Shown here piece by piece: positions 1-64,000 of a stretch of DNA of 64,000 nucleotides. Under the pieces are notes generated by a model. The model was not told where the DNA came from. It did no database searches and saw only the letters and a list, made by a program, of their open reading frames with translations. Origin of the DNA: Wenzhouxiangella sp. XN79A (GTDB lineage Bacteria; Pseudomonadota; Gammaproteobacteria; Xanthomonadales; Wenzhouxiangellaceae); NCBI RefSeq assembly GCF_012272825.1, contig NZ_JAAWWS010000146.1, forward strand, positions 1 to 64,000, written 5' to 3'. Position numbers and translations under genes: made by a program. Each line of letters begins with the position of its first letter. Position 1 is the first letter of the stretch.

Positions 1-640
1 CTGTTGGAGGCCGCTTGCGGGCGAAGGGTGGCCCGGCCGGTTCGCGAGCAAGCTCCCTCCAACAGGCGAATTCATCGCCGGCGCCGGACCGAAGGCCTGT
101 CGGAGGCCGCTTGCGGGCGAAGGGTGGCCCGGCCGGTTCGCGAGCAAGCTCCCTCCAACAGGCGAATTCATCGCCGGCGCCGGATCGAAGGCCTGTCGGA
201 GGCCGCTTGCGGGCGAAGGGTGGTCAGGGCAGTTCGCGAGCAAGCTCCCTCCAACAGGAAAATCAGCCCCGGCGCCGGATCGAAGGCCTGTTGGAGGCCG
301 CTTGCGGACGAAGGGAGGCCTGGCCGGTTCGCGCGCGAGCGCCCTCCAACAGGCGAATTCATCGCCGGCGCCGGACCGAAGGTCTGTCGGAGGCCGCTTG
401 CGGGCGAAGGGTGGCCCGGCCGGTTCGCGAGCAAGCTCCCTCCAACAGGCGAATCAGCGCCGGCGCCGGATCGAAGGCCTGTTGGAGGCCGCTTGCGGGC
501 GAAGGGTGGCCCGGCCGGTTCGCGAGCAAGCTCCCTCCAACAGTCGAACTGAGCGCAGCGCCGGATCGAAGGCCTGCAGGAGGCCGGCGCTGCCGGGCGA
601 ACGATCGAGCCCTCGACCTTCAGAGGATGGACGCAACGGC
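1..640. repeat. Tandem array of REP-like palindromic units
   Basis: Six units begin at 1, 97, 193, 288, 384 and 479 (period 95-96 bp), and a degenerate seventh starts at 574. Each unit carries an imperfect palindrome: the left arm CTGTTGGAGG..GCTTGC..CGAA is answered by TTCGCGAGCAAGC..CCTCCAACAG, followed by a spacer rich in GCCGGCGCCGG. The arms resemble the REP sequences mobilised by RAYT (TnpA-REP) transposases in Pseudomonas and Xanthomonadales, but no RAYT gene lies in the window. Several frames stay open through the array only because of its period and high GC; I do not regard them as genes. Confidence 0.85.
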
Positions 641-679
641 GCAATGGGGCAATGACCGCAACGAACGACTGAACCCCGA

Positions 680-855
680 AAACTCACCCCAAACCCCAAA
701 CCCCTGAACCCTGAACCCTGAACCCTGAAAACTGAACCCTGAAAACTGAACCCTGAAAACTGAAAACTGAAAACTGAAAACTACCAACTGAAAACTACCA
801 ACTGAAAACTACCAACTGAAAACTACCAACTGAAAACTACCAACTGAAATCTACC
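680..855. repeat. Low-complexity ACTGAAA/CCCTGAA satellite
   Basis: A run of CCCTGAA heptamers grades into ACTGAAA and then into a 15-bp unit (ACCAACTGAAAACT). It abuts the stop codon of the next gene. The same words return near 3640-3700, 4620-4710 and 4910-4945, so this is a dispersed intergenic satellite of this genome and not a local accident. No coding or RNA function is apparent. Confidence 0.8.
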
Positions 856-1804
856 CTTCCCCCCCCTCGCCTAGCCTCACCCTCACCCCACCGACCTCCG
901 CCACAACCCCCAGCAGCTCTTCCTGCGCCACCGACCGCCCGCCGCCCTCGACGCAGCGGTCATCCAGCGCCAGCAGCCGTTCGACGACGACCTCGTCCGG
1001 CGTCCCGGCGAGCGCAACCTCGGCCGCCTGCCGGGCCAGCGCGAACTGGTCGAGGACATCGAGGCCGGCCACGTCCCGCTCGCCGACGAACCCGGGCGCT
1101 GCTGGCACCGGCCGCTCGTCGTCCTGCCGCCGGTTCAGATCCGCCAGATACGCCAGCAGCGCAACGGCGTCCGTTTCCGTCGTCGGCATCGCTGCCGCCC
1201 AGTCGCTGTGCGCCAGCTGCTCGGCGCGTGCCTCGACCGTGTCCATCAAGCTCCGGAACGCCCGGTCCTGCCGCTGCAGGCGCCACCACGCCGCCACGCG
1301 CCGCACGCCGACCGCGATCGCGCCGCCCAGCCAGGCCAGCCCACGCACCAGCACGATGACCGCCAGCACCACCAGCTTCACCGCCACGACCACCGCCGAG
1401 GCCAGCATCGCCCCGACGTTCATCCAGGCCGCCTTCTTCCCGCGCACCTGCACGCCGAACAGCTTGGCCGACGAGCGCCCCGGGTGCGTCAGGTTCAACC
1501 GCCCGACGTCGCTGGCCAGCGACGCCGACAGGCCCGACTTCGACAGATTGAACCGAACCGGCCCGCTGCCGTACACCCCGCGCAGCACGAAGCGCCCGTT
1601 CTGCGCCGCCACCTGCGTGCCCGGCCCCAGCGCACTGGACAGCCGCAGGCCCTTCGCCGTGTTCGCCGTCAGCCCGATCCGGCCGGCCCGCACCTCCTGC
1701 CGCAGCGCCACCCCGCCGGTCCGGCTCGCACGCAGATTCCGCCCCCGGTGCTCGATCCGCACCTGGCGCCCGTCGCGGTCCTTCTTGCCGAAGTTCCCGA
1801 TCAT
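851..1804 (-). CDS. DUF4236-like membrane protein
   Basis: The 317-residue product starts MIGNFGKKDRDG. The ATG at 1804 is chosen because the product then begins just before its first recognisable strands; an in-frame ATG at 1894 would add 30 residues and run into the operator region. Residues about 85-125 read VRFNLSKSGLSASL, the pattern typical of DUF4236 (NLSKSG-S-S). Two adjacent hydrophobic stretches (about 135-175, rich in A/V/L/I) indicate a membrane hairpin. The C-terminal 120 residues are helical and charged. Function is unknown. It is divergent from the Fic gene. A decayed copy of parts of this gene lies at 10240-10460. DUF4236 membership is from recall of the motif, not a search. 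Confidence 0.6.
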   Translation of the reverse strand: MIGNFGKKDRDGRQVRIEHRGRNLRASRTGGVALRQEVRAGRIGLTANTAKGLRLSSALGPGTQVAAQNGRFVLRGVYGSGPVRFNLSKSGLSASLASDVGRLNLTHPGRSSAKLFGVQVRGKKAAWMNVGAMLASAVVVAVKLVVLAVIVLVRGLAWLGGAIAVGVRRVAAWWRLQRQDRAFRSLMDTVEARAEQLAHSDWAAAMPTTETDAVALLAYLADLNRRQDDERPVPAAPGFVGERDVAGLDVLDQFALARQAAEVALAGTPDEVVVERLLALDDRCVEGGGRSVAQEELLGVVAEVGGVRVRLGEGGEG

Positions 1805-1876
1805 CGTCCGTCGAAACGATTGCCCAACCGACAGCGTACGCAACCCGGGTCCAGCCGCCGTCGCGCCGTGCCGGAA

Positions 1877-1979
1877 TGCGCAATGTTTATGCAATGTTTA
1901 TCGGAAATATAAAAGTTGATAAACATTGCGCAATCACCATACAATAATAATCAATTTCGGAAAAACTGATAAACATGCC
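1877..1979. promoter_or_regulatory. Palindromic operator cluster between the DUF4236-like and fic genes
   Basis: A perfect 14-bp inverted repeat, TGCGCAATGTTTAT (1877-1890) and ATAAACATTGCGCA (1919-1932), frames an A+T-rich core with a TATAAA-like box. A further half-site, GCAATGTTTATC, lies at 1891-1902, and TGATAAACATGC at 1968-1979 overlaps the fic start codon. Repeats of one word in both orientations across a promoter are typical of an autoregulator's binding sites. The Fic protein, whose C-terminal part looks winged-helix-like, is the obvious candidate binder; that is inference. Confidence 0.75.
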
Positions 1980-3321
1980 TTTCGCTCCACCTCCCGACTG
2001 GCAACGCCACTTCTCCGCGCACCGAGAGCGACTGATTTCGCTGCTGGGTACGGGGCGTGTCGGAGCGCTGCCCGACGGCCAATATTTTCACTGGGACAAA
2101 CTGCGCCATCGCTCGCCGCCGGAAGGCCTGTCGCCCGCAGACTGGTGGGCCGCGGTCAAGGCCGCGCGCTGGCCGCTGAGAAAGTCGGTTCCGATGCACG
2201 ACCTGGCGGGAAACGCGTTCCACTTCTGCCCGGTCGAGCCGGTCCAGGAGCACCTGCACCGCATCGACAGTCGCCTGGCGGGCCGGATCGGCGCCGCCGA
2301 GAACATTGCCAACAGCGCCCAGCGCGATCGCTACCTGTTCTCCTCGCTGATCGAAGAGGCGATCACCTCCAGCCAGCTCGAAGGCGCGGCCACCACGCGG
2401 CGGGTCGCCGTCGACATGCTGCGCAGCGGTCGCCGTCCCCGCGACCACGACGAGCGCATGATCTTCAACAACTATCGGGCCATGGCCACGATTCGCGAGT
2501 GGCGAGACCGCCCGTTTTCGCCCGAACTCGTTCTCGACCTGCATCGGCAGATCACCGAAGACACCCTGGACGACCCCGAAAGCGCTGGCCGACTCCAGAC
2601 CCCGGACGACGAGCGGGTCGAAGTCCGCGACAACCGCACGCGCGAGCTGCTCCACCGCCCCCCGCCGGCCGAAGCGCTGCCGGAGCGGCTGGAACGCCTG
2701 TGCGAATTCGCGAATCGAAGCCTGAGCGGCCGCGAGTTTCTCCATCCAGTGGTCCACGCCATGATCCTGCATTTCTGGCTGGCCTGGGACCACCCCTTTG
2801 CCGACGGCAACGGCCGGACCGCTCGCGCCTTGTTCTACTGGAAAATGCTGCAGTCGGGCTACTGGCTGTTCGAGTTCATCTCGATTTCCACCATCCTGCG
2901 GCAGGCCCCGGGGCAGTACAAACGGGCCTTCCTCAGAACCGAAAGCGACGACAACGACCTGACCTACTTCCTGCTTCACCAGCTGGAAGTCGTCGGCCGC
3001 GCAGCGGAGCAGCTCGATGCCTATCTTCAGCGGAAGACCGAAGAAGTCCAGTCGGTCGAACGCAGGCTGAGAACCCGCATCCCGCTGAACCACCGACAGA
3101 TCGCCCTGCTGAGCCACGCACTGCGCAGTCCGCGGGCCGAATATACGTTCAACTCCCATAAGCGCAGCCACAACGTGGCCTACGCCACGGCCCGCAGCGA
3201 CCTGCTGCACCTGGCCGAACTCGGATTTCTGGACCCGTCTGCCCCGGGCCGGAAACCGATCCGGTTCACCGTCCCTGCGGACCTGGCACAGCGCATCGAG
3301 TCCCATGAAGACCGGCACTGA
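1975..3321 (+). CDS. Fic-domain protein (probable AMP-transferase) with DNA-binding C-terminus
   Basis: 448 residues. The Fic active-site loop HPFADGNGRTAR is intact (about residues 264-275), with the catalytic His and the Gly/Asn/Gly/Arg anion-hole residues. Upstream, about residues 121-133, the motif ITSSQLEGA matches the inhibitory helix signature (S/T)xxxE(G/N), placed N-terminal to the Fic core as in class II self-inhibited enzymes. Such proteins typically transfer AMP from ATP to Ser/Thr/Tyr hydroxyls. The last 90 residues look like a winged helix (RQIALLSHALRSPRAEYTF, then a basic helix), common in this subclass. The ATG at 1975 lies inside the operator half-site TGATAAACATGC, which suggests autoregulation. 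The likely target protein cannot be told from sequence. Confidence 0.9.
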   Translation: MPFAPPPDWQRHFSAHRERLISLLGTGRVGALPDGQYFHWDKLRHRSPPEGLSPADWWAAVKAARWPLRKSVPMHDLAGNAFHFCPVEPVQEHLHRIDSRLAGRIGAAENIANSAQRDRYLFSSLIEEAITSSQLEGAATTRRVAVDMLRSGRRPRDHDERMIFNNYRAMATIREWRDRPFSPELVLDLHRQITEDTLDDPESAGRLQTPDDERVEVRDNRTRELLHRPPPAEALPERLERLCEFANRSLSGREFLHPVVHAMILHFWLAWDHPFADGNGRTARALFYWKMLQSGYWLFEFISISTILRQAPGQYKRAFLRTESDDNDLTYFLLHQLEVVGRAAEQLDAYLQRKTEEVQSVERRLRTRIPLNHRQIALLSHALRSPRAEYTFNSHKRSHNVAYATARSDLLHLAELGFLDPSAPGRKPIRFTVPADLAQRIESHEDRH

Positions 3322-3800
3322 CCCCATTCACCTCGCCCCGAAGCCTGCCAGGCCTCTCGACTACGTGCCCGAGTCGTGCGCCACAAACCCGGCATCGCAC
3401 CAGGTCCCGTCACTCCGGGGCTTGCACAGCCAGAACCCGTAACCTCCAACCCAACCCAGCCATCTTCAATCGTGTCATCCCGCACTCGATGCGGGACCCA
3501 GCGTCTTCAATACGTATGATCAAACTCGCGCTGCGCCCGCCGCCAACCGCTCCACGTCCCATCATTCCGGGGCTGGCCCAGCCAGAACCCGGAATCTCAT
3601 CGAACAACCTCTGCACACCACCGATCCCCTCGTTTTTCCTGAGCCCTGCAACCTGAACCCTGAACCCTTAGTTTTTCACTGAAAACCGAAAACTGCCGAC
3701 TGAAAACTTCTCTTCTCTTCTCTTCTCTTCTCTCCTCGCCTCTCCGCCCTTCCGCTTTTCCCGAACCCGGAAACCGGAAACCGCAGTTCACCGAGAACTG
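3322..3800. repeat. Intergenic mosaic of short palindromic and satellite repeats
   Basis: No gene is visible. The stretch holds an imperfect direct repeat of about 45 bp (near 3400-3446 and 3553-3598, sharing TCCGGGGCT and CAGCCAGAACCC). It also holds one GTCATCCCGCA..TGCGGGACCCAGC palindrome at 3473-3502, ACTGAAA/CCCTGAA satellite from about 3640, and a TTCTC run at 3711-3735. The GTCATCCCG palindrome belongs to a repeat class widespread between proteobacterial genes. Confidence 0.75.
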
Positions 3801-3807
3801 CCAACAA

Positions 3808-3840
3808 TTGACAAGGAAACCCTCCTTGCTAAAGTAAGGA
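3808..3840 (+). promoter_or_regulatory. Promoter with operator hairpin of the AbrB/PIN module
   Basis: TTGACA at 3808-3813, a 16-bp spacer and TAAAGT at 3830-3835 form a plausible sigma-70 promoter. CAAGGA (3812-3817) and TCCTTG (3823-3828) make a perfect 6-bp inverted repeat inside the spacer, a likely operator for antitoxin-mediated repression. AAGGA at 3836-3840 abuts the ATG at 3842, so the transcript could be nearly leaderless. Confidence 0.55.
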
Positions 3841-3841
3841 C

Positions 3842-4135
3842 ATGCCGAAGATCACCAGCAAACTCCAGGTCACGCTGCCCAAGCGCATTGCCGAACACCA
3901 CGGCCTGCACCCCGGCGACGAGATCGAGTTCCAATCCGCCGGCGACGTCATCCGCATCCTCCCCGCCGGCACCGTTGCCGGATCGCAGCCGAGTGCCGCC
4001 GAGCGACTTCGTCTCTTCGACGAGGCCACCCGACGCCAGGCCCAGCGCCAGGCAGACCGCCCGACGGCCGGCACAGACCCCGCGCCGCGCGACTGGAATC
4101 GCGAAGACCTCTACCGCCGTGGCCACGAAGACTGA
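3842..4135 (+). CDS. AbrB/SpoVT-family antitoxin
   Basis: 97 residues. The N-terminal 45 residues (MPKITSKLQVTLPKRIAEHH..GDEIEF) form the swapped-hairpin AbrB DNA-binding fold: the S-K-x-Q-x-T-x-P-K pattern and the later GDE are hallmarks. The remaining acidic/basic tail is the expected toxin-neutralising region, rich in R, Q and P. It overlaps the PIN toxin gene by 17 nt, the standard arrangement of a type II toxin-antitoxin operon. It should bind both the toxin and its own promoter, where a 6-bp inverted repeat lies. Confidence 0.88.
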   Translation: MPKITSKLQVTLPKRIAEHHGLHPGDEIEFQSAGDVIRILPAGTVAGSQPSAAERLRLFDEATRRQAQRQADRPTAGTDPAPRDWNREDLYRRGHED

Positions 4136-4604
4136 CCGCCTGGTCGACACCAACGTCCTTGTCTACCGCTTCGATCCGCGCCACCCGGGCAAACAGCAGA
4201 CGGCGACGGAGCTGCTTCGCGAGGGGCTGGTCCGAAATGACCTCGTCGTGCCCCAACAGGCGCTGATCGAATTCATCGCCGCCACCACCCGACCCCGCTC
4301 CGACCTGGACGGCCGCCCACTGCTCGAACGCGACGAAGCCATCGTTGAAGTCGAAGCCCTCATCGCCCAGTTTCCCGTGGCCTACCCCACGGAAGACACG
4401 CTGATCACCGCCATGCGCGGCATGGCCACCTACGGACTGTCCTGGTTCGACGCCCACCTCTGGGCCTTCGCCGAAACCCACGGCATCCCGGAACTCCTGT
4501 CCGAAGACTTCCAGCACGGCCGTCGCTACGGCCACGTCCGCATCACCAACCCCTTCGCCCTCGCCGAAGGCACCGTCCAGGAACTCCCCCCGCTCTACGC
4601 CTGA
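4119..4604 (+). CDS. PIN-domain ribonuclease toxin (VapC-like)
   Basis: 161 residues from a GTG at 4119, within the antitoxin's last codons. That start places the first PIN strand, RLVDTNVLVYRFD, at the very N-terminus as is normal. The acidic residues of the Mg2+ site are visible: Asp in VDTNVLVY, Glu in QQALIEFI, Asp in LSWFDAHLWA and Asp in LLSEDFQHG. The domain spans the whole protein. VapC-type PIN toxins cleave tRNA or rRNA. Cognate to the overlapping AbrB antitoxin. Confidence 0.88.
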   Translation: MATKTDRLVDTNVLVYRFDPRHPGKQQTATELLREGLVRNDLVVPQQALIEFIAATTRPRSDLDGRPLLERDEAIVEVEALIAQFPVAYPTEDTLITAMRGMATYGLSWFDAHLWAFAETHGIPELLSEDFQHGRRYGHVRITNPFALAEGTVQELPPLYA

Positions 4605-4950
4605 ACTCCGATCTCCGAATCCGCCTTCCACTGAAAACCGAAAACTGCAGACTGCGGACTGCCTTCCTCGCCTTTCCTGAACCCTGAAACCTGGAACCTG
4701 AAACCGGCCTTTCCTGTTCACCATTCACCGAAGACTCCGCCAACCACGCGGCTTTGATGCGGCACCCAGCAACTTTCGATGTTCAGGTGTCATCCCGGCC
4801 TTGAGCCGGGACCCGGCGGCGTAGTTACGTAGGTGTCATCCCGCACTTGATGCGGGACCCAGCGGCGTTATCGATCAGGTGTAACCCCGACCTCGAGCCG
4901 GGATCCAGCCTCTGAAAACTGACGACTGAAAACCGAAAACTCGAGCCTTG
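4605..4950. repeat. Intergenic repeat block: satellite plus GTCATCCCG palindromes
   Basis: No gene is visible. Satellite words (AACTGAAA, CCTGAAACC) occupy about 4618-4720. Three palindromic units follow at about 45-bp spacing: 4788-4822, 4831-4866 and 4877-4910, each with the frame GTGTCATCCCG-x-xTTGA-xx-CGGGACCCAGC. A fourth, partial copy is near 4750. The hairpins are perfect 5-6 bp stems. This is the same family as the copy at 3473. Confidence 0.75.
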
Positions 4951-5064
4951 TCCCCCTGGCCGATCCACACCCGGAAACTACTCGAATCCGTCGATCCAGC
5001 CCGCCTCGACCCATTGTTCTATATTGAAACGCAGTGTCCACCCCAGGAACGAACAGGAAGGAGC

Positions 5065-6150
5065 ATGCGCACCAAACGATCGGAAAGAATCGCGTGGCTG
5101 CTCTATCACCTGCCCAGAGCGCCCAAGACCGGTCTCACGGTCAATGAACTGGCCGACCGTCTGGAGCGGTCCGGCTCGAGCGTTGCGCCCAATTCACTCT
5201 ATCGCGACCTGCAGGACATCCAGTCGGCCCTGGGCCCCGGCATCGTCGAATGCGAGGATCCCGGGAACGGCCGCGCGCACCGCTGGCGGCTGACCGATGC
5301 GTCGGACCTGTCCCTGCCCGGCCAGTCGCTCCAGATCGCCGTCGCGCTCAAGGTGCTGGAGCGGGACGGCAGCCACCTGATCCCACCCGGCGTGCTCGAT
5401 GAACTCGCCCCGCTCTTCGGAAAGGCCGACCGCGTTCTCGACATCCTGAAACGCAGCGATCCGCTGGCCGGGTGGCCGGAACGGGTTCGACTCAACCGTC
5501 CCTGGGTCCGCCGGGCGATCGAACGGCACCCACCGTCCATCGACGCCGAGGTCCGGCGCACCGTCAATCGGGCCGTGGCGCGCCAGCAGTGTCTTGCCCT
5601 CGAGTATCGATCCCGATCCGCCGATTCTCGTATCGAACTCGTCGTCCATCCGATCGGAATCGACAGCGCGATGACGCAGGAAACGCTTGTCGGCACCGTC
5701 GAGCATCCCGACCCGGCACTGCCGGAGAAGTACACCCGCCCCTACGTGCAGCTGGTTCTGCACCGGATCGAGCGAGCGCGCCTTCTCGATCGCCCGATCG
5801 ACGCCGATGTCTCCAGGCGCTCGATGCGTGAATACTTCGACACCGGTGAGCACAACCTGCCCCGCGGCGGCGGCCGGTTGACGGAAGGCAGAACGATTCG
5901 ACTGAAGGCGGACCTTTCCGACTGGGCCTTTCGGGAGCTGGACGAATCACCGCTTTCGGACGACCAGATGCTCACCACACTTCCAGACGGCCGTCACGCG
6001 CTCGAAGCAACGGTTTCACAGTCCGATAATCTCAAGTGGTGGTGTCTTTCCATGCTGCCGGACCTTGTCGTCACCGGACCGTCGGATTTCAGGCAAGAAA
6101 TCGCCGATGCGGTGCGCCAGTCGCACATCGCCTATCAGCAGGGCCGATGA
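5065..6150 (+). CDS. WYL-domain transcriptional regulator
   Basis: 361 residues. The ATG at 5065 has a clear AGGAAGGAG ribosome-binding site, and it starts the product just before the helix-turn-helix; an upstream in-frame start lacks one. Residues 1-80 form a winged helix of the DeoR/YafY type (TVNELADRLERSG, then a recognition helix ending SLYRDLQDIQ). The middle and C-terminal parts fit a WYL module (LALEYRSRSADSRIELVVHPIG, then a YVQLVLHRIERARLL strand-helix) and a WCX-like end. WYL proteins sense nucleic-acid or nucleotide ligands and often repress defence operons (CapW/BrxR type). It may control the genes that follow. Confidence 0.8.
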   Translation: MRTKRSERIAWLLYHLPRAPKTGLTVNELADRLERSGSSVAPNSLYRDLQDIQSALGPGIVECEDPGNGRAHRWRLTDASDLSLPGQSLQIAVALKVLERDGSHLIPPGVLDELAPLFGKADRVLDILKRSDPLAGWPERVRLNRPWVRRAIERHPPSIDAEVRRTVNRAVARQQCLALEYRSRSADSRIELVVHPIGIDSAMTQETLVGTVEHPDPALPEKYTRPYVQLVLHRIERARLLDRPIDADVSRRSMREYFDTGEHNLPRGGGRLTEGRTIRLKADLSDWAFRELDESPLSDDQMLTTLPDGRHALEATVSQSDNLKWWCLSMLPDLVVTGPSDFRQEIADAVRQSHIAYQQGR

Positions 6151-6228
6151 AATGACGGCAGAGCTCTGCAAATAGTGCAAACCACATTGGCTATCCTGCG
6201 GTCCGGTCGATTGAATAGGAGATCACAC

Positions 6229-6312
6229 ATGAGCCTGGGATGGATCATTTCACTACTCGTCTTCATCGGGAGCTTCAAGGCCACCAGCCGATTCCTGGAC
6301 CCACGCCGATGA
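6229..6312 (+). CDS. Tiny single-pass membrane peptide
   Basis: 27 residues beginning MSLGWIISLLVFIG. AGGAG lies at the proper distance before the ATG. The N-terminal half is one hydrophobic helix and the tail is basic (ATSRFLDPRR). Its stop overlaps the ATG of the next gene (ATGA), so the two are probably translationally coupled. The size and layout would fit a small toxin or holin-like peptide, or merely a leader peptide for translational control. No family is recognised. Confidence 0.5.
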   Translation: MSLGWIISLLVFIGSFKATSRFLDPRR

Positions 6313-6581
6313 TCGACCATCAGGAACAACCGCTGGAAGTGCTGGAGCAAGTGATTCCGATTGCGCGCTTGCGGCTCCGGGCATGGTGGGTTTGCGGGAG
6401 CGTTTCGACGGTTACTCTCGTCGGAGCGCTGACCTGGAGCACGGAACCGAAGCTGGTGCTGCTTGGCGCGCTGGCTGCATGGGTAACCGCAAAGGGCGCG
6501 GAACAGACGGCACTGCATGCAGAGATCATCAGCGACTGCAAGGAGGAAATCGAACGACGCGGCCACCCGGAAAACACCTGA
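6309..6581 (+). CDS. Small two-helix membrane protein
   Basis: 90 residues from the ATG that overlaps the previous stop. Residues 1-20 are polar and acidic. Two hydrophobic segments follow (about 27-45, WWVCGSVSTVTLVGAL, and 49-66, KLVLLGALAAWVTAK), and the tail is charged (DCKEEIERRG). No family is recognised. Coupling with the 27-residue peptide suggests the two act together at the membrane. Confidence 0.55.
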   Translation: MIDHQEQPLEVLEQVIPIARLRLRAWWVCGSVSTVTLVGALTWSTEPKLVLLGALAAWVTAKGAEQTALHAEIISDCKEEIERRGHPENT

Positions 6582-6686
6582 ACCGAGGGTAGTGGTGCAA
6601 GTGGCAATTCGACACACTGACTTCACGAGTTCGAGCAGCACACTCGCTGCGACAGTGACGAACAACGATCGACAGAGGGCACAGAC

Positions 6687-7238
6687 TTGCGGCTGAAAAC
6701 ACTGAGATTCTTCTACAAAAGTCTCTACGGACGATTCGAACGGAAGATCGACCGACGGCTCGCCTACGCGATCTGGATGGAAGACGAAGTAATGGTGGAG
6801 GACGCGCTGAAGAACGGCGCGAATCCCAACGCGAAGGACTTCGATGGAAAACCGATCGCTGCGATCGCGCTGACTGTAGAGCGAAAGCACTGCATGCCCG
6901 CCCTCCTGGCCGCCGGACTGCAGGTCGAAGACTTGTCGAAGTGGAAAACCTTGATTCACAGCGTCGCGAGCGAAGGCCATCCGGCACTACTGGCCTGGTG
7001 CATTGGGATCGGCGTCGATGTCAACGCGCGAGACAGCCAGGGCATGACAGCGCTCATGTACGCCGCGCAGTTCGGCGACGAGGAATGCTGCAAGCTGCTG
7101 CTGGACGCCGGCGCATCGCCGGGCCTGAAGTGCCCGGACAAGAAGACAGCCTCCGATTATGCAGAAGGGATGTGCATGACGGAGAATGCCGAAATCATCC
7201 GCGCCGCCGTGAAACGACGTGGGGGGAACGGAAAATGA
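6687..7238 (+). CDS. Ankyrin-repeat protein
   Basis: 183 residues; a TTG at 6687 preceded by GAGGG is taken as start, and an ATG at residue 31 is the alternative. Three to four ankyrin repeats are recognisable: DALKNGANPNAKDFDGKPIA, ALLAAGLQVED.., WCIGIGVDVNARDSQGMTAL and LLLDAGASPGL, with the typical G-A/V-D-x-N-A-x-D and G-x-T-A-L turns. Ankyrin arrays bind proteins and no catalytic domain is present. The stop codon overlaps the start of the DUF2779 nuclease gene (ATGA), so it is probably that protein's partner or inhibitor. Confidence 0.75.
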   Translation: MRLKTLRFFYKSLYGRFERKIDRRLAYAIWMEDEVMVEDALKNGANPNAKDFDGKPIAAIALTVERKHCMPALLAAGLQVEDLSKWKTLIHSVASEGHPALLAWCIGIGVDVNARDSQGMTALMYAAQFGDEECCKLLLDAGASPGLKCPDKKTASDYAEGMCMTENAEIIRAAVKRRGGNGK

Positions 7239-9259
7239 CAACGACTTCAGATACTGCCGGAATGACCCGCCGACCTCGTTGGCTGACGAAATCCCGCTTC
7301 GTGCTCGGCATGGAATGCCCGACGAAGCTCTTCTACCAGGGCAAGGAGGCCTACGCGAACCAGAAGCTCGACGACGAGTTCCTGGAAGCGCTCGCAGGCG
7401 GCGGCATGCAGATCGGCAAGCTGGCCACGCTCTGCGATCCGGAAGGCATCGAGGTCGAGACCCTTGATCACGAGCGGGCGCTCGCCGAAACCGCCGAGCT
7501 GCTGGAACGGGACGAAGTGACGATCTTCGAAGCCGCCCTCGCCCACGAAGGCCTGTTCGTGCGCGCCGACGTGCTCCGCAAGAAGGGCAACCGGATCGAG
7601 CTGATCGAAGTCAAGGCCAAGGCCTGGGACAAGGAGTCCGGTCGGATCTTTACCACCAGACGCGGACGGGGGATCGACTCGAAATGGCGCCCCTACATCC
7701 GTGACGTCGCCTTCCAGACCCATGTGGCCGAACGGGCACTCGAAGGACACGACATCGTCCCGAGCCTGCTGCTGGTCGACAAGACCTTCTACTGCCCCGA
7801 AGACCAGGTGAACCAGCGATTCCTGCTGGTCGAAAAGAACGGCCGTAAGCACGTGGAGCTGGTCGGACCGATCGACACCGAACTCGCCCGGAGCCTGCTC
7901 GTGACCGTGGACGTAACCGAAGAAGTCGAACACGTGCGGTCCGAGCCGGTGTCCGACGGGCCACTGGAAGGCCGCTCTTTCGACCAGTCGATCGCCATGC
8001 TGCGGGACCACTACATCCACGACACCCGGCCCGAGCACTCGCTCGAGAATGCACCCTGCCGGGCCTGCGAATTCCGCACGACCGAAATGCAGCGCGACCG
8101 CGGCAAACTGGACGGCCGATGGGAATGCTGGGCCCGGGCCTTCGGATGGGAGGAAGCCGACCTCCAGGAGCCGAACGTGTTCGACCTGTCCGGACGGCTC
8201 ACATCGCCGACCCGTTCCGAACTGATCCGGTCCGGGCAGATGAAGCTCGTGGATCTGGACCCGGACATGTTCCATGGACCGGTCGATCTTCTGAAGGCCG
8301 CGCTGCAACGGCCGATCGTTCGCCAACGCCTGCAGATCGAAGCAGCCCGGAATGAGCGGACCGGGCCCATCTTCCTTCCGCACGGGTTCCGCAGCCATGC
8401 CGACCCGTGGGAATGGCCGCTGCACTTCATCGATTTCGAGACCTGCACGCCCGCGATTCCGCTTCACGCAGGCATGCGTCCCTACGAAACCATCGCGTTC
8501 CAGTTCTCGCACCACATCCTCCACGAAGATGGACGCGTGGAACATCACTCCGAGTGGCTGAACCCGGATCCCGGCGTCTACCCGCATTTCGCGTTTCTGC
8601 GCAACCTGCGGCAGAGCCTCGGCGAGTCGGGAACGATCTTCCGCTGGGCACCGCACGAGAACACGGTCCTGAACCACATCGCGGACCAGATCGAGCGCGA
8701 TGACCATGGCGAGCCCGATGCGGCGGAGCTGATCGAGTGGATTCGGCAGCGCACACAGCGAGGGCACGGAAAGGACCGAGTATTCGGCGAAAAGAACATG
8801 GTCGACCAGCGGCAACTGGCGATGGAGCTGACCTTCGATCCCGCGATCCAGGGGCTGACCGGGATCAAGCGCGTCCTGCTGAGCACGATCCGGCACAGCG
8901 AGCATCTCCAGGACCTGTACGGCAAGCCGGTGTATGGCACCGCAGCCATGCCGAGCAGGAACTTCGAGGCGTTCCAGTGGTTCCAGCCGACCGAGCACGG
9001 CATCAGGGACCCGTACGAGCTCCTCCCGCCGATCACCCTCGGACCCGATGGACCCGACATCGCGCACCTGGACGAAGAATTCGAGCCGGCAGATCAGCTC
9101 AAGAACGGCGGCGCTGCAATGAGCGCCTATCTCGAGATCGCCGCGCCGGGCACGACGGAAACCCGAAGAGCCAACCTGCGCGTCGCGCTGTTGAAGTACT
9201 GCGAACTCGACACGCTGGCCATGGTGATGATCATGCAAGACTGGCTGACACGTTCTTAG
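7235..9259 (+). CDS. DUF2779 protein: Cas4-like Fe-S nuclease plus DEDD-exonuclease-like domain
   Basis: 674 residues from the ATG overlapping the ankyrin stop. The N-terminal half resembles Cas4/AddB-type PD-(D/E)XK nucleases: a lone Cys in VLGMECPTKLFY, the core RADVL..IELIEVKAKAW supplying Asp and E-x-K, and a later Cys trio (CRACEF..WECW) that would complete a 4Fe-4S site. The second half, from LHFIDFETC, looks like an RNase H-fold exonuclease (D-x-E motif, then FRWAPHENTVLNHI). This architecture is DUF2779, often found in defence islands; its substrate is not established. Family naming is from recall. Both nuclease sites appear intact by eye. Confidence 0.75.
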   Translation: MTTTSDTAGMTRRPRWLTKSRFVLGMECPTKLFYQGKEAYANQKLDDEFLEALAGGGMQIGKLATLCDPEGIEVETLDHERALAETAELLERDEVTIFEAALAHEGLFVRADVLRKKGNRIELIEVKAKAWDKESGRIFTTRRGRGIDSKWRPYIRDVAFQTHVAERALEGHDIVPSLLLVDKTFYCPEDQVNQRFLLVEKNGRKHVELVGPIDTELARSLLVTVDVTEEVEHVRSEPVSDGPLEGRSFDQSIAMLRDHYIHDTRPEHSLENAPCRACEFRTTEMQRDRGKLDGRWECWARAFGWEEADLQEPNVFDLSGRLTSPTRSELIRSGQMKLVDLDPDMFHGPVDLLKAALQRPIVRQRLQIEAARNERTGPIFLPHGFRSHADPWEWPLHFIDFETCTPAIPLHAGMRPYETIAFQFSHHILHEDGRVEHHSEWLNPDPGVYPHFAFLRNLRQSLGESGTIFRWAPHENTVLNHIADQIERDDHGEPDAAELIEWIRQRTQRGHGKDRVFGEKNMVDQRQLAMELTFDPAIQGLTGIKRVLLSTIRHSEHLQDLYGKPVYGTAAMPSRNFEAFQWFQPTEHGIRDPYELLPPITLGPDGPDIAHLDEEFEPADQLKNGGAAMSAYLEIAAPGTTETRRANLRVALLKYCELDTLAMVMIMQDWLTRS

Positions 9260-9343
9260 ACAACATGAAACACGATTCGCCGGGAGCCAGTGTTTGACCT
9301 GGCTACGATCGGTATCGATAAAGACACTGACTGGGAGATTTTC

Positions 9344-10051
9344 ATGATCGATGACATCATCAAGAAGGCGTTCGAAAATCAGGAAGGCCGCCTATTCTAT
9401 ATTCTCACGCCGGAGGAGACCGTCGGAAATGGCGCCGAGAATTTGTTCAAGATCGGAGAAGCGAAGGGTAAGGACCTAAGTGCCCTCGCCGGTCGCATCA
9501 GTGCAATTAACTATGGGACCAGACCGAACAGCTTTGCGGAAAACGGCTGGGCTCGGGGAAAGTGGAAGGCCGTAAAAGCCTGGTCTTTCGATCGGTTTGG
9601 AGTCCCGAAGGAAATCGAGCACCTTGTCAGCAAGGTACTGGTTCAGATGAAGCATGAATCGGTCGGGAAAGATTATTTTATTGGTGATGTTGATCAGGCG
9701 ATCCACGCAGCTCAAAGAGTAATCAGATTGCTGCCGGAAACCGCTGAACCTCAGGAGATTTCTCTAACTCCAACTCGCGGGGAAAATCATCAGCTGGACC
9801 CATGGGGTTCTCGGTTCGACTCTGGGGCCCATGTAATCAATCTGCTGCTCGCCGCTTCGGAATTCCCGATGACGATTTCCGAGATCGAACGTCGATCAAA
9901 CGCGCTTGCGGATGAGATTGGACTGACCGCGCGGAGGGCTGTCAGAAATCACGTACACAAGCTGCGAGACGAAAATCGCGTGAAAAAAAATGACAACCAT
10001 GAATGGCAAGCGACGGACCGCGCTCGAATGCTTTGGAAAGCCGAAGAATAA
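9344..10051 (+). CDS. Putative GIY-YIG-like nuclease with C-terminal winged helix
   Basis: 235 residues. The ATG at 9344 has GGGAG six bases upstream; a GTG at 9290 would add 18 residues. The first 110 residues fit the spacing of T5orf172/Mug113-type GIY-YIG domains: RLFYILTP, then LFKIGEAKG, a basic helix LAGRISAINYGTRP, and a late Glu in EIEHLVSKVL. The canonical GIY and YIG tripeptides are not literal, so this is tentative. The last 75 residues form a winged helix (MTISEIERRS..RRAVRNHVHKLRDENRV). It is A+T-richer than its neighbours. It may be a self-standing gene or the last gene of the ankyrin/DUF2779 set. Confidence 0.5.
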   Translation: MIDDIIKKAFENQEGRLFYILTPEETVGNGAENLFKIGEAKGKDLSALAGRISAINYGTRPNSFAENGWARGKWKAVKAWSFDRFGVPKEIEHLVSKVLVQMKHESVGKDYFIGDVDQAIHAAQRVIRLLPETAEPQEISLTPTRGENHQLDPWGSRFDSGAHVINLLLAASEFPMTISEIERRSNALADEIGLTARRAVRNHVHKLRDENRVKKNDNHEWQATDRARMLWKAEE

Positions 10052-10239
10052 AAGACCGAAACTTTCCCCGCGAAGGCCACGACTGAAGCGAAGAACACCC
10101 CAGCTCGACATTCAGCCTCACCAGGGCCTCCTGCGATTGCGAGGGGCCCATTTCACCCCTCGGGGCTGAGAAACTCGAAGCGACATACGTCCGGCACCAA
10201 TCGAAGAACGCGGCGGGTTGTTCATGTAGCTTAGTCGGG

Positions 10240-10460
10240 GGGCGGTCGCTGGAAACGACGAGCCCCCAACCTCTGGAACCACGCCCAGCATCTCCTCCTG
10301 CGCCACTGACCGACCGCCGGCCGCGACCCGCCACACCTAGGCCAGATTCTCGAGCATTACGTCGGCCAATGTCGCCGGCCAGCAACGCCCCCCCTAAATC
10401 GGAATATTCAACCAGATTTGCCCGCTGCCGTCGCCCCTCCGAAGCGCGCGGCTTTCTACA
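10240..10460 (-). pseudogene. Decayed, internally deleted copy of the DUF4236-like gene
   Basis: The stretch 10275-10330 reads on the minus strand as AAGGRSVAQEEMLGVVPEVGG, close to the C-terminus of the intact protein at 851-1804 (GGRSVAQEELLGVVAEVGG). About 10367-10435 aligns at DNA level with a central part of that gene (GTCGCCGGCCAGC..TTTGCCCGCTGCCGT). The part between is missing and stops interrupt the frame. The flanks (10052-10240 and 10460-10520) show no gene. A related gene was evidently duplicated or inherited and then destroyed here. Confidence 0.6.
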
Positions 10461-10522
10461 TACATCGCACTGGAATCCTTGACCCACCGCGGTCAACAGC
10501 CGAGCCCTGTGAGCTTTCGGCG

Positions 10523-10972
10523 TCACTCCGGCTGCTCTATGGTCGCCACATGATCGACAGCGGCAGCGCAGGCGGGCAGTGTGAAATCCATACAGATCCG
10601 AAACGCATCCGGGCTGCGCTGCGCAGCGCACGTCGTCCGGACCTCGAACAGCAGAGCCGAATCCGGCAGCAACGGCGTCAGGACAGAAGGCACGAAGGAC
10701 TCGAGGTCCTCGGTGGTCATGACCGCATCGAGCCTGTGGAGCACACTGGTGATCGCATCGATCGATCGCTGCAACGCCGAAGCGGCCGGCTCCGGCAGTT
10801 TGTCGGACCGTGCATATACCTCGCCGGTTTCGGTGATGGCGAAGAGCAGGAACGGCGAGATCCCGCCTTCGAACGATTGCTCGACGTCCCCGCAGACCGG
10901 CAGGCCGGTCAATGGGCAGTGGAAGAGTACGGGATCCCGGGCATGCGGGATTTCCACGACGGTTGCAGTCAT
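10523..10972 (-). CDS. Hypothetical protein
   Basis: 149 residues beginning MTATVVEIPHARD; the ATG at 10972 is preceded by TGGAG, which favours it over the ATG at 11035. There is a CPLTGLPVCG stretch near residue 20, an acidic/hydrophobic middle and no membrane segment. No family is recognised. It lies 115 bp downstream of the phosphatase gene on the same strand and could be cotranscribed with it. Confidence 0.5.
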   Translation of the reverse strand: MTATVVEIPHARDPVLFHCPLTGLPVCGDVEQSFEGGISPFLLFAITETGEVYARSDKLPEPAASALQRSIDAITSVLHRLDAVMTTEDLESFVPSVLTPLLPDSALLFEVRTTCAAQRSPDAFRICMDFTLPACAAAVDHVATIEQPE

Positions 10973-11087
10973 CGGATTCTCCAGGTCTGATTCGACTTCC
11001 CATTCTCCGGACCGCACCGACCGATCGTGTCGCATCGACGACCCGGACTCGGTGCCGGCAGCGCAGAGAAATGATGCTTCCGGAGCG

Positions 11088-11819
11088 TCATGCCGCTACC
11101 GACAGCTCGTCGAACTCGAAGGTCTCTGACCAGCGCAGACGACGACGCCGTCCGCAGGCGAACTGCTGGTGGGCGATCCGCTGATCGATGCTGACGCAGG
11201 TCAAGGGTCCACCACCGTATGCGAAGGTATCGGCGACGATGTTGCCCTCGTCAACGAGCGGAACGTGATCGTGCCGGGCCGTGTGCCCGCAGAAGATGCG
11301 CTTGCCGGAGGGATGCAATGGACCCCCATGATTCGTCCGCCACAGGAGGTCCGCCTCGTCCTGATCGGCGATGCTCCTGTGCGAAGCGAGACCACCGTGC
11401 ACGAAGACCAGGTCCCCGTCCTCGATGCACGGCTCGCAGCCGTCCTCCAGGAAGCGCCAGTGCGCCTCGGGGATGCTGTCGACCCAATCTCCGTTCTCGA
11501 TCGCCTCCCTCGTTCCCACGCCGTAGGACGCCAGCGTCTCCATGCCGCCCGCATACAACCAGAAATCGAGCGTGCGGGCATCGTCGCGGGCATCCAGCAT
11601 CATCCGCTCGTGGTTGCCCAGCAGGAATCGCGCCTCCACATCCGGTGCCCGATGGAGTTCGAGCAGGAATTCGAGAACCGCCCGGCTGCCCGGGCCGCGA
11701 TCGACGTAGTCGCCGAGAAACACGACCCGGTCGGTCGCGGCCGGTGCCACCCATTTCCACAAACACTCGAGCTGAGCGTACATCCCGTGGATGTCGCCAA
11801 TTGCCAGTCTTCTCTTCAT
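11088..11819 (-). CDS. PPP-family metallophosphatase (PrpA/ApaH-like)
   Basis: 243 residues; the ATG at 11819 has AAGGAG seven bases upstream. All PPP metal-binding blocks are present in order: GDIHG near residue 7, GDYVDRG near 36, GNHE near 67, and later His-containing blocks (FVHGG, FCGHTARHD). This is the compact form of Ser/Thr protein phosphatases and diadenosine polyphosphate hydrolases, so either phosphoprotein or nucleotide substrates are possible. It may be followed by the hypothetical gene at 10523-10972. A second, longer member of the family is at 60103-61050. Confidence 0.85.
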   Translation of the reverse strand: MKRRLAIGDIHGMYAQLECLWKWVAPAATDRVVFLGDYVDRGPGSRAVLEFLLELHRAPDVEARFLLGNHERMMLDARDDARTLDFWLYAGGMETLASYGVGTREAIENGDWVDSIPEAHWRFLEDGCEPCIEDGDLVFVHGGLASHRSIADQDEADLLWRTNHGGPLHPSGKRIFCGHTARHDHVPLVDEGNIVADTFAYGGGPLTCVSIDQRIAHQQFACGRRRRLRWSETFEFDELSVAA

Positions 11820-12165
11820 TCGCACTCCTTCCCATCCGGATCTGCCGCGCAGAGCGGCCTTCGATGTCGACCATTATCCCGGCAGGGGCGACGGATCCTG
11901 TCGGGTTAGCACCGGTCGGGCCCGGAGCAGGATCGGCGCCACACGAAAAACCCCACGGGCAAACCCGCCGCAGACAGGGCCCTAGGGCAGATTCAGAACG
12001 GATCGGCGCCGGATGACGCAACGGCCGGCCGCGACGAACGCCGGCAGCCGCTCTGCTGGCGTTCCAGGGTGATTCTTCACGAGATCCGGCGGAAGCGACA
12101 GGATCGGTCGGGTGGCTCCGTACTCTTGGCCGCATCAGGAAACACGAGGAGGAGATCCAGCAACC
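11820..12165. other. Gap without a recognisable gene
   Basis: 345 bp between the phosphatase start and the small membrane proteins, which diverge. GAGGAGGAG at 12146-12154 serves the gene at 12166. The promoters of both transcripts must lie here, but I see no convincing -35/-10 pair, repeat or operator. Confidence 0.5.
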
Positions 12166-12414
12166 ATGAGCAACGAAAACGACAGCAACGACGGGTACAT
12201 CTTCCACCCGATCATCCATATCATCTTCGCGCCGGCGGTGTTCTTCGGAATGCTGGCCCATTCCGCGAACAATCCGGTGACCTTTCTGATCGGTATCGGC
12301 GGGATGATGGTCTGCATCGGCTTCTATGCGATTGCCGGTACCGCACTGATCGTCTTCATCATTCTCTCGGGCTTCCACATGATCGGGATGATCCTGTTCG
12401 AGTGGATGCCATGA
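12166..12414 (+). CDS. Small two-helix membrane protein, paralogue 1
   Basis: 82 residues with a GAGGAGGAG leader. After a short acidic N-terminus there are two hydrophobic helices (HIIFAPAVFFGMLAHS and the stretch from GGMMVCIG to IVFIILSGF), ending in LFEWMP. It is a close paralogue of the product at 12717-12953: both share AGTALIVFIILSGF, GGMM and the LFEW-x-P end. Its function is unknown. The inner membrane is the likely location. Confidence 0.7.
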   Translation: MSNENDSNDGYIFHPIIHIIFAPAVFFGMLAHSANNPVTFLIGIGGMMVCIGFYAIAGTALIVFIILSGFHMIGMILFEWMP

Positions 12415-12460
12415 AAAACGGGGAATCGAGATCGACGATCAATCACCCGGAGTGGCTTCG

Positions 12461-12628
12461 ATGAACGAGAACACTCCAAATTTCAATGGCCTTCTGCGAA
12501 CGGCCGACAACATCCTGGGCACCTGGATGAGCGGGCTGGGATGCTTCACCATCCTCTTCTTCCTGGCCTGGCCGTTCGTCGCGATCATCTATCTGATCGG
12601 CGTCTATGTCTTCGGACTGCCGGACTGA
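12461..12628 (+). CDS. Small single-helix membrane protein between two paralogues
   Basis: 55 residues beginning MNENTPNFNGLLRT. It has a polar N-terminal half with one hydrophobic helix, FTILFFLAWPFVAIIYLIG. It is preceded by CCCGGAGTGGC, a reasonable ribosome-binding site. It is not a copy of its neighbours. Position and strand suggest one small operon of three membrane proteins (12166-12953). Confidence 0.6.
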   Translation: MNENTPNFNGLLRTADNILGTWMSGLGCFTILFFLAWPFVAIIYLIGVYVFGLPD

Positions 12629-12716
12629 CGACACGCAAAGGGCATCCTCCGACGGCCCCGGAAACCGCAACGGAAAACCTGATTCGCGCCGCACATCAAG
12701 AGAAAACAGATCGAAC

Positions 12717-12953
12717 ATGAACAACGAACACAACGGACCGTTCCACCCGATCAGCCATATCATCATGGCACCGGCCGTCTGGTTCGGGCTTCTGCCTCAT
12801 AGCGCCAAAAACCCGCTGACAAACCTGATCGGACTAGGCGGGATGATGTTCTTCATCGGCCTCAACGCGATTGCCGGAACCGCCCTGATCGTCTTCATCA
12901 TCCTGTCCGGCTTTGATATGCTGGGGATGATGCTGTTCGAATGGCTTCCCTAG
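12717..12953 (+). CDS. Small two-helix membrane protein, paralogue 2
   Basis: 78 residues from the ATG at 12717. The order is a short polar N-terminus (MNNEHNGPFHPISHII), a first helix (MAPAVWFGLLPHS), the GGMMFFIG turn, a second helix (AGTALIVFIILSGF) and the end LFEWLP. It matches the product at 12166-12414 along its whole length, so the pair arose by duplication around the 55-residue gene. Confidence 0.7.
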   Translation: MNNEHNGPFHPISHIIMAPAVWFGLLPHSAKNPLTNLIGLGGMMFFIGLNAIAGTALIVFIILSGFDMLGMMLFEWLP

Positions 12954-13078
12954 AGTGAGAACGGGCACACGGTTGGCGTGAACCCGAGCTCGGATCCGAG
13001 ATCGAAGCGAGTTGTCAGCGCACCTTGGAGCAGGATGCAGTCGACTGCAAGCGGCTGACCCACTACGCAGCGGGTCGA

Positions 13079-15772
13079 TCAATCACTCCACGTCGCAATG
13101 AACTCCTCGCGTAGAGAATCGAGCTCTTCGGGCAGCGGACCGGAAGAAATACCACCAAAGTACGTGGCGGCTCTGGTCGCACCCACATACAGATACTTTC
13201 CGAAGAGTTCTGGAAACCGCTGGCGCAGCGCATCGAGACCGACGAAGAACACCGCTTCGAACTCCAGCCCCTTGATGTGGGCGACGTCGAAGACCCGGAC
13301 GCTGGCCTGTTCCCCGAGCGTCTGGCCTTCATGGCACGCCATCGCCTGCAGGCTGATGTCCTCGAGCATGACGTTCATGGCTTCGGCCATGGGGCCGACC
13401 TCGGCCTCGTCGGTGACGAGAATAGCGATCGACGGAATGTTGCCGGGGCCGACCATGCGCTCGACCTCGGCAATCCGCTCGTAGAGCCACATCGCCTGAT
13501 CCTCGAGATCATGGAGATGCTCGACGAGCACCGGCTTCACCCCGTCGTGAATGACATGTTCGGGGAGCTCGGCCGCAAGGTCGGTATCTCCACCGAAGGT
13601 CTCCAGGAGACGGCGCGAGAACCCGTTGAGGTGGCGGCTCTGGCGATACACCGTCTCGATCGAGCGTGTTTCAAGACTGCGGATCGCCCAGTCGAGCTGC
13701 TCTGCGGTGGCCGTGCCTCCGGTCCGGATTCGCTGATTGAAGTCACCGCAGGCGAAGAAGGAGTCCGTCTCGGGTGATGCCAGCGCGTGCATGCAGGCGA
13801 GCTGCAGCGGCGAGAAATCCGTGGCCTCGTCGACCAGCACCTGCGCACGAAATCGATTGGCGATGGGACTCAGGTACTGGAACGACTGCTCCTCGATCCG
13901 CCGGCCCAGCCGCGTACTGCGAACAACCGCCCGTGCGTTATGCAGCATCGCGAGGACGATGGCATCCAGTTCGGTCGGCGAAACGTGTCGTGGGTTGTCA
14001 GGAAGCGTCCGATACCAACGCCCATCTCGGTCCTGCTGACGACGGAACATCCGATAATTCACGGGCACATCCATCACGAATCGCTTGTGGGCGTTCAGGA
14101 ATCGTCCGAGTGCGTTCTGGATGGTGGTCCGTTTGCCGATCTCGACCAGCACATCGTCATCCGGCAGACGATCACCGAGCCACTCCGCGACCGCGGCCGC
14201 TGTCGAACCCTTCGGCAGCGATCGTTTTCGTGACCGAGCGCGAGCGATCGTGCGGAGCGTACGGGTGTAGATCCGCTCCGCCTTCTGTGCCGAAGTCTGC
14301 TGGATGGGCTCTTCCTCTTCTTCCTCATCGTCGATTTCATCATCGATCGACTCGTCATTGTTGGTACTCAGCGAATCGACGAACAGGCCCAGCTCATCGA
14401 GGAAGGATCGATCCTGATTGAAGTTGCGAACGAGCTCTTTCCTGATCTGCTCTCGAGTCTTCTTCCTCGATTCGGCAACGATCGGCTCCAGATCGCGCTC
14501 GAGGGCATCCAGCGCCTCGAGGATCGAAACGATCGCGCCAGGACTCCGGCCATCGAAGATGTCCGAAATGCGGGCGAGGATGGTTTCGTCAGCGTCCGCC
14601 TCGACCGAGCGAAGAACATCGAGACCCTGCGCGAGTCGATCGAAGATGCGGCCGGTGTGAAAGGCGTGGAACTCGTCGAACCATTCTCTCGGATCACGCG
14701 CGGTGGTTTCGTCCAGAAGTTCAAGGCTGTCCTTCAGGACGAACTTCCCCTTGCTGTCCGCGGACTGGAGCACGCCCAATACCTGCCGTGCCAGCTCCAT
14801 CCGCATCGCTTCCCAGGTCCGGATCTGGCGCTCGGACGCGGGCACCTGCTCCCGATTGAACGCCTCCTTCACGTAGTGCTTCAGCAGCTCGGTCGGCGTG
14901 AACATCAACCAGCTCTGGGCGAAGGGGAGTTGCGAGCTGCCCGCTCGATCGGCAATGAGCCGCTCATCGGCGGACAGGAACTCCGGATCCAGCTTCTGCC
15001 CGAGGCGCTTGATCAGCGTCGTCGTCTTGCCGGTGCCCGGAGGTCCGAGGATCATCAATCGGCTGTTCAACGGCAGGCGGAAGATCTCGTCCTGGAAGCG
15101 GTCCAGGATCGGCTGTTCCCGCAGCGCCATGGCCGACCGGATCTCATGGCGCAGCCCCTCGCTGAGCTCCGAAGCCGCCTCGCCGGCGAGCAGCGCCTCG
15201 AGCGCAGCCTCGGCATCGTCCTCGACGACACTGCCCGCAAGCAGCCCTCGCAGCGAGGGGACACTTCGAATGCCGGAGTCGAAATCCTCGAACGACACCG
15301 GACAGGATTCCCAACCCTTCGGGTCCTTCGTCGGACGGAACTTGGTAACCTCCAGCACTTCCAGAACGCGCTCCGCACCTTCACGAGGCACGAGAAGTTC
15401 CTCCCCAGGCGGCAGACTCGCGAGACGCCCGATCGGAGAGCGGTAGCTTGCATGGAGTCGGCCACCATCGAGCGGAATGCTGGATCGGCCGGAAATGAAG
15501 ATCGTGATCTCCGTGCCGTCCTGGTCCCGGGCAAGTACCCGGGCAATCGCGGGCTGCTCGGTCAATGCGCGGTATCCGTCCCGTTCCGCCGCACGACTCC
15601 GATCCACATTGTCCACGGCACCAGCGCCGGTGAAGGTATTCACCGATGCCATGACATCCGCTCCCGAAGACACCGGCCCCGAAATCTTCTCCGAGGCCTT
15701 TGCGGCAATTTCATCGAACACCTGGACCGACTCGCTCGCGATCTCGGTGAAATGCGGATCTACAGCTCCCAT
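13079..15772 (-). CDS. UvrD/Rep-family (SF1) helicase with N-terminal extension
   Basis: 897 residues. The ATG at 15772 follows AGGAGGGG at the right distance; the open frame continues upstream into the antisense of vsr and is not used. Walker A is GPPGTGKTTTLIKRL (about residue 246). The Walker B region is the unusual VDEATDFSPLQ, where SF1 helicases usually have DEaQD. Motif III is CGDFNQR, and the C-terminal motifs are KGLEFEAVFFVG and YVGATRA. An N-terminal region of about 240 residues and a long acidic insert (a DDEEEEE run) are not part of the helicase core. The same protein probably unwinds DNA for nearby nucleases, but no partner is fixed. Confidence 0.85.
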   Translation of the reverse strand: MGAVDPHFTEIASESVQVFDEIAAKASEKISGPVSSGADVMASVNTFTGAGAVDNVDRSRAAERDGYRALTEQPAIARVLARDQDGTEITIFISGRSSIPLDGGRLHASYRSPIGRLASLPPGEELLVPREGAERVLEVLEVTKFRPTKDPKGWESCPVSFEDFDSGIRSVPSLRGLLAGSVVEDDAEAALEALLAGEAASELSEGLRHEIRSAMALREQPILDRFQDEIFRLPLNSRLMILGPPGTGKTTTLIKRLGQKLDPEFLSADERLIADRAGSSQLPFAQSWLMFTPTELLKHYVKEAFNREQVPASERQIRTWEAMRMELARQVLGVLQSADSKGKFVLKDSLELLDETTARDPREWFDEFHAFHTGRIFDRLAQGLDVLRSVEADADETILARISDIFDGRSPGAIVSILEALDALERDLEPIVAESRKKTREQIRKELVRNFNQDRSFLDELGLFVDSLSTNNDESIDDEIDDEEEEEEPIQQTSAQKAERIYTRTLRTIARARSRKRSLPKGSTAAAVAEWLGDRLPDDDVLVEIGKRTTIQNALGRFLNAHKRFVMDVPVNYRMFRRQQDRDGRWYRTLPDNPRHVSPTELDAIVLAMLHNARAVVRSTRLGRRIEEQSFQYLSPIANRFRAQVLVDEATDFSPLQLACMHALASPETDSFFACGDFNQRIRTGGTATAEQLDWAIRSLETRSIETVYRQSRHLNGFSRRLLETFGGDTDLAAELPEHVIHDGVKPVLVEHLHDLEDQAMWLYERIAEVERMVGPGNIPSIAILVTDEAEVGPMAEAMNVMLEDISLQAMACHEGQTLGEQASVRVFDVAHIKGLEFEAVFFVGLDALRQRFPELFGKYLYVGATRAATYFGGISSGPLPEELDSLREEFIATWSD

Positions 15773-15906
15773 TCGGTACCCCTCCTGTGCCATACGCTGA
15801 ATCGTGCAAGGAGTATGTCCCGCCGTCGCAATGCATGTCCAGTCAGTGCAGAAACAGCCCCACATCGAGCCCGCGCATGGCCGCCTCGGACCCTCGACAT
15901 CGGCAA

Positions 15907-16380
15907 CTAGCCCGTCGAACCGACCCCGGCATCCGTCGAGACGGGTAGTTCCGAGTTCGCGGAGGTCGCATCCCGGATCATCCCCGCCAGCGTCTCGATG
16001 CACACCTCCGGATCGTGCCTTAGCGCACATTCCCAGACCGTCAGCACCCGCCACCCGGCAGCTTCAAGCTGCTCCTGCTTCCTGCGGTCGCGCTCCACGT
16101 TGGCTTCGAACTTCGCCTTCCAGAACTCGGCGCGTGTCTTCGGAGTGGTCGCGAACCTGCAGCCCGGGTGGCGGTGCCAGAAGCAGCCGTGGACGAAGAT
16201 TGCGACCCGGTACTTCGGAAGCACGATATCCGGCCTCCCGGGCAGCTTCCGGGGGTGCAGTCGGAACCGGAAGCCGAGCCGGTGCAATCCGCGCCTGACC
16301 ACGAGCTCCGGCCTGGTATCCTTCGGCCCGATTGTCGCCATCATCCTGGAACGGGTCTGTCTCTCTACGTTATCGACCAT
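15907..16380 (-). CDS. vsr: Very short patch repair endonuclease
   Basis: 157 residues covering the whole Vsr family length. Diagnostic blocks are visible: TRSRMMATIGPKDTRPE at the N-terminus, GRPDIVLPKYRVAIFVHGCF with the catalytic Asp, and WHRHPGC with the His/Cys residues of the structural zinc site, then RDRRKQEQLEAAGWRVLTVWE. Vsr nicks next to T in T:G mismatches that arise by deamination of 5-methylcytosine, so it normally accompanies a C5 methyltransferase; one lies at 16913-18178. Confidence 0.93.
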   Translation of the reverse strand: MVDNVERQTRSRMMATIGPKDTRPELVVRRGLHRLGFRFRLHPRKLPGRPDIVLPKYRVAIFVHGCFWHRHPGCRFATTPKTRAEFWKAKFEANVERDRRKQEQLEAAGWRVLTVWECALRHDPEVCIETLAGMIRDATSANSELPVSTDAGVGSTG

Positions 16381-16406
16381 GGAACCCGGAAATCACTGAA
16401 ATAGCC

Positions 16407-16835
16407 ATGCCACCAATCAGCGCCTCACCACCGATGTACATCGTGGGCCAAACCTACTCTCGACACGACATCTACGAAATTCTCCGTATACCGGAAAACA
16501 GGAGAGGCGGCGACTGGTTGAACGGCTATCATCGCCACGGATCGGACTACTACATATTCTGCAATGTCGGCACACCGGGACGAACAGGTGACGACTACGA
16601 CAACTGCTGGCATGGCGATCGTTTGATCTGGTACGGCAAGCATCGATCCAATTTCGAACAGCAGACGGTAAAGAACTTGATTTCAGGCCACTATCGGATA
16701 TTGATCTTTTGGCGCGAGTCGAATAAAAACGACTTCATCTTCGCGGGACTCGGAAGCTCAGAGCCTGACTTTGAGACCCGAAATCCGGTTCGCATCGACT
16801 GGAGCATCAAACCGATAGACATCGTTACTCCATGA
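16407..16835 (+). CDS. Small DUF3427-like protein, candidate restriction component
   Basis: 142 residues (an ATG at residue 10 is an alternative start). The middle, GGDWLNGYHRHGSDYYIFCNV followed by GRTGDDYDNCWHGDRLIWYGK and FWRESNKNDFIFAGLG, resembles the DUF3427/SRA-like C-terminal module of several restriction enzymes, where it is usually fused to a nuclease. Here it stands alone. It lies between vsr (divergent) and the C5 methyltransferase (convergent), consistent with a role in the same restriction-modification locus. The family link is from memory of the pattern and is moderate at best. Confidence 0.5.
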   Translation: MPPISASPPMYIVGQTYSRHDIYEILRIPENRRGGDWLNGYHRHGSDYYIFCNVGTPGRTGDDYDNCWHGDRLIWYGKHRSNFEQQTVKNLISGHYRILIFWRESNKNDFIFAGLGSSEPDFETRNPVRIDWSIKPIDIVTP

Positions 16836-16912
16836 TCTCAGCAAGCCCTGACTTTTCTGCTGCGGCTCAAAGTCGATCTCCCATTGGGCTATTGCCGATC
16901 AAGCAGACATTT

Positions 16913-18178
16913 CTAAAGAGCACTTGCGCAGGCCAGAATGACATTCATTGCTAGCCGAGGTGGCACCGCGTCGCCAATCACCTTTGCAAGGTTCGCTCTG
17001 CGAAATCCCAACTCGCCAATTCCTTCCCAGTACCAATCAGGAAAGCTCTGAATACGCGCGGCCTCCCTTGCGTTTATGGTGCGTCGTTCAGAGGGATGTA
17101 TGAACCTACCTCGTCCCGGCGAAGTGAAACCGGTGGTTATGGTTGGCGAGGGAATATCGCCCTTCAGCCGACCATAAACAGCAGGGTACGTGTGATCCTT
17201 CTGGTGGCATTCAGGCCGCCGGTCGTTGGGCAATTCATACTCGCCATTTTCGAAAAGGTAGCGTATTCGCTCTACATTTTGAGCAGACAGGTTTGGATTC
17301 GACTCAAGGAGATCTTCGTCATAGGAAAGATCCGGTAGGTCACCAATTACATCGTTAACCGACACCTGAGGCAAGGCAAGCGCATTGAGCTCTTGTTCAA
17401 GGCCAGGCAGCTCGGCTTTTGAAGCAACAAGGAAATGGCGCTGCCGGCGCTGAGCCACTCCATAATGGGCGGCATTCAAGACAAAATCCGAAACATGAAA
17501 CTCACTGTTTCGCAAGAGGGCTTTCCCAACCTCCACAACATTCTCCGATGACGACAGAATGGAGGGCACATTCTCGATTATGATCAATCTTGGCCGCAGC
17601 GCAATCGCGCAACTGATCATAGAAAAATAGAGAAGATTACGCTGATCTCTTCGGCGAGTGTGGTTGTTCAAGTTCGAATGCCCCTGACATGGGGGGCCAC
17701 CGACCACGAGATCAACTTTGCCAGCAAACGGAGCCAGCTCCGCATCCGATATTGTCGGTCCGGTAACAAATCCTTCGTGACCCTCACGAAAGGTAAGTTG
17801 TGCCGAATACAGGTCGTCAACGGAACAAGCTCTAGGAACCAATGGGTCGAAACGACGCTTAACCAGGGACAGCGCCACGGAGTCCTTGTCGACAGCCGCG
17901 ATCATCCGAGGCGAGTAGCCCAAGAATCTCAACCCCTGCTCTATTCCAAGAGAGAGACCACCTCCTCCGCAGAAAAGGTCGACGTAAGTGACGCGTCGCT
18001 GCCGCTCACTAGCATGGTACTTAACGGGGTGGGCGAGCGCTCCGCGCAAAAACTCTGTGGAAACCTCTTGCTGCCCGGAGCCGTTGGCTGGCACAGTAGC
18101 AAGAATGTGGCTTCCATCAATGCTGACGCGGTGCTGAACTACGCCACTTTCCTTACAGAAAGAAGCTGAAATCGGCAT
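16913..18178 (-). CDS. dcm: DNA (cytosine-5-) methyltransferase
   Basis: 421 residues. C5-MTase motifs appear in order: I (VDLFCGGGGLSLG), IV with the catalytic Cys (GGPPCQGHSN), VI (ENVP), VIII (QRRQRHFLVA), then the target-recognition region and IX-X (RTINAREAARIQSFP.. and GDAVPPRLA). There is a roughly 50-residue N-terminal extension before motif I. It begins 4 bp after the stop of the gene at 18183 and is the last gene of the minus-strand operon with the GHKL ATPase. It probably protects host DNA in a restriction system. The symbol denotes the family, not the CCWGG specificity. Confidence 0.92.
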   Translation of the reverse strand: MPISASFCKESGVVQHRVSIDGSHILATVPANGSGQQEVSTEFLRGALAHPVKYHASERQRRVTYVDLFCGGGGLSLGIEQGLRFLGYSPRMIAAVDKDSVALSLVKRRFDPLVPRACSVDDLYSAQLTFREGHEGFVTGPTISDAELAPFAGKVDLVVGGPPCQGHSNLNNHTRRRDQRNLLYFSMISCAIALRPRLIIIENVPSILSSSENVVEVGKALLRNSEFHVSDFVLNAAHYGVAQRRQRHFLVASKAELPGLEQELNALALPQVSVNDVIGDLPDLSYDEDLLESNPNLSAQNVERIRYLFENGEYELPNDRRPECHQKDHTYPAVYGRLKGDIPSPTITTGFTSPGRGRFIHPSERRTINAREAARIQSFPDWYWEGIGELGFRRANLAKVIGDAVPPRLAMNVILACASAL

Positions 18179-18182
18179 TTTC

Positions 18183-18917
18183 TCAAAGACCCTCGTTGTG
18201 AAGGTTTTCTATAAGGGTCGCGCACTCTTGATAGGTCAGATGCGCGAATGACCCTAGAGCAGTCCAAGCCCGCAATGCCGGTATAAGCTTTTTTCTCAGC
18301 TCATCACTCGAAAGCTTCTTGGCTTCCAGATAGTCGAGAAACGCCTTTACGAATTCGCGATCTCTTCCGAATTCCTGACGTAGGATATGGGATCGCCAGA
18401 CATCTCCCCCGCCCTTTTTTGCGTACTCGAGCGGGTCCTCAAGATCGGGATCGTACATCAGATGCCCCCTCAGCCAAGCGCGAAGAAAGTAGACTTCGCG
18501 AGCATCGGCAGGCGGAGCTATTCCCCAATTGATCTGCACTTTGTTCGGAAATCGCCAAAGTAGAAATTCCCAGAAGTAACCCCGGCTGGATACAATGCTC
18601 AACCAGCGCCAAAATGCAAGATCGGAAAGCGCTTCCACAGGAAGAATCTCAGAAAAGAATCGATAGACGCATTCAACGATCAGCGCATCGAACTTACCGC
18701 CTTGCGACTTTGGCAACGCGTCGGGATACTTTTCCATAAAAGGACAAACGATATTTTCGAAATCACGACGGAAGTCCTCAATTTCGAGGTCTGTCAGCTC
18801 ATCGTCACCCGAGCCGCTTGCGTATATCGACAACTTATCAAACGACGGATCCTCACCAGAAGCGCGAGCGTTCCAAGCGTAGATTGCAGGATCTAGATCA
18901 AGACAAGGGTATTTCAT
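18183..18917 (-). CDS. DUF6339-like protein of the GHKL/methyltransferase operon
   Basis: 244 residues. Recognisable blocks are the N-terminal MKYPCLDLDPAIYAWNARA, GKFDALIVECVYRF, FWRWLSIV, then NWGIAPPADAREVYFLRAW and WRSHILRQEFGRDREFVKAF. These match my recollection of DUF6339, a family without assigned activity that accompanies C5 methyltransferases and GHKL ATPases. No nuclease or ATPase motif is evident. The start overlaps the upstream stop (ATGA), indicating translational coupling. Confidence 0.6.
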   Translation of the reverse strand: MKYPCLDLDPAIYAWNARASGEDPSFDKLSIYASGSGDDELTDLEIEDFRRDFENIVCPFMEKYPDALPKSQGGKFDALIVECVYRFFSEILPVEALSDLAFWRWLSIVSSRGYFWEFLLWRFPNKVQINWGIAPPADAREVYFLRAWLRGHLMYDPDLEDPLEYAKKGGGDVWRSHILRQEFGRDREFVKAFLDYLEAKKLSSDELRKKLIPALRAWTALGSFAHLTYQECATLIENLHNEGL

Positions 18918-19894
18918 GAGGTTCTATATCCCCCGAACCGAATGGTGGCAAGGTCACCACCGACACTGAAGAGAGACTGAACTCGAGCATTCAACATCGC
19001 CAGAGTGTTAGCTCGAACCTGGCTATCTTCATCCAGAGCGGCCCGGCGTATCTCATCTGCATCGAGATCAAGCTTCTGGCACAAGGCAAGCACCTGGTAA
19101 TGGAGCGAATCTTGCTCTGGATCTTTCTCGAAGTTTGCCAACTGAAGGCAACGCCAGGTTATTTCTGAAACGAGAGGTACAGCCATGTTCTTTAGACAGA
19201 AGTGCCCGAAATGGCTATTGGATTCCAACCGGACAAACTGCTCTCGCAATCGAAGATTTCCCAGAACTTGAACGACCTCGAAAGAAGGAAGGATAGATAC
19301 GTTGCTATCCAACCACCGGGTTTTCAAGATGACATTATTTGACTCTCGTGGATCTCCGAAATCGACCCAGTTGACCTGAAAAAGCGCTTCATCATGCGAG
19401 ATCCTTGCCGTAAATCTCTTGAGAAAAACGACTTGCGATCGATTCCATATTTTGAAATTCGCCCTATCGCGGTCTCTTCTAAGAGTGACAAATACGGAAA
19501 TCTCGAATCCATTACTGAACGAACATTCAGCCAACTCGTTCAATCGATAATTCAGATCCTGCTCGCCGCCTATCTCTTCAAGCGCTTTCACGAAAAGCAC
19601 GATCCTTTTGTTAAGGCAGTAATCGGTCAGGACAATCACCACCTGAAGATCCTCTAGATTTACGAGTGAATCGTTGTTTAGCTTGATTGCTTTCGGATTG
19701 ATTCGAACCTTGAGAACGCATTCATTCTTGAAGTCGAAACCATAGTCCTCTACGCAAAGAGTCTCCTCTTCCGATACAGGCTTTTCCGGATCCTGGCTTA
19801 CTGCCACGAAACCGTCAAAGCTACCGACATCATCAATATAGAAGTCTTTTCGACGAACGTTGAACGAAATCTCAGACTGCATTTTGGACCTCAC
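18914..19894 (-). CDS. Unrecognised protein of the GHKL/methyltransferase operon
   Basis: 326 residues from the ATG at 19894; an in-frame ATG at 19882 would shorten the overlap with the GHKL gene from 23 to 11 nt. The first 190 residues look like a beta-rich domain (ISFNVRRKDFYIDD, LKVRINPKAIKL, LQVVIVLTDYCLNK, ISVFVTLRRDR). The last 130 are helical, ending in a degradation-like helix repeat (EIRRAALDEDSQVRANTLAMLN). No family is recognised. Its conserved position between the ATPase and the DUF6339-like gene suggests an adaptor of that complex. Confidence 0.65.
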   Translation of the reverse strand: MRSKMQSEISFNVRRKDFYIDDVGSFDGFVAVSQDPEKPVSEEETLCVEDYGFDFKNECVLKVRINPKAIKLNNDSLVNLEDLQVVIVLTDYCLNKRIVLFVKALEEIGGEQDLNYRLNELAECSFSNGFEISVFVTLRRDRDRANFKIWNRSQVVFLKRFTARISHDEALFQVNWVDFGDPRESNNVILKTRWLDSNVSILPSFEVVQVLGNLRLREQFVRLESNSHFGHFCLKNMAVPLVSEITWRCLQLANFEKDPEQDSLHYQVLALCQKLDLDADEIRRAALDEDSQVRANTLAMLNARVQSLFSVGGDLATIRFGGYRTS

Positions 19895-21734
19895 TCAACT
19901 TGGCTTTGCAGTGGCACCTGACAACGTAATTTCTTTCCCCTGGATTGAAGTACTGAATATAGAAATCCAATGGCTTTTCTTTGCAGAAGTTCGTCATTAT
20001 TCTTGGCGCAGTTCCTTCCTCAATGACATTGTCTTTGGAGTCAAGAACGCGAATATTCATATGCTTGATGGAAGTAAGCTTGGAGTCGCCCATGAGTGAA
20101 ATTCGGGGTTCCAAAATGAGTTGGAAAGGTTCGTTCGGTGTGTGTTCATTCTCCACAAGCTGAAGTCTCCACGTGCAATGGGCACCCGATCTTTCCTTTT
20201 TTCTGAGATGAACGGAAACGGGATTGTCGAAGTTTTTCTCAGGTTGCGGATCACCAGGTTTCCCGGAGAACGCCTTTGACATCAAGCGGGAGAGAAATCC
20301 AACCCTGCTTCTTGATGACTTGACCACGGGTTGCAACGACTGCTGGAACTTGAGAAACCTCGAGGCGATCACGCTATTCAGATGTTTGACGATCTCAGGC
20401 CCGACTCCAGGGTGGATTTCCCTCAAACGCTGCGCATGTTCCGACCATTGTGAATGTGCTTGATTTTCCGAGTATTTCAAGTAAGGCTTCACGTCATCAT
20501 CTGCCTCGAAAACTCCGATCGCCGGCTCATAGGCTTCAGACCCTACCTTGGAATAATTAATGACCATGCCGGTTCCTCGCAGGAGAGCCACCGAATTCTT
20601 TCTTGGATTTTCTTGCGAATCGGGATCACAAGCTGCTGCGGCAAACCACCCGGTGTTTTTCCCCCGGCGGCGATTGAGCTTGCTGACAACGAGTTCCGAG
20701 TCGTCAACTTCTACCTTTCTCTGAATTTTATGGAAAAGCTCTATGAAGGGCCTCAGATCATCCCGAGAAAGAGGCTCGGGTGGCTTGATCTCGCCCGAAA
20801 AGTGATGGAACGAAACTTCGAGCTGCTTGTCGAGAATCGCTGGGAAATAATAATCCTCGATTGCCTTTTTGAGGCTATCGAAGTCAATCCCACAACAGAG
20901 AATGAGGATATCCGTTCCGTGTTGATTTTCCGTTCGGTGACAGTCAGACCCGAAGCAGGACATTAGCTCCGACCACTTTGACGAAGCTTCTTCGTTCTGC
21001 AGAGGCCTTACGATTTTATCCTCACCATCATTGATCGTCTTTCCAAAGTAAGCGAAGCCACCATATTCGACGCCATCTATGGAGTGTCTTGGATAGACTC
21101 CCGAGACCATGAGCCTCTGGAAGGCGCCGTCTTTTTCCTCAGGTTTAAACACAGAGTGATAAACTACGGAGTGAATTTTTGAGTTCCCAGCGAACGCGGT
21201 CTTTCCGAGACCGAAGGAACCTCCGGTCTCATCATCGGCGTCGGATTTATCGTCAAGATTGAGCGCACATACCAGTCTGGCAAAATGATCCGTTACTTCG
21301 TATCGGTCCCAGCGTCCGCTCAGTCCGCTTGTATTGAAGTCTCGAATAAGTAGAGCTTGCATCTCCTTGCCCGTAGACAGAAACTCCTCGACGGAAGCAA
21401 CGAAGTTGCTGTTCTTAGGGGACTTCTTGAATGCATCCAACCGTGGTGAAAGCAACTTTTCGAGCTGCAGAAGGTCAATCAACCTCCTCTTCTCGGACGA
21501 TACAGCCTTAAGCTGATGGAATTCGATCCGTGTGATTCCTGGAGCATCACGGCCAGCATCTCCCGCGTTCTGAGCACTTTCTCTCGCTATCACTTCAGCG
21601 GGAGAAAATTCCCGCTGGTCATACGCTGTAAGGAAGCCGCCTGTATGAACGGGATTCTTCCCGTCCATCGTATTTAGCTCCCACGCTTCTTCGTCAATTC
21701 CGCTTGTCTTGTTCACTTTTTCTTCCTTATACAT
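19872..21734 (-). CDS. GHKL (MutL/MORC-like) ATPase
   Basis: 620 residues. The Bergerat ATP-binding fold is supported by the N-box ESAQNAGDA (52-60), the DxG-type block RDFNTSGLSG (131-140) and the lid GGSFGLGKTA (171-180). The C-terminal 150 residues are beta-rich. MutL/MORC-like ATPases occur in predicted restriction systems beside C5 methyltransferases (Iyer and Aravind) and in the Mza system. Here no Z1 or AIPR partner is present. The ATG at 21734 is weakly preceded by AAGG; a GTG at 21716 behind AAGGAAG is also possible. Codon usage is A+T-rich compared with genes on either side, suggesting transfer. Confidence 0.78.
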   Translation of the reverse strand: MYKEEKVNKTSGIDEEAWELNTMDGKNPVHTGGFLTAYDQREFSPAEVIARESAQNAGDAGRDAPGITRIEFHQLKAVSSEKRRLIDLLQLEKLLSPRLDAFKKSPKNSNFVASVEEFLSTGKEMQALLIRDFNTSGLSGRWDRYEVTDHFARLVCALNLDDKSDADDETGGSFGLGKTAFAGNSKIHSVVYHSVFKPEEKDGAFQRLMVSGVYPRHSIDGVEYGGFAYFGKTINDGEDKIVRPLQNEEASSKWSELMSCFGSDCHRTENQHGTDILILCCGIDFDSLKKAIEDYYFPAILDKQLEVSFHHFSGEIKPPEPLSRDDLRPFIELFHKIQRKVEVDDSELVVSKLNRRRGKNTGWFAAAACDPDSQENPRKNSVALLRGTGMVINYSKVGSEAYEPAIGVFEADDDVKPYLKYSENQAHSQWSEHAQRLREIHPGVGPEIVKHLNSVIASRFLKFQQSLQPVVKSSRSRVGFLSRLMSKAFSGKPGDPQPEKNFDNPVSVHLRKKERSGAHCTWRLQLVENEHTPNEPFQLILEPRISLMGDSKLTSIKHMNIRVLDSKDNVIEEGTAPRIMTNFCKEKPLDFYIQYFNPGERNYVVRCHCKAKLSEVQNAV

Positions 21735-21760
21735 GCCTTGATTTCGGACAACACAGACCT

Positions 21761-24112
21761 CTAACGTTCAAGTGTTTGCCAAGAGTCTATAAAGGAAGCC
21801 GAGGGCCGAACCGCCCCACCCCGCTTCCTCGGTTTTTCGATAACGCCTTTGCTGATCAGCGCCGAAATCGCGCTATTCGCAGCATTTCTCAACGTCCGGT
21901 TCGCTCGCACGTTCGTCAATGCCAGTGAACCGGCCACGACGCTCGAGCGCTTTCGGGCCTTCGCATTGGGATTGCCGACGAATTCGTTGATCAGGAAGAT
22001 CGCGACCCGCTCCTGGTGGCCTTTCGAGATTCCCCACTCGCTACGGAATTCTTCCGGCAGTTCCGTCATCGGTCGGGCGAGATCGTTCAGCTCGAAGAAC
22101 TCGAGATACCGCCCCGGATCGGGAAGTTCCCGCCGGTCGAGAATTCCCAGAATCCCGTCACGCAGGCTGCCCGGGATCCCCTTCGGAATCTGCTCCGCGA
22201 TCTCGCCAAGCGTGCGAGCGACGCCCTGCCGACTGACCGGAGGCGCGCCCGTCCAGAGGTGAACGAACGACGCAACGATACCGTACAGATCGACGGATCT
22301 GTTCGCTCCTCCGACTGCGGCCTCCGGGGGTGAATAGGGAACGCCGCCGCCGGACACCGAATCGGGGCGAAGCGCGAACTCGACCAGACGCGGGCGATCG
22401 TCGGCGATGACCAGCGCGTCGGGGCAGATGTTTCCGTGCGCCAGGTCGGCCAGGTGAACCGCCTCCAGCGCCGAAAGCGCATCGCGGAACCATCGGATAC
22501 CGCGATCGATTTCGACCTTCCGCCCCTCCTCGATCACATCGGTGAGCGCCGGCCCCTCGTGCCACTCCGCGACCAGATAGAAACGATCGTCGCCGGGCAC
22601 CTGTCGCAGATCGAACGCGCGAGCGACGAGCGGGTGCTGGACATTGGCGATCTCGGCGAAGCGCTGCCGCACTGCTTGCTCGTCGACCACCGGCCCACCG
22701 GTGAACTGCAGGGCAACGGGATAGCGACCACGCACGTGCATCGCTCGCCAGGTGGAGCCCGAAGCCGACTCGCCGAGCTCGGCTTCGAGCCGGAAGGTAT
22801 CCCGAAGGGTCGCGCCCTCCTCAAGCTCGAACGGCGCCTCGGTCTCCGTCGCCGCTCGCGGGCCGGCGTCCGCGTCGGCCGTGCGAAGGACGGCGAACAG
22901 CTCGACGAGATCGGGACCCTCTCCCGCCTCCTGTTCGGTGACCGCGTCGAGCCATGCCCGGATACCGGATACCGCCTGCTCTTCTTCAGCGGTTACGGTC
23001 CTGAACCATGGGCGGAAGATCGACGCCAGCGCCCGGATATCGTCCTCTGGACCAGGGAGACGTCCATGGGCGGCGTCGGATGGAGCAGCGGCGAAGTCCG
23101 CCAGTTGGACCTCGTCCTGTTCGGAAACCACGATGGTGCTCGCATCGATCCCGCCGTGCACGGCGCCGCGGACATGCACATCGCGCAGGATCCGGGCCAG
23201 AGCGCGCAGGAGCCCGATCCGGCGCTCGACCGGGATGTCGGCGGGATCGAGATCGGCCAGCATCCTGCCCTCGGGGATCGCCACGGCCAGGGCGATGCGC
23301 TCATCGTCCTCGATCAGCGGGGCGGCATACGGAATCCCCGCCACGCCGGACAGCTCCTGGAGGAGCCGGAATTCATCGACCAGCCGGTTCTCGAACCAGC
23401 TGGCCAGGCCGCCGTCCGGATCCGCGGACCGGTCGACGATGCGAATCAGGAACCGGCGCTCGAAGTCACCGTGCGAGTAGGTCGCGACGCGGACCTCGTA
23501 GGGACCATTGCTGGAGATCACGTCACCCAGCTCGAATCCCTGGATCCGATCCGCCACCTGCGAAAGCCGACCCAGCCCGCCCAGTGCCTCGAGGACGAAG
23601 CGGCGCTGCGCTGGCGTGATCGGATCTCGATACCTGCTGCCGACGTACTCGGGATCGGTCAACCGCTCGACGATGTCCTCTGGGCCAGCGACCTGCCCGG
23701 CGTTCGGCTCCCGGACGAGCTCGATGTTCCGACCCTGCGCGCCCGTGAGAAAGACGGCTGCCTGGCACCAGGGGATGTGCATCCTGCCAGTCACCCTTTC
23801 CTTCAGACGCCCCGCCAGCACACGCGCCTTGTGGCCGGTGAGGTCGAGCGGACTCCTTTCCTGCATGCCATTGCCGATGTCCCAGAGGTGCTCGCCAGCG
23901 ACGATGCGACCCGTCCAGCCCTTGAACTCGAGCACGTGGACGGCCCATTTTCCGATCAGCAATGCGTCGAGCTCGAGCCGACGGCCGTTGCGCTCGGTGA
24001 TATCGATGTTCGAGATCAGCAGATCGTCGTCGGGCAGGTTCTTCTTCAGGAACTCGATCGCCCAGCGTTCCGAGGCCGTCCTCGGCCGGCCACCTTCGAT
24101 GTGCTTCGCCAT
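21761..24112 (-). CDS. NERD nuclease fused to two degenerate protein kinases and a winged helix
   Basis: 783 residues from the ATG at 24112 (24169 is an alternative; neither has a good ribosome-binding site). Residues about 1-130 are a NERD domain: RRLELDALLIGKWAVHVLEF followed by KGW gives the D..E-x-K core. Two protein-kinase folds follow (about 190-350 and 425-620). Both lack key residues: HRD is replaced by HGGID and HGNIC, DFG by ADFAA and VEFAL, and the VAIK Lys by VALQ in the second. They are probably pseudokinases. The last 90 residues are a winged helix. The NERD-plus-kinase layout recalls PglW of BREX type 2, but no other BREX gene is nearby. It lies 26 bp upstream of the GHKL gene on the same strand. 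Confidence 0.75.
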   Translation of the reverse strand: MAKHIEGGRPRTASERWAIEFLKKNLPDDDLLISNIDITERNGRRLELDALLIGKWAVHVLEFKGWTGRIVAGEHLWDIGNGMQERSPLDLTGHKARVLAGRLKERVTGRMHIPWCQAAVFLTGAQGRNIELVREPNAGQVAGPEDIVERLTDPEYVGSRYRDPITPAQRRFVLEALGGLGRLSQVADRIQGFELGDVISSNGPYEVRVATYSHGDFERRFLIRIVDRSADPDGGLASWFENRLVDEFRLLQELSGVAGIPYAAPLIEDDERIALAVAIPEGRMLADLDPADIPVERRIGLLRALARILRDVHVRGAVHGGIDASTIVVSEQDEVQLADFAAAPSDAAHGRLPGPEDDIRALASIFRPWFRTVTAEEEQAVSGIRAWLDAVTEQEAGEGPDLVELFAVLRTADADAGPRAATETEAPFELEEGATLRDTFRLEAELGESASGSTWRAMHVRGRYPVALQFTGGPVVDEQAVRQRFAEIANVQHPLVARAFDLRQVPGDDRFYLVAEWHEGPALTDVIEEGRKVEIDRGIRWFRDALSALEAVHLADLAHGNICPDALVIADDRPRLVEFALRPDSVSGGGVPYSPPEAAVGGANRSVDLYGIVASFVHLWTGAPPVSRQGVARTLGEIAEQIPKGIPGSLRDGILGILDRRELPDPGRYLEFFELNDLARPMTELPEEFRSEWGISKGHQERVAIFLINEFVGNPNAKARKRSSVVAGSLALTNVRANRTLRNAANSAISALISKGVIEKPRKRGGAVRPSASFIDSWQTLER

Positions 24113-24393
24113 CAGCGGAGGCCACCGACCGGCCTGCACGTCGCGACGAGAGCCACGCCAAGCACCCATCGCGCCGATGGACCCTGCGCTTTCCCGTAGC
24201 CACTACCGTTACCGAAGCTCACGATCCCCCTCCTGTCGCAATCCACGTCCGAACGCTGCCTGCCAGTGCAGCCCGAGCCCTTCCAGCCGACCTCGATGCC
24301 CGAGACTACCAGAGAGCCTCTCGCCGCCGGCGCCCTCGGGCCAGTCACCCGGTAGCCGATGCCGCGCTCTCGATTCCGGCCTGGATTCACCAT

Positions 24394-24435
24394 TTGCGTA
24401 TGCACAGTGTACAGCGTATCATTACGTATACGCAA
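24394..24435. promoter_or_regulatory. Inverted repeat between divergent NERD-kinase and winged-helix genes
   Basis: TTGCGTAT (24394-24401) and ATACGCAA (24428-24435) are perfect 8-bp arms, with related GCGTATCATTACGTAT between them. The element sits 18 bp before the ATG at 24453 and some 280 bp from the divergent gene. It is a likely operator for the winged-helix protein encoded immediately downstream. The rest of 24113-24393 shows no gene. Confidence 0.55.
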
Positions 24436-24452
24436 CGCGCAAGGACCATTCG

Positions 24453-25007
24453 ATGGCCGACCAGGCGAAAGAGCTCGAACGGGCGTTCCGGGCACTTAAG
24501 CAGGCACTCAAGGCCGCGAACATCGAGGCGCTGGAGCAGGACGCATTCGGCACCAGCCGGGAGCTGACCGGGATCATGGAACAGCTCGCCCGACTGCAGG
24601 CGCACGCGGTGTCCTTGTACACCGGTGCGCCGGCCCTCGCGCCGACCGCCCCCGCGCCTGCGCTGTCCGAGGACGCGACCTATCCGCGTTTCTTCCGCAC
24701 CGGCTCGACACTCTACAAGGAGGGCCTTCGGCAGGATGGCGAATCCATCTACGTCCAGAAGGTCGATCGAAGCGCCTTCGAGGAGATCTTCCGGTCGATC
24801 ACCGGGCAGAACCGCAGATTCAAGCCGGCGAAACTGATCAAGGAAGGGGCACACCCCAGCTACCAGGTCTACATCCTGCTGAACGTGATGCAGGAGGCGG
24901 GACTGGTCGAGAACCCGGAACGCGGTGTCTACCGGCTGACCCCGCAGGCGAAACAATACGATCCTCCTGGTTTCTGGAAGGCGATCGAGGAGCGGACAGC
25001 GCACTGA
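24453..25007 (+). CDS. Small winged-helix-like protein, first gene of the Argonaute-containing cluster
   Basis: 184 residues; ATG with AAGGA upstream. The N-terminal 60 residues are amphipathic helix (AKELERAFRALKQALKAAN), then an Ala/Pro-rich linker. The last 100 residues resemble a DUF-type winged helix that ends in a two-strand wing (YQVYILLNVMQEAGLVENPERGVYRLTP is the helix-wing region). No enzyme motif. Probably a DNA-binding regulator or structural subunit; an inverted repeat lies directly upstream. It is separated by 400 bp from the Mre11-like gene, so it may be its own transcript. Confidence 0.55.
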   Translation: MADQAKELERAFRALKQALKAANIEALEQDAFGTSRELTGIMEQLARLQAHAVSLYTGAPALAPTAPAPALSEDATYPRFFRTGSTLYKEGLRQDGESIYVQKVDRSAFEEIFRSITGQNRRFKPAKLIKEGAHPSYQVYILLNVMQEAGLVENPERGVYRLTPQAKQYDPPGFWKAIEERTAH

Positions 25008-25407
25008 GCTGCCGGAGGGGAGCACGCCAAAGGTGATCGTTCGTTTGTGACGTGTCACAAAGCCATCGCGCATCGCACCCTGGCTTGCCGGCTTGCCGGC
25101 TTGCGCAGGCTCTTCCCGGTTGGTCCCTGTGCAAGGCACGCGAGGCTGGCCCGATCCGGCATCCGGGCACTCGAAACCGGTCATCGACAACGACAGGACC
25201 CGCAGAAGAGCGACCGGCAGGACCCTTGCGGAAGTCGATTCCGCGACGCGGGATCCGGAATGCGAATTCCTCTTCCTTACCACGAGCGTCGGGCCGCATT
25301 CCTGTCGACGACCACAAAGCGACAGGAACCGTCCGGGGCATGTGCAGAATGAAGGGCTGACGTGCCGTGGGGCGGCGCGAAAGCAATGACATCGGGAGGA
25401 CGACATC
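25008..25407. promoter_or_regulatory. 400-bp leader of the Mre11/Rad50-like operon with an 18-bp perfect palindrome
   Basis: TTTGTGAC-GT-GTCACAAA at 25044-25061 is a perfect palindrome. It looks like a CRP/FNR-type site but with 4 rather than 6 bases between TGTGA and TCACA. GCTTGCCG is repeated almost three times at about 25083-25107. TCCTGTCG..CGACAGGA forms perfect 8-bp arms at about 25301-25328. GGGAGGA before 25408 is the ribosome-binding site of the next gene. Short open frames here look non-coding. Confidence 0.55.
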
Positions 25408-26682
25408 ATGACCACACGACTGCTCGCCGTCGGCGACATGCATCTGGGCCGCAGACCGTCGCGGCTGCCGGACGAACTGGCGCGCGATGGCGCTGCCTAC
25501 GGCTCCGCCGAAGCCTGGGAACGGATCGTGCGCCACGCGATCGACCTCGGCGTCGACGCCGTGGCGCTGGCCGGCGACCTGGTCGACCGGGACGACGACT
25601 TCTTCGAGGCCTATCGACTGCTGAAGGATGGCATCGCGCGGCTGGGCCGCCACGGCATCCGCGTCGTCGGCGTCGCCGGCAATCACGACGTAGAGGTGCT
25701 GCCACGCCTGGTCGAGGAGCTGCCCGATTTCCATCTTCTCGGCGAGGGCGGCGAGTGGGCGAGGCTTGACGTGGGCGAAGGACTGACCCTGCACGGCTGG
25801 TCGTTCCCGACCCGACGGGTCGATCGGTCTCCGCTGGCCGGACACGCCTTCGACCGCGGCCCCGGGGTGAACCTGGGCCTGCTGCACTGCGACCGGGACG
25901 TGCGCGACTCGCGCTATGCGCCGGTCTCCTCGGCCGAACTCGATGCGGCCGGCCTGGACGGCTGGCTGCTCGGCCACATCCACGTGCCGGATGCGCTGAC
26001 CGCGCAACGACCCAGCGGCTATCTCGGCTCCATCACCGGCATGCACCCCGGCGAGCACGGCGCGCGAGGCCCGTGGCTGATCCGTGTCTCGGGCGGGCGA
26101 ATCGAGTCGGTCGAACAGCAGCGCCTGGCGCCCCTGCACTGGGCACGGATGACGCTGGACCTGACCGGTATCGAACGGGCCGAGGACGTGGAGAACCGCC
26201 TGCTGCGTGAACTGGAGTTGCTGGATGACGCCCTCGACGGCCACTTGATGCCGCCCGAAGCGCTCGGCATCCGACTGCGTCTGACCGGCAGCACCGACCG
26301 GACCAACGACGTGGCCGCCCACCTGGAGGAACTCGAGAAGCGCAACGTGTCGGGCCACGGCACCCGATTCGCGTTCATCGAGAAATTCGAGCTCCACACG
26401 AAACCCGAGCGCGACCTGCATCGCCTGGCCGAGGAGACGAACCACATCGGCCTGCTCGCCCGGCGGCTGCTGGCGCTCGATGGTGCGCCCGGGAATGACG
26501 CCCGACGCGAACTGATCGAACGGGCCCGGGATCGACTGCGCGGTACGACCGAGGAATCCCGATGGCGCAAGCTGGAATCGCCACCCCTGGACGACGAGGC
26601 GATCGCCGACCGGTTGCGTGGCTCCGCTTCCCGTCTGCTGGAGCGTCTGATCGAGCAGCAGAACAAGGAGGTGACGCAATGA
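25408..26682 (+). CDS. Mre11/SbcD-like metallophosphoesterase (nuclease)
   Basis: 424 residues. The five phosphoesterase blocks are in order: GDMHLG (7-12), GDLVDRDD (about 58), GNHD (about 91), LLHCDRD (about 157, replacing the more usual GHD/AH) and GHIHVPD (about 190). The C-terminal 200 residues match the capping and Rad50-binding region of YhaO/SbcD-type nucleases. Mre11 homologues are Mn2+-dependent DNA nucleases that act with a Rad50/SbcC partner. The partner gene overlaps it by 4 nt (ATGA). The host's housekeeping SbcCD would be expected elsewhere, so this is probably an accessory pair. Confidence 0.85.
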   Translation: MTTRLLAVGDMHLGRRPSRLPDELARDGAAYGSAEAWERIVRHAIDLGVDAVALAGDLVDRDDDFFEAYRLLKDGIARLGRHGIRVVGVAGNHDVEVLPRLVEELPDFHLLGEGGEWARLDVGEGLTLHGWSFPTRRVDRSPLAGHAFDRGPGVNLGLLHCDRDVRDSRYAPVSSAELDAAGLDGWLLGHIHVPDALTAQRPSGYLGSITGMHPGEHGARGPWLIRVSGGRIESVEQQRLAPLHWARMTLDLTGIERAEDVENRLLRELELLDDALDGHLMPPEALGIRLRLTGSTDRTNDVAAHLEELEKRNVSGHGTRFAFIEKFELHTKPERDLHRLAEETNHIGLLARRLLALDGAPGNDARRELIERARDRLRGTTEESRWRKLESPPLDDEAIADRLRGSASRLLERLIEQQNKEVTQ

Positions 26683-29600
26683 AACTGGCCCGCATCGACA
26701 TCCGCAGCATGCCCGGCATCGGCCGGGGCTTCTCCATCGACGAGTTCGACGCCTGCACCAACTTCATCACCGGCCCGAACGGCATCGGCAAGAGCAGCGT
26801 CATCCGGGCCCTGCGCTATCTGCTGAACCCCGGCAAGGGCGACCCGCGAGATATTTCGCTGACCGCTGAATTCCACGACGGCGGATCGATCTGGACGGTC
26901 CACCGCAATGGAAGCAGCCCACCTGCGTGGGAGCGCGACGGACGGCCCGCCGAGCCGCCGCCACTGCCGATCGATGCGATCGCCAGCCACCTCATCGGCG
27001 TCGAGGACCTGATGAAGGTACAGGGCACCGACGAGCAGCGACTCGCGGCGGCGCTGCTTCGCGAACTGCAGGGCGGATTCGATCTCGAAGCGCTCCGGAA
27101 CGAGCAGGAGCGGCAATCGAAGGTCGGAACTGCCCAGAACCGCGCGCTGGAAGCTGCCGAGACGCAGCTCAGGGATGTCGAGCGCGAGCAGGCGCAGATC
27201 TTCAGGGACCAGCAACGGCTGCCGGAGCTCGAAGAAGGGATCCGAGACGCCGAGGGTGCTGCCCGCGATACCGATCGGCTCCGCCAGGCCCGCGAACTCC
27301 TCGTCGCGCGTCGCGAACTGACCGGCCTCGAAGAGCGGCGCCAGCGCCTCCCCGAAGGCATGGACCGGCTGCGGGGCCACGAACTCACTCGACTGGACGA
27401 ACTGGACGAGCGCCTGCGCCGCATCGCCGACGAGCAGCGCGAGCGGGAACGAACGCTTCAGGACGCGCGGCAGGCCCTCGCATCGACGGATCTCGAAGAC
27501 GAGCGCCCCGGAGCCGAAGAACTGGACCTGACGCAGGAACGACTGAGGCAGCTCGGGAACCTGGAAGAGAAGCTGACCGAGCAGCGGGCCACCGTCACCG
27601 AGGCCCGGACCCGCAGCCGGAGCGCGCGCGAACGCCTCGGTTCGAGGACCGACGAAGCGGCAGCGCTGCCCCGGATCGACGAGGACAGCGTCTCGAAGGC
27701 GCGCGAACTGGTCGGCCGCATCGACAGCGCCGAGCGGCGCCGCAGCGAGTACGAGAGCCTGCTTCGGGAGCGGACCGAGGAGACCGCGGGCGCCGACGCA
27801 GATTCACTGGTTCGCGGCACCACGCTGCTGCGCGACTGGCTCGCCGCACCCGTAGCGGGCAGCGTGGCCGGGAACCGCCCGCCCTGGCTCGGAATCGGCA
27901 TCGCGGTGCTCGGTGCGGCCGCTGCGGCAGCGCCGGGCCTGGGCGCACCCGGCTGGCTGGGCCTCGTCGGCGCGGGCCTGGTGGTGGTCGGCCTGGTGCT
28001 GGTCGGAATGACGCGCCCGCGCACGACCGCGAGCCCGGCCGACGCCGAGGCGGAAAAGTACCGTGCCCTGCAACTGCCGCAGCCCGAGCGCTGGGACCGC
28101 GACTCGGTGCGACAACTGCTGGCCGACCTCGACCGCAGGCTCGCCGCGCGGAAGGTCGAGGACGAACGCGGGCAGCGACGCGAAGGCTGGCGTAAGGAAA
28201 TGGAACGCGCGGAGCGCGAACTCGGAGCACTGGAAACCCAGCGAGAGGCCCTGGCGACCGAACTCGGATTCGACCCCGCTCTGCTGCGCGAGCACGGCGA
28301 CTTCCTGGGGCGCCTGCACGCCTGGCAGCAGGCCGTCGATTCGAAGAACGTGGCCGAAGCACGGGCCGAAGCACTGGAGCGCGAGCACACTGGGACGCGA
28401 GAACTCGTCACCGACTTCCTCGCCGGCCGACCGGGTGTACCGGAGACGCTGCCGACGCGTCATGACGAACTGACCGCCGTGTTCGAGGAACTGCGCGAGC
28501 GCTGCCGTCGGGCCGAGGAGGCGCAACGGACCATCGACAGCACCCGCCGGGAACTGAAGGGTCTGCGCGAACGCGCCGAAACCGAAGCACGGAGCCGCGC
28601 GGCCGTGTATCGCGATGCCGGGCTGGAGGACGGTCAGCGCCGCGAGCTGGAGGAGCGCATGGAGCGGCTCGACGACTGGCAGGCGCTCGACCGGGACCTC
28701 GACGGCGCCCGGCGCATCGTCGACGATCGGCGCGCGAAGCTCCAGGATCATCCCGAGCTGATCGAGATGGCGGAACGTGGTGCACTGGAAGACCTCGAGC
28801 GCCGTCTCGAGGACGCGGTGCGAAAGAGCGAGGGACTGGAAGGACTGAAGGATGAGCGGGCCCGGATCCAGGAACGGGTCCGAGTCGCGGAATCCCGGCA
28901 CGATCGCGAGTCCGCGCTGGCCGAGGTCCGCGCCCGTCAGGAAGAGCTCGAAGACGTGCGCGAACGTGTTCTGGACGCGGATACCTGGCACTTCCTGATC
29001 GAACAGATCGAGGACGAGTACCGTTCCGAGAAGGAACCCCCGGTGCTCGAAGCCGCCCGCGACCACTTCCGCCGGTTCACCCACGGCCAGTGGGAGCTCG
29101 ACCTCGACAAGGACGGCGACGATGCCTTCCGGGCGCGCGACACCGTGCAGGAGAAGTGGCGCCGCCCCGCGGAACTGTCCACCGCCACGCGCATGCAGCT
29201 GCTGCTGGCGCTGCGCATGGCGCATGCGCAGGTATCCGAGGGCCGGAGCACCGAGGACGGGCATGGCGCAGCGCTGCCCCTGCTGATCGACGAAGCGCTG
29301 ACCACCAGCGACCACGAACGGGCCGGCGTCATCCTGCGCAACTTCGACCAGCTGGCCGCCGAAGGCCGCCAGATCATCTACCTGGCCGCCGGCGATCACG
29401 AGCACCGCCTGTGGGCACACGCCACCGGCCACGCGCCGAAGCGCATCGACCTGGGCGAGATCCGGGGACGGACGGATCGGTCCGCTTCGCCGGACTTCGA
29501 ACCGCCTGCGAAGCGGGAGATTCCGGAACCCGGCGATCGCTCCCCGGCCGACTACGCGAAGGCGCTCGACGTGCCGGCGATCGACCCGGGGGCCGAGCCC

Positions 29601-30185
29601 GGCGGAATCCACGCCTTCCACCTGCTGCACGACGAACTGCAACTGCTGCACGCACTGATGCAGGACTGGCGCATCGACAAACTGGGCCAGCTGGAATCCC
29701 TGCTGGAATCCGCCGCAGCCGCACGCGCGATCCCGGACGGCGATCTGCGCGAAACCCTGCGCGAGCGCTGCCGGATCACCCGGGACTGGGTGGACGCCTG
29801 GCGCGTCGGGCGGGGCCGGTCCGTCACCCGTGAGACGCTCGAGCTGGCGAAGGAAGCCGGCGCCCTGTCCGACAGGAACATCGAGGGCGTCGCTCACTGC
29901 GCGGAAGAGTGCGGCTGGAACGCCCAAGCCCTGCTCGAACGGCTGGAAGAGCCGTTCGACTGGGACGCGGACACCCATCGTCGATTGAATGCCCCCAAAC
30001 GCAAGGAACTCGCCGAACTCCTTCGCGAGCAGGGCTACGTCGACGACCGCGAGCCGCTGACCGCCGATGCCCGACGCCAGCGCGTGCTGCTCCGGCTCGA
30101 TCGGAACACGCCCGTGGCGAGCGCGCAGGCACAGGTGGATTGGTTGGAGGGTGCAAGCCACAACCATGTTCGCCCACCAGCCTGA
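26679..30185 (+). CDS. Rad50/YhaN-like SMC ATPase with membrane hairpin and C-terminal extension
   Basis: 1168 residues; start overlaps the upstream stop and has AAGGAGGTG. Walker A GPNGIGKSS lies at about 32-40; the signature LSTATRMQLLLALR and Walker B LPLLIDEAL lie near 830-870. Between them are long coiled coils, interrupted at about 405-450 by two hydrophobic helices (IGIAVLGAAAAAAPG and VGAGLVVVGLVLVG), a feature of the YhaN branch. After the ATPase core there is an extra helical part of about 240 residues (from about 925) that I do not recognise. It should form a DNA-processing complex with the Mre11-like protein. Confidence 0.85.
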   Translation: MKLARIDIRSMPGIGRGFSIDEFDACTNFITGPNGIGKSSVIRALRYLLNPGKGDPRDISLTAEFHDGGSIWTVHRNGSSPPAWERDGRPAEPPPLPIDAIASHLIGVEDLMKVQGTDEQRLAAALLRELQGGFDLEALRNEQERQSKVGTAQNRALEAAETQLRDVEREQAQIFRDQQRLPELEEGIRDAEGAARDTDRLRQARELLVARRELTGLEERRQRLPEGMDRLRGHELTRLDELDERLRRIADEQRERERTLQDARQALASTDLEDERPGAEELDLTQERLRQLGNLEEKLTEQRATVTEARTRSRSARERLGSRTDEAAALPRIDEDSVSKARELVGRIDSAERRRSEYESLLRERTEETAGADADSLVRGTTLLRDWLAAPVAGSVAGNRPPWLGIGIAVLGAAAAAAPGLGAPGWLGLVGAGLVVVGLVLVGMTRPRTTASPADAEAEKYRALQLPQPERWDRDSVRQLLADLDRRLAARKVEDERGQRREGWRKEMERAERELGALETQREALATELGFDPALLREHGDFLGRLHAWQQAVDSKNVAEARAEALEREHTGTRELVTDFLAGRPGVPETLPTRHDELTAVFEELRERCRRAEEAQRTIDSTRRELKGLRERAETEARSRAAVYRDAGLEDGQRRELEERMERLDDWQALDRDLDGARRIVDDRRAKLQDHPELIEMAERGALEDLERRLEDAVRKSEGLEGLKDERARIQERVRVAESRHDRESALAEVRARQEELEDVRERVLDADTWHFLIEQIEDEYRSEKEPPVLEAARDHFRRFTHGQWELDLDKDGDDAFRARDTVQEKWRRPAELSTATRMQLLLALRMAHAQVSEGRSTEDGHGAALPLLIDEALTTSDHERAGVILRNFDQLAAEGRQIIYLAAGDHEHRLWAHATGHAPKRIDLGEIRGRTDRSASPDFEPPAKREIPEPGDRSPADYAKALDVPAIDPGAEPGGIHAFHLLHDELQLLHALMQDWRIDKLGQLESLLESAAAARAIPDGDLRETLRERCRITRDWVDAWRVGRGRSVTRETLELAKEAGALSDRNIEGVAHCAEECGWNAQALLERLEEPFDWDADTHRRLNAPKRKELAELLREQGYVDDREPLTADARRQRVLLRLDRNTPVASAQAQVDWLEGASHNHVRPPA

Positions 30186-30189
30186 TGCA

Positions 30190-30198
30190 GGGGGGGGG
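30190..30198 (+). repeat. Run of nine G residues after the SMC gene
   Basis: The homopolymer starts 5 bp after the stop codon of the SMC gene. It is outside any recognised frame. Such tracts slip readily. The remaining gap to 30330 has no gene; AGGGGAAGG ahead of 30330 is the next ribosome-binding site. Confidence 0.6.
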
Positions 30199-30329
30199 CG
30201 GCTTCGATCGGACGAGAAATCGACGGTGACGCCAACGCAATTCTGGAAAAACCGCACTGCTCCGCGCTACCATGCAGCGGGGAATGGCACCCTCGTCCGG
30301 AAACAAGGTGAGTAGCGAAGGGGAAGGCA

Positions 30330-31478
30330 ATGTCGGATTTCAGGCTTCCTGAATGGCAGGAGCTTTCGCGGGACGAGCAGATCCCGATCATCAACCTGCC
30401 CACGGACAAGACCTACTTCGTCCGTGGCGGACCCGGAACGGGAAAGAGCATCCTCGCGATCCACCGCGTGGCAAGGCTTCGCGATCTCGAACCCGACACG
30501 CCGGTCAAGCTGCTGGTCTACAACAAGCCGTTGCAGCTCCATCTCGATGACGCGCTGAATGCTGTCGGCCTTGGCTCGGGAACCGCTCAGACCTGTCACT
30601 CATGGCTCTGGCACATGACCCGATTCAAACCGCCCTCGAATGTCTGGAACTACGATTGGAAGCGGGTCCGCGAAATCATCGACAAGAAGGCCAACGGAAA
30701 CAAGATCATCGGGCACCTCATCATCGACGAGTGCCAGGATGTGCCCGCTCCCCTGCTGGAAATACTCGCGACCTGTTCCGAGAACGCGACCATTTTCGTG
30801 GATGACAAACAGGCCATCAGTGCATCGGCGAGGGAGCATGGACTCTGTCAACTTGCAGAGATCCGTACGATCTTCGATCAGGGGCCGAACCGGACGTTCG
30901 ATCTCAGTCGCAACTTCCGCAACAGCCAGCCGATTCTCGACGCGGCACACGCACTCCGACCTCCGCAGACCTACGAGATACCCGACAACGCGATTCGAAA
31001 GGAGGGTCCGAAACCTTCGCTACGACGAGCGGACATCGATGAGGTCGTCGAGCGGGTCGAGACCTATCATGCGAACAATCCGGCAGACAGGATCGCGATC
31101 GCTGTTCCTCGGAGTCGTTCGCGCGCACTTCTCGGCAAGCTCGAGGCCTCGGAAGTGCCGACGCAGTTCTACAGCAACAAGAACGCCAACGATGGCACCT
31201 ACAGCGCGACAGCCAAAGGGGCAACCGTACTTGCCCACGACATGATGAAGGGCCTCGAGTTCGACGCGGTCTTCATGCCGTTTCTCGAAACGCCGGAGCT
31301 TCATGCGGAAACCGACCCGGAACTGGTGGAGACCAACCAGAATCTCGTCTATGTCGTTGCCACGCGAGCACGAAGCTACCTGGAGTTTTCGCATTCGGAA
31401 GATCTTCCGACTTCATGGCTGACCCGAGCGCTCGAAAGAGCGTGCTCCGAGGGGCAGATACGCCGAGCTTCCGACTGA
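30330..31478 (+). CDS. Compact UvrD-like (SF1) helicase/ATPase
   Basis: 382 residues, half the usual UvrD length. Visible motifs: Walker A FVRGGPGTGKS (about 31-41), motif Ia LVYNKPLQLHL, Walker B LIIDECQDVPAPL (about 131), motif III VDDKQAIS, motif IV LSRNFRNS, and the C-terminal KGLEFDAVFMP and YVVATRARSYL. Accessory 1B/2B domains are missing or reduced. Likely an ATP-driven DNA translocase. It stands in the middle of the co-directional run from 25408 to 43779. Confidence 0.85.
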   Translation: MSDFRLPEWQELSRDEQIPIINLPTDKTYFVRGGPGTGKSILAIHRVARLRDLEPDTPVKLLVYNKPLQLHLDDALNAVGLGSGTAQTCHSWLWHMTRFKPPSNVWNYDWKRVREIIDKKANGNKIIGHLIIDECQDVPAPLLEILATCSENATIFVDDKQAISASAREHGLCQLAEIRTIFDQGPNRTFDLSRNFRNSQPILDAAHALRPPQTYEIPDNAIRKEGPKPSLRRADIDEVVERVETYHANNPADRIAIAVPRSRSRALLGKLEASEVPTQFYSNKNANDGTYSATAKGATVLAHDMMKGLEFDAVFMPFLETPELHAETDPELVETNQNLVYVVATRARSYLEFSHSEDLPTSWLTRALERACSEGQIRRASD

Positions 31479-31509
31479 AGCGACTTTGTGGACCAACCCG
31501 GAATACAAG

Positions 31510-33390
31510 ATGACCCTGATTACCGCCTGGCTGGAGATCGACACCAACAGACTTTCGGACTGCATCGTCGCGATGGTCTTTTCGGTCGATCCATCCTGCC
31601 GATCCTGGTCGAGGCTCGTCCTCGACGATACGGCTTCACCCGGAGACGCTCCCCCACTCGCCCATTCTTCGGAAAGCACCGCGATCGTCCGTTTCCAACT
31701 ACCCGGCGACATGGAGTGCGCGCTGGGCGATACGCTTCGACAGGTCGACTCGGTCGGCAACGCCGTCGGTTCGGCGAAGCCGGAACCATCAAGCAACAGA
31801 CCCCTTGTGACCGTCGCCGTTCCGTGTCTCCCTGCGGCATTTGCCAACGAGATCCACTTCTGTAACGAAAGGAGCGAGAAAGAGTTTCAAAGCACCCTGA
31901 GGCGCCTTCTCCCCGGCCGTGGCGAGTGGATCCGAACGCGCTCTTCGAGCGATGCCGGAAATGACGTTCCAGGCCCGGGTCCAGGTTCCACTTCCCTGCC
32001 CCCAGGCACGAGGGATCGAGCAGCGGAGAAACACGAAAGGCTTGCTGCTGCTGCCGCGACGACCGCTCTCCTCGCCAGAACCGAGATCGGTGATGCGCGG
32101 ACCGTCACCTTCGACATCGGCAGCGTCGCGCTTCTGAGACAGCTCGTTTCCGGCGATCCTTCGGTCCCCAAGCGGAAGCTGCTGGAAGCCGATGCAAAAG
32201 AACTCCTCAAACAGTTGCTGGCTGCTGCGAGGAAGCAGGATCTGAAGCCGGGCACAGCGCCGAGGGTGCTGCCGCCGGAAACATCGTTCGGACTGCAGGT
32301 TGCCGGGGCGCTCGAAGCCGAGCTGCGCGCAGTGGATCAGCCCGATGGTGCCCAGGCGGCCTTGCTCCCGGCGGACTCGAACAACAGCCGATCAGAGCCC
32401 GAATCCGTCGATCAGGCCCTGTTCACCCATATCTTCAAGAGCCTGGTCGACTCGGCGGAATTCCCCTCGACGGCCCGCTTGCTTGAAACCATCCGGTCAG
32501 CGGAACAGAGTCTTGCGGCTACGACACTCGATCACCCCGAAGCACAGGGACAGGCGACCGAGGCTCTCTCGGTCATCCTGGAGAACATCGAAACTGCAGA
32601 GCAGCGCGTCGACCACTTCGCGGAGCACTTCCATGACTTCCCGGCACTGGTCGGTGTTGCCTACGCGTTCTGGGGATGGTCCAGCAACCCGCTCCAGAAT
32701 TTCGAACAGCGGGTCCAGCTGCTGAAGGAGAAATCGCCCGGTGCTCATCAGGCCGCGCTAGCTCTTTTCGCGGCTGCCGCAGGCAGCAGCAGACTGCGGC
32801 CTGCCTACCTGCGGAGTCGACTCTGGATGGCAGTCTACCGATCGACCTGGACGCTCCTTCTTTCTCACAGGAACGAAGGGGATTCGAAGCGTGCTGGCAA
32901 GGCAAGATGGAACGTCACGCATGGAAACCTCGATCTGAAGGAAACCGGACCGGTGGTAGAAGTCAGGCTCGGCGAATTCGAGATTCCGCTCGGCCTGCAG
33001 ATCATCGATCATCGGCTTGTCGTCAAGAAGAAGGCCGAGGTACTGCTTCGTGGTCCACACGCTGCGGCGAAGGCCGCAGATGCGATCCTCGCCGCCGTAG
33101 ACGGTGTCCTGTCGGCGTTCACCCTCGACCTCAAGAAACTCGTCCGGAGGGATCTGACGATCGAGCTCGGCCGGAACGTAGTCGGCCGGATCTCCGGGTC
33201 CGCGATCACATTCGAGAATGTCGGAGAAAAGGAACTGACGACCGTTCTTCGCTGGGAGGACGCCGAACGGGCCGCAGAATTGCTATCCCGGGGAAAGGCA
33301 CTGGATCGCATCCTCGAAGGCCTCCCGGACTCGGTGCTCGAGAATCTCGCTTCCGAATTGAACGATCTGGCGCCGAAAACCACCAACTGA
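31510..33390 (+). CDS. Unrecognised 626-residue protein of the Argonaute-containing cluster
   Basis: The ATG at 31510 is taken as start; a TTG at 31486 would add 8 residues and neither has a strong ribosome-binding site. The N-terminal 120 residues are beta-rich (MTLITAWLEIDTNRL, CIVAMVFSVD, TAIVRFQLPGD). A Pro/Gly-rich linker sits near 160-180, then helical stretches (KRKLLEADAKELLKQLL and others). The C-terminal third is alpha/beta, ending LPDSVLENLASELNDL. No catalytic motif or membrane helix. The next gene starts 13 bp after the stop, so the two are cotranscribed. Confidence 0.7.
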   Translation: MTLITAWLEIDTNRLSDCIVAMVFSVDPSCRSWSRLVLDDTASPGDAPPLAHSSESTAIVRFQLPGDMECALGDTLRQVDSVGNAVGSAKPEPSSNRPLVTVAVPCLPAAFANEIHFCNERSEKEFQSTLRRLLPGRGEWIRTRSSSDAGNDVPGPGPGSTSLPPGTRDRAAEKHERLAAAAATTALLARTEIGDARTVTFDIGSVALLRQLVSGDPSVPKRKLLEADAKELLKQLLAAARKQDLKPGTAPRVLPPETSFGLQVAGALEAELRAVDQPDGAQAALLPADSNNSRSEPESVDQALFTHIFKSLVDSAEFPSTARLLETIRSAEQSLAATTLDHPEAQGQATEALSVILENIETAEQRVDHFAEHFHDFPALVGVAYAFWGWSSNPLQNFEQRVQLLKEKSPGAHQAALALFAAAAGSSRLRPAYLRSRLWMAVYRSTWTLLLSHRNEGDSKRAGKARWNVTHGNLDLKETGPVVEVRLGEFEIPLGLQIIDHRLVVKKKAEVLLRGPHAAAKAADAILAAVDGVLSAFTLDLKKLVRRDLTIELGRNVVGRISGSAITFENVGEKELTTVLRWEDAERAAELLSRGKALDRILEGLPDSVLENLASELNDLAPKTTN

Positions 33391-33402
33391 GCGACAGGAA
33401 TC

Positions 33403-34761
33403 ATGGCGAGCGCAACCCCGGCCACGGCGATCGAAACGCTCGAACGACTTCGAGCCGGCGGGCACTGGAAAACCGCGTTCGAGACCGCGCGGGCAGCAGA
33501 AGAGGGTGCACGCCCGGAGGGATGGAATGACGCCTCTCTGATCGACGTCTATCAGGAGTGCCTGGTCAGGGGACTGACGTTCGATTCGGATCCGGTCACG
33601 TTCCTCGACGCCTGCAGGAGACTGTCCCGACTCCTGTTCCGTTACGGAAGGTCGCGAGAAGCGAGCAACTACCTCCTGCTCCTGCGCGATCTCTCTGCCG
33701 ACAAGGCAAGCGTTCCGCCGTGGGCGTGGGCGTATTCCGCGAAACTGGCGTATCAGGAGGACCTCGACTACTGCATCCGTAAACCCCGCGAGGTCACCGA
33801 GCCGATCGAGAATGCGCTTTCAGCGAATCCCGAAAGCGCCCAGGCGTCAGCGGTGCTGGCCGATTTCATCAACACCGCGACCCGGCGCCTCTCGGAACAG
33901 GCCGATGGACGACTGGCCGAGAATCTTTCGGCCGAAGTCACCCGATTTCTCGATGGCCGACCCCTTCCCGACAGAGGGCGGATCGAGGAAGCGCTGGCTC
34001 GCCTCGATCGGCTCACCGACGGAATCGAGGGCCCTGCGGCAGAACCGGACATCGAGCCCGATCGGGACCGGACCGAAGCACGGGAATGGCAAGCAGAGGT
34101 CGACGCACTCGGGGAACGACTCGCCCGCGCAACCGAATCGGCCGACGAGCTCGAAGCGCGCAATACGACGCTCGAAAACGAGAATCAGGAGCTTCGCTTG
34201 CAGCTTCACATGCTGCGGGAACAGGCCGATCAGCGATCGACGTCGGTGGGCCGACTGACCGATCTGATCCTGCGTCTCGAGGATCGCCTGAAGGCACTGG
34301 AACACGACTGGAAATCTGCGCAGCAGAGCACGCCCGTCGAAACTCCGCCGGAGGAACCCGCTGCTCCGGAGCCATCGGGGGAGCTCCTGCCTCGACGCTC
34401 CCGCATCGTGGTCGTGGGCGAGTCGCGGGTCGCCGAGCCGCAATTGGCCGGCATCTGCAAGAGCCTGGGCATCGAGAAGGACCGGGTCGAGTTCCACCTT
34501 TCCTACAAGGCGTTCGACACACTCGATATCAACACCTTGCAGTACAACGATTCCGTAGCGGGCATCCTGATCGGGCCCGTTCCGCACAAGGTGCCGGGAA
34601 TGGATGATCCCGCTCAGGCCCTGCTGACGAAGGAGGGCTTTCCGCCTACCGTGAAGATCCTGAACAGCAGCGGCGTGCTGAAGATCACGAAATCGTCCTT
34701 CCGGGAGTCTCTCCGCGGCCTGCTCACCCTGATCGCATCGGTGGAGCCCGGTGGCAACTGA
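33403..34761 (+). CDS. Helical/coiled-coil protein with a C-terminal Rossmann-like domain
   Basis: 452 residues. The first 170 residues look like TPR-type helical repeats (LERLRAGGHWKTAFETARAA, then ACRRLSRLLFRYGRSREA). A coiled coil runs from about 225 to 315. The C-terminal 105 residues are alpha/beta: RIVVVGESRVAEPQLAGICK, then LGIEKDRVEFHL, AGILIGPVPHKVPG and VLKITKSSF. They resemble an uncharacterised small domain seen in many bacterial and phage proteins, distantly DUF2325-like in outline. Likely a scaffold or sensor for its neighbours. The PIWI gene starts 33 bp downstream. Confidence 0.7.
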   Translation: MASATPATAIETLERLRAGGHWKTAFETARAAEEGARPEGWNDASLIDVYQECLVRGLTFDSDPVTFLDACRRLSRLLFRYGRSREASNYLLLLRDLSADKASVPPWAWAYSAKLAYQEDLDYCIRKPREVTEPIENALSANPESAQASAVLADFINTATRRLSEQADGRLAENLSAEVTRFLDGRPLPDRGRIEEALARLDRLTDGIEGPAAEPDIEPDRDRTEAREWQAEVDALGERLARATESADELEARNTTLENENQELRLQLHMLREQADQRSTSVGRLTDLILRLEDRLKALEHDWKSAQQSTPVETPPEEPAAPEPSGELLPRRSRIVVVGESRVAEPQLAGICKSLGIEKDRVEFHLSYKAFDTLDINTLQYNDSVAGILIGPVPHKVPGMDDPAQALLTKEGFPPTVKILNSSGVLKITKSSFRESLRGLLTLIASVEPGGN

Positions 34762-34794
34762 CCGGGAACAGCCCGTACCGAAGGTGACACAGGA

Positions 34795-36378
34795 ATGAGC
34801 GGCCCCGACCAGGACCGGCCCGGGACCGAGCTCGCGGCGACGCTGTTCGAACTCGATCCGCCAACCGCGTGGAGCAACGGTCGGGAGTTGCTGGACGCCC
34901 TGCTCCATGACTGTGCACGAGCATCGCGAGGCGAGCTCGCATCGATCGACAGCGACCGCCCGACCCTGGTCCTTCCCTCGTGGGGCCGAAAGGACCACCC
35001 GACGCTCGGACTCCATCGCCTGGTCGATCTCCGCTTTCGGGTCCTGTGGCCGGCAAGTGACTCACCCGGGCTCGAGGTCTGCGCCGGCAACCGCTTCATG
35101 CTGCACTCCGAGCGCGCCGGCACGGGTGCCGAACCGATATCGCCCGCGAAGATCCACGCGCGATTTCCCGAAGCAGCGCAGTGGCTGCGGAGTGCCAGCG
35201 ACCTCTCCCTGACGACCCATCTGCACGCAGCTTCGGTCTGGTTCCGCGCGGCACGGGCTGCCGGATGGAATCCCGAACGCATTCCGCTGGAGCCGGTCGA
35301 TCAGCCGGCCCTCGCGATTCGGAACGGCAAGGGTAGCAGTGCCCTGGAGGAACCCTTCAAGTCGATCGTCATCGGCCGCGTACCTCTCCGCAGCCCGAGC
35401 AGGGTCGATCTGACGATCGTCGGCCGAACCATGAACGGCCAGGCCTCGGCAGCGATCGAAGCGGCGTTCCGCAAGTGGTGGCCGGACCTTTCGATTTCGA
35501 TCCGCAAGACCGAGATTCTCCGTGATCGCCTCATGGAACCGCCCGCGATCGGCGTGCTCATGATTCCGGACAACGAGGACATATACGACTCGCCCTGGAT
35601 CGACTGGCTGCGGGCCAGCGAAGCTGCAGGGCATCGGTTCCGGATCGTGCGCGAATCGACCCTGCGGTCTTCGAGCGCATGCACCAACCTGGCCTTCGAC
35701 CTGTTCATGCTCGCCGGCGGCATTCCGTGGACTGCTGCCGTGAGCGAACGGGACGGAGCGGTGCTGGGACTCGATGCCGGGCACGATCGAGACCGACGAC
35801 GTTCCCGCTGGGTGTGTTCACGAGTGGAAATCGACGAGAACGCGATCTCGTGCAGTATCGTCGGCACCGAGCTCGCTGAACATCTGCCGGGGAGCGCCAT
35901 CGACAGGCTGCTGCCCGAGGACCGCGCTCGGCGAGCGCTGACCGTATTCCGCGATGGTCGCTTCCATACCGAGAGCCGCCAGGAGATCTCGCCCAACGGC
36001 ATGACCGTATCGGTCGTCAAGCATCCACGGGCCGTGCTCTACCGGAACCGCGACGGAAAGCTGCATCCGGCACGATTCGGTGATGCCCTGATCTATCCGG
36101 ACAGCCGGTTACTGCTGCAGACCAGCAGCAACAGGGATACCGTCTCCGGCTGGAAGATGCCGATCCGGATCGGCGTGAACGATCCGAACCTGATATCGAG
36201 GGCGACCTCGCTCACTACCCTTCTGTGCCGGCAACCTGCGCTGGGCGTGTTCCACCAACCCCGACTGCCTGCGCCCGTCTACTGGGCCGATCTGATCTCG
36301 AAGACCACGGCCGATGGCTGGCCCAAGGTGGTCGGGCGTGGCCTGGGCCTCGAATCGATCATTCCCGAGCGCAAGTAG
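34795..36378 (+). CDS. Prokaryotic Argonaute-like protein (MID-PIWI)
   Basis: 527 residues. The MID region (about 190-310) ends with IGVLMIPDNEDIY and FDLFMLAGGIPW, the GG-PW turn that precedes PIWI in Argonautes. The PIWI core shows LGLDAGHD (Asp327), VFRDGRFHTE (Asp387), VSVVKHPRAVLYR, FGDALIYPDSRLLLQTS, MPIRIGV and the final APVYWADLIS (Asp499). Asp327, Asp387 and Asp499 fit three positions of the DEDX catalytic tetrad; the Glu finger is not certain (Glu350 is one candidate). The N-terminal 190 residues match no known N or PAZ domain. A compact pAgo with a probably active slicer site is unusual, because the short pAgos linked to SIR2 or TIR are inactive. Confidence 0.8.
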   Translation: MSGPDQDRPGTELAATLFELDPPTAWSNGRELLDALLHDCARASRGELASIDSDRPTLVLPSWGRKDHPTLGLHRLVDLRFRVLWPASDSPGLEVCAGNRFMLHSERAGTGAEPISPAKIHARFPEAAQWLRSASDLSLTTHLHAASVWFRAARAAGWNPERIPLEPVDQPALAIRNGKGSSALEEPFKSIVIGRVPLRSPSRVDLTIVGRTMNGQASAAIEAAFRKWWPDLSISIRKTEILRDRLMEPPAIGVLMIPDNEDIYDSPWIDWLRASEAAGHRFRIVRESTLRSSSACTNLAFDLFMLAGGIPWTAAVSERDGAVLGLDAGHDRDRRRSRWVCSRVEIDENAISCSIVGTELAEHLPGSAIDRLLPEDRARRALTVFRDGRFHTESRQEISPNGMTVSVVKHPRAVLYRNRDGKLHPARFGDALIYPDSRLLLQTSSNRDTVSGWKMPIRIGVNDPNLISRATSLTTLLCRQPALGVFHQPRLPAPVYWADLISKTTADGWPKVVGRGLGLESIIPERK

Positions 36379-36466
36379 CCATATCCGGGCTTCCGTAAGC
36401 GCCACCGCACCTTCACCGTTTATCATCGGACCTTGGACCTCAGAGAATCGGGCATAGGGGCCATCC

Positions 36467-39400
36467 ATGGGGGCACGGCAGTTCCTCGAAGAAATCCAGC
36501 TGAGACCGGCTCAGACCGAGATCGGCGCATTCGAACCGATCGGGCTGGCGCTGGGCAACGGCAAGCAGGCACTGGAAGTGCTGGTCGTCCGGGCCGGCAC
36601 CGTTCCGGCTGCGGGCGCGATCCGAAAGGTCTGGGCCGAGCGGAACGGCGGGCGGGCGGCCCCGCTGCTGGTGGCCGTGCTGGTCGAGGACCGATGCATC
36701 CTCTGCGGCCCGGGCGGCGACAATCCGCCTGTCTCGCCGCTGCTGGATGCTGCCCAGGCCGAGCGGATCTGCCTGGCCGCGCTCGAAGCCCCGGACCGCC
36801 ACGCGGCCCGGCGACTGCTGCAGGAGCTGCTGCCGACGCTCGAACAGGACGTGCCGGGACTTAGGAACGCCGGACTGTTCGCCACCCATGAGCTGTTCCA
36901 CGGTGCACGTGCGCTACCCGAGTGGGAAACGGCCGAAACGAAGGCCCGCGGGATCCGGGGCCGGCCGGAAGGTGCCGCGCTGCTTCAGGCGTTGGACTTC
37001 GAGCTCGAGCACACCGACCGATTGATCAATTTCCTGTATGCACGCGGCAAGCGGCGGGCCGCCGCGGTGGTCCTGAACGCCTCGGAAGCCCCGGAAGCCG
37101 ACCTCGATCGGTTCTCGGGCCAGTCGCCCGTGGCCTATGCGCTCCACATCGCCGACCGCGAGGGGCTTCCGTACGTCATCGTCACCCAGAAGGGCCGCTT
37201 GCGCCTCTATCCGACCGCCATCGACGCGGGCGTCGGGCGGCGCGGGCGGACCGAGACCTTCGTCGAGCTGAACACGGACGTCCTGTCCGAGGAGCTGGCC
37301 GCCTATCTCTGGCTGCTGTTCTCGGCCGACGCGCTGTGCGAGGGCGGCACGATCGAGCGGCTGCTGGCCGATTCCGAGCGCTATGCGGGTGATCTGGCCG
37401 AGAACCTGCGCGAGCGGGTCTATCACAAGGTGGTGCCTGCGCTGGCCGAGGCGTTGATCGCCGCGCGCGATCTCCAGGAGCCGACCGAACGCGAGCTGGA
37501 CGAGACCTACCGCATGACCATGCTGGTCCTGTTCCGGCTGCTGTTCATCGGCTACGCCGAGGACAAGGACCTGCTGCCCTACCGCTGGAACGAAGCCTAC
37601 CGTGCCCGCTCGCTGACCCAGAAGGCCCTCGAACTGCTGGCCCAGCACGAGGAAGGCACGGCCTTCGACGACGACGATTCGCTGTGGCAGGAAACGATGC
37701 GGATCTTCCATGCGATCGACCGCGGCCGGACCGAATGGGGTATCCCGGTCTACAACGGCGGCCTGTTCACGTCCGATGTAGCGATCTCCCCGATCGGCCA
37801 TGCGCTCGAGTCGATCGCGTTGCCGAACACGGCCTTCGGCCCGGTACTGCGCGACCTGCTGCTGATGGACACGGCCGAAGGCCTCGGCCCGGTCGACTTC
37901 CGTAGCCTGGGCGTGCGCGAGTTCGGGACGATCTACGAGGGCCTGCTCGAAAGCGAGCTGGCCGCCGCGCCCGAGGACCTCGCCGTCGACAAGGACGGCA
38001 GCTACCGGCCGGCGAAGAAGAAGGACGCCGTCGTCGTGGCTCGCGGCGAGGTCTTCCTGCACCGCTCCGGACAGCGCAAGTCGACGGGCAGCTATTTCAC
38101 GCCCTCCTACATCGTCGACCACCTGCTGGATATGGCGCTGGAGCCGGCCCTGCGCGACCACCTCGCGCGGCTGGAGGCGCTGGACGACGACGAGGCCGCC
38201 CGCGCGCTGTTCGACTTCCGCATCACCGACATCGCCTGCGGCTCGGGCCACTTCCTGATCGGCGCGATCGACCGCATCGAGCGTGCCTTCTCGGGCTTCC
38301 TCGCCGAGCGCAACCTGGCCGCCGTCCGCAAGGAGCTGGCCGACCTGGCCGGCTCCGCAAGGCGCCAGCTCGGTCGGCTCGAGGACGAGATGCCGATCGA
38401 GGACGGCCAACTGCTCCGCCGCCTGATCGCCCGGCGCTGCATCTACGGCGTCGACATGAATCCGGTCGCGGTCCAGCTGGCCCGGCTGGCGGTCTGGGTC
38501 CACACCTTCGTGCCGGGCCTGCCACTTTCGCTGCTCGATCACAACCTGGTCTGCGGCAATTCGCTGGTCGGCATCGGCGACGTCGGCGAGATCGAGGACG
38601 CACTGGCCGGCGACGAGGCCGACCTGTTCTCGATCTCGACCCGCGAGCTGGTGGGTGATGCGATGGAATCGCTCGAACGCCTCGGACGCATCGCCGATGC
38701 CTCCGCGACCGAACTGGACAGCGCCCGCGACGCCCACGAGGCAGCCCGCAACGCGATCCTGCCGGCGAAGCACCTCTGCGATCTGGTCACCGCGACCCGG
38801 CTGGAGGGCGAGGACTTCGCGCTGCCCCCCGGTTCCTGGACCCAGGTCCGCGAGGAGATGGAAAAGCTGGCCTCGGAATACGCTTCCGTGGCTCGACTGT
38901 CCCGAATGAACCCGCTGCATTTTCCCGTGGCCTTCCCGGAGGTCTTCCTGCGCGAGCGACCGGGCTTCGACGTGATCCTCGGCAATCCGCCCTGGGAAGA
39001 GGCGACGGTCGAGGAAGACGCCTTCTGGGCCCGGCACCGGCCCGGACTGCGCGGATTGAAGCAGAGGGAGCAGGAGGAATTGAAGAAGGACCTCCAGCGC
39101 ACCCGGCCCGATCTGGCGAAGCAGTTCGAAGCAGAGAAGCAGCAGGCAGAAACCCTTCGCAAGGCGCTGATGGCCGGCCCCTACCCGGGCATGGGTACCG
39201 GTGATCCGGATCTGTACAAGGCCTTCTGCTGGCGCTTCTGGGGCCTGCTGGCCGAGGGTGGCCGTTTCGGCGTGGTGTTGCCGCGCTCGGCGCTGATCGC
39301 CAAGGGGTCGACGGAGTTCCGGCAGCGGCTGTTCTCCAGCGGCGGATCGGTCGAGATCACGATGCTGCTGAACAATCGTCAGTGGGTGTTCTCAGAGGTC

Positions 39401-40507
39401 CACCCCCAGTACACCATCGGTCTCTGTGCCTTCCGAAAGGCTCCCGGTGAGACCACCTCGATCGAACTGCGCGGGCCGTTCCATTCGCGGGATCGCTTCG
39501 AGCGCTTCGGCGGCTTCGAGGGCGAGCGCTTCGACTTCGACGAGATCGGCCGGATGTCGGCCTCCTGTGCGCTGCCGTTGCTTCCCGACGCCCGCTCGCA
39601 TGGGCTGCCCGCCGACCGCTCGCGCCGGATCATGAGCCGGATGAGCGAGCACCCGGCGCTCGGCGACGAAGACGCCGGCGACTGGTCGATCCGGCTGGCG
39701 ACGGAGTTCCACGCCACCAACGACAAGAAGCACTTCGACATGAAATCCGTCGACTGCCCGGACGGCTTCTGGCCGGTCTACAAGGGCGCGTCGTTCGACC
39801 TGTGGACGCCGGATACCGGGACGTACTATGGCTGGGCGGATCCGGAGCACGTGGTTCCGGTGCTGGAGCAGAAGCGGGCGCGTGCCTCCAGAAATTCTCG
39901 CTCGGCCTTCAATGAAATGCCCGAGGACTGGATCAACGACAAAAGCACCCTGCCCTGCCTGCATCCGCGGATCGCTTTTCGGGACATCACGAACCGCACG
40001 AATACGAGAACCTGCGTAGCCGCACTTCTTCCGCCTGACGTGGTCTGCGTCAATGCGGCGCCATATCTTCTCTGGCCCCGCGGGTCACAAACCGACGAGG
40101 CCTTCCTGCTGGGAGTCATGTCTTCCCTGCCATTCGACTGGTACGCTCGCCGATTCGTCGAAACGCATCTGAACTATCACGTCCTCTACCCGTTGCCGGT
40201 ACCGCGCCCTGCGCAGGACGATCCGCTGCGCCTTGGGATGATCCGCACCGCTGGCCGCCTGGCCGCCGTCGACGAACGCTACGCGGACTGGGCGTCGGCC
40301 ATCGGCGTTGAATTCGGCCCACTCGACGAGGCCGAACGCGAGCGGCTGATCCATCGGGTCGACGCGCTGTCGGCCCGGCTCTACGGACTGGACCCCGAAC
40401 TGATCGAACACCTGTTCGCGACCTTCCACGAAGGCTGGGATCATCGACCCCGGCTGGAGGCCGTCCTCGCGCAGTACCACGAACTCGAATCGGAGTCGGC
40501 TCGATGA
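36467..40507 (+). CDS. Large N6-adenine DNA methyltransferase (Eco57I/PglX-like)
   Basis: 1346 residues. Methyltransferase signs: KSTGSYFTPSYIVDHLL (about 537), motif I DIACGSGHFLIGAI (about 588), YGVDMNPVAVQLARLAVW, LDHNLVCGNSLVG and motif IV ILGNPPWEE (about 837). Some 500 N-terminal residues precede it, and a target-recognition-like region closes the protein. Size and layout match type IIG/ISP, BREX PglX and DISARM DrmMI enzymes. No PD-(D/E)XK motif is obvious at the N-terminus. The stop overlaps the start of the helicase gene (ATGA), so the pair is translationally coupled. Confidence 0.85.
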   Translation: MGARQFLEEIQLRPAQTEIGAFEPIGLALGNGKQALEVLVVRAGTVPAAGAIRKVWAERNGGRAAPLLVAVLVEDRCILCGPGGDNPPVSPLLDAAQAERICLAALEAPDRHAARRLLQELLPTLEQDVPGLRNAGLFATHELFHGARALPEWETAETKARGIRGRPEGAALLQALDFELEHTDRLINFLYARGKRRAAAVVLNASEAPEADLDRFSGQSPVAYALHIADREGLPYVIVTQKGRLRLYPTAIDAGVGRRGRTETFVELNTDVLSEELAAYLWLLFSADALCEGGTIERLLADSERYAGDLAENLRERVYHKVVPALAEALIAARDLQEPTERELDETYRMTMLVLFRLLFIGYAEDKDLLPYRWNEAYRARSLTQKALELLAQHEEGTAFDDDDSLWQETMRIFHAIDRGRTEWGIPVYNGGLFTSDVAISPIGHALESIALPNTAFGPVLRDLLLMDTAEGLGPVDFRSLGVREFGTIYEGLLESELAAAPEDLAVDKDGSYRPAKKKDAVVVARGEVFLHRSGQRKSTGSYFTPSYIVDHLLDMALEPALRDHLARLEALDDDEAARALFDFRITDIACGSGHFLIGAIDRIERAFSGFLAERNLAAVRKELADLAGSARRQLGRLEDEMPIEDGQLLRRLIARRCIYGVDMNPVAVQLARLAVWVHTFVPGLPLSLLDHNLVCGNSLVGIGDVGEIEDALAGDEADLFSISTRELVGDAMESLERLGRIADASATELDSARDAHEAARNAILPAKHLCDLVTATRLEGEDFALPPGSWTQVREEMEKLASEYASVARLSRMNPLHFPVAFPEVFLRERPGFDVILGNPPWEEATVEEDAFWARHRPGLRGLKQREQEELKKDLQRTRPDLAKQFEAEKQQAETLRKALMAGPYPGMGTGDPDLYKAFCWRFWGLLAEGGRFGVVLPRSALIAKGSTEFRQRLFSSGGSVEITMLLNNRQWVFSEVHPQYTIGLCAFRKAPGETTSIELRGPFHSRDRFERFGGFEGERFDFDEIGRMSASCALPLLPDARSHGLPADRSRRIMSRMSEHPALGDEDAGDWSIRLATEFHATNDKKHFDMKSVDCPDGFWPVYKGASFDLWTPDTGTYYGWADPEHVVPVLEQKRARASRNSRSAFNEMPEDWINDKSTLPCLHPRIAFRDITNRTNTRTCVAALLPPDVVCVNAAPYLLWPRGSQTDEAFLLGVMSSLPFDWYARRFVETHLNYHVLYPLPVPRPAQDDPLRLGMIRTAGRLAAVDERYADWASAIGVEFGPLDEAERERLIHRVDALSARLYGLDPELIEHLFATFHEGWDHRPRLEAVLAQYHELESESAR

Positions 40508-43500
40508 ACGACGCCCTGCAACTCGATCTCGCCGCGCGACCGGCCTTCGTCGACAACCGCGACGGCAATACTCTGGCCGACGCTCTGACGCGGCATCTCG
40601 CCGCGGCCCGCCAGCTGGACGGCGCTGCACCGGAGCTGTGCATCGCTTCGACCTTCTTCAACCTCGGCGGCTTCGCCTCGGTGGACGCGGCACTGAAGGG
40701 CATGGAAGCGGTCCGCCTGCTGCTCGGCGCCGAGCCGATGCCCGAATCGCACCGGCCTGCCGACCAGACCGAGCGCGAGGCGCTGCAGCACGCCCTCGAC
40801 GATCTCGACGAAGGTCTGAAGCGGCACCGGGACCTGCTGCCCTTCGATCGACTGACCACCGACCGGGTGCGCCGCCTGCTCGAGTTCCTCGCGCGGGACA
40901 GCGTCCGCGTCCGGCTGCTGGACCGGGGTTTCATGCACGCCAAGATGTGGCACCTGCGCAGCCCGCACGGCGGCCTGGTCGTCGGCTCGTCGAACTTCAC
41001 CGCCGGCGGCATGAAGCGGAATCTGGAGCTGAACCTCGGCCACGGCGACCCGGCGATCGTCAACCGCGTCGCCGACTGGTACGACGAGCTCTGGGCGCAG
41101 GCCACCGACTTCGATATCGCCGCCTACTACGCCCCACTGTTGGACTTCCACGCGCCCTGGCTGGTGTTCATGCGGGTACTCTACGAGCTCTACGGCGCCG
41201 AACTCGAGGCCGAAGCGCAGGAAGGCGGCATTCCGCTGCTGCAGTTCCAGAAGCACGGCGTGCAGCGCGCGATCCGTCTGCTGGAGCGCTACCACGGCGT
41301 GCTGGTCGCCGACGGCGTCGGCCTCGGCAAGACCTACACGGCGGGCGAGCTGATGTCGCGCTACGTCCGCAATCGCCAGCGAGTGCTGCTGGTCGCGCCG
41401 GCCGCACTGCGCGACTCGACCTGGAAGAAGTTCCTGTCGAAACACCAGCTGTTCGCCGAATGCGTGTCCTACGAAGAGCTCGGCCGCGATCGCCAGCTGG
41501 GCGGCGACGAGGTCAAACTCGACCGGCCGATCGACGAGTACGCGCTCGTGGTGGTCGACGAGGCCCACGCCTATCGCAACCCGTCCGCACCCACCCGCGC
41601 CGGTGTGCTGCGCCGTCTGTTGCAGGGCCCGCGCCGCGATCTCGTACTGCTGACCGCGACTCCGGTCAACAACTCGCTGTGGGACCTGTTCCACCTGCTG
41701 CGCTTCTTCCTGAAGCAGGACGCCGCGCTGGCCGATCAGGGCATCCTGTCGCTGAGCGAGCGGTTCAAGGAAGCGATGAAGGAGGATCCGTTCGATCTCA
41801 ACCCCGACCTGCTGTTCCCGATCATCGATGCCGTCACGGTCAAGCGCACGCGCCACTTCATCGCGAAGCACTACCGCGACGACATGATCGAGGACAGCGA
41901 GGGCAACCTCCAGCCGATCCGCTTTCCGAAGCCGGTCGCGCGCTCCATCGATTACGACCTGGAAGCCCTCCTGCCGGGCTATCTCGACCGCATCGAGGCC
42001 GTGCTGGCGCCGGATTCCGGCAGCGACGGCCTGCGGCTGGCCCGCTACAAGGCCGAGAAGTACCCGGCGGGCAGCCGGCCCGATCCCGAGGACACGGCGC
42101 TGGTCGGCCTGCTGCGCTCCCAGCTGCTGAAGCGCTTCGAATCCTCGGTGCACGCGTTCCGGCTGAGCCTCGAGCGGATGATCGAGGAACACGAACGTTT
42201 CCTCGAAGCCCTCGCCGGCGGCACCGTCGCGACCAAGGAGCTGCTGCAGGAAATCTCGGCCGCCGACGATCAGGAGGACATCGAATCCCTGCTGGCCGAC
42301 CATCCCGGCGGGCGCCCGGCGCGCGAATTCAACGTCGAAGAACTGCGCAAGGACGTCGACCACGACCTGGGCCTGCTGCGCGAACTGCTGGACCCATTGC
42401 GCGCCGTCCGCGCCGAGGACGATCCGAAGCTTCATCGACTGGTGCAAGTACTCGACCGGATCGCGAAGGATGCGGAGCGCGACGGTCTGGACCCGGCTGC
42501 CGCTCGAACGAACCGCAAGGTGCTGCTGTTCTCCTACTACGAGGATACGGTGCACTGGGTCCGTCGTTTCCTGGAACGGCGGGCCGCGGAAGACGATCGG
42601 ATGAAGATCTACGCCGATCGGATCGTTTCGGTGGCGGGCGACAGTTCGAGTCAGGGCGAGTCGCGCGAATCGGTCGTCGCCTCGTTCGCGCCACGTTCGA
42701 TGGAGAACCCGGATCCCGAGGACGATCGCTTCGACCTGCTGCTGGCCACCGACGTGCTGGCCGAGGGCGTGAATCTCCAGCAGTGCCGGAACATCATCAA
42801 TCTCGACCTGCCGTGGAATCCGATGCGACTGGTCCAGCGCCATGGTCGCGTCGACCGGATCAACAGCCCGCACGAGCGGGTTTTCCTCCACACCTTCTTC
42901 CCCGACAGGCAGCTCGATCGCCTGCTCCGGCTCGAGGAGCGGGTCCGCCACAAGCTGGCCCAGGCGGCCGCCTCGGTCGGGCTGGACGAGGCACCCATCG
43001 CGGATGCGGAGGGCGCGGCTCGATCGTTCACCGAAACCCGTGAAGAGATCGAACGCCTGCACGAGGAAAGTGCCGAGCTGTACGAACGAGGCGGCACCGA
43101 GTCAGCAGCCCAGTCCGGTGAGGAATATCGAGAACAGCTCCGCCGCGCACTTTCACGGCGTCGCCGCGAGATCGTCGAACTGCCCTGGAAGGCCGGCTCG
43201 ATCATCCGGAGCGATGGCGAGAGCGGACACGTCTTCTGCGCCCGGGTCCGCGACCGGACCTATCTCCGCTTCGTCCCGTTGGACCCGGATGCGCCTGTCG
43301 ATGACGAGATCGGCAGTTGCCTGCGACGCTTCGAGTGCGAGGAGAACGCCGAGCACCTCATGGACGGTGAGCTGATCGACACCGCCTTCGACGCCTGGGC
43401 CCGCGCAAGAAGCGATATCCACTCGGCCTGGATGCACGAGACCGACCCTGCAAATCTGCAGCCGAGACTCCGCCCGGTCAGCCGACGCATCGCGGAGCAG

Positions 43501-43779
43501 CTCTCGGAGCACCCGCCGACGAGGACTCCGGCAGAGCAACTCGAGCGCTGGATGGAATGCGCCGAATCACCGATTCCGCTGCGGGAAGAGCGCGTGCTGC
43601 GAGAAATCCTGGATCGAGAAGGGCTCGATGAGGAACAACGGTCGAAGCTCCTCGGCGAGGCGATGGACGAACTCGGACTCGAACCCTTCCATGCACCGGA
43701 TCCGCTTGATCCCGTTCCGGAGGAAGAAGTGCGGCTCGTCTGTTGGCTCGGGCTTCGATCCAGTCCGACGTCGGATTGA
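40504..43779 (+). CDS. PLD-SNF2 helicase coupled to the adenine methyltransferase
   Basis: 1091 residues. N-terminal phospholipase-D-like domain: one HxK block, FMHAKMWHLRS..VVGSSNFTAGG (about 143-170), a nuclease signature. SNF2/SF2 helicase core: motif I DGVGLGKTYTA (about 272), motif II VVDEAHAYRN (about 351), LLTATPVNN, and C-terminal LLLATDVLAEGVNLQQC, LPWNPMRLVQRHGRVDRI (about 765-785). The remaining 300 residues are helical and charged. With the methyltransferase it forms a two-gene restriction-like unit reminiscent of DISARM class 1 (drmD and drmMI), but drmA, drmB and drmC are absent. Confidence 0.88.
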   Translation: MNDALQLDLAARPAFVDNRDGNTLADALTRHLAAARQLDGAAPELCIASTFFNLGGFASVDAALKGMEAVRLLLGAEPMPESHRPADQTEREALQHALDDLDEGLKRHRDLLPFDRLTTDRVRRLLEFLARDSVRVRLLDRGFMHAKMWHLRSPHGGLVVGSSNFTAGGMKRNLELNLGHGDPAIVNRVADWYDELWAQATDFDIAAYYAPLLDFHAPWLVFMRVLYELYGAELEAEAQEGGIPLLQFQKHGVQRAIRLLERYHGVLVADGVGLGKTYTAGELMSRYVRNRQRVLLVAPAALRDSTWKKFLSKHQLFAECVSYEELGRDRQLGGDEVKLDRPIDEYALVVVDEAHAYRNPSAPTRAGVLRRLLQGPRRDLVLLTATPVNNSLWDLFHLLRFFLKQDAALADQGILSLSERFKEAMKEDPFDLNPDLLFPIIDAVTVKRTRHFIAKHYRDDMIEDSEGNLQPIRFPKPVARSIDYDLEALLPGYLDRIEAVLAPDSGSDGLRLARYKAEKYPAGSRPDPEDTALVGLLRSQLLKRFESSVHAFRLSLERMIEEHERFLEALAGGTVATKELLQEISAADDQEDIESLLADHPGGRPAREFNVEELRKDVDHDLGLLRELLDPLRAVRAEDDPKLHRLVQVLDRIAKDAERDGLDPAAARTNRKVLLFSYYEDTVHWVRRFLERRAAEDDRMKIYADRIVSVAGDSSSQGESRESVVASFAPRSMENPDPEDDRFDLLLATDVLAEGVNLQQCRNIINLDLPWNPMRLVQRHGRVDRINSPHERVFLHTFFPDRQLDRLLRLEERVRHKLAQAAASVGLDEAPIADAEGAARSFTETREEIERLHEESAELYERGGTESAAQSGEEYREQLRRALSRRRREIVELPWKAGSIIRSDGESGHVFCARVRDRTYLRFVPLDPDAPVDDEIGSCLRRFECEENAEHLMDGELIDTAFDAWARARSDIHSAWMHETDPANLQPRLRPVSRRIAEQLSEHPPTRTPAEQLERWMECAESPIPLREERVLREILDREGLDEEQRSKLLGEAMDELGLEPFHAPDPLDPVPEEEVRLVCWLGLRSSPTSD

Positions 43780-43781
43780 CC

Positions 43782-44171
43782 ATGCTCCGGGACATGCTCC
43801 AACCCTTCTATTCCTACGGTATTCAAGTCCCGTTCCTGACGAAGCCGGAGAAATGGTTGCTGGCCGGCTGGTTCGGGGAGGAATCCTGGTCGGACGCTGG
43901 TCTTTCACGAATTCCACCCGGGTACGATCGATTCGTTCCGGTCTTCAGCTTGGATGCTTCAGGCGTCGAGCTTCCGCTCGCGCATTACGGTTCGACCGAA
44001 GCCATGGATCACGCAAGGATCCAGGAACTGATCCGGAAGTTCCGATCGGCAGTCAGACAGTCACTGTATCCCTTTTCTCGATCTGGTGCGATTCGACATC
44101 CGGGGCGAGCGAACGACCCGAATCGCTTCAGAGTTCTGCTTGAACGACCTCGAGCTGCCAGCCCGTATTGA
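43782..44171 (+). CDS. Possible small hypothetical gene, perhaps frameshifted
   Basis: 129 residues from an ATG directly after the helicase stop. Residues 1-90 look protein-like (PFLTKPEKWLLAGWFGEES, RFVPVFSLDASGVELPL). After about 44065 the composition turns unlikely (Arg/Pro rich), whereas another forward frame reads FLDLVRFDIRGERTTRIA, suggesting a one-base frameshift or sequence error. The end overlaps the convergent DUF262 gene. No family recognised. Confidence 0.3.
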   Translation: MLRDMLQPFYSYGIQVPFLTKPEKWLLAGWFGEESWSDAGLSRIPPGYDRFVPVFSLDASGVELPLAHYGSTEAMDHARIQELIRKFRSAVRQSLYPFSRSGAIRHPGRANDPNRFRVLLERPRAASPY

Positions 44172-45816
44172 ATTCATCGAGCAGCTTATGCTGCCGGCGC
44201 TCCACGACTTCCGGCGTCCATTCCTCTTCATTCAGAACCTGCGTCGAAATCGCGTAGGAAGACACGCCCTTCCCCGTCGTGAAATAGCGCTTCTTCTTCT
44301 CGTCGAAATCGTAGTTCGATGCCTGGGCATTCTTCGCACGGGAGAGAAGCAGCAGATTCCCGAGCCGGTTGACCCAGAGCTCCCGCTGAGCGGGCATCCA
44401 CGATCTCTTCCATTCGGCTTGAGCGCTCGGGTTCTGCGGAAGCACATGCTCGATGGTGGTGATCCGATGGTCATAGGTCGCTCCCGGGCCCGAGAGGAAC
44501 GAATCGATGCGGAGCATGATGTACATCCGCAGTTTCGCCGGGTAGGTGTAGATCTCACCATCCAGAAGCTCGAGCGTTCTCTTCGCCTCGTCCGCACTCA
44601 GCTGAAGAGGCGATCCGGAATCAAGCAGGTTCTCACCGGCATCGAGCGCCTTCAGCACTTTTCCGAGCCGCTCGATCCTTGGAGTGACGTAGACGCCGCG
44701 AACGAACATCGATCCCGCGAGCCTTTCCAGGGCACGAAGTTGTCGCAGGAGCAGCTCCGGATCCGACCGGAACCGCCGCATGAACTCCATGGCGACGGGC
44801 ACCCAGTCCACGTTGTTCAGTCGATCCATCAATGCCAGAAGGGAATTGATCTCAGCACTCTTCCCCGACCCCGTCCACGCCTGGCGACTGATGATGTCGA
44901 AGGCATCGGCATATGGAATCAGGGCGTCATCGACCAGATCCGAAGCGTTTTCGAAAGCAGCGACCACGTGTGCCCTGAACTCATCGAGAACGGAGCGACG
45001 TGCTTTCTCCTTCCTGTAGATCATTCTCACATGCGCGATCAATTCGTTGAGACCCTTACGCCCCAATGACTCCTCGATCGTCTCCCAGCGAGCCGTGTAC
45101 TCCTCCTGGAGATCTGCGGGAATCCTGCCGATGAGCTCTGCCTTGAGAATGTCCGATGTTTCCAGATCGAGCCCCCGATCGTTCAGCACGGAGAAGATCC
45201 GGTAGGCCGATTCGACATGGTCCGTAGAGACGACGACCAGGTAGCAGTTCCGAACGATGAACTGTCCGAGCCGAAGCGCGTCGTCCTCCGTGAGCTCCCC
45301 CAGCCGATCGCGAAAATATCGGGTATTCAGTGCGATGTTCTTCCGCGGGTCCGTCAGGCCCTCCGGATCGAGTGAAAGCAATCGATCGAAACCACCCGGA
45401 TCCTGAAGGTGCTGGCGGAAGAACCCGGCATCACGGCGCCGCAGGAAGAGCCGGGGCCTCGCTTCCAGGTTTTCCGCGATGTTACCGGGCTCGACGATAT
45501 AGGCACGGAAATCGCTGATGCCGGCATGACGGAGCCGTTCATGAATTGCGGCAAACAGGATCGTGAGCGTCGTGATCCTCTGCTGACCGTCGACCACCTC
45601 GGCCCGGGTCGAATCGCCCTTGACGAGCACGATACTCCCGAGAAAGTACTTGTCCTCGCCGCCTGTATCCCGCATGAAACCCAGAAGATCCGAAAAGAGC
45701 TCTTCCGCCTGCTCTTCCGTCCAGGAGTAAGGACGCTGATAGTCCGGAATATGAAATTCGTAGTCGCTGCAGAGGACCTTTCCGATCCGCTTTTCCTTGG
45801 CTTCGATATTGCTCAT
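44128..45816 (-). CDS. DUF262/DUF1524 protein (GmrSD-type restriction enzyme)
   Basis: 562 residues. The DUF262 ParB/Srx-like NTPase domain shows the family hallmarks IPDYQRPYSWTEEQAEELF (about 23-41), YFLGSIVLV and VDGQQRITTLTIL. The C-terminal part carries the DUF1524 HNH-like nuclease motif TTIEHVLPQNP followed by NRLGNLLLLSRAKN, where the His and Asn form the active site. Single-chain GmrS-GmrD fusions restrict DNA with modified (glucosylated hydroxymethyl) cytosines; the substrate here is not known. It is convergent with the methyltransferase/helicase operon. Confidence 0.9.
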   Translation of the reverse strand: MSNIEAKEKRIGKVLCSDYEFHIPDYQRPYSWTEEQAEELFSDLLGFMRDTGGEDKYFLGSIVLVKGDSTRAEVVDGQQRITTLTILFAAIHERLRHAGISDFRAYIVEPGNIAENLEARPRLFLRRRDAGFFRQHLQDPGGFDRLLSLDPEGLTDPRKNIALNTRYFRDRLGELTEDDALRLGQFIVRNCYLVVVSTDHVESAYRIFSVLNDRGLDLETSDILKAELIGRIPADLQEEYTARWETIEESLGRKGLNELIAHVRMIYRKEKARRSVLDEFRAHVVAAFENASDLVDDALIPYADAFDIISRQAWTGSGKSAEINSLLALMDRLNNVDWVPVAMEFMRRFRSDPELLLRQLRALERLAGSMFVRGVYVTPRIERLGKVLKALDAGENLLDSGSPLQLSADEAKRTLELLDGEIYTYPAKLRMYIMLRIDSFLSGPGATYDHRITTIEHVLPQNPSAQAEWKRSWMPAQRELWVNRLGNLLLLSRAKNAQASNYDFDEKKKRYFTTGKGVSSYAISTQVLNEEEWTPEVVERRQHKLLDEFNTGWQLEVVQAEL

Positions 45817-45913
45817 CGCGAATCCTTTGATTTATCGACCAACCGCTGTGAACGAAGCATACTCTTCACAAGAAAAGGAAAAAGGACTACAAGGACGCCC
45901 CCGGTTCTAGGAT

Positions 45914-48139
45914 TCAAGAGCCGACAAGCCAGATCTCCCTCTGATCGACAGCAAGCGGAGGGTTCAACGCCGCAATCACCTTCGGAAACCCGAGACTCTG
46001 AATCTCCTCGAGCTTTTCAAGCACATCTTTTCTTGTGCCGCGATGGTTCGGAAAGTATTCCTCGAGGACCAGAACAAGCCCCTGTTCGAAAGTTCGGGCC
46101 TTCTGCTCAAGGCCCTGAACCTTCTTGGCCCATCGCCCCTTCATCAGATTTACAATGCCGCTGGGAGCATGGTAGCGAAGCAACCAGTCGACAGCCCGCC
46201 AGGCAATCTTCTCGTCCATGTTCGCGAGCTCGTTGCCCGGAACCTCGCGAGCGAGTTCCTTCCAGAGATCGAGTGTATGCCATTGGTAAGGTTCGCCGGG
46301 GATCAGACCTTCGCGTCCGTTCACGATCAGGTCGCGAAGGACCGGCGCGAGGCAGGCCGTCTGTTCCAGATCGATGGGAAGATGGCGTGCGGTCGTGAAT
46401 TCGCTTCGACCGATCTGGAATACCGCGACAGCAACTTCCTCCCGGCCCGATTCCCCCGGGCTCCGACAGAGAATACCGACGGCGTTCCGGATACTTCCCT
46501 CTCCTTGATCGAGAGCGAAATCGTTTCGAGCGATTTCGATCAACTCCGAAATCTTCAGCGGTCGTGTCGCTCGCTCTAGGACGGCGGCGGCTGCGGCTTC
46601 AATACTGTCGCCGAAGGAAATGATTCGCGGGTCACTCGAATAATCCCAGTTGATCCATTCATCCACGAAGGCCTTGAGGTCGGAGTGGATCGACTCATGG
46701 TGGTTGCCCGTGATGTACTGTTCGACCTCGGGAATGAATATGGATCGTGGATCTTCCCGATGAGCCAGTATGAATTCCTTGAGCGAATTCAGAGCATCTC
46801 TCAGTTCATCTTCGGACATACCGAACAGGATTCTGGCAGTCTCGCCGCCATCCTCGTCCTGCGAGATCAGAACCTTGTAGTCACTCCCAAGGATCAACTG
46901 GAAAAACTGCTTCACGGTCCGGAAGGTTGCACCTCGCAGCGACGGAACAACACATTTCTCTCCGAGCATGATCGGGCCGCCGGACCACCGGATCCTGCTC
47001 TCGATTTCGGATTCCAGGTTCGACCGCAGATTCCTGAAGCTCGGATCTTCTCTGAGCCGCATGACGGCGCGGGCCTGAACCTGCCGAATGCGTTCCCGGC
47101 AGACACCTCGAGATTTCCCGATCTCCTCCAGTGTTTCACCGCCGTCCGATCGACCCACTCCGATCCGTCGTGTCAGGATCTCCTTCTCGGCATCGCCCGC
47201 AACCAGTCGTAGCACTTCGGACCAGAGCCCTTCGAAGCTCGAGAAATCACTCCTCGAACGTTGTCCGAGTTCGAACGATCTGTCGGAATCCTTTCCAGGA
47301 TCAGCCAACTGGGCCTCGGCATGATCAAGAAGTTCATTCGTGAAAACTTCGCCGATCTTCTGGTAGGTGTTCTTACCGAACGTCTCGATGCGCATCATCT
47401 TTTCCAGCGGAACCCTCGAGAGCTCATCGAAGGTCTTGATTCCGGCTCGGGGAAGGGAGTTCCGGCCTCGGGTAGGGAAGCCTTTCAGGCCGAACGGGAT
47501 GCTCGAAATCCATGGCGGCATGAAAACCGACAGGACCTGAAGATCGGTTCCGCCAGGAGCCTCCTCGTTCGACGACTGCCGCATTCCGTAGCGAAACCGG
47601 AATTCGGCAAGTTCCATGCGCTCCTCGGCGGTAAACCGTTCTTCGATCTCCAGGTACTTCGAGTCCGATTCGATGGATTGTTCGGCCAGTAGAGTCGCAG
47701 CCTTCGAAGAGCCCGATGCGAGTTCACGGATCCAGCCGGAGCGGTCCACCACTGGAAGCTCACCATCTATCGGGCGGGGCTCATCCACTGACGGCCCCGA
47801 TGGCCGACTCCCGCCGGAGGGTGGCGAATCTTCCACTTGCAGGGCGGATCCCGGTGAGAAATCGCCAGCGATGAGTGCCTGGAAACCATGCAGTTGATCA
47901 AGAATCTCCCGGGCATCGTCGGATGACCAGCTTTCGCCGAAGCGAGCAACGGATGAGCTCTGATCTTCTGCCTGGCGAATCACCCCCTCGAACTCCGAAC
48001 CCGGCCGCTGCTGAGCGACCAGCTCCTCGATCCGCTGTACAAGCGCCGTCAGAAGCGGCCCACCGCTTTCTTCACTCAGAACGATCCCGACTACGATTTC
48101 GCCGGCCGCGAGTTCGGACGTCAGTTTCTTTATCGCCAT
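45914..48139 (-). CDS. Sigma-70 region 4 plus alpha-CTD-like DNA-binding protein
   Basis: 741 residues; the ATG at 48139 sits 7 bases after GGGAGGG, while the ATG at 48145 would be too close. Around 240-280 an RNA polymerase alpha-CTD-like helix-hairpin-helix is seen: SLPRAGIKTFDELSRVPLEK followed by MMRIETFGKNTY. Around 330-385 there is a sigma-70 region 4 helix-turn-helix: GETLEEIGKSRGVCRERIRQ followed by VQARAVMRLR. The N-terminal 230 and C-terminal 330 residues match nothing I know; the C-terminus contains winged-helix-like stretches (RPLKISELIEIARN). No sigma region 2 is present, so it is not a classic sigma factor. It may steer RNA polymerase to the island's promoters, or use a borrowed DNA-binding module for sensing. 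Confidence 0.7.
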   Translation of the reverse strand: MAIKKLTSELAAGEIVVGIVLSEESGGPLLTALVQRIEELVAQQRPGSEFEGVIRQAEDQSSSVARFGESWSSDDAREILDQLHGFQALIAGDFSPGSALQVEDSPPSGGSRPSGPSVDEPRPIDGELPVVDRSGWIRELASGSSKAATLLAEQSIESDSKYLEIEERFTAEERMELAEFRFRYGMRQSSNEEAPGGTDLQVLSVFMPPWISSIPFGLKGFPTRGRNSLPRAGIKTFDELSRVPLEKMMRIETFGKNTYQKIGEVFTNELLDHAEAQLADPGKDSDRSFELGQRSRSDFSSFEGLWSEVLRLVAGDAEKEILTRRIGVGRSDGGETLEEIGKSRGVCRERIRQVQARAVMRLREDPSFRNLRSNLESEIESRIRWSGGPIMLGEKCVVPSLRGATFRTVKQFFQLILGSDYKVLISQDEDGGETARILFGMSEDELRDALNSLKEFILAHREDPRSIFIPEVEQYITGNHHESIHSDLKAFVDEWINWDYSSDPRIISFGDSIEAAAAAVLERATRPLKISELIEIARNDFALDQGEGSIRNAVGILCRSPGESGREEVAVAVFQIGRSEFTTARHLPIDLEQTACLAPVLRDLIVNGREGLIPGEPYQWHTLDLWKELAREVPGNELANMDEKIAWRAVDWLLRYHAPSGIVNLMKGRWAKKVQGLEQKARTFEQGLVLVLEEYFPNHRGTRKDVLEKLEEIQSLGFPKVIAALNPPLAVDQREIWLVGS

Positions 48140-48218
48140 TTGCATTCCCTCCCTGAAGGCTTTGCGTCATTCTGCTTGTCAGTCGGCCTTTTCGACCTAT
48201 CGGAATTCACGCGCCGGG

Positions 48219-48956
48219 TCAATGCAATGAACCGACTCGGGCCCTGTCGACGATCTCCCACTGTCCGGGCTCGCTCTGCACCTTGCCATAGAGAAAGCGC
48301 CGCACGGCCTCGCTGCGCTCGAAATCGATCCGCGGGTAACGCGGCTCGAAGTTGTCCATCCAGTCGCCGATGCAGACTCGTCGCCACAGCTGCTGACGCC
48401 CCCTGCCCTGTTCCCCGATGACCAGGAAATGCTGCTGGATGAACTCCAGGTCGCGCTGGATGGTTCGGCGGGTGACGACGAATCCGCGGGAGGTCAGGTA
48501 CGCCTCGATCTCTCGGGTACTGACGGCAGGCTCGTCATCTTCACTCGGAAGCATCTCGACGATCAGCATCACCCGCATCATCTTCTCGGTCGCCGCACGG
48601 GACCGGGCTTCTTCCCGGCCCGCCGCGCAATCGACGCGGATCGTCGAATCGTCTGCGTCGGCGGGTTTGCCGGACGAAACGGCGCGCCCTTTTCGCTGCA
48701 GCCGTGCTGTCCAGTCCTCGAAGTACGGGCACGTCCAGGAGGGACGTCCGTCGCAATCTGCAATTCTGACGACACCGAACGTCTGTTCGAGGACCCGAAG
48801 ATCGCGTTGCAACTGTCGTGTACTGACACCAAGCCGATTCTTCTTCAGAAACTGCTGGATATCGGGAAATGCCCCGAATTCGCTATAGCAGAAATGAAGC
48901 AGCGCCAGGCGACGCAGGACGGTGATGGATTCGTTGTTGATGTAATCGATGGACAT
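48219..48956 (-). CDS. Tandem helix-turn-helix regulator (YafY/WYL-like N-domains)
   Basis: 245 residues; ATG at 48956 with GAGGGG upstream is preferred over 49001. Two DeoR-type winged helices are apparent: FLKKNRLGVSTRQLQRDLRV (about 30-50) and YLTSRGFVVTRRTIQRDLEF (about 155-175), sharing the TxRxxQRDL recognition-helix pattern. They are separated by a Cys/Arg-rich linker. No WYL sensor domain follows. It is likely a transcriptional regulator of the DUF262/sigma-like genes located downstream on the same strand. Similar single HTH proteins occur at 59123 and 59392. Confidence 0.75.
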   Translation of the reverse strand: MSIDYINNESITVLRRLALLHFCYSEFGAFPDIQQFLKKNRLGVSTRQLQRDLRVLEQTFGVVRIADCDGRPSWTCPYFEDWTARLQRKGRAVSSGKPADADDSTIRVDCAAGREEARSRAATEKMMRVMLIVEMLPSEDDEPAVSTREIEAYLTSRGFVVTRRTIQRDLEFIQQHFLVIGEQGRGRQQLWRRVCIGDWMDNFEPRYPRIDFERSEAVRRFLYGKVQSEPGQWEIVDRARVGSLH

Positions 48957-49070
48957 GAGGACCCCTCTCTCGTATTGAATTCGAAGCAGACGTTCCCCCA
49001 CCGCGGATGCGGCGAAGAACGGAAGAACCAGCGAAAACCGCGCACGGCAACACGCCTCACGCGACGAGAG

Positions 49071-49226
49071 CTAGAAGGTCGTCCCCGACGTGCCATCGAG
49101 TACGCAGGAAGGCATACGGTGGCTGCGGGGTGAGGTGAAAGAGCGTTCGATTGGAAGCACCTCGATCCCGGTTCGGAACTGCAGATGCAGTCGATCGTGG
49201 CAGCGGGTGAGATGCAGGAACGTCAT
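49071..49226 (-). CDS. Possible 51-residue leaderless ORF
   Basis: The frame MTFLHLTRCHDRLHLQFRTG.. starts 8 bases below the -10 box of a strong promoter, so its mRNA would be almost leaderless. No ribosome-binding site is possible. The sequence is basic and unremarkable. It may be the 5' leader of the regulator at 48219-48956 and untranslated. Confidence 0.25.
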   Translation of the reverse strand: MTFLHLTRCHDRLHLQFRTGIEVLPIERSFTSPRSHRMPSCVLDGTSGTTF

Positions 49227-49233
49227 AGGGATA

Positions 49234-49262
49234 ATGCTATTTCGAAAAAAGCCACTTGTCAA
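49234..49262 (-). promoter_or_regulatory. Sigma-70 promoter for the tandem-HTH regulator
   Basis: On the minus strand TTGACA (49257-49262) is followed by a 17-bp spacer and TAGCAT (49234-49239). The promoter is embedded in an A+T-rich patch containing an A-rich spacer. It reads toward the regulator at 48956, leaving a leader of about 270 nt. The rest of the gap, 49263-49600, holds only short open frames that look non-coding. Confidence 0.6.
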
Positions 49263-49600
49263 GAAAATGGCTTGAATTTTGTTCTTCAAGTATGCTAGGA
49301 AGCCCGTCAGGCGGGACACGTCGCCGCTCGCAAATCAAGCCTTCCAATCATTCCGCGACGACTCTGGAGTCGCGCCGAAAACAGCTTTCCCGATCCAGTA
49401 GAGTCTGACCCGGGCGTTTGCAGGTGTATGAGATCGAATGGCTGAGCTCGAATCATCGGTCGCCGGCAAATAACGAGCGCTGCAGCTTTCAGACTTCCGA
49501 CTGAACGGCTCACCACTGAAGAGGAAGCCGGTGCGACCCGACACCCGCCCTTCGATCTGCCTTCCAATCGGTTCATCGATGACCGACATCGGTGCGCCGT
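49263..49600. other. Gap without a recognisable gene
   Basis: Between the regulator promoter and the stop of the repeat protein at 49601. Short overlapping frames exist on both strands (for example 49307-49576) but have no start signal, repeat or familiar motif. I see nothing in it beyond some A+T-richer words near 49263-49300. Confidence 0.4.
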
Positions 49601-51031
49601 TCATGCCTGGTCCATGCAGTCTTCGTCCGCGCCCGGCCCTTCGCGATGCGGATCGTTGTGCCCCAGGAGAAACCGGGCCGCCCAGATCCGGAGTGCTCGA
49701 TTGCGGATGGCCCCCGATCGGAGCGCGGAGAGAACGAGCGGCCGCCCGAGCGAATGGCTGTCCTGGCTCAGCTTCCGCGCCAGGCGGACGCGCTCGTCGG
49801 CATCCAGCAGGCGCTCGACGAGCCCGGTGAGGCGGTCGAGCGTCCGACCGCTTCGAAGACGCCTGCCACTCCGGAACAGATGCTCCAGGTCTCTTGAAGT
49901 CCCGGAAAAGGACGCCATGCGATCCGCACGTTCCATATCGGTCAGGCGTTCGTAAGGAACGGTCTGCAGGCGGTGCCAACGGTCGATCGAGACCTCGATC
50001 ATCCGGTCCAGCTCCGCAGCCCATGGGTGGTGAGCAGGCAGCGTGGCCGCGAAGTTCAGCAGGTCGGGAAGTTGCGCGGCGCCGCAGCGGTGAGCCAGGA
50101 AACGATCGCAACGGCGCGTCAAGCCAGTCGGCCGACAGGTGAGCAACAACTCGAGATCGTCGACATCGATCCGCGGTCGTCGGAACAAGGAACGCCCCGT
50201 CCCCCAGATCGCACGGGCGGACAGAAGCGCATGGCCGATGACAGCGGCTCGCTCATCGCCACGCTGACTGCACTGAAGCAGGCAGCGCAGCGCCCAGATC
50301 GCGCGCGGTGGCGCGCCGTCGTGCAGTTGCCGCAGAAGGTGGCGAACGAGAATTTCGGGCTGCTCGATTCCTTCGAGCCATGCCCGGCGCTCCTCGACGG
50401 CTTCCTTCGAATCGTCCAGCGCGAATCGAGCCAGGGCGGCGGGATCCATCCGGGCCAGGACACCGATCGGCGCCAGCGGGCCGGTCTTGGCGTCGACCAG
50501 TTTCCACATCACCTCGGAAGGGCCGACGCCCCGCCGAAGGTCCTTGTACTGCAGTCCCCGCTCGCTCTGGTCGATCCGGATGTAGCGCTCGATGTCCTTG
50601 GCCGGCTCGAGGGCGTCCCCGGGCATCAGGACTGCGCCATCGCAACCATCGATCCGATACAGACCGGCCACCGGATGGCGGGCCACGCAGCGGATCACCA
50701 GCTCTTCGATCCGGCCATCGATGCGCACCGATGGAAAGCCGGCGGTAATTTCGATGAAGACCCTCGCGCCCGCTGCCGGCAGCACGACTTCGGGCGGCGC
50801 CGTCTGCGCATCCAGGTGCAGCTCGAATCCCGGCCGGCACGCGGACAGGTCGATCGTCTGCAGTTCGGGCATGTCGGACACGCGGATCGTACGGAGGCCG
50901 ACGAGGTCGGTGGGTGTCGAAAGCGAAAGCTGCCGCACCGGCAGTGCGCGGAATCGACAGACACCGAACACGTCGAGCGTTCTTCGGTCGATGCGGGTCT
51001 CCAGCCGTTCGTCGGTTCGCCCGACCCTCAT
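49601..51031 (-). CDS. Beta-repeat/helical protein, divergent paralogue of the product at 53353
   Basis: 476 residues; ATG at 51031 has TGGAG seven bases upstream. The N-terminal 180 residues show short regular strands with LSxCxPGxxLxLxx phrasing (MPELQTIDLSACRPGFELHL, then ARVFIEITAGFPSVRIDG), like a parallel beta-helix or LRR-type solenoid. The rest is helical. CPGLESLDLSDCSPGLYLQI in the product at 53353-55167 matches closely, and DDLELLLTCRPTGLTRRCDRFLAH here matches DDLALYFRCREERVTARFTRTLAR there. This paralogy is the reason for accepting the minus-strand frame over the longer open frame on the plus strand. Role unknown; possibly ligand recognition. Confidence 0.72.
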   Translation of the reverse strand: MRVGRTDERLETRIDRRTLDVFGVCRFRALPVRQLSLSTPTDLVGLRTIRVSDMPELQTIDLSACRPGFELHLDAQTAPPEVVLPAAGARVFIEITAGFPSVRIDGRIEELVIRCVARHPVAGLYRIDGCDGAVLMPGDALEPAKDIERYIRIDQSERGLQYKDLRRGVGPSEVMWKLVDAKTGPLAPIGVLARMDPAALARFALDDSKEAVEERRAWLEGIEQPEILVRHLLRQLHDGAPPRAIWALRCLLQCSQRGDERAAVIGHALLSARAIWGTGRSLFRRPRIDVDDLELLLTCRPTGLTRRCDRFLAHRCGAAQLPDLLNFAATLPAHHPWAAELDRMIEVSIDRWHRLQTVPYERLTDMERADRMASFSGTSRDLEHLFRSGRRLRSGRTLDRLTGLVERLLDADERVRLARKLSQDSHSLGRPLVLSALRSGAIRNRALRIWAARFLLGHNDPHREGPGADEDCMDQA

Positions 51032-51104
51032 GCGTCGCTCCAGGGTGATTTCCGGTGTCTCCAGCACTTCATCCTGGCCAGCATACGAACGGGTCCGACG
51101 AAAT

Positions 51105-51160
51105 CTGTCGCATTGCAGGATTGCACGCCTCACGAGGTCGGCAATGTTGCAGTGCGACAG
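51105..51160. promoter_or_regulatory. Long inverted repeat in the divergent promoter region
   Basis: Arms at 51105-51124 (CTGTCGCATTGCAGGATTGC) and 51141-51160 (GCAATGTTGCAGTGCGACAG) match at 17 of 20 positions, with a 16-bp centre. ATTGCA words recur inside. It lies midway between the divergent starts at 51031 and 51212 and is probably the shared operator of the locus. Confidence 0.75.
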
Positions 51161-51211
51161 GATCCGTCGCGGTCGCGTGGATACTGCGAGTCGACGCTGA
51201 GGAGGGCTTGC

Positions 51212-53356
51212 ATGAACGAGACGACATTCGAACGGGAACGGAACGAAGGAACACGAAAGAAGGAAACCACCTGCATCCATCCGGCCATCGATGGCTTCAT
51301 CGGGCGCATCCGGCAGTGGATGCTCCGGATGCTGGTCGATCAGGGCGCCCTGTTCGACGACCGGATCGGCCTGCCCGAAGCCGGCGCGGAGATCGACGCC
51401 CTGTTTCCGCTGGACGACGATTCGAAGGTACGCGCCGACGTCATCGTGCAGATGCATCGGTCGATGCCTGCCGAGTCCGCATCCGTCACCGGCGGGCTGG
51501 CGGACAACATCGAGCGCCTGTGCCGGCACCTCGGGCTGAGCGCCGTCGAGGCCGATGTCCTGGTCTTCCTGATCGTCTATCGGGCCAGCAACCTGTTCGA
51601 GCGCGTCGCCGACCTGGCCTTTCGGAAGATCGACCTGCCGGGCTTCGCGTGGCGACTGAGCGTCGTGACCGGGCATTCTCCCGATGATATCGAAGCCGCG
51701 CTTCAGCCCGACGCGGCCCTGGTCGCCTCCGGCCTCGTTCGCCACTGCTCGCCCTTCGGCCTCGGTCGCGTTCCATCGGTCGATGCGCTGGTCGAGATCA
51801 ACCACCGGGGAATGAAGCTGCTGACCAGCACCGAGTTCGAGATGGTCGATCTCCTCGAGAGCGCCGTGCGACCGGCCACGCGTTCCGACCTCAAGCTCCG
51901 CGACTTCGAGTTCATGGCCGAACAGCGGGATCTGGCCATCGATTACCTGCGGGCGCTGCGGAACGAAGGCCTGGCGCGATCGATCCTGTTCGATGGCCCG
52001 CCGGGTGTGGGCAAGACGGAACTGGCTCGCCTGCTGGCCTCGGAACTCGACTTCGACGGCTACGAGATCAAGGAGGTCGATCACGATGGCGACGCCGCGG
52101 CCGCGGGCGAGCGCCTGCAGTACCACGCGCTGGCACAGAACCTGATCGCGCTCGGCAGCCGGAACGGACTGATCGTCTTCGACGAGGCCGACGCGGTCCT
52201 CGCCACCGACATGCCGGCGCCCATGCAGCGGTACCGCACCACGAAGGCCGCCCTGATCCGGCGCCTGGACACGCTCCGCGTCCCGACGATCTGGATCACG
52301 AACCACGCGGACGAAATGGACCCGGCGCTGCGTCGTCGCTTCGACCTGGTGCTGCGATTCAGGACGCCTCCGGCACACGCGCGCCTGCGGATGCTCGATG
52401 CGCAGCTGCCGTCGGCGCTGCAGCGCGACCCGAAGGTGCGCGCGCTGTGCGCGGAAAAGGCAACCACGCCGGCGCGCATCGAACAGGCCGGTCGGGTCGC
52501 GCGCCTGATCGCCGGCCAGGACATCGATCGCCAGGGCCGGGTGTTCTGCCGGGTCCTCGAAGAGAACCTCGGCCTCGAGCTGTCCCTCGACGCCCGACGA
52601 GCGTCGGACAACGGGCTGCCCTATCGGCCGGAGATCATCAACGCGTCGGAGGATCTCGAAGCACTGACCTCGGCGCTGACCGCCCGTCCGCAGGCCCGAA
52701 TCGGGCTGTACGGTCCGCCGGGCACCGGCAAGACGCGCTTCGCGCAGCACCTGGCCGACCGCTGCGGACTGCAGCTTGTCGAATACCGGGCTTCGGACCT
52801 GCTGGATCGGTACCTGGGCGAATCCGAAAAGAACATCCGCAGCATGTTCGATGAATGCCGGGGCGGCAGGACGCTGCTGCTGCTCGATGAGGCCGACAGC
52901 CTGCTGCGCTCGCGGCAGCATGCGCGGCAGAACTTCGAGGTCAACCAGGTCAACGAGCTGCTGAAGGGGCTGGAGAACTTCGACGGTCTGTTCGTGGCCG
53001 GAACGAACCTGATGGACGCCGTCGACCCGGCCGTGCTGCGCCGCCTGGATCTGAAGATCCGCTTCGACTGGCTGCGCCCGGAGCAACGCTGGCGGCTGTT
53101 CCTGGACCTGGCGCAGGAAACCGACCTGACGCCGAGGGGGCTCGTCGCGCGCCGCCTGCGCCGGCGCATGGACACCATCGACCACCTCACGCCCGGCGAC
53201 TTCGCCGTGGTCGCGCGACGCCTGCGCCTGCGCGAAGGTCCGCGTCATGCGGGTGAACTGGTCGACCTGCTGCTGCAGGAAGTCGACCTGAAACCCGAAG
53301 CGAAGTCGGCATGCAGCGGCATCGGGTTCACCGCCCCGGTCGGCAGCCGCCCGTGA
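51212..53356 (+). CDS. Twin AAA+ ATPase
   Basis: 714 residues; GGAGG precedes the ATG. Two AAA+ modules: the first has Walker A FDGPPGVGKTELARLL (about 262) and Walker B IVFDEADAVL; the second has YGPPGTGKTRFAQHLA (about 501) and LLLLDEADSLLRSR, then the sensor block FVAGTNLMDAVDPAVLRR with an arginine finger. The first 240 residues are helical. It resembles Cdc48/CbxX-type chaperone ATPases, so remodelling of a protein partner is likely. The following gene overlaps it by 4 nt (GTGA). First gene of a five-gene co-directional set. Confidence 0.85.
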   Translation: MNETTFERERNEGTRKKETTCIHPAIDGFIGRIRQWMLRMLVDQGALFDDRIGLPEAGAEIDALFPLDDDSKVRADVIVQMHRSMPAESASVTGGLADNIERLCRHLGLSAVEADVLVFLIVYRASNLFERVADLAFRKIDLPGFAWRLSVVTGHSPDDIEAALQPDAALVASGLVRHCSPFGLGRVPSVDALVEINHRGMKLLTSTEFEMVDLLESAVRPATRSDLKLRDFEFMAEQRDLAIDYLRALRNEGLARSILFDGPPGVGKTELARLLASELDFDGYEIKEVDHDGDAAAAGERLQYHALAQNLIALGSRNGLIVFDEADAVLATDMPAPMQRYRTTKAALIRRLDTLRVPTIWITNHADEMDPALRRRFDLVLRFRTPPAHARLRMLDAQLPSALQRDPKVRALCAEKATTPARIEQAGRVARLIAGQDIDRQGRVFCRVLEENLGLELSLDARRASDNGLPYRPEIINASEDLEALTSALTARPQARIGLYGPPGTGKTRFAQHLADRCGLQLVEYRASDLLDRYLGESEKNIRSMFDECRGGRTLLLLDEADSLLRSRQHARQNFEVNQVNELLKGLENFDGLFVAGTNLMDAVDPAVLRRLDLKIRFDWLRPEQRWRLFLDLAQETDLTPRGLVARRLRRRMDTIDHLTPGDFAVVARRLRLREGPRHAGELVDLLLQEVDLKPEAKSACSGIGFTAPVGSRP

Positions 53357-55167
53357 GCGAACCCGGCATCACCCAGCGGGTTGTCGAACCCCGCACGAAT
53401 GCGGCCGTCGCCAGTGATCGCCCGCAAGCGGGTGCCGAAGGCCGGCAGTTCCTTACCGGGCTGCGCGGGCACGTCCGGGCTGGAGACGCGTCGATCCGTG
53501 CCCTGGCACTCGCCGAGTGCCCCGGACTGGAATCGCTGGACCTGTCCGACTGCAGCCCGGGCCTGTACCTGCAGATCGAACTACCGGCCGGGCTGCGCCA
53601 GTTGCGTCTACCGCAGGATGCACCCGGCGCCATCATCCAGATCCAGCTGCCCGCGGCCTTTCGTCCCGTGCAGCCGATCGTCATCGAGGGCGCGCTGGCC
53701 GATGTCGGCCTCGAGGCCCCGTGGATGGTCCATCCGTTCCACCTCGACGCGGCGAAGGACCGTTCGCCGTTCCAGGGCCTGCTGCTCGGACCGGCGTTGC
53801 ATGGACCGGTCGATGCGGCGATCTCCACGCAACTGGTGCTGGGCCGCGCCCGGGCCGCCGAAACGCTGGACCTCGACGCGTGCGGCCTGGAGCGGCTGGT
53901 GCTGCTGGGCAGCATGGCCCGCCGGATCCGGCTGTCGAACGCCCGGCTGCATTCGCTTCAGGCCATCGAGTGTCCGCGCCTCGAGCGGGTCGAGGGCGAA
54001 TTTGCCAGCGATCATGCCGCGTTCGATGTCTGCCGGCGACTGGATACGGTCGAAGGCAGGGGCGAACGACTGGCGATTTCGTGCAGCGGGCGTCGGCAGC
54101 TACGAATCCACGGACGCTGGGACAGGATCGAGCTGTCGTATTCCGATGTCCAGCGCGTCGAGCTTTCGAGCGGAACGCGGCTCGAACTGATCAGCCTGCC
54201 GGCGGTGCGCGAGGTGCAGTGCCCGGAGCCCTTCGAACTCGGCATCGACGGCAGCATGCGGGCCAGCGACCACCTCGCGGTGCTGCTCGACGAGCCGCCG
54301 GGCCGACTGGGCGACCTGGTCGAACGCGAGTGCGACCGCTTCCGTCACGGCCATTCCTTGCCCGGCCACTGGCTGCGATTGATGAGCGGTGGCATTCGCG
54401 TCGGCGACGAACTGCCACGCGCCATGGGGCTGCTGAAGGAACTGGCCCGACGCAAGAGCGATCGCGAGGCCGCCTGGCGGGTTCGGTGCCACCTGAATGC
54501 CCTGCATCGCGATCCGGACATCGATACCGACGATTCGACCGTGGCGTTCCGATCCGGTTCGGCCGCCTGGTGCTGGTTCGATGGCGCACCCGAGCACCAC
54601 GGACTCTGGCTCGATGATCTGGCGCTGTATTTCCGGTGCCGCGAGGAACGCGTCACCGCCCGCTTCACCCGCACCCTGGCGCGGCTGGACCGGCTGATCC
54701 ATGCCGAGGTCCTCGCACTGGCGCTGACCGGCCAGCGCAAGGCCGGCTTCGACCGCGCTGCCTGCCTGAACTGGCTCGCGCAGTGCCTGCAGCGGATCGA
54801 CGGCGCCCGAGAACTGCGCCATATGAATCGGCTTGCCGCGATCCATCGTCATTGGCGCCCCGTGCGCCACGACCACGATCGGCGATTGACCGAACGGCTA
54901 CGGCGACTGATCCACGCGCTGGGCGAACTCGAAGCGCCAGGCCTGCTGGCCGCGATGGTCGAGCCGATCCTTTCCACCGGCAGCGCCGCGATCGCGCTGC
55001 GCGCCGGCATCGATCTGCTCCGAGTCGAACGGGAAACCGGCCTCCGAGTGATCAGCCGAGGCCTGAGCCTCGACGGCGAAGTCCCCGCCGGACTGCGCGC
55101 GGCGGCGCTGCGCGAACTGCTGACGATCGAAGAACGCAACGAACGAACCGGAGACCCCACGCAATGA
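53353..55167 (+). CDS. Beta-repeat/helical protein, paralogue of the product at 49601
   Basis: 604 residues from a GTG that overlaps the AAA+ stop. After a disordered N-terminus come short strands with recurring turns (CPGLESLDLSDCSPGLYL, RLPQDAPGAIIQIQLPAA, DLDACGLERLVLLGSMAR, RIRLSNARLHSLQAIECPRL), as in a beta-solenoid or LRR. From about residue 320 the protein is helical and shares DDLALYFRC..TRxLAR with the divergent paralogue. No enzyme motif. With the twin AAA+, MoxR and VWA genes it probably forms the recognition part of the system. Confidence 0.72.
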   Translation: MSEPGITQRVVEPRTNAAVASDRPQAGAEGRQFLTGLRGHVRAGDASIRALALAECPGLESLDLSDCSPGLYLQIELPAGLRQLRLPQDAPGAIIQIQLPAAFRPVQPIVIEGALADVGLEAPWMVHPFHLDAAKDRSPFQGLLLGPALHGPVDAAISTQLVLGRARAAETLDLDACGLERLVLLGSMARRIRLSNARLHSLQAIECPRLERVEGEFASDHAAFDVCRRLDTVEGRGERLAISCSGRRQLRIHGRWDRIELSYSDVQRVELSSGTRLELISLPAVREVQCPEPFELGIDGSMRASDHLAVLLDEPPGRLGDLVERECDRFRHGHSLPGHWLRLMSGGIRVGDELPRAMGLLKELARRKSDREAAWRVRCHLNALHRDPDIDTDDSTVAFRSGSAAWCWFDGAPEHHGLWLDDLALYFRCREERVTARFTRTLARLDRLIHAEVLALALTGQRKAGFDRAACLNWLAQCLQRIDGARELRHMNRLAAIHRHWRPVRHDHDRRLTERLRRLIHALGELEAPGLLAAMVEPILSTGSAAIALRAGIDLLRVERETGLRVISRGLSLDGEVPAGLRAAALRELLTIEERNERTGDPTQ

Positions 55168-56282
55168 ACACACGCAATCGAAACCAGGCCGCCGCACTGA
55201 CCGCCCGACCCGAGCAGGTCACCGCCATCCTGTCCCACCAGCTGGACATGCTCTGGGACGACGCATCCAGTGCGCACCATGTCGCGCCCCTGATGCTCTG
55301 GGGCCCCCCGGGCATCGGCAAATCCAGCCTGGTCGCCGATGCCTGCCGGAAGAAGGGCATCGAACTGATCGACATCCGACTCGCTCAGCGCGATCCGGTC
55401 GACCTGCGTGGCCTTCCGGTGCCGAAGGAGGATCGCGTCGACTGGCTGCTCTCGTCGGACTGGCCGCGCGACCCCGACAGCCGCGGCATCATCCTGTTCG
55501 ATGAGCTCACCGCGGTCGACCGCAGCCTGCAGGTGGCCGTCTACGAACTGATCCTGGACCGTCGACTGGGCGACCTCTACCAAGTGCCTGACGGCTGGCT
55601 GATGGTGGCCGCCGGCAACCGCGGCGAGGATCGCGCGGTGTCGACGATGATGTCCAGCGCGCTGGCCAACCGCTTCTGCCACGTCGAGGTCGAGCCCGAC
55701 CTCGAGGACTGGTTGCGCTGGGCCGGCGGCGCGGAGATCCATCCCGACGTGACCGGCTTCCTGCGCTTCAGCCCGGAGAACTTCCACGACATGGACGTCG
55801 ACCTCGAACGCGGCTGGCCCAGCGCACGGAGCTGGGAGCGCGTCAGCCGACTGGTCGAACGCGGGGCGATCGACGAGGCATCGCTGGAACTGATGATCTG
55901 CGGCCTGGTCGGCGTCGGCGCCGGCCGCGCGTTCATGGCCTTCCGCGACTGGGCCTCGAAACTGCCGGACATCCAGCAGCTGCTGATGAACCCCGATGAG
56001 TTCGACCTCCCGAAGCGCGCCGACCAGCGCTTCGCGCTCTGCTCGGCGATGGTGTACTACCTGGCCCGAGCCGACCATGAGACCTTCGATCGATGCCTCG
56101 ACGGCTTCATGGAGATCGGGCTGAAGTTGCCGTCGGACTTCGCGGCCATGGTCATGACCGATGCACTGACCCGCCCCGCGAACGACCGCCGACCGCTGGA
56201 CCGCCTGATCCTGCACGATCGGATGCCGGCCTGGCGCCGGAAGCACGGCCACGCCTTCTCGCTGGAGGAACACGCGGCATGA
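55164..56282 (+). CDS. MoxR-type AAA+ ATPase
   Basis: 372 residues, overlapping both neighbours by 4 nt (ATGA). Walker A GPPGIGKSSLVADA (about 50-63), Walker B GIILFDELTAVDRS (about 112-125), sensor 1 VAAGNRGED (about 152) and sensor 2 WPSARSWERVSRL are typical of MoxR/RavA ATPases. These work as chaperones for VWA-domain partners; such a partner is encoded immediately downstream. Confidence 0.9.
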   Translation: MNTRNRNQAAALTARPEQVTAILSHQLDMLWDDASSAHHVAPLMLWGPPGIGKSSLVADACRKKGIELIDIRLAQRDPVDLRGLPVPKEDRVDWLLSSDWPRDPDSRGIILFDELTAVDRSLQVAVYELILDRRLGDLYQVPDGWLMVAAGNRGEDRAVSTMMSSALANRFCHVEVEPDLEDWLRWAGGAEIHPDVTGFLRFSPENFHDMDVDLERGWPSARSWERVSRLVERGAIDEASLELMICGLVGVGAGRAFMAFRDWASKLPDIQQLLMNPDEFDLPKRADQRFALCSAMVYYLARADHETFDRCLDGFMEIGLKLPSDFAAMVMTDALTRPANDRRPLDRLILHDRMPAWRRKHGHAFSLEEHAA

Positions 56283-57586
56283 CGCTGGCAGCCGGAAAAC
56301 CCGGTTTCCGAGCGCCCGACCAGGACGAACAGCACGCCAAGCAGCGTGTTTACCGGCTGCTCGAGCGGGACCGCGCCCGCTGGATGCTGGACCAGCCGTT
56401 CCTCGGCTCGCTGGCGATGCGACTGGACCTGGTGCCGGTTGTCGATAGCCGACTGCCGACCGCCGCCACCGACGGCGAGCGGATCTTCTTCAACGCACGT
56501 TTCGCCGAGCAGCTGGACGCCGGCACGCGTCGCTTCGTGCTGGCTCACGAAGTCTGGCACTGCGCCGCCCTCCACGTACCACGCCGGGGCAGCCGTGCAC
56601 CGGACCTCTGGAACCTGGCGATCGATCACGAAACCAACTCCGTGCTGCGCCAACAGGGCTTCGAACTTCCCGAAGGCGTTGTGCATTTTCCGCGCTACGT
56701 CGGCAAGAACGCCGAAACCGTCCATGCCGCGCTGCAGTCGGATCGACTGACCGCAAAGCCGCGCGGCCCGCTGGCCGACCTGCACGACCCGGCCCGACGC
56801 GCGCGCCATCGCACAGCCGGCGAAAGCGACGGCGACGTCCATGAAGAGACCGGCGATTCATCCGCGTCGGATGACGCTCCGAGCCGACGCGAACCGCCGC
56901 AACAGGTCCGCGACCCGGACTATCGCCCCGGCTCGGGTTCGGACGCGAAGACCTGGGCGCGCTGGCCGCGACAGGTAGTCGCTGCTGCCCAGATCCACAA
57001 GCGGCTTCACGGCAATCATCCCGGCTGGCTGGACCAACTGCTCGACATCGTCGGCGCACCCAGCGTGCCCTGGCAGGAAGTGCTCCGCCGATTCGCCGAG
57101 CGCTGCGTCGGCGACCGGTACCGCTGGACGCGACCGAACCGTCGCTTCGCCGGCCAGGGGCTGTACCTGCCCTCGCGAAGCGCCACCCGACTGCGGCTGG
57201 CCGTGGGACTGGATGTCTCCGGCAGCACCCTGGATCAGATCCCCCGGTTCATGGCCGAACTCAACGACATCCTGAGGGCCTTCGAACGCTACGAGATCCG
57301 CATCATCGCCTGCGATACCCGGTGCGTCTTCGACCAGCGCTTCGACCAGAACACGCCACCCACCTCCACGATCAACCTGAAGAACGCCGGCGGCGGCACC
57401 GAACTGCAACCGGTCTTCGATGCGATCGAACAGGACGATCACGCCGCCCTGGTCTTCCTGACCGACGGCTACGCCAACCCGCCCGAGCGCCCGCGCTACC
57501 CGGTGCTCTGGGCGCTCACCGACGACGGCGTGCCGCCGGCGGACTGGGGCGACGTGCTGCGACTCGATCCGCCGGAGCGTCCCTGA
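56279..57586 (+). CDS. DUF2201-type metallopeptidase with VWA-like domain
   Basis: 435 residues. The zinc-protease motif HEVWH (about residue 98, in VLAHEVWHCAALH) and the downstream Asp/Glu-containing WNLAIDHETN match the putative peptidase of DUF2201. The C-terminal 150 residues form a VWA-like domain with a MIDAS-type D-x-S-x-S (VGLDVSGST), and TDGYA further on. MoxR ATPases use VWA proteins as adaptors, so the protease is probably unleashed or positioned by the ATPase upstream. Confidence 0.85.
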   Translation: MTLAAGKPGFRAPDQDEQHAKQRVYRLLERDRARWMLDQPFLGSLAMRLDLVPVVDSRLPTAATDGERIFFNARFAEQLDAGTRRFVLAHEVWHCAALHVPRRGSRAPDLWNLAIDHETNSVLRQQGFELPEGVVHFPRYVGKNAETVHAALQSDRLTAKPRGPLADLHDPARRARHRTAGESDGDVHEETGDSSASDDAPSRREPPQQVRDPDYRPGSGSDAKTWARWPRQVVAAAQIHKRLHGNHPGWLDQLLDIVGAPSVPWQEVLRRFAERCVGDRYRWTRPNRRFAGQGLYLPSRSATRLRLAVGLDVSGSTLDQIPRFMAELNDILRAFERYEIRIIACDTRCVFDQRFDQNTPPTSTINLKNAGGGTELQPVFDAIEQDDHAALVFLTDGYANPPERPRYPVLWALTDDGVPPADWGDVLRLDPPERP

Positions 57587-57659
57587 CGCCCGATACGACA
57601 GCATCCGTCTCCCCGATACCTGGAATGAAGACATCCCAATTCGCACAAGGAGAACACCC

Positions 57660-57806
57660 ATGAAACAGTACAAAGCGCGCATCCGACTCCCGAACGGGTC
57701 CCAGCAGGTCGTCTACGTCCACGCCGACGACGGGCTGAAGGCGAAATACCTGATCGAAGCACAGTACGGCAAGGGCTCGATCATCGGGATTCCGACGCCG
57801 GCTTGA
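57660..57806 (+). CDS. Small conserved-looking protein at the end of the MoxR/VWA operon
   Basis: 48 residues with a perfect AAGGAG ahead of the ATG. The order is beta-rich: KQYKARIRLPNGSQQVVYVH, then DDGLKAKYLIEAQYGKG. It has the outline of a small ribosomal-like or phage-type beta-alpha domain. Its spacing of 73 bp from the VWA gene and same strand suggest cotranscription. Function unknown; it could be a sensor or substrate of the protease. Confidence 0.7.
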   Translation: MKQYKARIRLPNGSQQVVYVHADDGLKAKYLIEAQYGKGSIIGIPTPA

Positions 57807-57975
57807 GGGCGACCGCGTGTGGCCGGGCGCGGCCATCGCAACCAGCGAATCAGGCCTTGAATTTTCGGCCGCGATTCTCACATTTCAAGAATTCGATCCG
57901 CCAAGATGAAATCCCATCCCGGGTCGCACCAGTCCCGTGATCGACTTGCCCTACATAGAGGAGGAAGGCAAATCC

Positions 57976-58341
57976 ATGGCAGAAGCGATCGAAGTCCGCG
58001 AAGTCGATGATTTCTTTGACGAGCCACCCCACTGCCCCTTCTGTGGGGTCCAGACCATCGAGCCCAGCGAGGATGGGTGCGATATGGACCTTCACGCCTG
58101 CCCACACCTCTTGTTCTACGCCTCCGATGGCGGCTGGGAGCACCTGTCCGACCGCGCGAGGCAGGAGTTCGTCCGGCTGGGTGTAATGGCCGAGGGCGCC
58201 TCCGAGGACGAGATCGACGAATCGATCGACGAGATCACCAGCCGGATCGAAATTCCGGGCGCGATCAAGCTGGCGACCTATATGGGCCCACCGAGCCTGT
58301 TCGGCGCCTACCTGGGCTACGCGCCCGTCGAATGGGAATGA
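57976..58341 (+). CDS. Hypothetical acidic protein with a Cys pair
   Basis: 121 residues; ATG chosen because AGGAAGG precedes it, in place of an upstream GTG. It is strongly acidic (ASEDEIDESIDEI). HCPFCGVQTIEP with a later HACPHLLFY gives two Cys-containing blocks that might bind zinc. No family recognised. Acidic, compact proteins of this kind are often immunity or anti-toxin partners; that is only a suggestion. Confidence 0.6.
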   Translation: MAEAIEVREVDDFFDEPPHCPFCGVQTIEPSEDGCDMDLHACPHLLFYASDGGWEHLSDRARQEFVRLGVMAEGASEDEIDESIDEITSRIEIPGAIKLATYMGPPSLFGAYLGYAPVEWE

Positions 58342-58431
58342 GTCCGACGAAGAATGGCCGCGGTACCGGCGCCTTCGTGAAGCATCGAGCGATTCCTCCG
58401 TGGTCCGGTCAGCACATCCGGACGTCTCTTT

Positions 58432-59079
58432 TCAGACCACCGGATAGCACGGCTCGCCCCAGTACTCCCCCGCGTTGTCCATCATGATGCGGATGACCAG
58501 CGGAACCAGCGTGCCCATGATCGCGTTTGCGTCCCGGAGCTGGTCGCGATTGACCTGGCTGTTCCATGTGGCCCCGCCGTGCACCAACTGGTTGCGCAGC
58601 GTGTAGAGGCGCGCGAAGACAATCCCGAGCAGCTTGCCGATATCCCGGGCAGCAATGGCCCTGTTCGCGGCCCGATTCGCGAGATTGAAGCGTTCCTCCC
58701 AGTCGTCTGAATCAGGAAGGTGGTTGTGATGGTTCCAGAACGGCTGGAAGACATACTTGTTCCCCAGCAACACGCGGACCGGCCCCGGGAACTGCTGCCA
58801 GAGCACGCTCTCGATCTCGCCATCGCGATCCAGTTCGACCAGGCGGGAAAGGAAACGGCCGAAGGTCCGGCGCTCGAGTTCACGGTACTCGCCCAACTCG
58901 TGCGCGTAGGCCGCGTTGAAGGCGATCCACAGGAAGATGAAACGACCGTCTTCGTCTTCACACTGCTCGGCGCGATTCAACCAGCTCAGTGCGCGGTGGA
59001 CGCGGAGGGAAATATATTCGTGCCAGGCATGACGTTCTTCCCGGTGCCGTGCCTTCAGTTCAGCATGGTTCGATTTCAC
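58432..59079 (-). CDS. HEPN-domain protein (probable RNase)
   Basis: 215 residues from a GTG with GGAGGGG seven bases upstream. It is all-helical and carries the HEPN nuclease motif R-x(4)-H as TLRNQLVHGG (about residue 165), where R, N and H form the RNA-cleaving site. The remainder resembles Apea-like HEPN (ALSWLNRAEQ, FIFLWIAFNAAYAHEL). HEPN RNases often act as toxins of toxin-antitoxin or defence modules. It follows two winged-helix genes by 43 bp, on the same strand, and is probably controlled by them. Confidence 0.75.
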   Translation of the reverse strand: MKSNHAELKARHREERHAWHEYISLRVHRALSWLNRAEQCEDEDGRFIFLWIAFNAAYAHELGEYRELERRTFGRFLSRLVELDRDGEIESVLWQQFPGPVRVLLGNKYVFQPFWNHHNHLPDSDDWEERFNLANRAANRAIAARDIGKLLGIVFARLYTLRNQLVHGGATWNSQVNRDQLRDANAIMGTLVPLVIRIMMDNAGEYWGEPCYPVV

Positions 59080-59122
59080 TTCGTAACCCCTCCATGATCG
59101 ACTGCGAGAACGAGACGACCGC

Positions 59123-59392
59123 TCAAGCGACATTCCGCTCGTCAACGAGGAAATCCGACAAGCGGGCCTTCAGAAAGCGCTTGTAGCGGATCCGTGTGCC
59201 ATCTCGCTGCGACTCGATCCGGGCAATGCGATCGAGATCACGAAGATCCCTGGCGACCGTATCCTTGTCGCAGGTAAAGCCGGCGCTTGCAACGACCTTG
59301 GCCAGTTCGGAGGCCGTGCGGCCGGGCACATCGTCCTCCCAGGGCAACAGGTCGTAGATGTGAAACAGACGTCGCGCCTTTTCTGCGGCCAT
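59123..59392 (-). CDS. Small winged-helix protein 2 of the HEPN operon
   Basis: 89 residues; start overlaps the upstream stop by one base (TGATG) behind GGAGG. One DeoR/YafY-type winged helix: RTASELAKVVASAGFTC, then the recognition helix TVARDLRDLDRI and a basic tail (RIRYKRFLKAR). Related to the upstream 121-residue protein and to the two HTHs of 48219-48956. Probably DNA-binding antitoxin or repressor. Confidence 0.7.
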   Translation of the reverse strand: MAAEKARRLFHIYDLLPWEDDVPGRTASELAKVVASAGFTCDKDTVARDLRDLDRIARIESQRDGTRIRYKRFLKARLSDFLVDERNVA

Positions 59393-59757
59393 CAATGCAC
59401 CTCCATCGAGCGCGCGCCCGGCAGTGTCAGGGAGTATTCCGTCTCCCACTCCTCCGTTGTTTCCAACGGATCGAGTGGTTCTCCCTTCAGGTCCTCCAGG
59501 TAGAAGTGCTGGCCCATGGATTCCGGGTTGGAGCGCTTCCAGCGCAGCTCACCACGCGGGCCGAACCCCCGAATCAGCCCGAACTGCCCTTCCATGCTCT
59601 TCAGCGCGCGTTCGACCTGCTTCAGGCTGACATCGACGCCGTCTCGCCGAAGATCGGACACGATCACCGCATGGCTCTTTCCCCGGTGCCCGCGCCCACA
59701 GGGCAGCAGGTCATGAATCATCGCGAAGTGCGCAATGGACAGGTTCTTCTTCGACAT
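59392..59757 (-). CDS. Small winged-helix protein 1 of the HEPN operon
   Basis: 121 residues; the ATG at 59757 is preceded by GAGGGG. The N-terminal 80 residues are a winged helix (SHAVIVSDLRRDGVDVSLKQ, then VERALKSMEGQFGL). The tail has EEWETEYSLTLPGARS. First gene of the operon that ends with HEPN; its promoter shares sequence with a divergent promoter. Likely autoregulator. Confidence 0.7.
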   Translation of the reverse strand: MSKKNLSIAHFAMIHDLLPCGRGHRGKSHAVIVSDLRRDGVDVSLKQVERALKSMEGQFGLIRGFGPRGELRWKRSNPESMGQHFYLEDLKGEPLDPLETTEEWETEYSLTLPGARSMEVH

Positions 59758-59784
59758 GTTCAACCCCTCGTTCGCCTGCCGAAA

Positions 59785-59849
59785 AGAATGCCCCTAAAAC
59801 GGCCATCTGTCAAATTTTTCTTGACATAACTGCATGTATTTGCTACATT
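59785..59849. promoter_or_regulatory. Back-to-back divergent promoters
   Basis: On the plus strand TTGACA (59821-59826), 17 bp, TACATT (59844-59849) reads rightward. On the minus strand TTGACA (59808-59813), 17 bp, CATTCT (59785-59790) reads into the winged-helix/HEPN operon. The two -35 boxes are separated by only 7 bp, so the polymerases must compete. Confidence 0.65.
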
Positions 59850-59855
59850 TTACCT

Positions 59856-60054
59856 TGCTGGCTCGGTTGACATTTCATCCCTTTAGCATGAGATTTCCGG
59901 GTCGTCAATCTTCGGGCGGCGGAAATCGCGACTTTCTTTCCTTTTCGACCGAAATCGGCACTTTCGAGGTCCGGATCGGCTTACCTCGCGCCCGCAGTGC
60001 CCACTTTCCTCTTGCTCTCTGTGCTGAAGGCCCGATCGGAAATCGGGCTTTTTC
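59856..60054 (+). ncRNA. Candidate non-coding RNA of about 200 nt next to the HEPN operon
   Basis: A good promoter ends at 59849 and a rho-independent terminator ends at 60054. No open frame in between has a ribosome-binding site or a protein-like composition. An internal hairpin ATTTCCG..CGGAAAT (about 59889-59928) adds structure. The exact 5' end is estimated. It could regulate or neutralise the HEPN protein, but no sequence evidence beyond position supports that. Confidence 0.45.
60031..60054 (+). terminator. Rho-independent terminator
   Basis: GCCCGAT (60031-60037) pairs perfectly with ATCGGGC (60043-60049) around a 5-base loop and is followed by TTTTT. It ends the rightward transcript. 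The convergent phosphatase gene finishes at 60103. Confidence 0.75.
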
Positions 60055-60102
60055 CCGCTTACCGAACCCGATTTCTTCCCGCTCCTGCTTCGGAACGCTC
60101 GA

Positions 60103-61050
60103 CTACGAGACGCAGGATTGCGTGCGGAACCCGTCCGATCGCAGTTGCAGCTCTCCCGAATACCGATAGGCCGCCAGGCGCTGCCCTTTGCCGATCGAGT
60201 AATCGAGGCAGACCGCGTTCGCACGCTCGGGCTCGATCGAGCCGCTACGCCAGTAGTGGCCGAAGAACACCGGTGGCGCGACTTCCGGGTAGGCCGGATG
60301 ATCCGGGTTCCGATAACCAGCGGCGCAGTCCAGGCCCTCGGGCGGACTCTGGAACAGCAGGGCCTCGCCGAGGGTGGCCGGCTCCGGCTCCCACCAGGCG
60401 ATCCTGGCGTGCCGGCGCCACTGGCCGCCCTTGTCGAAGAAGCCGGCTCCATCGGGCAGCTCGTACTCCGGGCCCTTCAACAGGGTCTCGACGGCGGCGT
60501 ACTCGGGCGTGTCGCCCCGCGCCGCGGCCACCCAGCGATTCTCGGGCAGGTACCAGCCACCGCTGCGGCGCTCCAGCGCCTCGAGGTGCCCCGGGTGCCA
60601 GCAGGCGTGCACACAGCGCCAGCCCTCGCCTTCCAGCGCCAGCGGCAGCTGCCGGAGCCAGGCCAGCATGTCCTTCCAGTCGCCGGGCCGATGCTCGATC
60701 TCGTCGAGCACGGCCCGGTGCTGCCGGACCTTGCCTTCGGTCCGCGGGCGGAGATACTCGCCCGGGTTCTCCGGATCCTCGGTGTGGAACTGGACGGCGT
60801 TGTACTCGTGGTTGCCCATCACGCACAGCGCGTCGCCCCGCTCGACCAGGTCGCGGACGATCTCGACGGTGCGCAGGTTCTGCGGTCCACGGTCGATCAG
60901 GTCGCCGACGAAGACGAGTTTCTGGCCGCCCGGGCTCGCCAGGCGGCCGCCCCGCTGCTTCCAACCCAGCCGTTCGAGCAGGGCCAGGAGGGTCGGCGCG
61001 TGGCCGTGGATGTCGCCGATGAAGACGTGTTCCATGTTCCTATCGTTCAT
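60103..61050 (-). CDS. PPP-family metallophosphatase (PrpA/ApaH-like), long form
   Basis: 315 residues; the ATG at 61050 overlaps the preceding stop (ATGA) and has AGGTGG upstream. Blocks: FIGDIHGH (about 9-16), VGDLIDRGP (about 47), GNHEYNA (about 78), VHACWHPGH (about 145) and FFGHYW near the end. The last supplies the final metal-binding His. An extra 60-residue insertion before the last block separates it from the short form at 11088. Substrate could be phosphoprotein or dinucleotide. Confidence 0.85.
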   Translation of the reverse strand: MNDRNMEHVFIGDIHGHAPTLLALLERLGWKQRGGRLASPGGQKLVFVGDLIDRGPQNLRTVEIVRDLVERGDALCVMGNHEYNAVQFHTEDPENPGEYLRPRTEGKVRQHRAVLDEIEHRPGDWKDMLAWLRQLPLALEGEGWRCVHACWHPGHLEALERRSGGWYLPENRWVAAARGDTPEYAAVETLLKGPEYELPDGAGFFDKGGQWRRHARIAWWEPEPATLGEALLFQSPPEGLDCAAGYRNPDHPAYPEVAPPVFFGHYWRSGSIEPERANAVCLDYSIGKGQRLAAYRYSGELQLRSDGFRTQSCVS

Positions 61051-61727
61051 ACACCACCTCGCATCAGTTCGCTTTCGATGGCCTTCGTCTTCAACCACTC
61101 GGCGAAGCTCTCTTCGGTTTCGAACCGTTCGGCCATCAACTCCACCACGACCCTCGGCACGCTCTCGGGCCGCACGACTCGACAGGAGGTTGCCCACCCC
61201 GTCCGCCGGACATCGCCGGAGCGCTCGATCCTTTCCTCCCGCTGGAACACGAGGCGGCCTTCGGGGTCGATGCACACCAGTTCCTCGAGACTGCCGTCGC
61301 CGCTGTTCCGGTCGTGCACAACGACGTACGGCGCGCAGTCCCGCCCGCGAGCGAGCCGGACAGAATGCGCCGACTTCCGCGGGAACGAGATCACGTTGGA
61401 TGCCGCCTGCCCGGCCCTGACTCGCCAGCCGTACTCGTTCGCGGCAATATCCATCGTCCGTTCGAAGACGATACCGTCGGTCAGCAACTCGGGGCGGCGC
61501 TTCGCGCCGGTCAGGGCGTAGTCGCGGCCCGCTCGAAGGCCGCGCTCGCGCAGGGCAAGCTGGATTCCGCTCGCGTCGATGCTGCGGATCGGGCTCAACA
61601 GGACGAGGTCATCGTCCTCCCGGTAGTTCGTCCACTCCTCCCGAAAGGCGGCCAGGCCACCGGGCCAAGCGGATTCGATCCGGGCCTTCAGCAGAATCAC
61701 GTTGTATTGTGAACAGAGCAACGCCAT
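61047..61727 (-). CDS. Unrecognised protein paired with the phosphatase
   Basis: 226 residues from the ATG at 61727 behind GGAGGAAAT. N-terminal alpha/beta part (MALLCSQYNVILLKARIES, LVLLSPIRSIDASGIQLALR), then a beta-rich middle (APYVVVHDRNSGDGSLEEL) and a helical tail. The product is charged and cytosolic. The stop overlaps the phosphatase start, so it is the first gene of a two-gene operon; it may be the substrate, an inhibitor or a targeting subunit. Confidence 0.65.
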   Translation of the reverse strand: MALLCSQYNVILLKARIESAWPGGLAAFREEWTNYREDDDLVLLSPIRSIDASGIQLALRERGLRAGRDYALTGAKRRPELLTDGIVFERTMDIAANEYGWRVRAGQAASNVISFPRKSAHSVRLARGRDCAPYVVVHDRNSGDGSLEELVCIDPEGRLVFQREERIERSGDVRRTGWATSCRVVRPESVPRVVVELMAERFETEESFAEWLKTKAIESELMRGGV

Positions 61728-62005
61728 GGTCATTTCCTCCATCGGAAACGCCCTGTTTAGCGGAATTCCTTTTTCGTCCCCCACAAGTAGGGCTAAATCG
61801 GGACGTACTGCAACAATTGGTTCTGGGAACTGCTGGTGCCGGGAATCGGCGAGGCGGGTTCCCGCTTTAGCTGGATTTGTTGGACCGGGTTTCCGGGCGC
61901 CCAGCAAGCTGGTGTCTTCAAATCGGCGCGAGTACAGTATAGCGCAGCGGCGGCGTTTAGGCAGGCACGGTGCCGTGTAATTACAGGACCGAGGGCACGA
62001 CGACG

Positions 62006-62569
62006 ATGAAGGAGACAACCGGTTATCCCGAGAACGCCGAGGGCCTGTTCAGCCCGGCGGAGTACCGTGTCCTGGCGCACTACCTCGACGGCTCGCCACG
62101 CTATGTCGGCCTGGCCGAAGACCTTGCGGAAATCCTCCCGGACGCCCGCTATCGATCTGTCGAGTCGGCCGTGGCCCTTGTCGCGCTCGAGCGAATCCAG
62201 CAACGGCTGCCGCGATGGCTGGTGCGCAATTCGCAGGGCGACATCGTCGAGACGCGAAAGCAGCGACCTGTCTCGAAGAATCGAAAGGTCCTGCTCAAGC
62301 CCGTCTACCTCGGTTCGGACGAAGGTTTCGGTGCCGGACCCGGGATGAGTTGGAGAGTCGAATATTTCGCTACGTGGATTCCGCTGTTCGATCGATTCGT
62401 GATCACTCAGTCCGACGATGATGGAAACGACGAGTTGATCGGCGTTCTGGACTCTCTCGATGGGTCCGGGAGGCAGTCGCCACATCATCTGCTCGATCAG
62501 TGGAGAGCGGAAATGCGCGAGGACGAAGAAGCCATCGCGCGGCTCGATCGCATTGACGACGTGGAGTAG
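62006..62569 (+). CDS. Hypothetical protein
   Basis: 187 residues beginning MKETTGYPENAEGLF. It is acidic, helical at the N-terminus (YRVLAHYLDGSPRY, AEDLAEILPD) and beta-rich in the middle (RKVLLKPVYLGSDEG, SWRVEYFATWIPLFDR). No motif, membrane segment or family is recognised. It is divergent from the phosphatase operon across a 278-bp gap in which I find no clear promoter. Confidence 0.6.
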   Translation: MKETTGYPENAEGLFSPAEYRVLAHYLDGSPRYVGLAEDLAEILPDARYRSVESAVALVALERIQQRLPRWLVRNSQGDIVETRKQRPVSKNRKVLLKPVYLGSDEGFGAGPGMSWRVEYFATWIPLFDRFVITQSDDDGNDELIGVLDSLDGSGRQSPHHLLDQWRAEMREDEEAIARLDRIDDVE

Positions 62570-62613
62570 GCGCGGCGCCGTCCAATGCCTGAAGAGGCGG
62601 GAATTCTGCCCGA

Positions 62614-63837
62614 GTGCTGGATAATTTTTCTACAAGCCTGAATCGGCCGAAGCAGCCCATGGTGACCCTCCAGACGTGGATAGCGCAGAACTCGGAAAAG
62701 CTCGGCAGTAGATACGAGGAATTGTTCCTGCGGACTGTCCTGCCGCGGGTCCCCAACCTTGACCTGCATTACCTGCAGGCCCAGATGTCGTTCGAGGACC
62801 TGGACGGCAAGCGCCGCTATTGCGACTTCGCGATCGCCGAAACAGAGGATCTGAAGGTCGCGATCGAGATCGACGGGTACGACAAGACCGGGCGTGGCCA
62901 GGGCATGACGCGAAACGAGTTCCTGGATTGGCAGCGGCGCCAGGCCGGCCTGACATCGCAAGGATGGCACGTGCTGCGATTCGCGAACATCGATGTTCGG
63001 GATCGACCCGATGACTGCGCCGAGCACATTACGCTGCTTCTTCGCAAGTTGCGCGCTCGCCTTGAGCACCATACGAAATTGCACAAGCGTTTGATTGAGC
63101 TAACCCAGCGACTGGAAAAAGCCAACAAAGAAAATCGCAAAGCGATTCAAGATGAAGTCGGGAAATACGGCGGCGCACTGAAGCAGAAAGAGGGTGCGTA
63201 TCAGAAGGAAAAAACGCGACGAAGCGAAATCGAGAAGGAACTCTCTGAGGTTCGCAAGCTGCTGGAGCGAGCCGAAGCCGAGAAAACGCTAGGCCCCTCC
63301 GAAGAACTAAGGTTGCGATCGCTGGAACAGACCCAACGCATCGAAAAGCTCGAAGAAGAGGGAGGCATTATGAAGACGACCATCTGGGCGTTCGCTATCA
63401 TCATCATTGCTGTGATCGCAGCCGGCGTTGTCCTGATCTCCGGCGGACTAGAGCGAGGTGCCTTGCAAAGCCCCGCGCTGAACGTCCAACCGCCCATCAG
63501 CCCTCGGGTTCCCGCAGGGGCAAGCTGCGAAAGCCCGATTCGTTGGTCGGAAGCCGGCTCGCATGTCGGCGAATCAATGTCAATAACAGGACCAGTGCGC
63601 TCGATCACCTATCGCAGTCAAAGCCGAGGTCAGCCGACATGGATCAACATCGGAGAGGACTTCCCGAGTTCCAGACGGCTTGAACTTGTTATCTGGGGCC
63701 GAAACCGAGCTTCATTCGCCTCACTATTGGACCAACTTTCGGTAGGCGATGTAATTTGCGTGACCGGAGAAGTATCCAGCTATGAGGGGAGGAGCCAGAT
63801 CGAATTGCGTTATCCCGGCCAACTCGAGACCGGTTGA
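62614..63837 (+). CDS. Membrane-anchored PD-(D/E)XK-like nuclease with coiled coil and OB-like domain
   Basis: 407 residues from a GTG (an ATG at residue 16 is possible). Residues 50-130 resemble DUF559/Vsr-type endonuclease folds: CDFAIAETEDLKVAIEIDGY supplies Asp and E-x-D, followed by EFLDWQRRQAGLTSQGWHVLR. A coiled coil (about 145-250) leads to one transmembrane helix, TIWAFAIIIIAVIAAGVVLI (about 254-273). The C-terminal 120 residues form an OB-like domain (VGESMSITGPVRSITYRSQS, VGDVICVTGEVSSYEGRSQI). The nuclease would face the cytoplasm and the OB domain the periplasm. I know no named family. Confidence 0.65.
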   Translation: MLDNFSTSLNRPKQPMVTLQTWIAQNSEKLGSRYEELFLRTVLPRVPNLDLHYLQAQMSFEDLDGKRRYCDFAIAETEDLKVAIEIDGYDKTGRGQGMTRNEFLDWQRRQAGLTSQGWHVLRFANIDVRDRPDDCAEHITLLLRKLRARLEHHTKLHKRLIELTQRLEKANKENRKAIQDEVGKYGGALKQKEGAYQKEKTRRSEIEKELSEVRKLLERAEAEKTLGPSEELRLRSLEQTQRIEKLEEEGGIMKTTIWAFAIIIIAVIAAGVVLISGGLERGALQSPALNVQPPISPRVPAGASCESPIRWSEAGSHVGESMSITGPVRSITYRSQSRGQPTWINIGEDFPSSRRLELVIWGRNRASFASLLDQLSVGDVICVTGEVSSYEGRSQIELRYPGQLETG

Positions 63838-64000
63838 CTCGTCCCGCAGTGATTCCAAACGCAACTAATATTTTTCAACGTCGAACAGTGTAGCGGAACG
63901 ATTGCCAACCGGGATGCCGTGATTGTCGCCGATGGAGATCGCTTTTCGTGACCCTCCGAGACAGGCCACGCGGCCACCGCACTTGTCGCGCTTCTTCCTA
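63838..64000. other. Right edge without a recognisable gene
   Basis: The last 163 bp begin with an A+T-richer patch (CTAATATTTTTCAACG) and show no start signal, hairpin or motif. A gene may begin or end beyond the edge. Confidence 0.4.

Follow-up and report, generated by a model that had tools for sequence, protein, structure and literature searches.

A rare, compact and apparently PAZ-less Argonaute in a Wenzhouxiangella gene run that probably consists of three separate modules

In the 2018 census of prokaryotic Argonautes (pAgos) by Ryazansky et al., all short pAgos lacked the catalytic tetrad, long pAgos without PAZ made up a small group, and tetrad-bearing enzymes were confined to the long-A clade (PMC6299218). 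Catalytic long-A pAgos are about 700-740 aa in length; in one of them, KmAgo, the catalytic tetrad is D527, E562, D596 and D713 (PMC11385924). Short pAgos (SPARTA, SPARSA) and truncated long-B pAgos (AfAgo) are MID-PIWI proteins of about 430-530 aa without PAZ, encoded among defense genes, which have no DEDX tetrad and act together with SIR2, TIR or nuclease partners (PMC6299218, PMC10954474). The operons of AfAgo-type pAgos encode the N half directly upstream (PMC10954474). PIWI genes are also found in pPIWI-RE systems, together with an REase and a DinG-type helicase, and in the haloarchaeal pAgo-PLD arrangement (Ago/AgaP), in which a catalytically active pAgo is found near a PLD-family protein (PMC11442185). 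No system pairing a pAgo with Mre11 or DISARM partners was found in the literature.

The window analyzed here is a stretch of 64,000 nucleotides from the 3.75-Mb genome of Wenzhouxiangella sp. XN79A (contig NZ_JAAWWS010000146.1, positions 1 to 64,000). Between 24453 and 43779 it contained nine open frames, all co-directional, as the first-pass annotation had described (Table 1). Domain and motif searches also bore out most of that annotation's domain calls; the exception was the winged-helix call, for which a sub-threshold Mrr_N similarity was the one match obtained. The protein in question is possibly a regulator. The phosphoesterase, the ATPase, the SF1 helicase, the methyltransferase and the PLD-SNF2 helicase all had their signature motifs intact.

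Table 1. Genes of the run, with the matches and motifs on which their names are based
Feature	Coordinates	Strand	Evidence and remarks
Winged-helix candidate, 184 aa	24453..25007	+	Weak Mrr_N-like similarity, E 0.0015, sub-threshold; 400 bp upstream of Mre11
Module 1, Mre11-like calcineurin-type phosphoesterase (Mre11), 424 aa	25408..26682	+	Pfam Metallophos 5.9e-13; GDMH, GDLVD, GNHD, GHIH
Module 1, Rad50/YhaN-like SMC-family ATPase, 1168 aa	26679..30185	+	AAA/SMC_N; Walker A/B; 4-bp overlap with Mre11
Module 2, compact SF1 helicase (SF1), HelD/UvrD core, 382 aa	30330..31478	+	AAA_19, SLFN-g3, UvrD_C
Module 2, U5, 634 aa	31486..33390	+	TTG start (ATG possible a few codons in); sub-threshold NNH1 only
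Module 2, U6, 452 aa	33403..34761	+	TPR-like N part, coiled coil, conserved-looking C-terminal ~120 aa
Module 2, compact MID-PIWI Argonaute (PIWI), 527 aa	34795..36378	+	PADLOC pAgo 1.8e-11; putative tetrad D327-E362-D387-D499
Module 3, Eco57I-type N6-adenine methyltransferase (MT), 1346 aa, type IIG/DrmMI-like	36467..40507	+	PADLOC, Pfam Eco57I; DIACGSG, NPPW
Module 3, PLD(HKD)-SNF2 helicase (PLD-SNF2), 1091 aa	40504..43779	+	PLDc_2, SNF2, Helicase_C; 4-bp overlap with MT

Intergenic distances in gene order were 400, -4, 144, 7, 12, 33, 88 and -4 bp. By spacing, the genes from Mre11 on formed three groups: Mre11 and the ATPase (module 1), SF1-U5-U6-PIWI (module 2), and MT and PLD-SNF2 (module 3). 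Within the groups the distances are -4, 7 to 33 and -4 bp, and between them 144 and 88 bp, so the overlaps and tight spacing are internal to the groups. The earlier description of several neighbors as overlapping or less than 35 bp apart applies within the groups and not at the gaps of 400, 144 and 88 bp. Two neighboring systems had been offered as an alternative division of the run; the split at 36378/36467 was kept, and a further one at 30185/30330 was added. GC3 was 0.82-0.84 in module 1, 0.70-0.78 in module 2 and 0.84-0.86 in module 3, and all four module 2 genes fell below both flanking modules; composition (GC3 and codon use) was taken only as supporting evidence for the module boundaries. 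A promoter and terminator scan gave chance numbers of hits, none of which stood out at a boundary. Because the nine genes are co-directional and every gap from 25408 on is at most 144 bp, a single transcript is possible. The run is probably part of a defense island and made up of three modules that evolve separately and follow one another head to tail; this three-module division, which draws on comparative evidence as well as on gene spacing and composition, is itself the probable one.

Analysis of module 1 showed that it occurs independently of the rest of the run. A search of 229 genomes of the class found Mre11 relatives with 45-50% identity in four genomes (G321, G254, G188 and G195); the same Wenzhouxiangella genome carries a further Mre11 gene on its contig C33, whose product is 43% identical to that of the window. 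The ATPase gene adjoined Mre11 at all five of these loci. None of SF1, U5, U6, PIWI, MT and PLD was encoded in the fetched flanks of the five loci, which were unequal in length and in G188 and G195 ended at contig ends. The genes beside the other pairs were mostly housekeeping-looking, as judged from their sequences alone. The C33 pair (L065 7092-12103) has such a context, and its upstream gene is shared with the G254 copy. Given the C33 copy and the housekeeping-looking flanks of the other copies, the window pair is best read as an island-borne paralog of a chromosomal pair, and it may have a role in repair or in defense. Phosphoesterase motifs together with a Walker A/B ATPase in overlapping genes are features of the Mre11-Rad50/SbcCD type, and the order of a phosphoesterase gene followed by an overlapping Rad50-like ATPase gene is that of SbcCD, Mre11-Rad50 and YhaO-YhaN. 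However, the window pair scored far under the SbcD and Rad50 equivalog cut-offs; it belongs to a separate subfamily, one that has a second, paralogous copy on the chromosome.

Module 3 was also found on its own. MT matched the PADLOC IIG profile at 5.9e-290 and DrmMI at 6.8e-72, and PLD-SNF2 matched an HKD+Snf2 profile at 4.3e-52. Near full-length relatives of PLD-SNF2, 36-45% identical, were found on plasmids of Halalkalicoccus, Halorubrum, Mycobacterium, Euzebya, Rhodococcus and Paenarthrobacter, and a chromosomal relative, 47% identical, in genome G145; the hosts were archaea, actinobacteria and one proteobacterium. An MT homolog (825-1311 bits) lay directly upstream of PLD-SNF2 in each of the seven loci with full-length relatives, and near these loci there was no homolog of the other seven window proteins, PIWI included. 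This conserved pairing of MT with an adjacent restriction helicase is a feature of type IIG-like restriction-modification (RM) pairs, and module 3 is complete in itself as a pair of genes of the predicted restriction-modification kind. MT would protect host sites, and PLD-SNF2 would translocate on unmodified DNA and then cut.

DISARM (DrmMI, DrmD) shares with module 3 a large N6-methyltransferase and an SNF2 helicase with a PLD/HKD domain, and MT and PLD-SNF2 are clearly similar to DrmMI and DrmD, although against the DrmD NCBIfam profile PLD-SNF2 reached 173.7 bits where the cut-off is 610. Module 3 differs in consisting of two genes only; DrmA and DrmB (DUF1998) were absent among the nine genes and the scanned flanking genes. 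It also resembles one part of type 2 BREX-related systems, namely their HKD helicase with N6-methyltransferase (PMC12839542), but neither DUF499 nor DUF3780 was found in the cluster.

The first-pass assignment of 34795-36378 to the PIWI family was backed by sequence comparison. Besides the match to the PADLOC pAgo profile, a two-sequence profile built from the window PIWI and its one clear relative matched KmAgo in the PDB (7.9e-5), and a profile comparison with seven pAgos gave a probability of 82.6% (E 9.6e-6). AlphaFold runs with one or two sequences yielded pLDDT values of 31-32, so support for the PIWI fold comes from sequence only. On these comparisons the protein is a genuine and very rare Argonaute. 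Single-sequence searches returned no relatives in plasmids, viral contigs or genome contigs, and there were none in the 100 nearest other genomes or in 368 others of the class. A motif-alignment scan of genome contigs found the one clear relative, from Marinobacterium iners (34-35% identity, 1e-39), along with two weak ones. The scan alignment was centered on the pAgo GGIPW block and required the pattern [LI][YFL][AMV][KL][LA]GG[IV]PW, so relatives that lack this pattern would be missed. In three of its four pAgo rows one residue at or beside the motif had been edited, which broadened the pattern; the edits affect only the choice of candidates, since the relative was confirmed with the natural window protein. 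The two-sequence profile found no further relatives in 96 relatives of the Marinobacterium genome, and searches with the Marinobacterium protein found none in phages or plasmids. The best alignment between the two proteins covered residues 247-524, with more identities in the N-terminal part, and their lengths were 508-527 aa.

In the alignment made with the two-sequence profile, D327, E362, D387 and D499 of the window protein fell on D527, E562, D596 and D713 of KmAgo, a correspondence counted column by column by hand. In the Marinobacterium protein these four residues are identical, and the conservation of blocks common to both proteins (LDAGH..D...SRW, RDGR.H and RLP.PVYWADL) points to selection acting on the active site. 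By contrast, no canonical MID 5'-phosphate pocket was evident by eye: the window protein has W268 where pAgos carry Y, and the residue before GGIPW, a K in pAgos, is L in the window protein and K in its relative. About 180 residues precede the MID region; Pfam found no PAZ in the N-terminal part, and the protein thus does not show an N-PAZ-MID-PIWI architecture. It is predicted to be a compact, apparently PAZ-less Argonaute that is probably slicing-competent.

The window protein shares MID-PIWI and the aligned tetrad with catalytic long-A pAgos, KmAgo being nearer than the Aquifex Ago, but differs from them in its size, in having no recognizable PAZ, in lacking the conserved 5'-guide pocket residues, and in the remoteness of its sequence. 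With short pAgos and AfAgo it shares the compact size, the absence of PAZ and a place among defense genes, but not the missing tetrad, and the presence of D327, E362, D387 and D499 led to the rejection of an ordinary short pAgo. Since short pAgos in the census have no tetrad and PAZ-less long pAgos are few, the protein either represents a truncated branch of long-A-like pAgos or forms a lineage of its own. No APAZ-SIR2, TIR or nuclease partner was found beside it, and U5 and U6 match no such family. The PADLOC pAgo profile PDLC02397 matched in 20 of 398 genomes, the window genome included; the other pAgos have little sequence in common with the window PIWI, and Mre11/SMC, SF1, U5 and U6 were not among their neighbors.

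The combination of helicase and PIWI genes in one run recalls pPIWI-RE systems. The window PIWI matched PADLOC PprPIWI weakly (6.1e-8), and the same profile was the best PADLOC match of the Marinobacterium protein (4e-11), but Pfam pPIWI-RE domains gave no match up to E 10 when the two halves of the window protein were searched. The triad of REase, DinG helicase and PIWI was also missing: the run has an SF1 helicase in place of DinG, and no REase match was found in the cluster. As in the haloarchaeal pAgo-PLD arrangement, a pAgo of predicted catalytic activity is found near a PLD domain; the window PLD domain, however, is fused to SNF2 and is part of the independent MT pair.

The other three genes of module 2 gave fewer leads. 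SF1 was HelD/UvrD-like by profile comparison with solved structures, and its family was rare: in the phylum sample, 2 of 397 other genomes had a member. SF1 relatives on plasmids and in genome G661 adjoin DrmA and DrmB, often with a protein of unknown family after them, which indicates that such helicases serve with DISARM-like partners elsewhere. At five loci (L002 8874-16845, L003 7020-13077, L004 7062-14828, L005 2734-10464 and L080 8569-16544) the compact helicase gene comes right after DrmA-like and DrmB/DUF1998 genes; an unknown protein of 460-577 aa is encoded next in four of the five, and three of these proteins are clearly related (alignment A1). A minimal DISARM-like cassette, found on plasmids and one chromosome, is a possible reading of these loci. 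Neither U5 nor U6 had a confident family match, and no plasmid relatives of either were found. Homology between U5 and the protein that follows SF1 in the DrmA-DrmB cassettes was not detected, and the C-terminal part of U6 had no relatives in 184 other genomes of the class.

SF1-U5-U6-PIWI, spaced by 7, 12 and 33 bp, was found at the window locus only, so its cohesion is judged from spacing alone. A four-gene operon is probable. That the four genes act as one functional unit is a more tentative proposal, and slightly more tentative again is the fuller reading of module 2 as an undescribed Argonaute defense operon, with a new lineage of compact, PAZ-less, slicing-competent pAgo, a non-canonical guide pocket and a dedicated helicase and adaptors. 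In such an operon, SF1 would open or move along invader nucleic acid, PIWI would hold a guide in its divergent MID pocket and use its DEDD site to cut the target paired with that guide, and U5 and U6 might be scaffold or accessory subunits.

The run had originally been read as a single nine-gene system, in which MT labels self DNA and the fragments that guide PIWI come from Mre11/SMC and the helicases. A system of nine or eight genes would account for the co-directional, compact layout, and among 20 genomes with other pAgos there are two partial parallels: in G835 a DrmMI-like MT stands beside a Sir2-pAgo pair, and in G674 a PLD-SNF2 gene is near an opposite-strand pAgo. However, modules 1 and 3 recur elsewhere without PIWI, and for that reason, on small co-occurrence counts, the nine-gene system was rejected; any cooperative system of this kind is very improbable. 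The check set for it, co-occurrence of PIWI with Mre11/SMC or MT, also went against it within the genomes covered: the only clear PIWI relative found has none of these genes, nor any other neighbor gene of the window PIWI, nearby. The single mechanism is not supported. Functional links among the independently mobile modules are conceivable. The separate-module result keeps a false nine-gene system from being named.

A finer division, into four modules, would leave PIWI alone and make SF1-U5-U6 a further separate module. The Marinobacterium PIWI is in keeping with this, as it has no SF1, U5 or U6 neighbor and no match to these proteins or to Mre11 was found in its genome, such blanks in a single genome being weak evidence alone; SF1 relatives stand beside other partners, DrmA-DrmB especially, and codon use in U6 is nearer to Mre11 and MT than to PIWI, with which its correlation is only moderate (0.77). 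Against it are the close spacing of the four genes, their shared low GC3, and the fact that no free-standing SF1-U5-U6 cluster is known, and the four-module division is rather unlikely. Least probable of all is a split Argonaute, in which U6 (or U5) is the missing N-L1-L2 half of PIWI as AfAgo-N is for AfAgo: the end of U6 is 33 bp upstream of PIWI, in the position of the AfAgo N half, but U6, mostly TPR-like and coiled coil, does not resemble N-L1-L2; no such partner accompanies the Marinobacterium protein, which is of similar length; and the window PIWI itself carries about 180 residues ahead of its MID region. U6 as an N-L1-L2 half found no support. Three modules, with PIWI in the second, remain the preferred division.

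If the prediction is correct, a pAgo family of 508-527 aa with an intact DEDD site is an exception to the 2018 census (PMC6299218). A compact, tetrad-bearing PIWI might be a small programmable nuclease, and it raises the question of how such a protein holds a guide when PAZ is missing and the MID pocket is altered.

Genes flanking the run include those for a C5-methyltransferase, a NERD-kinase protein and GmrSD, in keeping with a defense island, annotation outside 24-44 kb being partial. On the minus strand at 16913-24169, where GC falls to about 48%, are genes for the C5-cytosine methyltransferase, a DUF6339 protein, two unrecognized proteins (one PDC-M33A-like) and the PglW-like NERD-kinase protein, which look like another defense cassette. 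Downstream, the GmrSD/Orf5-type gene (44128-45816) lies beside a minus-strand gene (45914-48145) for a 743-aa protein with matches to sigma-70 region 4 and the RNA polymerase alpha C-terminal domain.

Several pAgo loci elsewhere had neighbors of their own. In Marinobacterium, type I RM genes and a Schlafen-AlbA_2 gene precede the PIWI gene, and after it comes a cluster encoding vWA, a PP2C phosphatase, a protein kinase and an AAA_11/AAA_12 helicase (L090 9323-17182). In G835 (L029 703-14155) the Sir2-pAgo pair is directly downstream of the DrmMI-like adenine MT and is followed by DpdH-like and PDC-M65A/B genes. After the PLD-SNF2 gene of G674 (L036 1713-12401), which is next to the opposite-strand short-pAgo pair, comes a frame of 1101 aa that is weakly similar to methyltransferases. 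A Bacteroidetes pAgo (L092 4634-10903) is encoded directly downstream of a SIR2-domain protein, and further upstream in the same run is an E2-ThiF-JAB fusion gene, an unusual pAgo neighbor.
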